Shown: positions 1 to 21,115 of the stretch, in pieces | Layout of the letters: every line of letters starts with the position of its first letter | Numbering within the stretch: the first letter of the stretch is position 1 | DNA from: a virus | DNA: 21,115 nt | IMG/VR virus record: IMGVR_UViG_3300021083_000034 | Span: 1 to 21,115 of that record | Reading direction: 5' to 3' (one strand) | Translations under genes and position numbers: made by a program | Notes under the pieces: generated by a model | The model's database searches: none | Told to the model about the DNA's origin: nothing | Seen by the model: the letters and a program-made list of their open reading frames with translations, nothing else

Positions 1-3000
1 CGTCATCCCAGGCGAGCTGAATAGGGTCGCTCTGCACGGGGGCGAACTGCACGCCATAGACCGGAGTCGAGGACTGGTATGGTACCGACACGTCCTGCTT
101 CGGGAGGTCGCTCGGGGAGACACCGAACGTGTTCACGTCGCCCGGTGTGTGGGGGATGCCAGACGTGGCGATGTAGGCCTCATCGAGGAACGATTCATCG
201 TAGATGCGGGTGTCATCCTGAGCGTTCGGATCGAGTCGGTAGATGGCGATCTGGTTGAGGCCGACGAAGTAGCTGACCTGTCCCGACTGCACGACGGTGG
301 ACTCGTTGTACGTGTGCACGCCCGTCTGGATGAAGCGAGGAGCCGTCGTCGCAACAGCGAACTCCTGATATTGCCAGAACCAGGCGGAGTTGGCAAGGAG
401 GGCTTGCGTCGAGATGTCCTGAGCCGTCTGTACGGTGGTCGGCTGGATGATCGTCGGGGACTGGTCGAGCAGCGGATTGCCGACGATGTTCGAGTCGGTG
501 AAGTAGATCTCGCTCGCCAGAGAGATGGCAGCGGGCGTACCCTGCACAGAGGAGCCGGGGTTGCCGAGCGCAGGGATCTCCGGCTCCTGTACCACGCCGC
601 TACCGAGACCAAAGTGCTGCTTCGTCTGCTTGGTGATCGGGAACAGAGTCGGAAGCGGCTGAGCCACAAGGTTGGTGAACTCAAGCTTGAAGAACTTGGC
701 GAGGAGCGGGTTGAACTCCATGTACCCCTTGGTCAGCACGTAGTCACGCATGACCGGAGTCCACGTGAGTAGCTCGTAGAAGTCACCAGGACCACCACAC
801 CAACCGGTAGGGTTGGCGTCGGTGACGTTGAGCATATTGAAGTAGAGAATGGCGTTGGCCGTCTCTGCTCCTCCGACCGTGGTGTAGGCGTTCGTGTTGA
901 TCGGGAACGAGGTTAGGTCTCTGTAGCGAAGCGGAGCCTGCTTTAGGACGACACCCGTGATGGTCATGTTCGCCGGAGGGAGGTCGAAGTTCGTCTGCGA
1001 GTCACCGAACCAGATCTGCGTCGGGATCGGGTAGTCAACTAGGACAGGTCCGGGCAGCACCCTCGACCATCCGCCAGTCGAGAAGAGAGATGAGAAGATC
1101 GGCCAGACATCCGGCTCGACAATACGACCCTCACTCAGGTTGGCCTGCTCGATGATGGTAGGGTTGTTGCCGTTGTAGAAGACGTACAGACCGGGAGCGA
1201 ACTCGTTGGTCGCCTCAGCGAAGTAGGCAACGGTAGCGACGATCGTCTGGCCGGTCGAGTACGAGATGTTGGTGACATCAAGCTCATCGATGTAGTCGTT
1301 GTAGGTCAGCCCGAGGTAGCCATGTCCACCGTCTGCCTTGAGATAGAGCGAGATGCCATTGCCGAGGTCTGCGATGACCTGGCTGTTGGATTCGATCGAA
1401 GAGAAGTTCGGTCGAAGCTCGACCGACATCCACCAACTCTCTGATGGGGTGTACTGGACGGCGAGGTTCTCGATGGCGACAGCGGACGGCGTAACCGAGT
1501 CGAAGACGAAGCCAACAAGGTATGGCATAGCGATGCCGGACGGGTAGATCCCACCATCCTGAGAGAGGATGAGGTTGGGAGGGAGGATGTAGGTCGCCTC
1601 AGCCGGGAAGCCGAGGGTGGCCGTGTTGTCGTTGGAGAAGTACAGCGTGGCGTGCGGACCGAGGAAGAGCGGGTCGACGTAGATCTGGTTGATGAGTTGA
1701 GCATTGCCTTGGGCATCTCGGGTGTCGACATAGAAGTTGACTACAGAGTCGGCGGTCGGCTGCGGTGCACAACGCCATGGGATATCGCCACCGTTGATGG
1801 CGTTGTCGGCCACCTCGAAGCGAGGGATGAACTGCACCTGGGAACCGAGAGCATCGGTCGTCGTAATGTTCTGTGCCGGGAGGTCAGACTCCTGGGAGAT
1901 GTTGTAGCCCAGTGCGAAGTTCTCGACGCCGAGCGAGTAGGGGACCTGAGTCGAGATGACCGTGGGGTTGTTGCCGATAGACGGTGAGGTCGAGATGACG
2001 GTCGTGACCGGAGGCCTGCCGTTCGGGATGCGCTGAAGGACGATGCGGATCTCGCTCATCACTGTCGGCGGGATGTTGAGGGTGAAGGTGTCCCAGTTCT
2101 CGGTCGGGTGCTGCGGATGCTCGTGCAGCACAGTGTCGGCAATGGGCAGCACGGAAGGCACTGAGTCGTAGATCTTCTGCGACCAGATCGTGTTCCATTG
2201 ACCGGTGCTCGGATCGAAGGTCTCGATCTGAGCCAACTGAGGGTAGTGGGCGATGGCGAAGGCCAGGCTGTTGACGAGTCGAGCGGCGACGAGATGAATG
2301 TCGAGAACCTCGATCGTGTCGTCAGAGGCGAGTCGAGGCGGGGTTGACCAGAACCGCTGGCCAGGTGCGTTGATGCCGAGGGCGTTGACGTTGCCCGGCA
2401 CGTTGAGCGCTGTGATGAGACTGTCGATCGGCTGTCCATCGACGTAGAGATCCATGAGTGGGTTGTCGACGCCGTTGGGGGTATTGCTCGGGTCGTTCGA
2501 GTACGGTGCACCCTGAAGGATGGCGTCGGACACGTAGCGGCCCGAGAGCGAGAAGAAGCGTGGAGCGATACCGAGGGACGGTGGGTAGTAGAGGGTCGAC
2601 CCATCTTGGAAGGTGTAGGCATCGATGACCTGGTTGGCCGTGATGTTGCCAGCCTCATCACGGTCGTATGCACTTACGCCGATGATGTCGGCGCCGTAGG
2701 TGATCTGCTCTCCCTGGTACTCGGTGAAGCTCGGGCGAAGCACCTCTCGGAATCCACCCGGTAGCACCTCGGGGTCGAGCTTGTAGAAGTCGGAGTAAGC
2801 CGGGTTCGGGATGACACCTTGGATCAGGTCCCAGTAGGTGCTGTCAGCGTACACGCCTCGAAGAGTGATCGGGGTCGCCGTCGAGAAGCCAGCGTCATCG
2901 ATGAGCAGCACGGCGTCGACCGGCTTGAGGATGTTGAGCACCTTGCGGAGGGCGAAGTCCTCCTCCGGCGTGATCGGACGGTGGGGCACCACGGTGAAGA

Positions 3001-3718
3001 CTCGTCGGTTCGTGTAGCCCGCCGTGCCGGTAGCAGAGAGTGACTCTAGCTCGGCCCATGTGTAGTCTTCGAGCGCCGACCAGTCGTAGGTCTCAAGAGC
3101 AGCCCATGTGCCAGCGCCGATGTCGGCCAGGCGCCACGACTCATAGATCGAGCAAGGTACCTGAAGGATGGCCTCTGCCACAAGCTCCATGCCGATGGCA
3201 GACGGGCCGAAGGTGATGGCTTTGCCAAGCTGGTCGATGCGAGAGCGGAAGCTGGCGTCGAAGGCTCGGACGGACGCCCACGTGTCGGCAGTGGCGAGGT
3301 CGGTGTACGGGTTGACCGGAAGCTTCTCGCTGGCGGTGCGGGTGATGTTGAATAGAGCGCCGTAGAAGTTGTCGAGGTCATAGAAGTTGGCACCCTGAAG
3401 GTAGGCACCAAGGCGGGCCTGGTTCGAGAACTTGCGAAGCTGTCCGGCTCCGGCGTCACCGAGGAGCACCTTGAGGAGCTTGGTGAGGTTGTCGGTCGGG
3501 AGGAGGGTGTAGACCTCTTCGGGGAAGTTGCGCAGCCGGGTCATGATCCCCGGTGGGATGTTGAGAGGGCTAGTGACTACCGTGATGTTGTCGGCGGTCG
3601 GTGCTGTCGGAGGAGACTGAAGGGTCAACAACGAAGCCGGATCTGTCGCCGGAGCGGGAGACAGAAGCGGCGGCAGGTTGAATGATGCCCCTCCCGCAGT
3701 CGTGTAGACGGTCGTCAC
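1..3718 (-). CDS. Giant tail/baseplate protein, 3' end beyond window (partial)
   Basis: One reading frame is open from a GTG at 3718 to the left edge: 1239 complete codons, checked triplet by triplet with no stop. The GTG lies three bases after the TAG of the J-like gene; an ATG at 3544 (residue 59) is an alternative, but would leave a 170-base gap in a gapless operon. Residues 1-58 are Pro/Thr-rich. Residues 61-127 look helical (RLRNFPEEVYTLL, then LLGDAGAGQLRK and NFYDLDNFYGALF). Residues 204-225 carry a short tandem repeat of the form W-A/S-x-L-E (TWAALE, DWSALE, TWAELE). The rest is beta-rich with many Asn, Thr, Pro and aromatic residues, as in virion surface proteins. Lying directly after gp25-like and J-like genes, it is probably a baseplate-to-fibre connector or very large tail protein. 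I recognise no enzymatic domain. The family is not firmly assigned. Confidence 0.88.
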   Translation of the reverse strand, partial: MTTVYTTAGGASFNLPPLLSPAPATDPASLLTLQSPPTAPTADNITVVTSPLNIPPGIMTRLRNFPEEVYTLLPTDNLTKLLKVLLGDAGAGQLRKFSNQARLGAYLQGANFYDLDNFYGALFNITRTASEKLPVNPYTDLATADTWASVRAFDASFRSRIDQLGKAITFGPSAIGMELVAEAILQVPCSIYESWRLADIGAGTWAALETYDWSALEDYTWAELESLSATGTAGYTNRRVFTVVPHRPITPEEDFALRKVLNILKPVDAVLLIDDAGFSTATPITLRGVYADSTYWDLIQGVIPNPAYSDFYKLDPEVLPGGFREVLRPSFTEYQGEQITYGADIIGVSAYDRDEAGNITANQVIDAYTFQDGSTLYYPPSLGIAPRFFSLSGRYVSDAILQGAPYSNDPSNTPNGVDNPLMDLYVDGQPIDSLITALNVPGNVNALGINAPGQRFWSTPPRLASDDTIEVLDIHLVAARLVNSLAFAIAHYPQLAQIETFDPSTGQWNTIWSQKIYDSVPSVLPIADTVLHEHPQHPTENWDTFTLNIPPTVMSEIRIVLQRIPNGRPPVTTVISTSPSIGNNPTVISTQVPYSLGVENFALGYNISQESDLPAQNITTTDALGSQVQFIPRFEVADNAINGGDIPWRCAPQPTADSVVNFYVDTRDAQGNAQLINQIYVDPLFLGPHATLYFSNDNTATLGFPAEATYILPPNLILSQDGGIYPSGIAMPYLVGFVFDSVTPSAVAIENLAVQYTPSESWWMSVELRPNFSSIESNSQVIADLGNGISLYLKADGGHGYLGLTYNDYIDELDVTNISYSTGQTIVATVAYFAEATNEFAPGLYVFYNGNNPTIIEQANLSEGRIVEPDVWPIFSSLFSTGGWSRVLPGPVLVDYPIPTQIWFGDSQTNFDLPPANMTITGVVLKQAPLRYRDLTSFPINTNAYTTVGGAETANAILYFNMLNVTDANPTGWCGGPGDFYELLTWTPVMRDYVLTKGYMEFNPLLAKFFKLEFTNLVAQPLPTLFPITKQTKQHFGLGSGVVQEPEIPALGNPGSSVQGTPAAISLASEIYFTDSNIVGNPLLDQSPTIIQPTTVQTAQDISTQALLANSAWFWQYQEFAVATTAPRFIQTGVHTYNESTVVQSGQVSYFVGLNQIAIYRLDPNAQDDTRIYDESFLDEAYIATSGIPHTPGDVNTFGVSPSDLPKQDVSVPYQSSTPVYGVQFAPVQSDPIQLAWDD

Positions 3719-3721
3719 GGA

Positions 3722-5884
3722 CTACACCGAACCGAACGTGTTCTGAGCGAAGAAGTTGATGTAGACGTTGTTGAGCACGGCTAGAGTGTCGTCACTGAGG
3801 GGGATGTCGATGGCACGGAAGACAGAGCCGTCATAGGTGGCATAGGTCGAGAGGACATTGTTGTCGACGTTGACGGACTGGATGGCGTAGTTGGTCGCAT
3901 CGTACTGAGGGTTGGTTGGGTAGGTGTTGGACGTGTCGTCTGCCGACGTGAGCACACGGACGGCGACGACGCCCGGTAGGTTCTGGACGATCGAGATGAC
4001 TTCCGAGATCTGCACGACGCCATCGAACGTGACGGAGTTGAAGTAGTTCGAGAGCGCCGCCTCGATCTGCGAGAGCACGGTCGCCTGCGAGTATGTCGTA
4101 GTCGACATGATGAGACCGAGGTAGACGTTGAGGTCGAGCACCTTGGCCTGGTGGACCTGCACGTCGGTGGTCACGAGTGACCAGGCGGCAATGGCTGCCT
4201 GTACCGACTGCGGGATCTGGTTGAAGTCGTAGGTGAGCGTCATCGCATCACCAACGGACGGGATAGGTGAGTCAGTGGACAGCCACTCGATGCCACCGAG
4301 AGACAACGGGCTAAGGCCGAAGGCGCTCGTGTTGTTGACACCCCAGTAGTCGACGTTCTCTAGGTAGGTGTAAGTGCCGATGAGGATGGTACCGCTGCCG
4401 CCGTTGAAGACTTCGCCGTAGTCGAGCACGGGGACGAAGGCCAGAGGGATGAAGAAGTTGCCGGGGGCCGGAGGGAGGCCGTCGAAGCGAGACCAGTTGG
4501 TGACATCGTAGAAGTCGCCGGAGTTGTGAGTGAAGACGAGGGAGTCGCTCCACTGCGTGTCCTGCACGACCTCGACGGCTCGGGTGTTGTTGACGTAGAT
4601 GTCGACTCGGTTCGTGATGCCGTTGAGCGGATCGTTACGAGAGCAGTTAGGGAGGTAGTCGTACTGAAGCTGGTAGATGCCGTCCGGCACTACCGTGTCG
4701 TTGAGCACGGCGAGGTACGGAGGTGTCCATGCGTTGTTCGCTGCCGGAGGGGTGCCGTTGGCCGTAATGCTGCCGGTATCTAGGTACGAAGTAGCCGTGC
4801 CGTCGACCGTGGTGAGGTACTGTACCGAAGTGCTGTTCTCAGCGAAGTAGATGTCCCAACTGACGATGGCGCCTGGGTTGGGGTTGCTCCACGTCAGGCT
4901 GAAGGAGTTGATGCTGCTGCCGTCCGTGGCTGCCGTAACCTGCCCGCACGGGAGGGACGAGCCTGCGGCGGTGTTGGCGACGATCGAGTAGTGGGCTGTG
5001 CCGAAGTTCGGGTAGAGACCGGAGTCGCCCTGCACTGCTGCGAGACCGAAGGTCGTTGGGTCGACCAGTACGGATTCGAGTGTGTAGTCGCCAGTCGGAG
5101 ATACGATATCGCCGTTGAAGATGTCGACACCAAGGACGCTAGTACCTGGGTACAGGTATGAGAAGTCCTGCACCGACGAGAGAGCGCCACCCGAGACGAT
5201 CTGGATGATCTCGTTGTAGGTCTTTTGCGCACCGATGACGTTAGCCTTGGTTACGTCCGGGTCTTCGAGGGCCACGCCGAGGAACATCGGCTCGGTGCCC
5301 GCCATGTTGCGGAAGACGGTGGCGAGGAAGCGGCCACGTAGCTGGTCGTCGCTCTCGGGGTCAGCACCGCCCGTGAGGCCGGAGGGGTTGGTGACGGATG
5401 AGAAGCCAGAGGCGTTGGTGGTGACGTTCACGATGGTGGACGCCGCTACATTGCCCGCAGTGCCCGCCACGTTCGCCTGTACGGGCACAGAACAGGAAGT
5501 GGTGCCCTGCGCCAGGATCACGGGCGTGAGGGTGTTGAAGAGGTTCGGAGGGGTGCTGCTGTCGGCAAGCTGAGTGGCAGCCGGGATGTAGATGTCGGCG
5601 GTGGCCGGGCTGGTGCGAGAGAAGGTGATCGAGCCGGTAGCTCGGACGCCGGGGAGGCGGTTGAAGCCGAACTGGGCCACGTAGTTGTCGAGGTCCGCTC
5701 CGCTCTTCGAGTAGATGTCGTACTGGTACGACAGGATGTACTGGTCGGCGTAGGCCTCGGCCACTGCCTCTGCCACGACATCGATGATCGAGCGCACAGG
5801 GGAGCCGATCGAGGCATCGAGGGCAGGTAGCGAGACGGCAAGACCCGCAAGCATCTGCGTCACGATGTCACTTTGGGAGGCCAT
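3722..5884 (-). CDS. Baseplate J-like wedge protein
   Basis: 720 residues resembling the baseplate J family (P2 gpJ, T4 gp6 type), which forms the wedge ring around the contractile tail hub. The N-terminus has the usual pattern: a short helix, then SIGSPVRSIIDVVAEAVAEA and ADLDNYVAQFGFNRLPG, then a beta domain with GTAGNVAAS near 141-149 and the typical GGADPESDDQLRGR at 172-185. A domain resembling fibronectin type III is inserted at about 296-378 (FSLTWSNPNPGAIVSWDIYF). The C-terminal part has the conserved helical segment and a PGVVAVRV motif. The start ATG lies 8 bases after the gp25-like stop, and the Shine-Dalgarno AAGGAT overlaps that stop codon. The protein is longer than simple J proteins because of the inserts. 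The gp25 neighbour strongly supports the call. Confidence 0.9.
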   Translation of the reverse strand: MASQSDIVTQMLAGLAVSLPALDASIGSPVRSIIDVVAEAVAEAYADQYILSYQYDIYSKSGADLDNYVAQFGFNRLPGVRATGSITFSRTSPATADIYIPAATQLADSSTPPNLFNTLTPVILAQGTTSCSVPVQANVAGTAGNVAASTIVNVTTNASGFSSVTNPSGLTGGADPESDDQLRGRFLATVFRNMAGTEPMFLGVALEDPDVTKANVIGAQKTYNEIIQIVSGGALSSVQDFSYLYPGTSVLGVDIFNGDIVSPTGDYTLESVLVDPTTFGLAAVQGDSGLYPNFGTAHYSIVANTAAGSSLPCGQVTAATDGSSINSFSLTWSNPNPGAIVSWDIYFAENSTSVQYLTTVDGTATSYLDTGSITANGTPPAANNAWTPPYLAVLNDTVVPDGIYQLQYDYLPNCSRNDPLNGITNRVDIYVNNTRAVEVVQDTQWSDSLVFTHNSGDFYDVTNWSRFDGLPPAPGNFFIPLAFVPVLDYGEVFNGGSGTILIGTYTYLENVDYWGVNNTSAFGLSPLSLGGIEWLSTDSPIPSVGDAMTLTYDFNQIPQSVQAAIAAWSLVTTDVQVHQAKVLDLNVYLGLIMSTTTYSQATVLSQIEAALSNYFNSVTFDGVVQISEVISIVQNLPGVVAVRVLTSADDTSNTYPTNPQYDATNYAIQSVNVDNNVLSTYATYDGSVFRAIDIPLSDDTLAVLNNVYINFFAQNTFGSV

Positions 5885-5892
5885 GGTGATCC

Positions 5893-6321
5893 TTACGCTG
5901 TAGTAGAGGTAGAGACATTGACCTGCTGGCCGGATGCCGTATTGACGGAAGCGGTGACCTGGAAGCGGTCAAGCTGCTGCTGGACGTTGATGTCTCCAAT
6001 CGATGAGACAAGCTCTCCCTGAGAGAACGGTGACGCCTGTCCCTTCTGCGAGGCAGCCTTGACCTTGCTTAGCTGAACCGCCATGTAGTTCCTGATGACC
6101 CTGAGCATCTCGGTCCTGATGAAAGTGGCGGTCGAGGGGTTCGAGGCCGTGCCGATGTAGTTGGCGAACACACTCCCATAGCGGGGGTGGAAGCGATCAG
6201 ATCCGTAGGGGGTGAGAGTGGCGATCTCGATGTCTTGTTCCACTTTAGCAGGTCCCGTAACGGTCGAGAAGGCACCATTAGCCAAGACGAGATCTCCGTT
6301 CTGCACTACTAGTGTGTTCAT
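5893..6321 (-). CDS. Baseplate wedge protein, gp25/gpW-like
   Basis: 142 residues matching the gp25 (GPW_gp25) family, a small baseplate wedge subunit that links the sheath to the J-type wedge protein. The core motif is visible: a hydrophobic helix (KVEQDIEIATLTPYGSDRFHP) followed by RYGSVFANYIG, near residues 27-55, then the helix RTEMLRVIRNYMAVQLSKV. The frame is open further upstream, but the ATG at 6321 is chosen because it overlaps the TGA of the GIY-YIG gene as ATGA and has AAAGGAAG two bases upstream. The upstream extension is antisense-like filler inside the endonuclease gene. It is followed 8 bases later by the J-like gene, the canonical gp25-J order of contractile tails. Confidence 0.9.
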   Translation of the reverse strand: MNTLVVQNGDLVLANGAFSTVTGPAKVEQDIEIATLTPYGSDRFHPRYGSVFANYIGTASNPSTATFIRTEMLRVIRNYMAVQLSKVKAASQKGQASPFSQGELVSSIGDINVQQQLDRFQVTASVNTASGQQVNVSTSTTA

Positions 6322-6887
6322 ATCTTCCTTTGGTGACCAGTTGCTCTGATGTGTTGTCCAAGGGGTCCGGGCCGGGATCGCATTCCGCATTCGCATTCGA
6401 CGGATAGTGATTGCATCGCTGCGCTCATCTTGGCTTTGGAGGCTGCTGTATGTCGGTATCCCTTCGGGCGACCGGTCGTCTTGCCCACGAGCGCCGCTCT
6501 GACGTTCGCTTTGTGCTCTGCTGTCTGTTGGCGCCCCTTCATAGAGGCGCTGATCTTGGCTCGTTCCCGCTCGGGACGTACTCGACCAAGGTTGTCGGGC
6601 CACCCGCCAGGCGGGCGACTGTTCAAGGTATGTCGTGCGTCATGGGTTATGTAGAAGTCATACCAGCGTCGTTCAGCTTCGATGGGGTCGCCATATCCAG
6701 CTTCTACTATGATCTGTTGGAAAGCGTTCTGCCCTAGACTCCTCACTTTGGCCGTCAGTCGTGGTGCGTGACTGTTCGCTCCGCTCAGGTGCTCCTTGAA
6801 CCGACGTTGAGCGCCACGAGTGGTAGATCCCACGTACCAGTATCCTGGTGCAGTGATGAGATAGACTTCGTAGTCGACTGTTCTCAT
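6318..6887 (-). CDS. GIY-YIG homing-type endonuclease with NUMOD3-like repeats
   Basis: 189 residues. The GIY-YIG nuclease core is at about 5-95: VYL at 8-10 stands for GIY and YVG at 18-20 for YIG. The Arg pair R28/R29 precedes F30, H33 follows, the likely catalytic Glu is E72 in EAERRWYD, and N89 is in TLNSRPPGG. Residues about 105-160 contain NUMOD3-like DNA-binding repeats (KISASMKGRQQTAEH, then ALVGKTTGRPKG). The C-terminus has C165-x-C167, H179 and H185, which could form a small zinc finger. Such enzymes make site-specific double-strand breaks and spread into empty alleles. The gene is free-standing, not in an intron or intein that I can see, and separates the spike gene from gp25 in the baseplate cluster. 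Its last codons supply the ribosome-binding site of the gp25-like gene. Its own Shine-Dalgarno is weak. Confidence 0.92.
   Translation of the reverse strand: MRTVDYEVYLITAPGYWYVGSTTRGAQRRFKEHLSGANSHAPRLTAKVRSLGQNAFQQIIVEAGYGDPIEAERRWYDFYITHDARHTLNSRPPGGWPDNLGRVRPERERAKISASMKGRQQTAEHKANVRAALVGKTTGRPKGYRHTAASKAKMSAAMQSLSVECECGMRSRPGPLGQHIRATGHQRKI
6324..6331 (-). promoter_or_regulatory. Shine-Dalgarno of the gp25-like gene inside the GIY-YIG coding end
   Basis: AAAGGAAG lies two bases before the ATG at 6321 (AGGA is four bases from it). It is encoded by the final codons (Gln-Arg-Lys-Ile) of the endonuclease, whose TGA overlaps the ATG. This decides the start of the gp25-like protein. Confidence 0.7.
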
Positions 6888-6932
6888 GATTGATCTCGTT
6901 TATTAGGTGGTCTCAGAAGAGGTCTTGGAGGG

Positions 6933-7916
6933 TTAGGTGGATGAGTCCACGATGAGACCGAGGTTCGCCAGGGCGGTCAGGAGGGAGGCCAGGGCAGCGT
7001 TGCCACCACGAGATCCCGTTACCGTAGGTCGGGTGATGGGGGTAGCGGAGAAGAACCCAACCTTATCACTGGTAGTCGTTCCGATATGAACTTTCCCCGG
7101 CGTGGACCAGGCTGACAGATGGGCCGTCCCCAAGTAGATGGTGCCGAAGATATCCATCCCGGTGGTGCCGTCGATGAATACCCCAGTTTCCGTGGACAGA
7201 GTACCAGTACCAGCAGCTATAGAGATCCCACCTCCACTCTGCACGGAGATAGCTGAAGAAACCCCACCGTATGAACTATGAAGTAGGATGCTATCACCAG
7301 ATCCAGTGGTCTCAATATCAATGCTTCCATTCGAAGCACTGAGATACATCCCCTCTCGCCCATTAGCCGTGATATACAAGACATCAAACGACCCACTGCC
7401 AGACTGAAGAATCGATAGAACCTCAGCACCATCGATGCTCACATTAGCTGCGGCGTCGATGTTGACATCGAGGCCGCTGTTCAGATGGATGTTGCCCAAG
7501 TCATATGATCCAGCACCGTCGCTGGCTGTTTGGATTGTGATATCAGCGCTGCCGAGTTCCTCAATGAGAATACCAGAGGTAGGATACGTTATCCCGTCTA
7601 GAACGGGACCACCAGAGTGAGGGGAATCATCAATGAGAGCGATGCCGTGGCCTGGGGAGGTGTAGTCAGGAAGCTGACCAGCACTACCGGGGTTGTTCAT
7701 GATGGCGGCGAAGGTCCACGGTCCGAGATCCTTCGTGATGAGCCACTGCTCACCTACCGAGGGAGCAGCACCCTTAGCCCGCTGCACGGCGATGGGGATC
7801 TGTCGGCTCACTAGGAACTGGTCGGTGCCGTAGGCGTAGCCGTTGGAGATCTCCTCGATGGTGAAGAGCAACTGATGGAAGCCGAGCGATCCGAAGGAGG
7901 GGTCTCTACCTGTCAT
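6933..7916 (-). CDS. Spike/tail-tip protein with beta-helical body
   Basis: 327 residues. Residues 1-100 are beta-rich and resemble an OB-fold (AVQRAKGAAPSVGEQWLITK, then WTFAAIMNN), as in gpV/gp5-type spike proteins. Residues about 110-265 are a repetitive Gly/Ser/Asp/Ile-rich stretch (NGSIDIETTGSGDSILLHSS), typical of a trimeric beta-helix. The last 45 residues (KVGFFSATPITRPTVTGSRG, then AALASLLTALANLGLI) match a C-terminal motif widespread in phage fibre and tip proteins. The gene is coupled to the hub gene by a TAATG junction, fitting a spike seated on the hub. DNA coding the beta-helix is visibly poorer in GC than the neighbours. Puncturing the host envelope is the inferred role; a minor tail or fibre protein is the alternative. 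Confidence 0.75.
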   Translation of the reverse strand: MTGRDPSFGSLGFHQLLFTIEEISNGYAYGTDQFLVSRQIPIAVQRAKGAAPSVGEQWLITKDLGPWTFAAIMNNPGSAGQLPDYTSPGHGIALIDDSPHSGGPVLDGITYPTSGILIEELGSADITIQTASDGAGSYDLGNIHLNSGLDVNIDAAANVSIDGAEVLSILQSGSGSFDVLYITANGREGMYLSASNGSIDIETTGSGDSILLHSSYGGVSSAISVQSGGGISIAAGTGTLSTETGVFIDGTTGMDIFGTIYLGTAHLSAWSTPGKVHIGTTTSDKVGFFSATPITRPTVTGSRGGNAALASLLTALANLGLIVDSST

Positions 7917-9808
7917 TACGCAGCGCCCGTCTTCGCAAGCCCTAGCAGACCGCCGCTACCATCGGTGCCGAAGGACGACGGAGCCATGATGCCTACCGTG
8001 GTCGAGAAGCCCGCACCGTCCATAAGGTTCCACGAGTGGGTGACCGAGGAGATGTACGCTTGGAAGCCGAACTCGTGGATGCGGAGCAACATGCCGGGGA
8101 AGAGTTCGGGCATGAAGGTGATCGGGACCTCAGCTACGAACTGCTGCGACCAACTGAGCATCCACTGGTGGACGGCGTACCAGAACTCGATCTCGCCCTG
8201 AGCGACCCACGGGATCTGAGAGAACTGCGGTCGGGCGCCGAACTGCTGCATGATCTGCTGATAGGCATCGGCACCGAAGAGACCTGCGTCTCCGTCGCCC
8301 GTGTTGAAGAGAGCTTGGAAGAGGTTCGGGATCTGGATCGTGGCGACACCGTAGGAGTTGTACATGTTGTAGGCCTGCACGGTGCCACCCTCTGCGGACG
8401 GGTCCTCGCCCGAGTCGACACCACTGACCGTCGAGCCGACAGAGAACTGGTGGGTGACAAGCGTCTGGTCCGTCCACGTGATTACGAAGTCCTGAAGCTC
8501 GATGGTCTCAAGGTTCCAGACGGCGGCTGTCCCATAGACCCCGAAGTAGTCGGGGAACCACGAGATGAAGTCCCCGTTGGGAGCCGAGCAGAAGTTGCGG
8601 AGGGCGGTGTTGCAGGCCGACTGGATCGTGTTCATGATGGGGGTGTCATTCATGAGTGAGCGGTAGCCAACTAGCTCGGCACCAACGTAGTCCGGGGCGG
8701 GTGTCGGGTCCCAGTTACCCTGTAGCAACTGGCCATCCCCAGCGGTCCATAGACCTGACTGCGAAGCGCCATTCGTTTGCACCGAGTTCGGCGGAGCGGG
8801 GACATCGAACGGTCCAAATGCGGTGGCGGGCTTGACCGGTGCCCAGGCGATAGCGATCTGACCCGAGTCTCCTGAGATCCCGAGAGCAGTCATAGCGGCG
8901 GCAGAGAGATTGATGGCCCCCTGCGGCTGGCTCTTGTCCATGAAGCCACCCTTGGTAGAGACACAGATGCACTTGCCTGTCCTGGCGTTAGCGACGAGTA
9001 GACGCTGGCCCTGACCGTCCGCACCCCTGAGGTAGTCCTCCGCAGTCTTCTGCTCTGTCGGGGAGACGCCAGGAGCCATGTAGCCCCAGTGCAGGGAGGC
9101 GTCCCACTGACCGAGGGCCGGGTTGATCTGCGCCGTACCAGATAGGTAAGGAAGCTCGGTACCGGGAGGAGCGGAGTTGTCATTGAGGGTCGGGGCTACC
9201 GACGAGCCGACGTTCGTACCGAAGGTGCCACCGATGATGAGGCCACCAAGGTTGTTGATGCTTTGTGAGATTGACGGCTCGACCTCAGACCAGATGTTCG
9301 AGATCCTCGACAAGAAGTCGGAAGGGATGACGCCGATGTGGATCAGGTTAGCCTCCCATCCGATCACCTTCGTGAGGAGGGCGATGATGACTGAAGTCAT
9401 ACCGGCGTCCGGCGTGGAGGACTGGTTGCTGAGGGACGAGATGAGCAAGTTGATCGAGGCAGCTAGACCGGGGTCCCAAAAATGGTAGTAGATCCTCTTC
9501 ATCGTGCACGAGGCCGAGAGGTTCACCGAACAGTTGAAGGTCGAGAAGTAGGGCACGGCATTGAGGTAGCCGGAGAAGGTCTGCATCCACGTCACCCTCT
9601 TCATCTGCACGACGACTCGATCGTTCGGCGTGAAGATACCGACGTACTTGCCGCCTCGACTGCTCAGTGTGAAGTTCAGGCTGTGCATCTGGTTCTCGTT
9701 GAGAGTCATCGAGCCGGACTCGATGTCGTCAGTGACATCGATGATGGTGCCGGTCGAGCGACAGTCGATCGAGATGCGGATGCCGGGGTTGTACAACAAC
9801 GTGGACAC
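7916..9808 (-). CDS. Baseplate/tail hub protein with possible double-psi beta-barrel insert
   Basis: 630 residues from a GTG at 9808. The frame extends to a GTG at 9841, but 9808 is preferred: it overlaps the TAG of the upstream HNH gene as TAGTG and has AAAGGTGGG seven bases upstream. The N-terminal 110 residues are beta-rich (ISIDCRSTGTIIDVTDDIES, KYVGIFTPNDRVVVQMKRV), resembling hub or minor tail proteins that close the tube. At about 240-325 a segment resembles a double-psi beta-barrel of the RlpA/expansin type: GQRLLVANARTGKCICVSTK followed by INLSAAAMTALGISGDSGQI. The Asp usual before LS in that family is Asn here. The C-terminal third (FWYAVHQWMLSWSQQFVAEV, ELFPGMLLRIHEFGFQAYIS) looks like the second hub domain. 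Its position after the tape measure and before the spike fits a hub. Confidence 0.78.
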   Translation of the reverse strand: MSTLLYNPGIRISIDCRSTGTIIDVTDDIESGSMTLNENQMHSLNFTLSSRGGKYVGIFTPNDRVVVQMKRVTWMQTFSGYLNAVPYFSTFNCSVNLSASCTMKRIYYHFWDPGLAASINLLISSLSNQSSTPDAGMTSVIIALLTKVIGWEANLIHIGVIPSDFLSRISNIWSEVEPSISQSINNLGGLIIGGTFGTNVGSSVAPTLNDNSAPPGTELPYLSGTAQINPALGQWDASLHWGYMAPGVSPTEQKTAEDYLRGADGQGQRLLVANARTGKCICVSTKGGFMDKSQPQGAINLSAAAMTALGISGDSGQIAIAWAPVKPATAFGPFDVPAPPNSVQTNGASQSGLWTAGDGQLLQGNWDPTPAPDYVGAELVGYRSLMNDTPIMNTIQSACNTALRNFCSAPNGDFISWFPDYFGVYGTAAVWNLETIELQDFVITWTDQTLVTHQFSVGSTVSGVDSGEDPSAEGGTVQAYNMYNSYGVATIQIPNLFQALFNTGDGDAGLFGADAYQQIMQQFGARPQFSQIPWVAQGEIEFWYAVHQWMLSWSQQFVAEVPITFMPELFPGMLLRIHEFGFQAYISSVTHSWNLMDGAGFSTTVGIMAPSSFGTDGSGGLLGLAKTGAA

Positions 9809-10248
9809 TAGGATTCCCACCTTTCGAGGTAGGCAATGCACTGACGCAATACCACTATGGAGTCATGTGCATCTCCCATCGTCTTGTTGCAACGAGAGCA
9901 GACGAGTGCTCTGATGCACTGACCACACGAGAAGGTGCCAGGACAGCAATCGTGATCGTGATCGACCTGCAATCGTTTCTCCGTTGGTTCAGGGTTTCCG
10001 CAGGACGCACATAGGCCATGCTGCCTCTCGATCATCTCGTTGTATTGTTCGAGAGTTATGCCGTGCTGGCGTAGGCTGCGCCTGAGAACGCCTTCGGGAT
10101 TCTTGCGAGCGTACTCATTACAGTAGGCTCGACTGCACGGCAAGCAACGATTGTTTAAACCATCAGGACGACTCTTATCTTTGCCGAACTCAGTCAACGG
10201 CTTCTCTTGCTTGCACTTCCAACAGAGCTTAGGGACGAGGGTCGACAT
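9808..10248 (-). CDS. HNH endonuclease, recombination endonuclease VII family (copy 2)
   Basis: 146 residues. An N-terminal zinc knuckle is formed by C9/C12 and C35/C38. The endonuclease VII core follows: GITLEQYNEM at 63-72, C80/C83, the catalytic VDHDH at 95-99, C101/C102, C108/C111, then IRALVCSRCNKTMG with C117, C120 and N121. The T4 family counterpart cuts branched DNA; small free-standing phage relatives are often regarded as mobile or homing-like nucleases, and that is the inference here. The gene sits between two tail genes, 14 bases after the upstream TGA. Its TAG overlaps the GTG of the hub gene. It is clearly related to the gene at 19374..19820 but diverged. All metal and catalytic positions look intact, so it is probably active. 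Confidence 0.9.
   Translation of the reverse strand: MSTLVPKLCWKCKQEKPLTEFGKDKSRPDGLNNRCLPCSRAYCNEYARKNPEGVLRRSLRQHGITLEQYNEMIERQHGLCASCGNPEPTEKRLQVDHDHDCCPGTFSCGQCIRALVCSRCNKTMGDAHDSIVVLRQCIAYLERWES
9816..9824 (-). promoter_or_regulatory. Shine-Dalgarno of the hub gene inside the HNH coding end
   Basis: AAAGGTGGG lies seven bases before the GTG at 9808. It is formed by the codons for the conserved HNH C-terminus (Glu-Arg-Trp-Glu). It is the reason for choosing 9808 over 9841 as the hub start. Confidence 0.65.
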
Positions 10249-10262
10249 GGCTTAGGCAGGCC

Positions 10263-10820
10263 TCACTGCGTGGGACTTGACGTCGGATTGACGGTCACTG
10301 GCGCCGGAGGGGCGTCGAAGAGCACTGAGTCGTAGTAGGGTGATGCGCCGTTGTCGAGGGGGTAGAAGCTTGAGTTGGCCGGGCCGGGGTTCGCCGGGGG
10401 CACCCATGAGACTTCGGTCGGAGCGAGAGCGTCGATGGCGCTGACGAAGCTCACGGTCATGGGGTACGTGATGGCGGGCACGTGGTCACCGAAGGACACT
10501 CCGGTCTCGGGGATGCCGACACCGACGAAGCCACGTGACGGAACGACGACGGTCATCGGTGAGATCGCACCATCGGCAGTCGAGGCAGCGAGCATGAAGT
10601 CGCTGAACCAGTTGGCGGCAGCGTTGTAGTTCTCCCACGAGTCGAACTGCATCGAGACGACGAAGTTGTCAGCGTAGACATTGTGGAAGTAGGCAGTCCT
10701 CTGGTGTGCGGACTCGGCCTCCTGAACGCTAGCGGCCACGCCATAGGCGACATGGATCACGTAGAAGGCTGCGTTGCCGAAGCCCGGCGCTATGAAGAGA
10801 CCTCTACCGTCGTCAGCCAT
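10263..10820 (-). CDS. Tail/baseplate protein of unknown function
   Basis: 185 residues, not firmly recognised. The first 130 residues are compact and mixed alpha/beta: VIHVAYGVAASVQEAESAHQ, then FVVSMQFDSWENYNAAANWF at about 53-72, resembling a motif in tail-tip proteins of actinobacterial phages, then VPSRGFVGVGIPE. The C-terminal 45 residues are Pro/Ser/Asn-rich and probably flexible. There is no signal peptide or membrane segment. The ATG overlaps the end of the preceding 67-codon gene by 8 bases; the Shine-Dalgarno is weak, so translational coupling is likely. Lying between the tape measure and the hub, it is probably part of the tail tip or central baseplate. Confidence 0.8.
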   Translation of the reverse strand: MADDGRGLFIAPGFGNAAFYVIHVAYGVAASVQEAESAHQRTAYFHNVYADNFVVSMQFDSWENYNAAANWFSDFMLAASTADGAISPMTVVVPSRGFVGVGIPETGVSFGDHVPAITYPMTVSFVSAIDALAPTEVSWVPPANPGPANSSFYPLDNGASPYYDSVLFDAPPAPVTVNPTSSPTQ

Positions 10821-11016
10821 TAGTCGTCACATCCAGAAGGGGAGCGAAGGTCGGCTGCTGCAACTCTTCGAGTTGGTCGGCGGTGATGGTGTGACAGATC
10901 CCTCCGGCAGTGAAGCCGAAGCCAGACCCACCTAGGTCTACTAGCACGGGCTGCGATGCACTCGGTACTGTGGGGAGGGAGATCTGCGTGTCAGATCCCC
11001 AGTCGGGAATGCTCAC
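10813..11016 (-). CDS. Small tail-cluster protein (67 aa)
   Basis: 67 residues from a GTG at 11016 that overlaps the TAG of the upstream gene (TAGTG), with AGGA nine bases upstream. It reads through to a TGA overlapping the next ATG. The sequence is Ser/Thr/Pro-rich in the first half, has a Gly-rich turn (LGGSGFGFTAGG) near 28-39 and a short acidic helix (TADQLEELQQP) near 45-55. I do not recognise the family. Tight coupling on both sides and location in the baseplate cluster argue that it is real and structural or assembly-related. Confidence 0.7.
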   Translation of the reverse strand: MSIPDWGSDTQISLPTVPSASQPVLVDLGGSGFGFTAGGICHTITADQLEELQQPTFAPLLDVTTNG

Positions 11017-11621
11017 TATCTTGGTCCTGTCTCGCCTCGACCGATGAGGTCACCGGCAGGCTTAGTTGGGGTCGGGGTGTTTACGTTGCCACCACCCTCG
11101 CCTAGCAGCACGTTGTTGTAGACATTCGGGGTCCAGCCGATACCGTTGGCCAGCCGGTTGAGGTACGACGCCATGGCTGCGTCCTGCTCAACACTAAGGC
11201 CACCGTTGTCGTTCACGATGAACAGGTCGAGCGTCCATTGCGGGTTGATGATCTCGTTGTCGAGGATGATCGAAGAGTTGCCTCCCGGCTGCGTGTAGGC
11301 CAGCACGAAGACCTCGAAGTCCCAGCCACGAGGAGGGTACGAGAAGGTGACGGGTGTAGCTTCCTTCCAGAAGCCGGACGGCCCGAGTGAGCCTTCTTGA
11401 CCCTGCATCAAGGAGGTCATTCTCTCCAAGAAGGCCAACTGTGCCTCCCACCCACCGAGGCCAAACGAGCCGGTGACGAAGAGGTCGGAGATCTTGGTAC
11501 CGAAGACCTGCACCACTCGACCGCCGACCGTATTCGTGGCCGAGGCCTTGATGTCGAAGTGGTATGCGATCGACTCGGGGTCTAGATCGAATGGGACTCC
11601 TGCGAGGCTTCCGTAGCTCAT
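11016..11621 (-). CDS. Baseplate/tail protein following the tape measure
   Basis: 201 residues. The central region has the pattern GGRVVQVFGTKISDLFVTGS followed by GWEAQLAFLERMTSLMQGQE (about 33-75), resembling tail proteins that bind the end of the tube near the tape measure. Beta-rich segments follow (WDFEVFVLAYTQPGGNSS, then IINPQWTLDLFIVND). The last 30 residues are Gly/Pro/Thr-rich and probably disordered. The ATG lies two bases after the tape measure TAG. Position and fold impression suggest a tail-tip or inner baseplate component. The exact family is uncertain, and no catalytic motif is visible. Confidence 0.82.
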   Translation of the reverse strand: MSYGSLAGVPFDLDPESIAYHFDIKASATNTVGGRVVQVFGTKISDLFVTGSFGLGGWEAQLAFLERMTSLMQGQEGSLGPSGFWKEATPVTFSYPPRGWDFEVFVLAYTQPGGNSSIILDNEIINPQWTLDLFIVNDNGGLSVEQDAAMASYLNRLANGIGWTPNVYNNVLLGEGGGNVNTPTPTKPAGDLIGRGETGPR

Positions 11622-11623
11622 GA

Positions 11624-14095
11624 CTATCCGCCCGAGAAGGCATTCTGGTAAGGAGTGACTCCGGTCGGCGGAGTGTTGATGGTGCCGTAGTTGTTGCCGA
11701 TCTGTGCAGCGCCAGAGGTCGCAACTTGCACCAACTGAGCGGCTGCCGGGGTGAGGCTGATGGTGACGGTACCGTCGCCCTTCTTGTTACTGGATGTACT
11801 ACTCTTGGGAGTGAGGGAGGTCTTGTGTTGGGCAGCCCACTTCGATACCGACTGTCCATTGATGGTGCCCTTACCCGCCATGATGAGTGCAGCGGTGCGG
11901 GGATCTCCGAGAGCGGCCAGTACGGATTCTTTGTCATTACCCGTGACCCCGAAGCCGGAACCAGATACGAAGTCTTTCGAGCCGTGAGCCAATAGGGATG
12001 CAGCAATGCCTGCCCCCGCAGAGTTGACATGGTGAGTCTGGATATAGTTATCGATGTTAGACTGCGCACCTGATAGCTGATGGTTACGAGTCATCGAAGA
12101 CCATGTACCGGTCATGTCTCCGGCTTGGCGGTTGCCAGGTCGCAGACCGGCGATCTGCTGGTTGATGGATGTCTCAGCGTTATTCTTGTTCACATAGGTC
12201 GGAAGAGAGTTGGGGTTGGCCTTGAGCATGGCATAAGCATCCCACTGACCATTGAGACTGACTCCCTGAGTCGAGATCCCAGCAGCGTTGAGAATGCCGG
12301 GGAGCATCTCATCTAGAACTCCGGCATTCCTTGACTGTGTAGCGAACTCACTGTGCACTCCTGACTGGTTCTTGAGAGCCATCGAAGCCAAGTGCTGCAC
12401 GTTGGGAATACCCGCTCCGAATACACCGAGCCTCTGCTGTTCTACGGTGGCCTGTGCACGGGATGCATACGCACCTGATGGATCACTAGCGATCTTGTTC
12501 TCGTAGGTCGCAAGCGAGACCCCAATAGAGGCTGCTGCCTGTGCGTTCGAAGCAAGTCCGAACTGGACACCGGCCCCGCTCTTGCCGAGTGCGTTCGTCA
12601 TCATCTGTGCCCCACCGGCAAGGCTAGCCGCACCCTGTGTCGACATACCCGAAGCAATCCCAGTGGAGTACATAGCAGAGAAGTTCTGACGAGCCTGCTC
12701 GGTGTTGACCGAAGCTGCGGCGGCGCTGTTGGTGACGGCATCGAGAGTAGCAGCCAAGGCTGACAGGTTAGCGTTACCAGCCTTCACCGATGTGCTCACG
12801 AGAGCCAGTGAGTCGGCAATACTCATACCCATACTAGAGTAGTTTGATGTAATGAAGTTGAGTGCGTTAGACCTATCTCCACCTTGCAGTCCGAGATCGG
12901 TAACCCCCGAGAATGCTTGGTTAGCCATGCCCATACTCATGGTTCCCATTTGGGTTAGACCGAATCCGAGACCCTGAGCACGAGTGCCATAGGCGGAGAA
13001 GTTTGAGCCGCCGATCTGAGACTGGATGGCGGCATTGGTCGCACGCTGTGATTCCATCTCGTGCAATCCCAGGACGGCGGCAGTGACAGGAATCGCAGCT
13101 ATCCCCACGCCAGCCATGACTCCACCGCCGAGCGTAGCTCCTATAGCATCAGCGGCACCGCCACCCTCCGCTAGTGTACTAAGACCGGCGCCCAAGCCTC
13201 TTGCGTCTGAGACCATACCACCAGCCTTGGCGAGTTCGTATTCTTCCTTCGACATGTCTCCGGCAAGGTACTTGGTCGTGTAAGGAGCCTGCTGCTCCTT
13301 AGTCATCTCCTCCCACGGAGTCCTCTGGTACTTGCTCGTATAGCTGGTCGGGAGCGTCTTCTGAAGTCGCTGAGCGAGGGACTGAGTGATGCCACGCACG
13401 CTCGGGTGCTGCGAGAGAGACTGAACCTCGTGAGCCTGCTGGCCACCACGGTTCTCGACGGCCTCGACACCGAGCACGTTCGAGGTGATGTTCCTGAGTC
13501 GTTCGAGGGTCTTATCGTTGCCGATCTCGGGAGGTGCTGCGGGTTGCCATGATGGGTTGTCGGCAGGAGATGCGGGGACCTGGTTGGGAACAGGAGCAGC
13601 AGTAGGCCCACCCATGCTGCTCTGAATCGAGGTGAAGGACGGGTTGGTCATCTCCGGTGGCATCGATCCGAACGAAGGGTTGAACTGAGGCGTTGCGTTG
13701 GCAGCAGAGCCGTAGCTCGCACCAGTCGCCTGCGAGATGGCGGCAGCTACGTTGGCTGAGGTGGTGTTCGACCCGAAGAGTTGGGGGACATTGTTCGGGA
13801 CCGGAGGTGCGGCCTCGAAGCCCTTGTCCGTACCGCCGAGCATCGAGGAGACTCGCTGCGCCATGATGCCGATGTCCGAGAGGGTCTTGATTGTCTGCTG
13901 TGCGACGGCTCGCATGTCCGACAGCGTGCCCTCGAATGCAGAGGCGAGGTCGACGTTGCCGCCGAAGGAACTAGGGATGCCCTGTGGCGAGCCAGGTGCC
14001 GGAGGTGCGTAGTCTCCCTCGACCGAAGTCATCGGCCCCCGGTTGAACGGAGAAGGAGTGGGGCCAGAGGCGGATGGGTACTGGGGATCAGGCAT
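11624..14095 (-). CDS. Tail tape measure protein
   Basis: 823 residues, the longest gene between the chaperones and the baseplate, the canonical tape measure position. The N-terminal 190 residues are Pro/Ser/Gly-rich with one short helical part (about 45-88). A hydrophobic Gly/Ala segment lies at about 318-344 (GGVMAGVGIAAIPVTAAVLG), a common tape measure feature that may act in the host membrane at ejection. Residues 350-560 are Ala/Gly/Ser/Gln-rich and mostly helical. The C-terminus ends in a Lys/Ser linker (TPKSSTSSNKKGDG) and a small beta/Gly tail. No lysozyme or peptidase motif is seen. By the usual rule of about 1.5 angstrom per residue, the tail would be near 120 nm. The ATG at 14095 overlaps the deformylase gene by 8 bases and has only a weak purine tract. 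Confidence 0.87.
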   Translation of the reverse strand: MPDPQYPSASGPTPSPFNRGPMTSVEGDYAPPAPGSPQGIPSSFGGNVDLASAFEGTLSDMRAVAQQTIKTLSDIGIMAQRVSSMLGGTDKGFEAAPPVPNNVPQLFGSNTTSANVAAAISQATGASYGSAANATPQFNPSFGSMPPEMTNPSFTSIQSSMGGPTAAPVPNQVPASPADNPSWQPAAPPEIGNDKTLERLRNITSNVLGVEAVENRGGQQAHEVQSLSQHPSVRGITQSLAQRLQKTLPTSYTSKYQRTPWEEMTKEQQAPYTTKYLAGDMSKEEYELAKAGGMVSDARGLGAGLSTLAEGGGAADAIGATLGGGVMAGVGIAAIPVTAAVLGLHEMESQRATNAAIQSQIGGSNFSAYGTRAQGLGFGLTQMGTMSMGMANQAFSGVTDLGLQGGDRSNALNFITSNYSSMGMSIADSLALVSTSVKAGNANLSALAATLDAVTNSAAAASVNTEQARQNFSAMYSTGIASGMSTQGAASLAGGAQMMTNALGKSGAGVQFGLASNAQAAASIGVSLATYENKIASDPSGAYASRAQATVEQQRLGVFGAGIPNVQHLASMALKNQSGVHSEFATQSRNAGVLDEMLPGILNAAGISTQGVSLNGQWDAYAMLKANPNSLPTYVNKNNAETSINQQIAGLRPGNRQAGDMTGTWSSMTRNHQLSGAQSNIDNYIQTHHVNSAGAGIAASLLAHGSKDFVSGSGFGVTGNDKESVLAALGDPRTAALIMAGKGTINGQSVSKWAAQHKTSLTPKSSTSSNKKGDGTVTISLTPAAAQLVQVATSGAAQIGNNYGTINTPPTGVTPYQNAFSGG

Positions 14096-14582
14096 GGGCG
14101 CTTCTTAGTGTTCGTAGGGCAGCGTCCTTCTTCTTGCCCGGTGGTAGCTTGTCGATGAAGAGCTTCCCCTGTAGGTGGTCATACTCGTGCTGGAAGACAC
14201 GACCGAGGAACTCGGTGGCCTCGATGCGGAGGTCACGACCGTCGAGATCCTGCCCCGTGAGGAGAACGTGGTTCGGGCGCACGACGCCTGCGTAGACCCC
14301 CGGCAGGCTGAGGCACCCCTCGGTGTAATCCCACTTTCCTCCGAGCTTCACGTCGAGATGTGGGTTTATGACGGTGATCGGCTCGTGCGTGGCGGGGTCC
14401 CAGTAGACGAACATCGCCACGGAGAAGCCCACCTGGTTGGCAGCGATAGCAGCAGCATGGTCGCCGTAGGATTCGAGGGTCGACAGCATGAGGTCGTTGA
14501 CCCGGTGCACCTCGGCGTCGATCTCTACTACGGGGACAGCCTGCTCTCGCAGCACGGGGTCTCCGTAGAGGACGGCGGTCAT
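14088..14582 (-). CDS. def: Peptide deformylase
   Basis: 164 residues with all three deformylase motifs. Motif 1 is AAIAANQVG at 44-52 with Q50 (the family norm is GxGLAAPQ, so the Gly and Pro are replaced). Motif 2 is EGCLSLPG at 88-95 with metal ligand C90. Motif 3 is QHEYDHLQG at 131-139 with H132, E133 and H136. The enzyme removes the formyl group from the starting Met of new proteins. The length is near the bacterial norm and the C-terminal Lys-rich helix is short. The ATG overlaps the TGA of the frameshifted chaperone as ATGA and no good Shine-Dalgarno is visible, so translation probably depends on coupling. Sitting between the chaperone and tape measure genes is unusual; the catalytic residues suggest it is active. 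Confidence 0.95.
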   Translation of the reverse strand: MTAVLYGDPVLREQAVPVVEIDAEVHRVNDLMLSTLESYGDHAAAIAANQVGFSVAMFVYWDPATHEPITVINPHLDVKLGGKWDYTEGCLSLPGVYAGVVRPNHVLLTGQDLDGRDLRIEATEFLGRVFQHEYDHLQGKLFIDKLPPGKKKDAALRTLRSAHA

Positions 14583-15471
14583 CGGTGCCGGTCCGGTACG
14601 TGGACACCCATCGAGGCGAGGAAGTCCTCGACATCCTCGTCCTTTATCATGTTCTTGACCACGAGGGCTGCCTCGTCCGGCACCTCTTCGAGATCCGCCA
14701 AGTCGTCGGGCGGGAAGAGGTCGGGGTACATCTCGGGAGCGAGACCAATCGGGTCCTCCGAGATGAGGACGTTCTTGAGTGCGTCGATGCGGCCTTCCAT
14801 ATCGGCCTTCGAGTCCAAGTGGATCATGACCGTGTTGGCGAACTGCTGTACCGTGGAGAGCGAGCGACCCTGCAACACACCCTGACGATCCGCCAGGCGG
14901 ATCATCTGCTCAACCCAGGGGTCGATACCCTCGACCCCTACGCTTTTCCCAGTGCATCGTGGACGGCCTTCACCCCGGCGTCGAGGAGGAGATACTCTTC
15001 GTAGAGCTTGTCCAATGTCCATGGGTACCAGTGTCGCTTGATGTAGTCGAACTTCGACTGGATCAACGACACGTCGTCGCTGATCGGGATGGGTAGGGGT
15101 TGCCCGTCGACCGTCTCAACGATGGCGGCGAGCAGAAGGGTTTGGTACGCCTTCACGTCAGCCACGCTAGTGTTGTATGGCTCGTGAAGCTGGCCGATCT
15201 CTAGGATCTCATCAATCCGTGGTGTGCGGATGACGAAGGTGTGACCCAACCACTTGAACGTCCGACTGACCTTCCCAATGAAGAGAAGGCCCTCGAACGC
15301 AAGGCGGTACTTCGGGTCAAACTCTGGCAGTGCCACTTCCTCGTCGTCCGTCCCGGTTGGTTCGCCCGTTGGTGCGGAGCTTGGCTCAACGCTAGGGTCG
15401 GTAGATGTGGGATCGACAACGGCTGGTGGTACGAATACCTCGTCCTCGGGTACTTCGGTGTCCTCAGGCAT
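14579..15471 (-). CDS. Tail assembly chaperone, -1 frameshift product (gpGT-like)
   Basis: The second chaperone frame has no good start of its own and continues the first one by a -1 shift. Ribosomes read 15471 to 14944 in frame 0 (176 codons), re-read base 14944 and go on to the TGA at 14579-14581 (121 more codons), giving 297 residues. After the shared Gly-Lys the fusion reads Ser-Val-Gly-Val-Glu-Gly. The added domain has a helical part (DPWVEQMIRLADRQGVLQGR) and a strongly acidic part (DPIGLAPEMYPDLFPPDDLA, then an Asp/Glu-rich helix). In lambda, the equivalent G and GT proteins bind tape measure and tube subunits during assembly and are absent from the virion. Location between tube and tape measure, the slippery heptamer and a downstream hairpin support this strongly. 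Confidence 0.9.
14916..14940 (-). promoter_or_regulatory. Frameshift-stimulating hairpin
   Basis: Beginning 3 to 4 bases after the slippery site, AGGGGTCGA (14939-14931) pairs perfectly with TCGACCCCT (14925-14917) across a five-base loop GGGTA; a U-G pair can extend it to 10 pairs. The frame 0 TAG is built into the base of the stem. The spacing and strength fit a pausing element; a pseudoknot with bases further 3' is possible but not shown. Confidence 0.85.
14938..15471 (-). CDS. Tail assembly chaperone, frame 0 product (gpG-like)
   Basis: 177 residues ending at TAG 14938-14940, 3 bases after the slippery site. The first 50 residues are acidic, Pro/Ser/Thr-rich and probably disordered. The folded part (52-175) includes YRLAFEGLLFIGKVSRTFKW, FVIRTPRIDEILEIGQLHEP and a helical C-terminus (FDYIKRHWYPWTLDKLYEEY). 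The ATG at 15471 is preceded by AGAGGA about seven bases upstream, and lies 21 bases after the tube stop. It is the more abundant of the two chaperone products, if the frameshift is inefficient as in other phages. Confidence 0.88.
   Translation of the reverse strand: MPEDTEVPEDEVFVPPAVVDPTSTDPSVEPSSAPTGEPTGTDDEEVALPEFDPKYRLAFEGLLFIGKVSRTFKWLGHTFVIRTPRIDEILEIGQLHEPYNTSVADVKAYQTLLLAAIVETVDGQPLPIPISDDVSLIQSKFDYIKRHWYPWTLDKLYEEYLLLDAGVKAVHDALGKA
14944..14950 (-). promoter_or_regulatory. Slippery heptamer for -1 programmed frameshift
   Basis: The minus strand reads G GGA AAA in the chaperone frame, a perfect X XXY YYZ heptamer like lambda GGGAAAG. It is followed by GCG and the frame 0 stop TAG. 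A -1 slip joins the chaperone frame exactly to the next open frame. Confidence 0.9.
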
Positions 15472-15492
15472 GTGGTGTCCTCTCTAGGGAGC

Positions 15493-16002
15493 TTACGTTA
15501 CGGGGTTGAGTCCTGCCCCGACGAACGGGGTCTTGGTCGTGTAGAGCAGGCCGATCTGTCGAGCGACAGACAAGCTACCGACCTGCACGCTCTCGGTGTC
15601 ATCGATAGAGACGACGGTGCAGTTGTTGTACACCTCGCCACGCCAGGTCGACTGACCGGGCGGCTTGATGATGAACTGACAGGTGATGGTGCCCTGTGCG
15701 GCCATGGCGGCGAAGACATCAGCGAGGTTGTTCGTGCCAGCTAGGCCCTGAAGCTGCTCCCAGGCCTTTGCGTTCCAAAGCTCACGGACGACGATGTTGA
15801 TCGAGCCGGGGTTCAGCACTCGACCCGTGACGATCTCGGCTGCGTAGTTCAAGCCAAGAGGCTGGATCGGCTCCCATCCACCGCCACCGCCCATGACTGT
15901 CTGGCCGGAGTCAGTGATGGACTCTAGCCATGCAAGGGACTGGTTGTTGTAGATGAAGGTCGAGAAGCCGGAACCGACTACTCTGACTTGAGTCTTAGCC
16001 AT
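15493..16002 (-). CDS. Tail tube protein
   Basis: 169 residues, directly after the sheath and before the chaperones, the usual tube position. The sequence is beta-rich with a Gly-rich loop (VMGGGGGWEPIQPLG, about 36-50). A tube-like pattern follows: EIVTGRVLNPGSINIVVREL, then the helix NLADVFAAMAAQGTI and strands ITCQFIIKPPG and NNCTVVSIDDTESVQVGSLS, as in tube proteins of contractile tails that stack as hexamers around the DNA channel. The start ATG is 10 bases after the sheath TAA, with AAAGG upstream. No signal or membrane segment is present. Confidence 0.88.
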   Translation of the reverse strand: MAKTQVRVVGSGFSTFIYNNQSLAWLESITDSGQTVMGGGGGWEPIQPLGLNYAAEIVTGRVLNPGSINIVVRELWNAKAWEQLQGLAGTNNLADVFAAMAAQGTITCQFIIKPPGQSTWRGEVYNNCTVVSIDDTESVQVGSLSVARQIGLLYTTKTPFVGAGLNPVT

Positions 16003-16012
16003 GCTCTAACCT

Positions 16013-17464
16013 TTACGATGTCTGACCGGTTGCGGTGCCCGCAGACACAGCGCCGGTTGTGGTGTTGACGGAGAAGATGAAGGTCACGTAGTTGAGCGGG
16101 TAGCTAGGCTGCCACTGGAAGGTGACCTGAATGGTCGTCGGCAAGCTGTTCAACTGCTGAGCGACGACACCCTGGTAGCTCTCGATGATGCCAAGCTGGA
16201 CGCACTGCTCCAAGATGCCGATCGTGAGGGCCTGAAGGTTGACGATGGTGTTCTCATCGATCGGGTTACCGATGAGGGCAGCCTGCTCGACAGCGCCTTC
16301 GAGAAGCTCGACCATGGCGTCCTGCTCACGAACGAGCGAGGCCTCCTGGTTGTAGATCGAGGACGGGTCGGTGGTGGTACCGTGTCGACACCAGAGCACA
16401 CCGGCTCGGGAGATCTCGGCCACGGCCACGCCTGCGGCGCCGTACTGGTTCTTGAGGGCAGTCGTCATCGTCTGGAATACGTTCGACGGGATGCCCGTGA
16501 AGTTCTTGATGTTGCGACGAGTGAGGCCCTGCTGAGGCAGGTTGCCAGCGAAGATACCGGCATAGGCAGCGGCAAGATAGTAGCCACCTACGACGAGTGT
16601 CGAGTTGGTGTATCCGTTGTAGTAGTTCATGGCGAATGGCCACGCCTCGACTACTCTCTTGTAGTCGATGGCGTCGGCAATCGTATCGGGAGCGAAATCC
16701 GTGTCGGTGCCAACCTCGAAGCCCAGGAGGCCGACTCGGAGGATGTCATTCTGATTCTCGTCATTGAGCAAGAAGGTGGCAAGATCCTGACCGACGTTGA
16801 TGGCATCCTCGGTAGCTAGGTTGACCGGCAGCGGGACCACGAGGTTGACATTCGTGAGGACTTCGAGGAAGGCGTAGGCGTCCGTCAGGTCGGCTCGTAG
16901 GACCGTGGCGTTCGGCGTGGCGACGAGCACGAGGGTCTGTGCACCGTTGGTGAAGGCGAACTGAGCAGCCAAAGAGATCGGGGAGGTGATCTCACCAGTC
17001 ACGATGTCGATGCCGTTGCCGTAGAGCGACTGCACCTGAGCAAGGTTGGTGCAGATCGAAGGCGTGAGGTAGTCGTAGTCGGTGTACTGGTAGGAGACCC
17101 GGACGGTCTGAGTGTCGGTGAAGACAGTCGAGCCGGAACCCCAGGTGATCGTGGTTGTGGTGTCCTGGGAATGGCCATCCGTAGCGTCGGTGGTTACGAG
17201 GAGGTAGTCGGTGTTGACGACGCCTACCTGGGTACCGTCGAGGGAGGTCACGACCACAGAGTCGGCGTTGATGCCCAACTGCGTCAGGTCGACGGGGGTC
17301 GTGCTATCGAACTGCACGTTCTCAGCGAACGTGCGGTAGCCGATGCCTGGGCCTACGAGGGCGACCTGGTTGACGGTGTACAGAGATTGGGGCGCCACCG
17401 GACTTGGTGTCGCCTCCCAGTACGTGCCAGGAACCACGTATTCGCTGAAGTTGGGTAGCGTCAT
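16013..17464 (-). CDS. Tail sheath protein
   Basis: 483 residues forming the contractile sheath around the tube. The N-terminus (MTLPNFSEYVVPGTYWEATP) and an early Val/Ala/Gly strand (VNQVALVGPGIGYRT) are typical. A beta insertion domain at about 65-125 ends in RVSYQYTDYDYLTP (122-135), a common sheath motif. It is followed by VQSLYGNG and SPISLAAQFAFTNGAQTLVL. The C-terminal domain ends with QVTFQWQPSYPLNYVTFIFS (about 446-465), the conserved strand region that exchanges between sheath subunits. Upstream is a 61-base gap, the largest in the operon, with AAGGAG about 10 bases before the ATG, a stronger site than most here and suitable for a high-copy protein. The tube gene follows after 10 bases. 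Confidence 0.93.
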   Translation of the reverse strand: MTLPNFSEYVVPGTYWEATPSPVAPQSLYTVNQVALVGPGIGYRTFAENVQFDSTTPVDLTQLGINADSVVVTSLDGTQVGVVNTDYLLVTTDATDGHSQDTTTTITWGSGSTVFTDTQTVRVSYQYTDYDYLTPSICTNLAQVQSLYGNGIDIVTGEITSPISLAAQFAFTNGAQTLVLVATPNATVLRADLTDAYAFLEVLTNVNLVVPLPVNLATEDAINVGQDLATFLLNDENQNDILRVGLLGFEVGTDTDFAPDTIADAIDYKRVVEAWPFAMNYYNGYTNSTLVVGGYYLAAAYAGIFAGNLPQQGLTRRNIKNFTGIPSNVFQTMTTALKNQYGAAGVAVAEISRAGVLWCRHGTTTDPSSIYNQEASLVREQDAMVELLEGAVEQAALIGNPIDENTIVNLQALTIGILEQCVQLGIIESYQGVVAQQLNSLPTTIQVTFQWQPSYPLNYVTFIFSVNTTTGAVSAGTATGQTS

Positions 17465-17525
17465 ATCGAAGAAACTCCTTGCTCACCTCTTCGGAGGACT
17501 GTGAGCCTGATTGACAGGACCAGAT

Positions 17526-17909
17526 CTAGAGAGCGGCAGCAACTACGAGGAACGTGTTGAAGTCAATCGACTGTCCCACGGCTCCATTGCCGATCCATTC
17601 GTAGGTCCAGAGGGCAGGCAGGGCGGTCGTATCGAGTAGGGCGGTGTAGAGGCCGGTGGCCACCTTGGTGATGAAGTGAGCACCCCCGGAGAGGGTCCAG
17701 AGAGACACATCGTTGGTCGGATTCGAGATCGAGGGGTTGGTCACGAACTGGGCGCCGGAGCCACTCTCGTACACGTAGATGACCGGGATGGCTAGGCCTT
17801 CCTGGGTGAACTTGAGGATAACGTGGGTCGGGTCGATGTAGTCGTTGGTGTCCGTGTCCACGAAGTTGGACGTGACCTTGACGAGAGTGCCTGCTTTGTA
17901 GGTAGCCAT
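17526..17909 (-). CDS. Small virion protein upstream of sheath (127 aa)
   Basis: 127 residues starting MATYKAGTLVKV. The frame is open further upstream, but that part is Arg/Ser/Pro-rich filler over the neighbouring genes; the ATG at 17909 has AAGGA five bases upstream, overlapping the stop of the preceding small gene. The product is beta-rich (DPTHVILKFTQEGLAIPVIY, then TGLYTALLDTTALPALWTYE), suggesting an Ig-like or neck/tail accessory fold. No catalytic motif is visible. Position between the tail terminator and the sheath suggests a head-tail or sheath-associated virion component. The family is not recognised. Confidence 0.8.
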   Translation of the reverse strand: MATYKAGTLVKVTSNFVDTDTNDYIDPTHVILKFTQEGLAIPVIYVYESGSGAQFVTNPSISNPTNDVSLWTLSGGAHFITKVATGLYTALLDTTALPALWTYEWIGNGAVGQSIDFNTFLVVAAAL

Positions 17910-17917
17910 TACATTCC

Positions 17918-18043
17918 TTAGGGAGTCGTCTGAGAGAGCGCCACAGTGTTGTCCTCGTCCTTGAGGGTGAGATCCGTGACCTCTGTGGCATCGAGTAGGA
18001 GCTTCGTAGTTGGCTCGTCTGAGACGGTCACTTTGTAGGTCAT
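17918..18043 (-). CDS. Very small protein (41 aa)
   Basis: 41 residues, MTYKVTVSDEP to the end LSQTTP. The ATG overlaps the TAA of the tail terminator-like gene (TAATG), and its own stop codon lies inside the Shine-Dalgarno region of the next gene. The sequence is Thr/Asp/Leu-rich and likely one beta sheet. The tight coupling on both sides is the main evidence that it is translated. Function is not recognised. Confidence 0.65.
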   Translation of the reverse strand: MTYKVTVSDEPTTKLLLDATEVTDLTLKDEDNTVALSQTTP

Positions 18044-18687
18044 TACGGGTTCGGGTACTGGAAGGTGGTGGTCGGGCCGGTCGGGTTTCCGTAGCTGTCC
18101 TCGACGGTGGCGACCCACTGGACGTGTTCGAGGAGGACGAACTCGCCTGTCGAGAGATCTGAGGCGAACTCACCGATGACCGCTGAGGCCGTGGTGATCT
18201 CGTAGAGGATGTCGTCAGAACCCCATGGGGTACCTGAGGTGGCCGACTTCCCTCGCTGAGCGATCTGGTCGAAGTCGATCTGAGCGGCGATCCACGGGTT
18301 GTCCTCGATGGTCTGGCGGAACCTGAAGTACAGAGGGTTCAACTGGGAGAAGGCAATCATCTTGACCACCTCATCGAAGAGGCGGTCTCGTTCGAGTGAG
18401 GTCAACGCCATGATGGTGAATGTGGCGTACCCCTGAAAGAGCCACTTCTTGTACTGATGCACGACATTGTTCTCGTCGGGTGGTGTGTACAGGTACACGT
18501 CACCGATACCCGCCGTCTGGACGGGGAGGGTCGGTTCGAAGTCGACCCAAATGGCCGGGTAGTTCTCTCGGAGGATCGGGAACTCCGGGGAGATATGGAT
18601 GTTCTGAAACTCGGGGACCGGGAAGTTGGAGTCGAACGTGAGTCGCACTGCCTGCGTCAGTAGAGTGACAAGCTCCTTCATATACAT
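18043..18687 (-). CDS. Tail terminator/completion-like protein
   Basis: 214 residues. An N-terminal helix (MKELVTLLTQAVRLTF) and an alpha/beta core with YPAIWVDFEP, FQGYATFTIMALTSLERDRL and FDEVVKMIAFS resemble tail terminators and related tail-completion proteins, which cap the tube and join it to the head. The ATG at 18687 shares a base with the upstream TAA (TAATG), with GAGGAG about 10 bases upstream; an ATG two codons later is possible. The location before sheath and tube fits. The call rests on position and fold impression rather than a diagnostic motif. Confidence 0.68.
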   Translation of the reverse strand: MYMKELVTLLTQAVRLTFDSNFPVPEFQNIHISPEFPILRENYPAIWVDFEPTLPVQTAGIGDVYLYTPPDENNVVHQYKKWLFQGYATFTIMALTSLERDRLFDEVVKMIAFSQLNPLYFRFRQTIEDNPWIAAQIDFDQIAQRGKSATSGTPWGSDDILYEITTASAVIGEFASDLSTGEFVLLEHVQWVATVEDSYGNPTGPTTTFQYPNP

Positions 18688-19373
18688 TAGGCGATTAGCT
18701 CCTCTTGTCCGCTCGGGTGCTTGGCGATGATCTTGGTGATGATGAGACCCGCACCGAGTGCCGCCGTCTGAATGCCGTGTTGCATGAAGTGGAGTCCATT
18801 GAGTCCGGGGTTGCGCCAGCGGACACCGACGTTCGGTGACGAGATGGCACCGGCTGCCTTGCCCGGCGACGTGTACGGGTGTCGAGCTTCTCGAAGAGCG
18901 ATGCGACCGGGAGCGCCAGGGTAGGAGGCGGGGACGATGCGCTTGTTCCCGTACTTGGTGGTGATGACCTTGCGCTGTCCCTTGGCGGCGGCACGACGGA
19001 AGATCAGTACCTCGACCACTCCGTCCGGGCGCACTCGGGTCTCAGCCTTCGGGTTCTTGATGCGCTCGCTGCCGGTCTGGTCCTTGATCCACATGGGGAT
19101 GGTCTTACCCGCCAGGTTCGACATCGTGAAGGGCTGTGCCCCGTGCTCTTGGAACCAGGCGTACTGGTCGACCCACCGGATGCCGAAGTAGCCTCTACCT
19201 GAGTACGGCATAAGGCGGCTGGCCATGCCGGACTCACCCACAGCGAGGTAGCCCTTGGGAGCGTTGAGGCGAGCCTGCTGGACGGCGAGGATGGCAAGCT
19301 GGTGGGCACGGAAGGCATCGAGGCCTCGAACCTTGGCATACATCGCCTCGGGAATGTCATAACGGCTTGCCAC
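18687..19373 (-). CDS. Head-tail joining / tail completion protein (gp10-like)
   Basis: 228 residues from a GTG at 19373, immediately after the TAA of the HNH gene. The N-terminal half includes the helix FRAHQLAILAVQQARLNAPK and GIRWVDQYAWFQEHGAQPFT; a beta part follows (VRPDGVVEVLIFRRAAAKGQ). The WFQEHG and later HFMQHGIQTA segments recall HK97 gp10-type neck proteins, which act in head-tail joining, but the identity is only suggested. The C-terminus is basic and Gly-rich. Its ribosome-binding site lies in the last codons of the endonuclease gene. It is followed by the tail terminator-like gene through a one-base overlap. Confidence 0.65.
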   Translation of the reverse strand: MASRYDIPEAMYAKVRGLDAFRAHQLAILAVQQARLNAPKGYLAVGESGMASRLMPYSGRGYFGIRWVDQYAWFQEHGAQPFTMSNLAGKTIPMWIKDQTGSERIKNPKAETRVRPDGVVEVLIFRRAAAKGQRKVITTKYGNKRIVPASYPGAPGRIALREARHPYTSPGKAAGAISSPNVGVRWRNPGLNGLHFMQHGIQTAALGAGLIITKIIAKHPSGQEELIA

Positions 19374-19820
19374 TTACGATCCCCATCCTTCTAGGTAGCG
19401 TACTGCCTCAATGAGACGATCAGTGTCGTCCTCAGCGTTTCCGATCATGTGGTTACAGTTCGCACAGAGGAGGCCTCGAACACAATCACCGCAGGCCTTA
19501 CCACCGGGGCAGCACGAGTGGTCATGATCGATGGCCATACGGATCACCACACCCTTACGAGTAGCGGTCTCGGGTTGTCCGCAGGAGGCACAGACCCCAC
19601 CTTGCGCTTCGAACATCTCATCGTATCGCTCCATGGTGATCCCGTAGCGAGTGATGTTGTTTCTCTGTTGAGGCGCCGGATTGATCTTGTATCGTTCCTT
19701 GCCGTAGTCACTCATGCACATCTTGCACCGACATTGCACACCCTTGGCGAGGCGCTTGTCAGCGTAGAAGTCCGTCGTAGGCTTCTCGATACCACAGGCG
19801 ACACAGATCTTGGTCGCCAT
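19374..19820 (-). CDS. HNH endonuclease, recombination endonuclease VII family (copy 1)
   Basis: 148 residues from the ATG at 19820 (MATKICVACG), one base after the stop of the neck gene and with GAGGGG upstream; the longer frame starting inside that gene is rejected. The zinc knuckle is C6/C9 and C32/C35. The core has YGITMERYDEM at 59-69, C77/C80, the catalytic AIDHDH at 96-101, C103/C104, C110/C113, and VRGLLCANCNHMIG with C119, C122 and N123, matching the T4 endonuclease VII pattern of LDHDH and RGLLCNLCN. It is probably a free-standing mobile endonuclease cutting phage DNA. It lies between two neck genes. The C-terminus (YLEGWGS) matches that of copy 2 (YLERWES). Confidence 0.9.
   Translation of the reverse strand: MATKICVACGIEKPTTDFYADKRLAKGVQCRCKMCMSDYGKERYKINPAPQQRNNITRYGITMERYDEMFEAQGGVCASCGQPETATRKGVVIRMAIDHDHSCCPGGKACGDCVRGLLCANCNHMIGNAEDDTDRLIEAVRYLEGWGS
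19381..19391 (-). promoter_or_regulatory. Shine-Dalgarno of the neck gene inside the HNH coding end
   Basis: GAAGGATGGGG ends seven bases before the GTG at 19373 and is formed by the codons for Glu-Gly-Trp-Gly. The G-run sits at the same distance from the start as in the other HNH/hub junction. Confidence 0.6.
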
Positions 19821-19821
19821 G

Positions 19822-20640
19822 CTAGTTCCCCTCGATGGGAGGCGGCTGGCCGAAGTCCTTGTTCGAGGCATCATCACCGATGAGTTGAGCAGGCGTGCAG
19901 TTGAGGTACTCGTTGTTCGAGAAGCTCAACGGGTAGTTCGGGATGACCGAGGTGTCGAGCAACGAGATCTGCTGCTCGACGGTCGGCGGGATGAGGAAGC
20001 AGGGCATCGACTCGTCCTGGCGCACGACCTGCCCGTAGTTGTAGCCGACCATGGCTCGAACGTCGTTGGCAGCTTGGAAGCCGGAGATCACCGAGTCGGT
20101 GTTGTGGGTGGCGACTCGCCAGCGGGTGCCGTCTGCCTTGAGCACGATGTCGCCGGTACGCATTCGGAAGTCCGAGATGGACTGAAGCGTCGAGGTCGAC
20201 GTGATGACCTCACCTGTCGCTGTGAGCTTCTGAGACTCGTCGGTGGGGTTCCACATGCACGGGCGCACGATGAGCGCCTTGAGGCCCCCTAGGTGCTCCA
20301 CTCCGCCGAAGCCCGTGGCCGGGTCGTAGGGCAGGAAGAAGAGCGAGCCGTAGCAGAGGTTGCACTGAGCGAAGCTCGGCTGGTTGTAGACCTCGGAGAT
20401 CCCGTTGTTCTGCGAGTAGCACTGAGGGCAGTGACCGACGAGTCCGTTGGCGTAGTCGATGGCGTTCCAGAGGAGGGCGAAGAAGCCGTACTCCCCATAG
20501 GCGTAGACGGCCTCGTCGTGGGCCATCCTCTCCTGACCGATCATGTAGAAGTCAGGTGTCTTGAGGAAGTAGGGCTGAATGCGGACGTTGCCTAGGGACT
20601 TCTCCCCGACACCGCCGTCTGGAAGGTTCGGGCCGGTCAT
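19822..20640 (-). CDS. Neck protein with zinc-ribbon cysteines (head-tail stopper-like)
   Basis: 272 residues. Two cysteine pairs, C71-P-Q-C74 and C93-N-L-C96, form a likely zinc ribbon. The C-terminal half has a small beta-barrel-like pattern, FRMRTGDIVLKADGTRWRVA followed by NDVRAMVGYNYGQVVRQDES, that resembles head-closure (stopper) proteins, though this is an inference. It is the first minus-strand gene after the divergent region, followed by neck and terminator-like genes, so a head-tail connector role fits. The ATG at 20640 has AAGGGG four bases upstream. No membrane segment is present. The zinc ribbon probably stabilises the fold. Confidence 0.72.
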   Translation of the reverse strand: MTGPNLPDGGVGEKSLGNVRIQPYFLKTPDFYMIGQERMAHDEAVYAYGEYGFFALLWNAIDYANGLVGHCPQCYSQNNGISEVYNQPSFAQCNLCYGSLFFLPYDPATGFGGVEHLGGLKALIVRPCMWNPTDESQKLTATGEVITSTSTLQSISDFRMRTGDIVLKADGTRWRVATHNTDSVISGFQAANDVRAMVGYNYGQVVRQDESMPCFLIPPTVEQQISLLDTSVIPNYPLSFSNNEYLNCTPAQLIGDDASNKDFGQPPPIEGN

Positions 20641-20662
20641 CTCACCCCTTAGGCAGGAGATC

Positions 20663-20673
20663 TATGCTACACT
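20663..20673 (+). promoter_or_regulatory. Possible divergent promoter (-10 elements)
   Basis: Two TANNNT-type -10 candidates overlap on the plus strand: TATGCT (20663-20668) and TACACT (20668-20673). The second predicts transcription starting near 20680, within two bases of the GTG at 20682. On the minus strand TAGCAT overlaps the same bases (20669-20664) and faces the neck gene. No good -35 box is visible on either side, so this is tentative. Confidence 0.35.
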
Positions 20674-20681
20674 AGAGGGTC

Positions 20682-20951
20682 GTGACCTACGCCACCCCGT
20701 ACATGATGGGCGACCGACCTCCGCCGAAGGTGTCGCAGAGGAAGCAGCCCGACCCGAACCCTCCGTGCACGGACTGCCCGCACCCAGCGATGGATCACAA
20801 CGGGGACGGATACGGCACCGACAAGACGGGACCATTCGACTGGTTCCTCTGCCCCGTCGAGGGCTGCGACTGCCGGGTCAAGGGCTACCTTCACGTGAAG
20901 CAGCCGATGCGCCCGACCATGGCCTCTACTGGCGCTCTGTACGACCTCTGA
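20682..20951 (+). CDS. Small zinc-binding protein
   Basis: 89 residues, the only supported plus-strand gene. Cysteine and histidine spacing indicates a zinc site: C29-T-D-C32-P-H34, then DHN at 38-40, then WFLCPVEGCDCRVKG at about 54-68. The first 28 residues are Pro/Arg/Lys-rich. The start is GTG 20682; the purine run before it is only two bases away, too close for a normal Shine-Dalgarno, and the -10 candidate would give a nearly leaderless message, which actinobacteria translate well. ATG codons at 20703 and 20706 are alternatives without a ribosome site. Function is unknown; a nucleic-acid or protein binding role is a guess from the cysteines. It points away from the structural operon and could be a regulator. 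Confidence 0.7.
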   Translation: MTYATPYMMGDRPPPKVSQRKQPDPNPPCTDCPHPAMDHNGDGYGTDKTGPFDWFLCPVEGCDCRVKGYLHVKQPMRPTMASTGALYDL

Positions 20952-20980
20952 GAGGCCCCTGAGATGCCCCAGGAGGCTCT
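20951..20980 (+). terminator. Hairpin just after the zinc protein stop
   Basis: Starting at the last base of the TGA, AGAG/CTCT, CC/GG and CCTG/CAGG pair in register with one bulged base on each side and an eight-base loop, about 10 pairs. No U-run follows. It could be a terminator of the U-less kind or an mRNA 3' stabiliser. Confidence 0.4.
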
Positions 20981-20995
20981 GAAACGATCGATCAC

Positions 20996-21071
20996 GGCAT
21001 GGGGCTGTCCCTCAGGTCGCCCGTGTGGTTAGCCGTTAGGAACCGTGTCCTCGGTGCGGCAACCCCATGCC
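20996..21071. repeat. Nine-base inverted repeat enclosing a structured spacer
   Basis: GGCATGGGG (20996-21004) and CCCCATGCC (21063-21071) are perfect inverted copies, 76 bases end to end. The right arm lies four bases from the tRNA 3' end. The spacer holds a small GGTT/AACC pairing. No coding frame or T-loop consensus is present. It may be a processing or termination structure, or an unrecognised small RNA. Confidence 0.5.
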
Positions 21072-21075
21072 TTTG

Positions 21076-21115
21076 TCCGGTGAGTGGGAGTCGAACCCAC
21101 GATCTCTCGGTAATA
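21076..21115 (-). tRNA. tRNA gene, 3' part only (cut by window edge)
   Basis: The minus strand reads a perfect T-arm, GTGGG-TTCGACT-CCCAC, then TCACCGG as the 3' strand of the acceptor stem, then A as discriminator. A five-base variable loop (AGATC) and a likely anticodon-stem strand (CCGAG) precede it. CCA is not encoded. The 5' half, including the full anticodon loop, lies beyond 21115, so the amino acid cannot be assigned. It is upstream of, and in the same direction as, the structural operon. Confidence 0.8.

Follow-up and report, generated by a model that had tools for sequence, protein, structure and literature searches.

Endonuclease genes at phage gene junctions carry the next gene's ribosome-binding site in their terminal codons: a putative handover on insertion

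Three endonuclease genes and their junctions

The window is the whole stretch of viral DNA analysed here (21,115 nucleotides). All its genes lie on the minus strand, and it carries three endonuclease genes, each followed without a gap by another gene. The features of these junctions, which we call A, B and C, are as follows.

19374..19820, minus: EndoVII-A, endonuclease VII family (PF02945), 148 aa (Pfam 6.6e-22; PHROG 2633 2.1e-34)
19827..19834, minus: Shine-Dalgarno sequence (SD) of EndoVII-A itself, CGAGGGGA, within the terminal codons of the preceding gene 19822-20640
19382..19391, minus: SD of the next gene within the EndoVII-A terminal codons, GAAGGATGGG, spacing 8
18687..19373, minus: displaced downstream gene A, PHROG 2819, function unknown, GTG start abutting the EndoVII-A stop
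9808..10248, minus: EndoVII-B, endonuclease VII family, 146 aa (Pfam 5.6e-20)
10237..10248, minus: first codons of EndoVII-B (MSTL), residues identical to the first codons of gene B (9797-9808)
9816..9824, minus: SD of the next gene within the EndoVII-B terminal codons, AAAGGTGGG, spacing 7
7916..9808, minus: displaced tail gene B, PHROG 2810, GTG start, one-base overlap with the EndoVII-B stop (common G of TAG and GTG)
6318..6887, minus: GIY-YIG/NUMOD3 endonuclease gene, 189 aa, identified by profile matches
6325..6331, minus: SD of the next gene within the GIY-YIG gene's terminal codons, AAAGGAA, spacing 3
5893..6321, minus: displaced baseplate gene C, PHROG 2669, start ATG and GIY-YIG stop combined in ATGA

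The two endonuclease VII genes scored 77.7 (EndoVII-A) and 71.5 bits (EndoVII-B) against PF02945, which is above the curated Pfam cut-off of 23.6. Their translations contain IDHDH/VDHDH (Asp-His) and CANCN/CSRCN (Asn after CxxC), residues that we take to be catalytic by comparison with the T4 enzyme. The third gene, for which very few relatives were found, combines the GIY-YIG domain and the NUMOD3 motif expected of a GIY-YIG/NUMOD3 homing endonuclease; its GIY-YIG score of 22.2 bits is just under the cut-off of 22.6, and NUMOD3 reached 21.8 bits (cut-off 20.4) and PHROG 314 1.2e-14.

At junctions B and C, the endonucleases are optional between conserved genes. The related phages L082 and L083, whose tail genes share 73-87% protein identity with those of the window phage, lack both EndoVII-B and the GIY-YIG gene; the latter is also missing in L084 and is present in the near-identical L086. 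L082 and L083 in turn have different endonucleases at two further junctions, both of which are empty in the window.

14579..14585, minus: ATGA overlap before the peptide deformylase gene; L083 has another GIY-YIG gene there (905-1504)
5885..5892, minus: L082 has a GIY-YIG gene there (9400-9963) and L083 a truncated 59-aa endonuclease VII

No empty allele of the EndoVII-A junction was found among the relatives searched, and no near DNA relative of the window phage among named phages. These gene contents suggest that the window endonucleases are probably free-standing homing endonucleases, which would move by cleavage.

The preliminary description had claimed that all three endonuclease tails spell an SD and that each of their stops abuts or overlaps the start that follows, and the sequence reads in this way. 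EndoVII-A, which lies between genes 19822-20640 and 18687-19373, ends in CTA GAA GGA TGG GGA TCG TAA with the GTG of the latter gene directly after it; EndoVII-B ends in CTC GAA AGG TGG GAA TCC TAG and the GIY-YIG gene in CAC CAA AGG AAG ATA TGA. A common seven-base spacing had been proposed for the first two genes (the HNH copies of that description), and since the measured values are 8 and 7 nt, this is right to within one base. The 3-nt spacing at the GIY-YIG site is short, which speaks against the explanation that we favour below. Duplex energies with the anti-SD ACCUCCUUA were -8.4 (EndoVII-A), -7.7 (EndoVII-B) and -5.6 kcal/mol (GIY-YIG).

Inside the window, the SDs at endonuclease junctions exceed chance weakly. 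An SD of -5 or better was present at 3/3 endonuclease junctions and at 3/9 other touching junctions (one-sided Fisher p about 0.09), and the non-endonuclease genes 18687-19373 and 19822-20640 likewise bear the next gene's SD in their terminal codons. When the three tails were recoded synonymously with the codon usage of the window, an equal or better SD resulted in 33%, 13% and 12% of cases. Thus, the SDs in the window follow for the most part from the amino acids, and no single tail was significant in this test.

Matched empty and occupied alleles

The SD that precedes EndoVII-A (CGAGGGGA) is probably the older resident site of this junction, which would now start the endonuclease. At junction C, the site of the empty alleles is a noncoding CACCTAAGG. 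Tracts of local divergence are clear in the T7-like cases, and the relatives in the window family are too diverged for the same comparison.

It is in T7-like phages that retention of the left site, together with its replacement on the right, is clearest. At the gene 13/14 junction, the empty allele of T3 and KPP-5 reads AGT AGG AGG TAA CT directly before ATG, and the gene 14 site of T3 (AGGAGG) sits inside the terminal codons of gene 13. In phiYeO3-12, whose gene 14 is 98.8% identical to that of KPP-5 and 96.5% to that of T3, the old site is retained to the left of an endonuclease and now precedes its TTG start (ACA AGG AGG AAC CC); on the right side, the terminal codons of the endonuclease form a new site before the ATG of gene 14 (CTA AGA GGA GAA TAA TT). 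K1F is likewise empty at this junction and EcoDS1 is occupied, with GAG GTG as the terminal SD codons of its gene 13.5. The 11/12 junction of Klebsiella phages has AAGGAGGACCAA before ATG when empty. In vB_KpnP_23, the 120 nt to the left of the endonuclease are identical to the empty allele, and the right side reads TAT CTG GAG GTA CAC A before ATG. KN4-1 and yong1 show the same handover with other endonucleases, as do HNH genes at 2.5/3 and 18.5/19, so that it is found across T7-like junctions with several endonucleases of two families. At the level of sequence, these alleles establish presence or absence of the gene, that the left site has been retained and that a replacement stands on the right; both sites would be used in translation.

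The preliminary description had regarded endonuclease-free relatives with the same site as evidence against its proposal of a portable 3' end, and such relatives exist in part. A site is present at the empty junctions, often in the terminal codons of the previous gene; its bases differ from those in the occupied alleles, and the old site is usually retained upstream, where it would come to serve the endonuclease.

Every occupied allele looked at for the 11/12 junction has recoded first codons of gene 12. In vB_KpnP_23, 6/30 nt of the gene 12 start are changed, the protein is unchanged and the flanks are identical. KN1-1, which is empty, has the recoded 5' end as well. At another locus (L130), the start of the next gene is copied over 20 codons at the endonuclease's own start. 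Because of the gene 12 recoding and the L130 copy, we considered that some free-standing endonucleases might bring a full replacement 5' end for their target gene, in which the ribosome site and the start codon are followed by first codons with synonymous changes that escape the endonuclease's own cleavage, with the original 5' end fused to the endonuclease. Such a natural 'recoded rescue' element seems unlikely to us at present.

Survey of endonuclease VII genes and alternative explanations

We surveyed 110 endonuclease VII genes, using other genes of the same contigs as controls and leaving out chromosomal endonuclease VII genes of actinomycetes. At touching junctions, the tail SD was no more frequent than in the controls (22/31 vs 99/171, p=0.23; a second p-value was 0.40), and the enrichment predicted for other copies is therefore absent. 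An apparent excess in the first 80 loci (13/16 vs 66/113, p=0.09) was gone when more loci were included. Synonymous codon choice in the terminal codons leans to the SD (Stouffer p=2e-6, 32 genes), as expected if these codons were conserved beyond protein need; however, ordinary genes show an equally strong bias (endonuclease vs control p=0.12). The tail SD was stronger in touching endonuclease VII genes than in those without a nearby downstream start (-5.57 vs -3.18 kcal/mol, p=4e-4), and genes without a close downstream start lack an SD tail. On the whole, the terminal SD is real and probably functions as a variant of known translational coupling that is not specific to the family.

Two further candidates were rejected. 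Tyr-Leu plus three codons was weak as a family-wide SD (p=0.08). Similarity between the 5' ends of the endonuclease and the next gene was strong for the whole set (0/500 shuffles), but few cases carry this signal, and it is slightly in excess in control pairs as well. EndoVII-A and the GIY-YIG gene of L082 have no 5'-end similarity to the next gene. The MSTL match between the EndoVII-B and gene B starts (p about 0.01 relative to 492 other N-termini) is suggestive of a possible 5'-end duplication.

The survey bears directly on the explanation that endonucleases are not special here: wherever a stop abuts the following start, the upstream gene has to hold its neighbour's SD in its terminal codons, whatever it encodes, and the three window cases would thus reflect only operon density. 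The similar rate and codon bias of the same-contig controls favour it, as does the general presence of the SD in the upstream reading frame of overlapping genes (PMC6728339), and we give it even odds. It leaves the handover undescribed, since occupied alleles have the old site upstream and a second one in the tail, whereas empty alleles have one.

We regard it as doubtful that the endonuclease frame simply runs into an older site of the resident gene, which would then be the terminal SD, so that the mobile gene brought nothing. The right side of EcoDS1 (GGAGGTGAACC before ATGTG) does match the empty PRF-SP4/EPr2 allele (GGAGGTGAACC before GTGTG), that of KN4-1 (GGAGGACCAA before ATG) agrees with the empty allele, the tail of the window GIY-YIG gene (CACCAAAGG) is similar to the empty-allele site of junction C, and the endonuclease frame at 11/12 extends about 35 nt into gene 12. 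However, sites flank the endonuclease on both sides, so the resident site must at least have been duplicated, and in phiYeO3-12 and KpnP_23 the right site is unlike the empty one and lies in codons past the conserved Tyr-Leu. Chance resemblance of Glu, Gly, Arg and Trp codons, in which endonuclease VII C-termini are rich, to SDs fits the recoded window tails (P 0.33, 0.13, 0.12) and is very improbable, since the absence of the site in endonucleases without a following start and the codon preference over 32 cases largely refute it.

As a whole, the data are best explained by a mobile endonuclease that takes the resident site and replaces it for the displaced gene with its own terminal codons (probability about 0.78). 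According to this handover model, free-standing, probably homing, endonuclease genes would insert between the closely packed genes of a phage tail operon; the resident ribosome-binding site would remain on the left and start the endonuclease, and the terminal codons would give a second site at the correct distance from the touching or overlapping start of the displaced gene. That gene would be started by ribosomes finishing the endonuclease or binding the internal site, which amounts to ordinary translational coupling with an intragenic SD, put to use by the mobile gene so that it does no harm. In endonuclease VII, the site often lies just past the conserved C-terminal Tyr-Leu, where Glu/Gly-Gly codons readily spell GGAGG, so it may be kept by selection at each junction and not as a fixed family property. 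Of the portable 3' end initially proposed, the supply of the displaced gene's site by the inserted gene's terminal codons is upheld by matched alleles in this phage family and in T7-like phages; its distinctive, conserved nature is not, as other genes of the same contigs show neither a lower rate at touching junctions nor a weaker codon bias, and endonuclease VII genes with no start close by lack the site.

Comparison with known systems

Translational coupling by termination-reinitiation is known for overlapping genes (Huber et al. 2019, PMC6728339). As in that work, the endonuclease gene pairs of the window have a touching or overlapping stop and start, with the downstream SD in the terminal codons of the upstream frame. 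The upstream gene of those pairs is a permanent partner, whereas in the present case it is mobile and optional, and appears to have replaced an older site. An SD in terminal codons is ordinary for tightly packed genes, and the putative handover by a mobile gene is readable from matched empty and occupied phages. Our literature search found no paper on ribosome-site handover by a mobile endonuclease.

F-CphI is a free-standing homing endonuclease with the endonuclease VII motif that acts on a psbA intron site (PMC6083498). It shares the catalytic family and the free-standing state with EndoVII-A and EndoVII-B; it differs in its intron target. In Hafnia phage Ca, a 397-bp HNH endonuclease insert between the lysis and terminase genes segregates within one stock (PMC8861465). 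This gene is HNH and not endonuclease VII, and in the part of that paper considered here its authors do not discuss a ribosome site. The tail of the Hafnia phage HNH gene (vB_HpaA_yong1, locus L200) bears TTGGAGGGACTAT before the ATG of the terminase.

If the handover operates as proposed, a selfish gene could enter a packed essential operon without silencing what lies downstream, with the resident site taken and a replacement given, and this can be tested in laboratory strains with T7-like phages whose empty and occupied alleles are matched. The seg and mob genes of T4 are likewise free-standing homing endonucleases that occur optionally between conserved genes of the phage. Some of them overlap the gene upstream (mobE, UAAUGA), and their coding regions contain promoters for the downstream genes that they displaced, which favours retention of the endonuclease (review PMC2988022). 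The T4 case concerns transcription, and the present one would be its translational counterpart at the endonuclease 3' end: the endonuclease would become harder to lose, since inexact deletions would take the ribosome site of the displaced gene with them, much as with the promoters embedded in the T4 endonucleases.

Endonuclease-free alleles in the family of the window phage

The window is a 21,115-base IMG/VR virus fragment whose minus strand encodes a contractile-tail operon, and its distant relatives are actinobacterial phages of the Myrna/E3 type (30-35% identity for the tail gene 7916-9808). It carries two genes of the endonuclease VII family (EndoVII-A, 19374-19820; EndoVII-B, 9808-10248) and one GIY-YIG/NUMOD3 gene (6318-6887), whose 3' ends are called junctions A, B and C. 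The sequence at all three junctions agreed with the preliminary description, and the Shine-Dalgarno (SD) sites gave duplex energies of -8.4, -7.7 and -5.6 kcal/mol at spacings of 8, 7 and 3 nt from the start. At two other touching junctions of the window, where the stop adjoins or overlaps the next start, the last codons of the previous gene also hold a site (18687-19373 to the next gene; 19822-20640 to EndoVII-A), and several further touching junctions are free of such a site. Window 1-7786 (minus-strand positions 13330-21115) is matched by a second metagenome contig (L086, 3300021076), in which the GIY-YIG gene is likewise present; the identity is 99.95% over 7.8 kb.

EndoVII-B and the GIY-YIG gene are absent from junctions B and C in two related contigs, L082 and L083, the tail proteins of which are 73-87% identical. 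At junction B of these empty alleles, the last codons of the preceding gene are rich in purines, and the stop overlaps the start (GGA GAA GGC TAATG in L083, AAG AAG CCG AAG TAATG in L082). In the window, this ending is lost from the preceding gene and the last codons of EndoVII-B supply GAAAGGTGGGAA. In the empty alleles, junction C holds a CACCTAAGG site that is not coding, and a similar CACCAAAGG is read in the window as the last codons of the GIY-YIG gene. The preliminary description had the endonucleases bring the site of the next gene with them; the empty alleles of the relatives also carry a site at the junction, with similar bases at C and in the last codons of the preceding gene at B. 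We found no relative covering junction A.

Other endonucleases occupy two other junctions in L082 and L083:
L083: GIY-YIG gene before the deformylase gene
L082: GIY-YIG gene before the baseplate gene
L083:9322-9500: endonuclease VII remnant of 59 aa, in the place of the baseplate-gene GIY-YIG of L082 (PF02945 positions 47-80)

These differences in presence and place between relatives indicate that the endonuclease set is optional. At the baseplate junction, one endonuclease may have replaced another. The remnant starts with MGYK, and so does the unrelated GIY-YIG gene of L082 at this junction.

The window also has a peptide deformylase gene within the tail operon (14088-14582, minus strand; PF01327, 5.3e-38), placed between the tape measure gene and two overlapping frames that follow the tube gene (14938-15471 and 14579-15022, minus strand). 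The first frame ends with CTGGGAAAAGCG, which is kept in L082 and L083, and the pair looks like tail assembly chaperones with a programmed -1 frameshift (GGGAAAA).

Probable exchange of ribosome sites in T7-like phages

T7-like phages offer pairs of empty and occupied alleles that hardly differ outside the insert. In the empty 13/14 junction (T3, KPP-5), gene 13 ends AGT AGG AGG TAA CT, followed by the ATG of gene 14. In phiYeO3-12, ACA AGG AGG AAC CC is kept before endonuclease 13.5, the last codons of which (CTA AGA GGA GAA TAA TT) stand directly before gene 14; the gene 14 side is 98.8% (KPP-5) and 96.5% (T3) identical to phiYeO3-12. At 11/12, a joined-flank query from vB_KpnP_23 matched empty Klebsiella phages as one unbroken piece. 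Its left flank is identical to empty alleles over 120 nt, AAGGAGGACCAAATGG included, and its right side reads TAT CTG GAG GTA CAC A|ATG. The same two-site pattern was seen at 11/12 with two other endonuclease VII genes (KN4-1, yong1), at 13/14 in two more endonuclease VII lineages (EcoDS1 and another in vB_KpnP_23), and for HNH genes at 2.5/3 and 18.5/19. In several cases the right-hand bases equal the site of the empty allele (EcoDS1, GGAGGTGAACC; KN4-1, GGAGGACCAA); they differ in others. This identity suggests that duplication of the resident site, which is then read as codons, is one route to a tail site.

One flank of the insert shows a short divergence tract. Of the 18 differences over 544 nt, 6 lie in the opening 30 nt of gene 12, all six synonymous (p=2e-4), with none in the 180 nt directly left and none in the 90 nt directly beyond. 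At 13/14, 18 of 42 differences are concentrated in the final 90 nt of gene 13, and most of these are synonymous (p=2e-9). The recoded gene 12 start occurs in 17 Klebsiella phage records, 12 of them occupied (redundant records); the common start occurs in 325, with none occupied among the 60 matches listed. The tract can be explained by co-conversion from another phage or by mutagenic repair, both described for divergence flanking homing elements (PMC2988022; PMC5378118), and it can also reflect target immunity. KN1-1 (L204) and IME321 (MH587638) are endonuclease-free and carry the recoded start otherwise seen with an endonuclease; they are possibly cured, resistant alleles.

N-termini of endonucleases resemble those of the downstream genes more than in shuffled pairs (0/500 shuffles as high). 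The clear case is L130:1596-2764, an endonuclease VII gene in which about 20 codons from the start of the following gene recur in recoded form (MALTWEKHPVDGPFATEIR vs MSLTWDKHPVDGPFAVEIR). Likeness is suggestive for EndoVII-B and gene B (MSTL, p about 0.01) and for the GIY-YIG/deformylase pair of L083 (IEA, p about 0.005).

Tail sites in endonucleases and in ordinary genes

From viral contigs and bacterial genomes we gathered 122 endonuclease VII loci, 110 after removal of near-duplicates; in metagenomic loci the gene starts were assigned mechanically, and SD sites were scored on duplex energy alone. L143 and L147, from an actinomycete genome (G003), are two tandem endonuclease VII domains that share a single open frame of 719 codons. 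A coding SD of -5 kcal/mol or below was present in 22/31 endonuclease VII genes touching a downstream start vs 99/171 other touching pairs of the same contigs, which is no excess (p=0.23, kinship ignored), and the energies did not differ either (p=0.40). Tail sites go with the junction and not with the endonuclease family, because endonucleases with no start close behind have no site (-3.18 vs -5.57 kcal/mol in touching ones, p=4e-4).

Judged against the codon usage of each contig, the terminal codons of 32 touching endonucleases, taken without SD preselection, were SD-like beyond protein need (Stouffer p=2e-6); this is the test proposed in the preliminary description. The same was true for 189 ordinary touching genes, and the two groups did not differ (p=0.12); tested one by one, the three window tails were not significant. 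When all endonucleases were pooled, the observed SD was stronger (p=0.003), but we give this value no weight since the pool includes named phages picked for inspection. Public-collection records are redundant, and all tests were computed without phylogenetic relatedness. The idea of a portable 3' end is supported in part: tail codons carry a replacement site in occupied alleles, but a 3' end special to endonucleases is not supported.

Proposed working and known systems

Most likely, judging from the paired alleles, the incoming endonuclease captures the resident site for ribosome binding, and the codons at its own 3' end provide a new one for the displaced gene. The sequences themselves show where the endonucleases are present or absent, and show both sites. 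Since its stop touches the next start, translation of the two genes would be coupled. Both sites would then be used by ribosomes, and cleavage-driven homing presumably spreads these genes.

Homing endonucleases occur among endonuclease VII proteins (PMC6083498), and an endonuclease insert at 18.5/19 segregates within one stock of Hafnia phage Ca (PMC8861465). In T4, promoters of displaced genes lie within the endonuclease genes (PMC2988022), and for overlapping genes it is a known principle that the downstream gene has its SD inside the upstream frame (PMC6728339). In the literature searched, we found no description of a ribosome-site handover by a mobile gene. Such a handover is a variant of known translational coupling and not a new kind of system.
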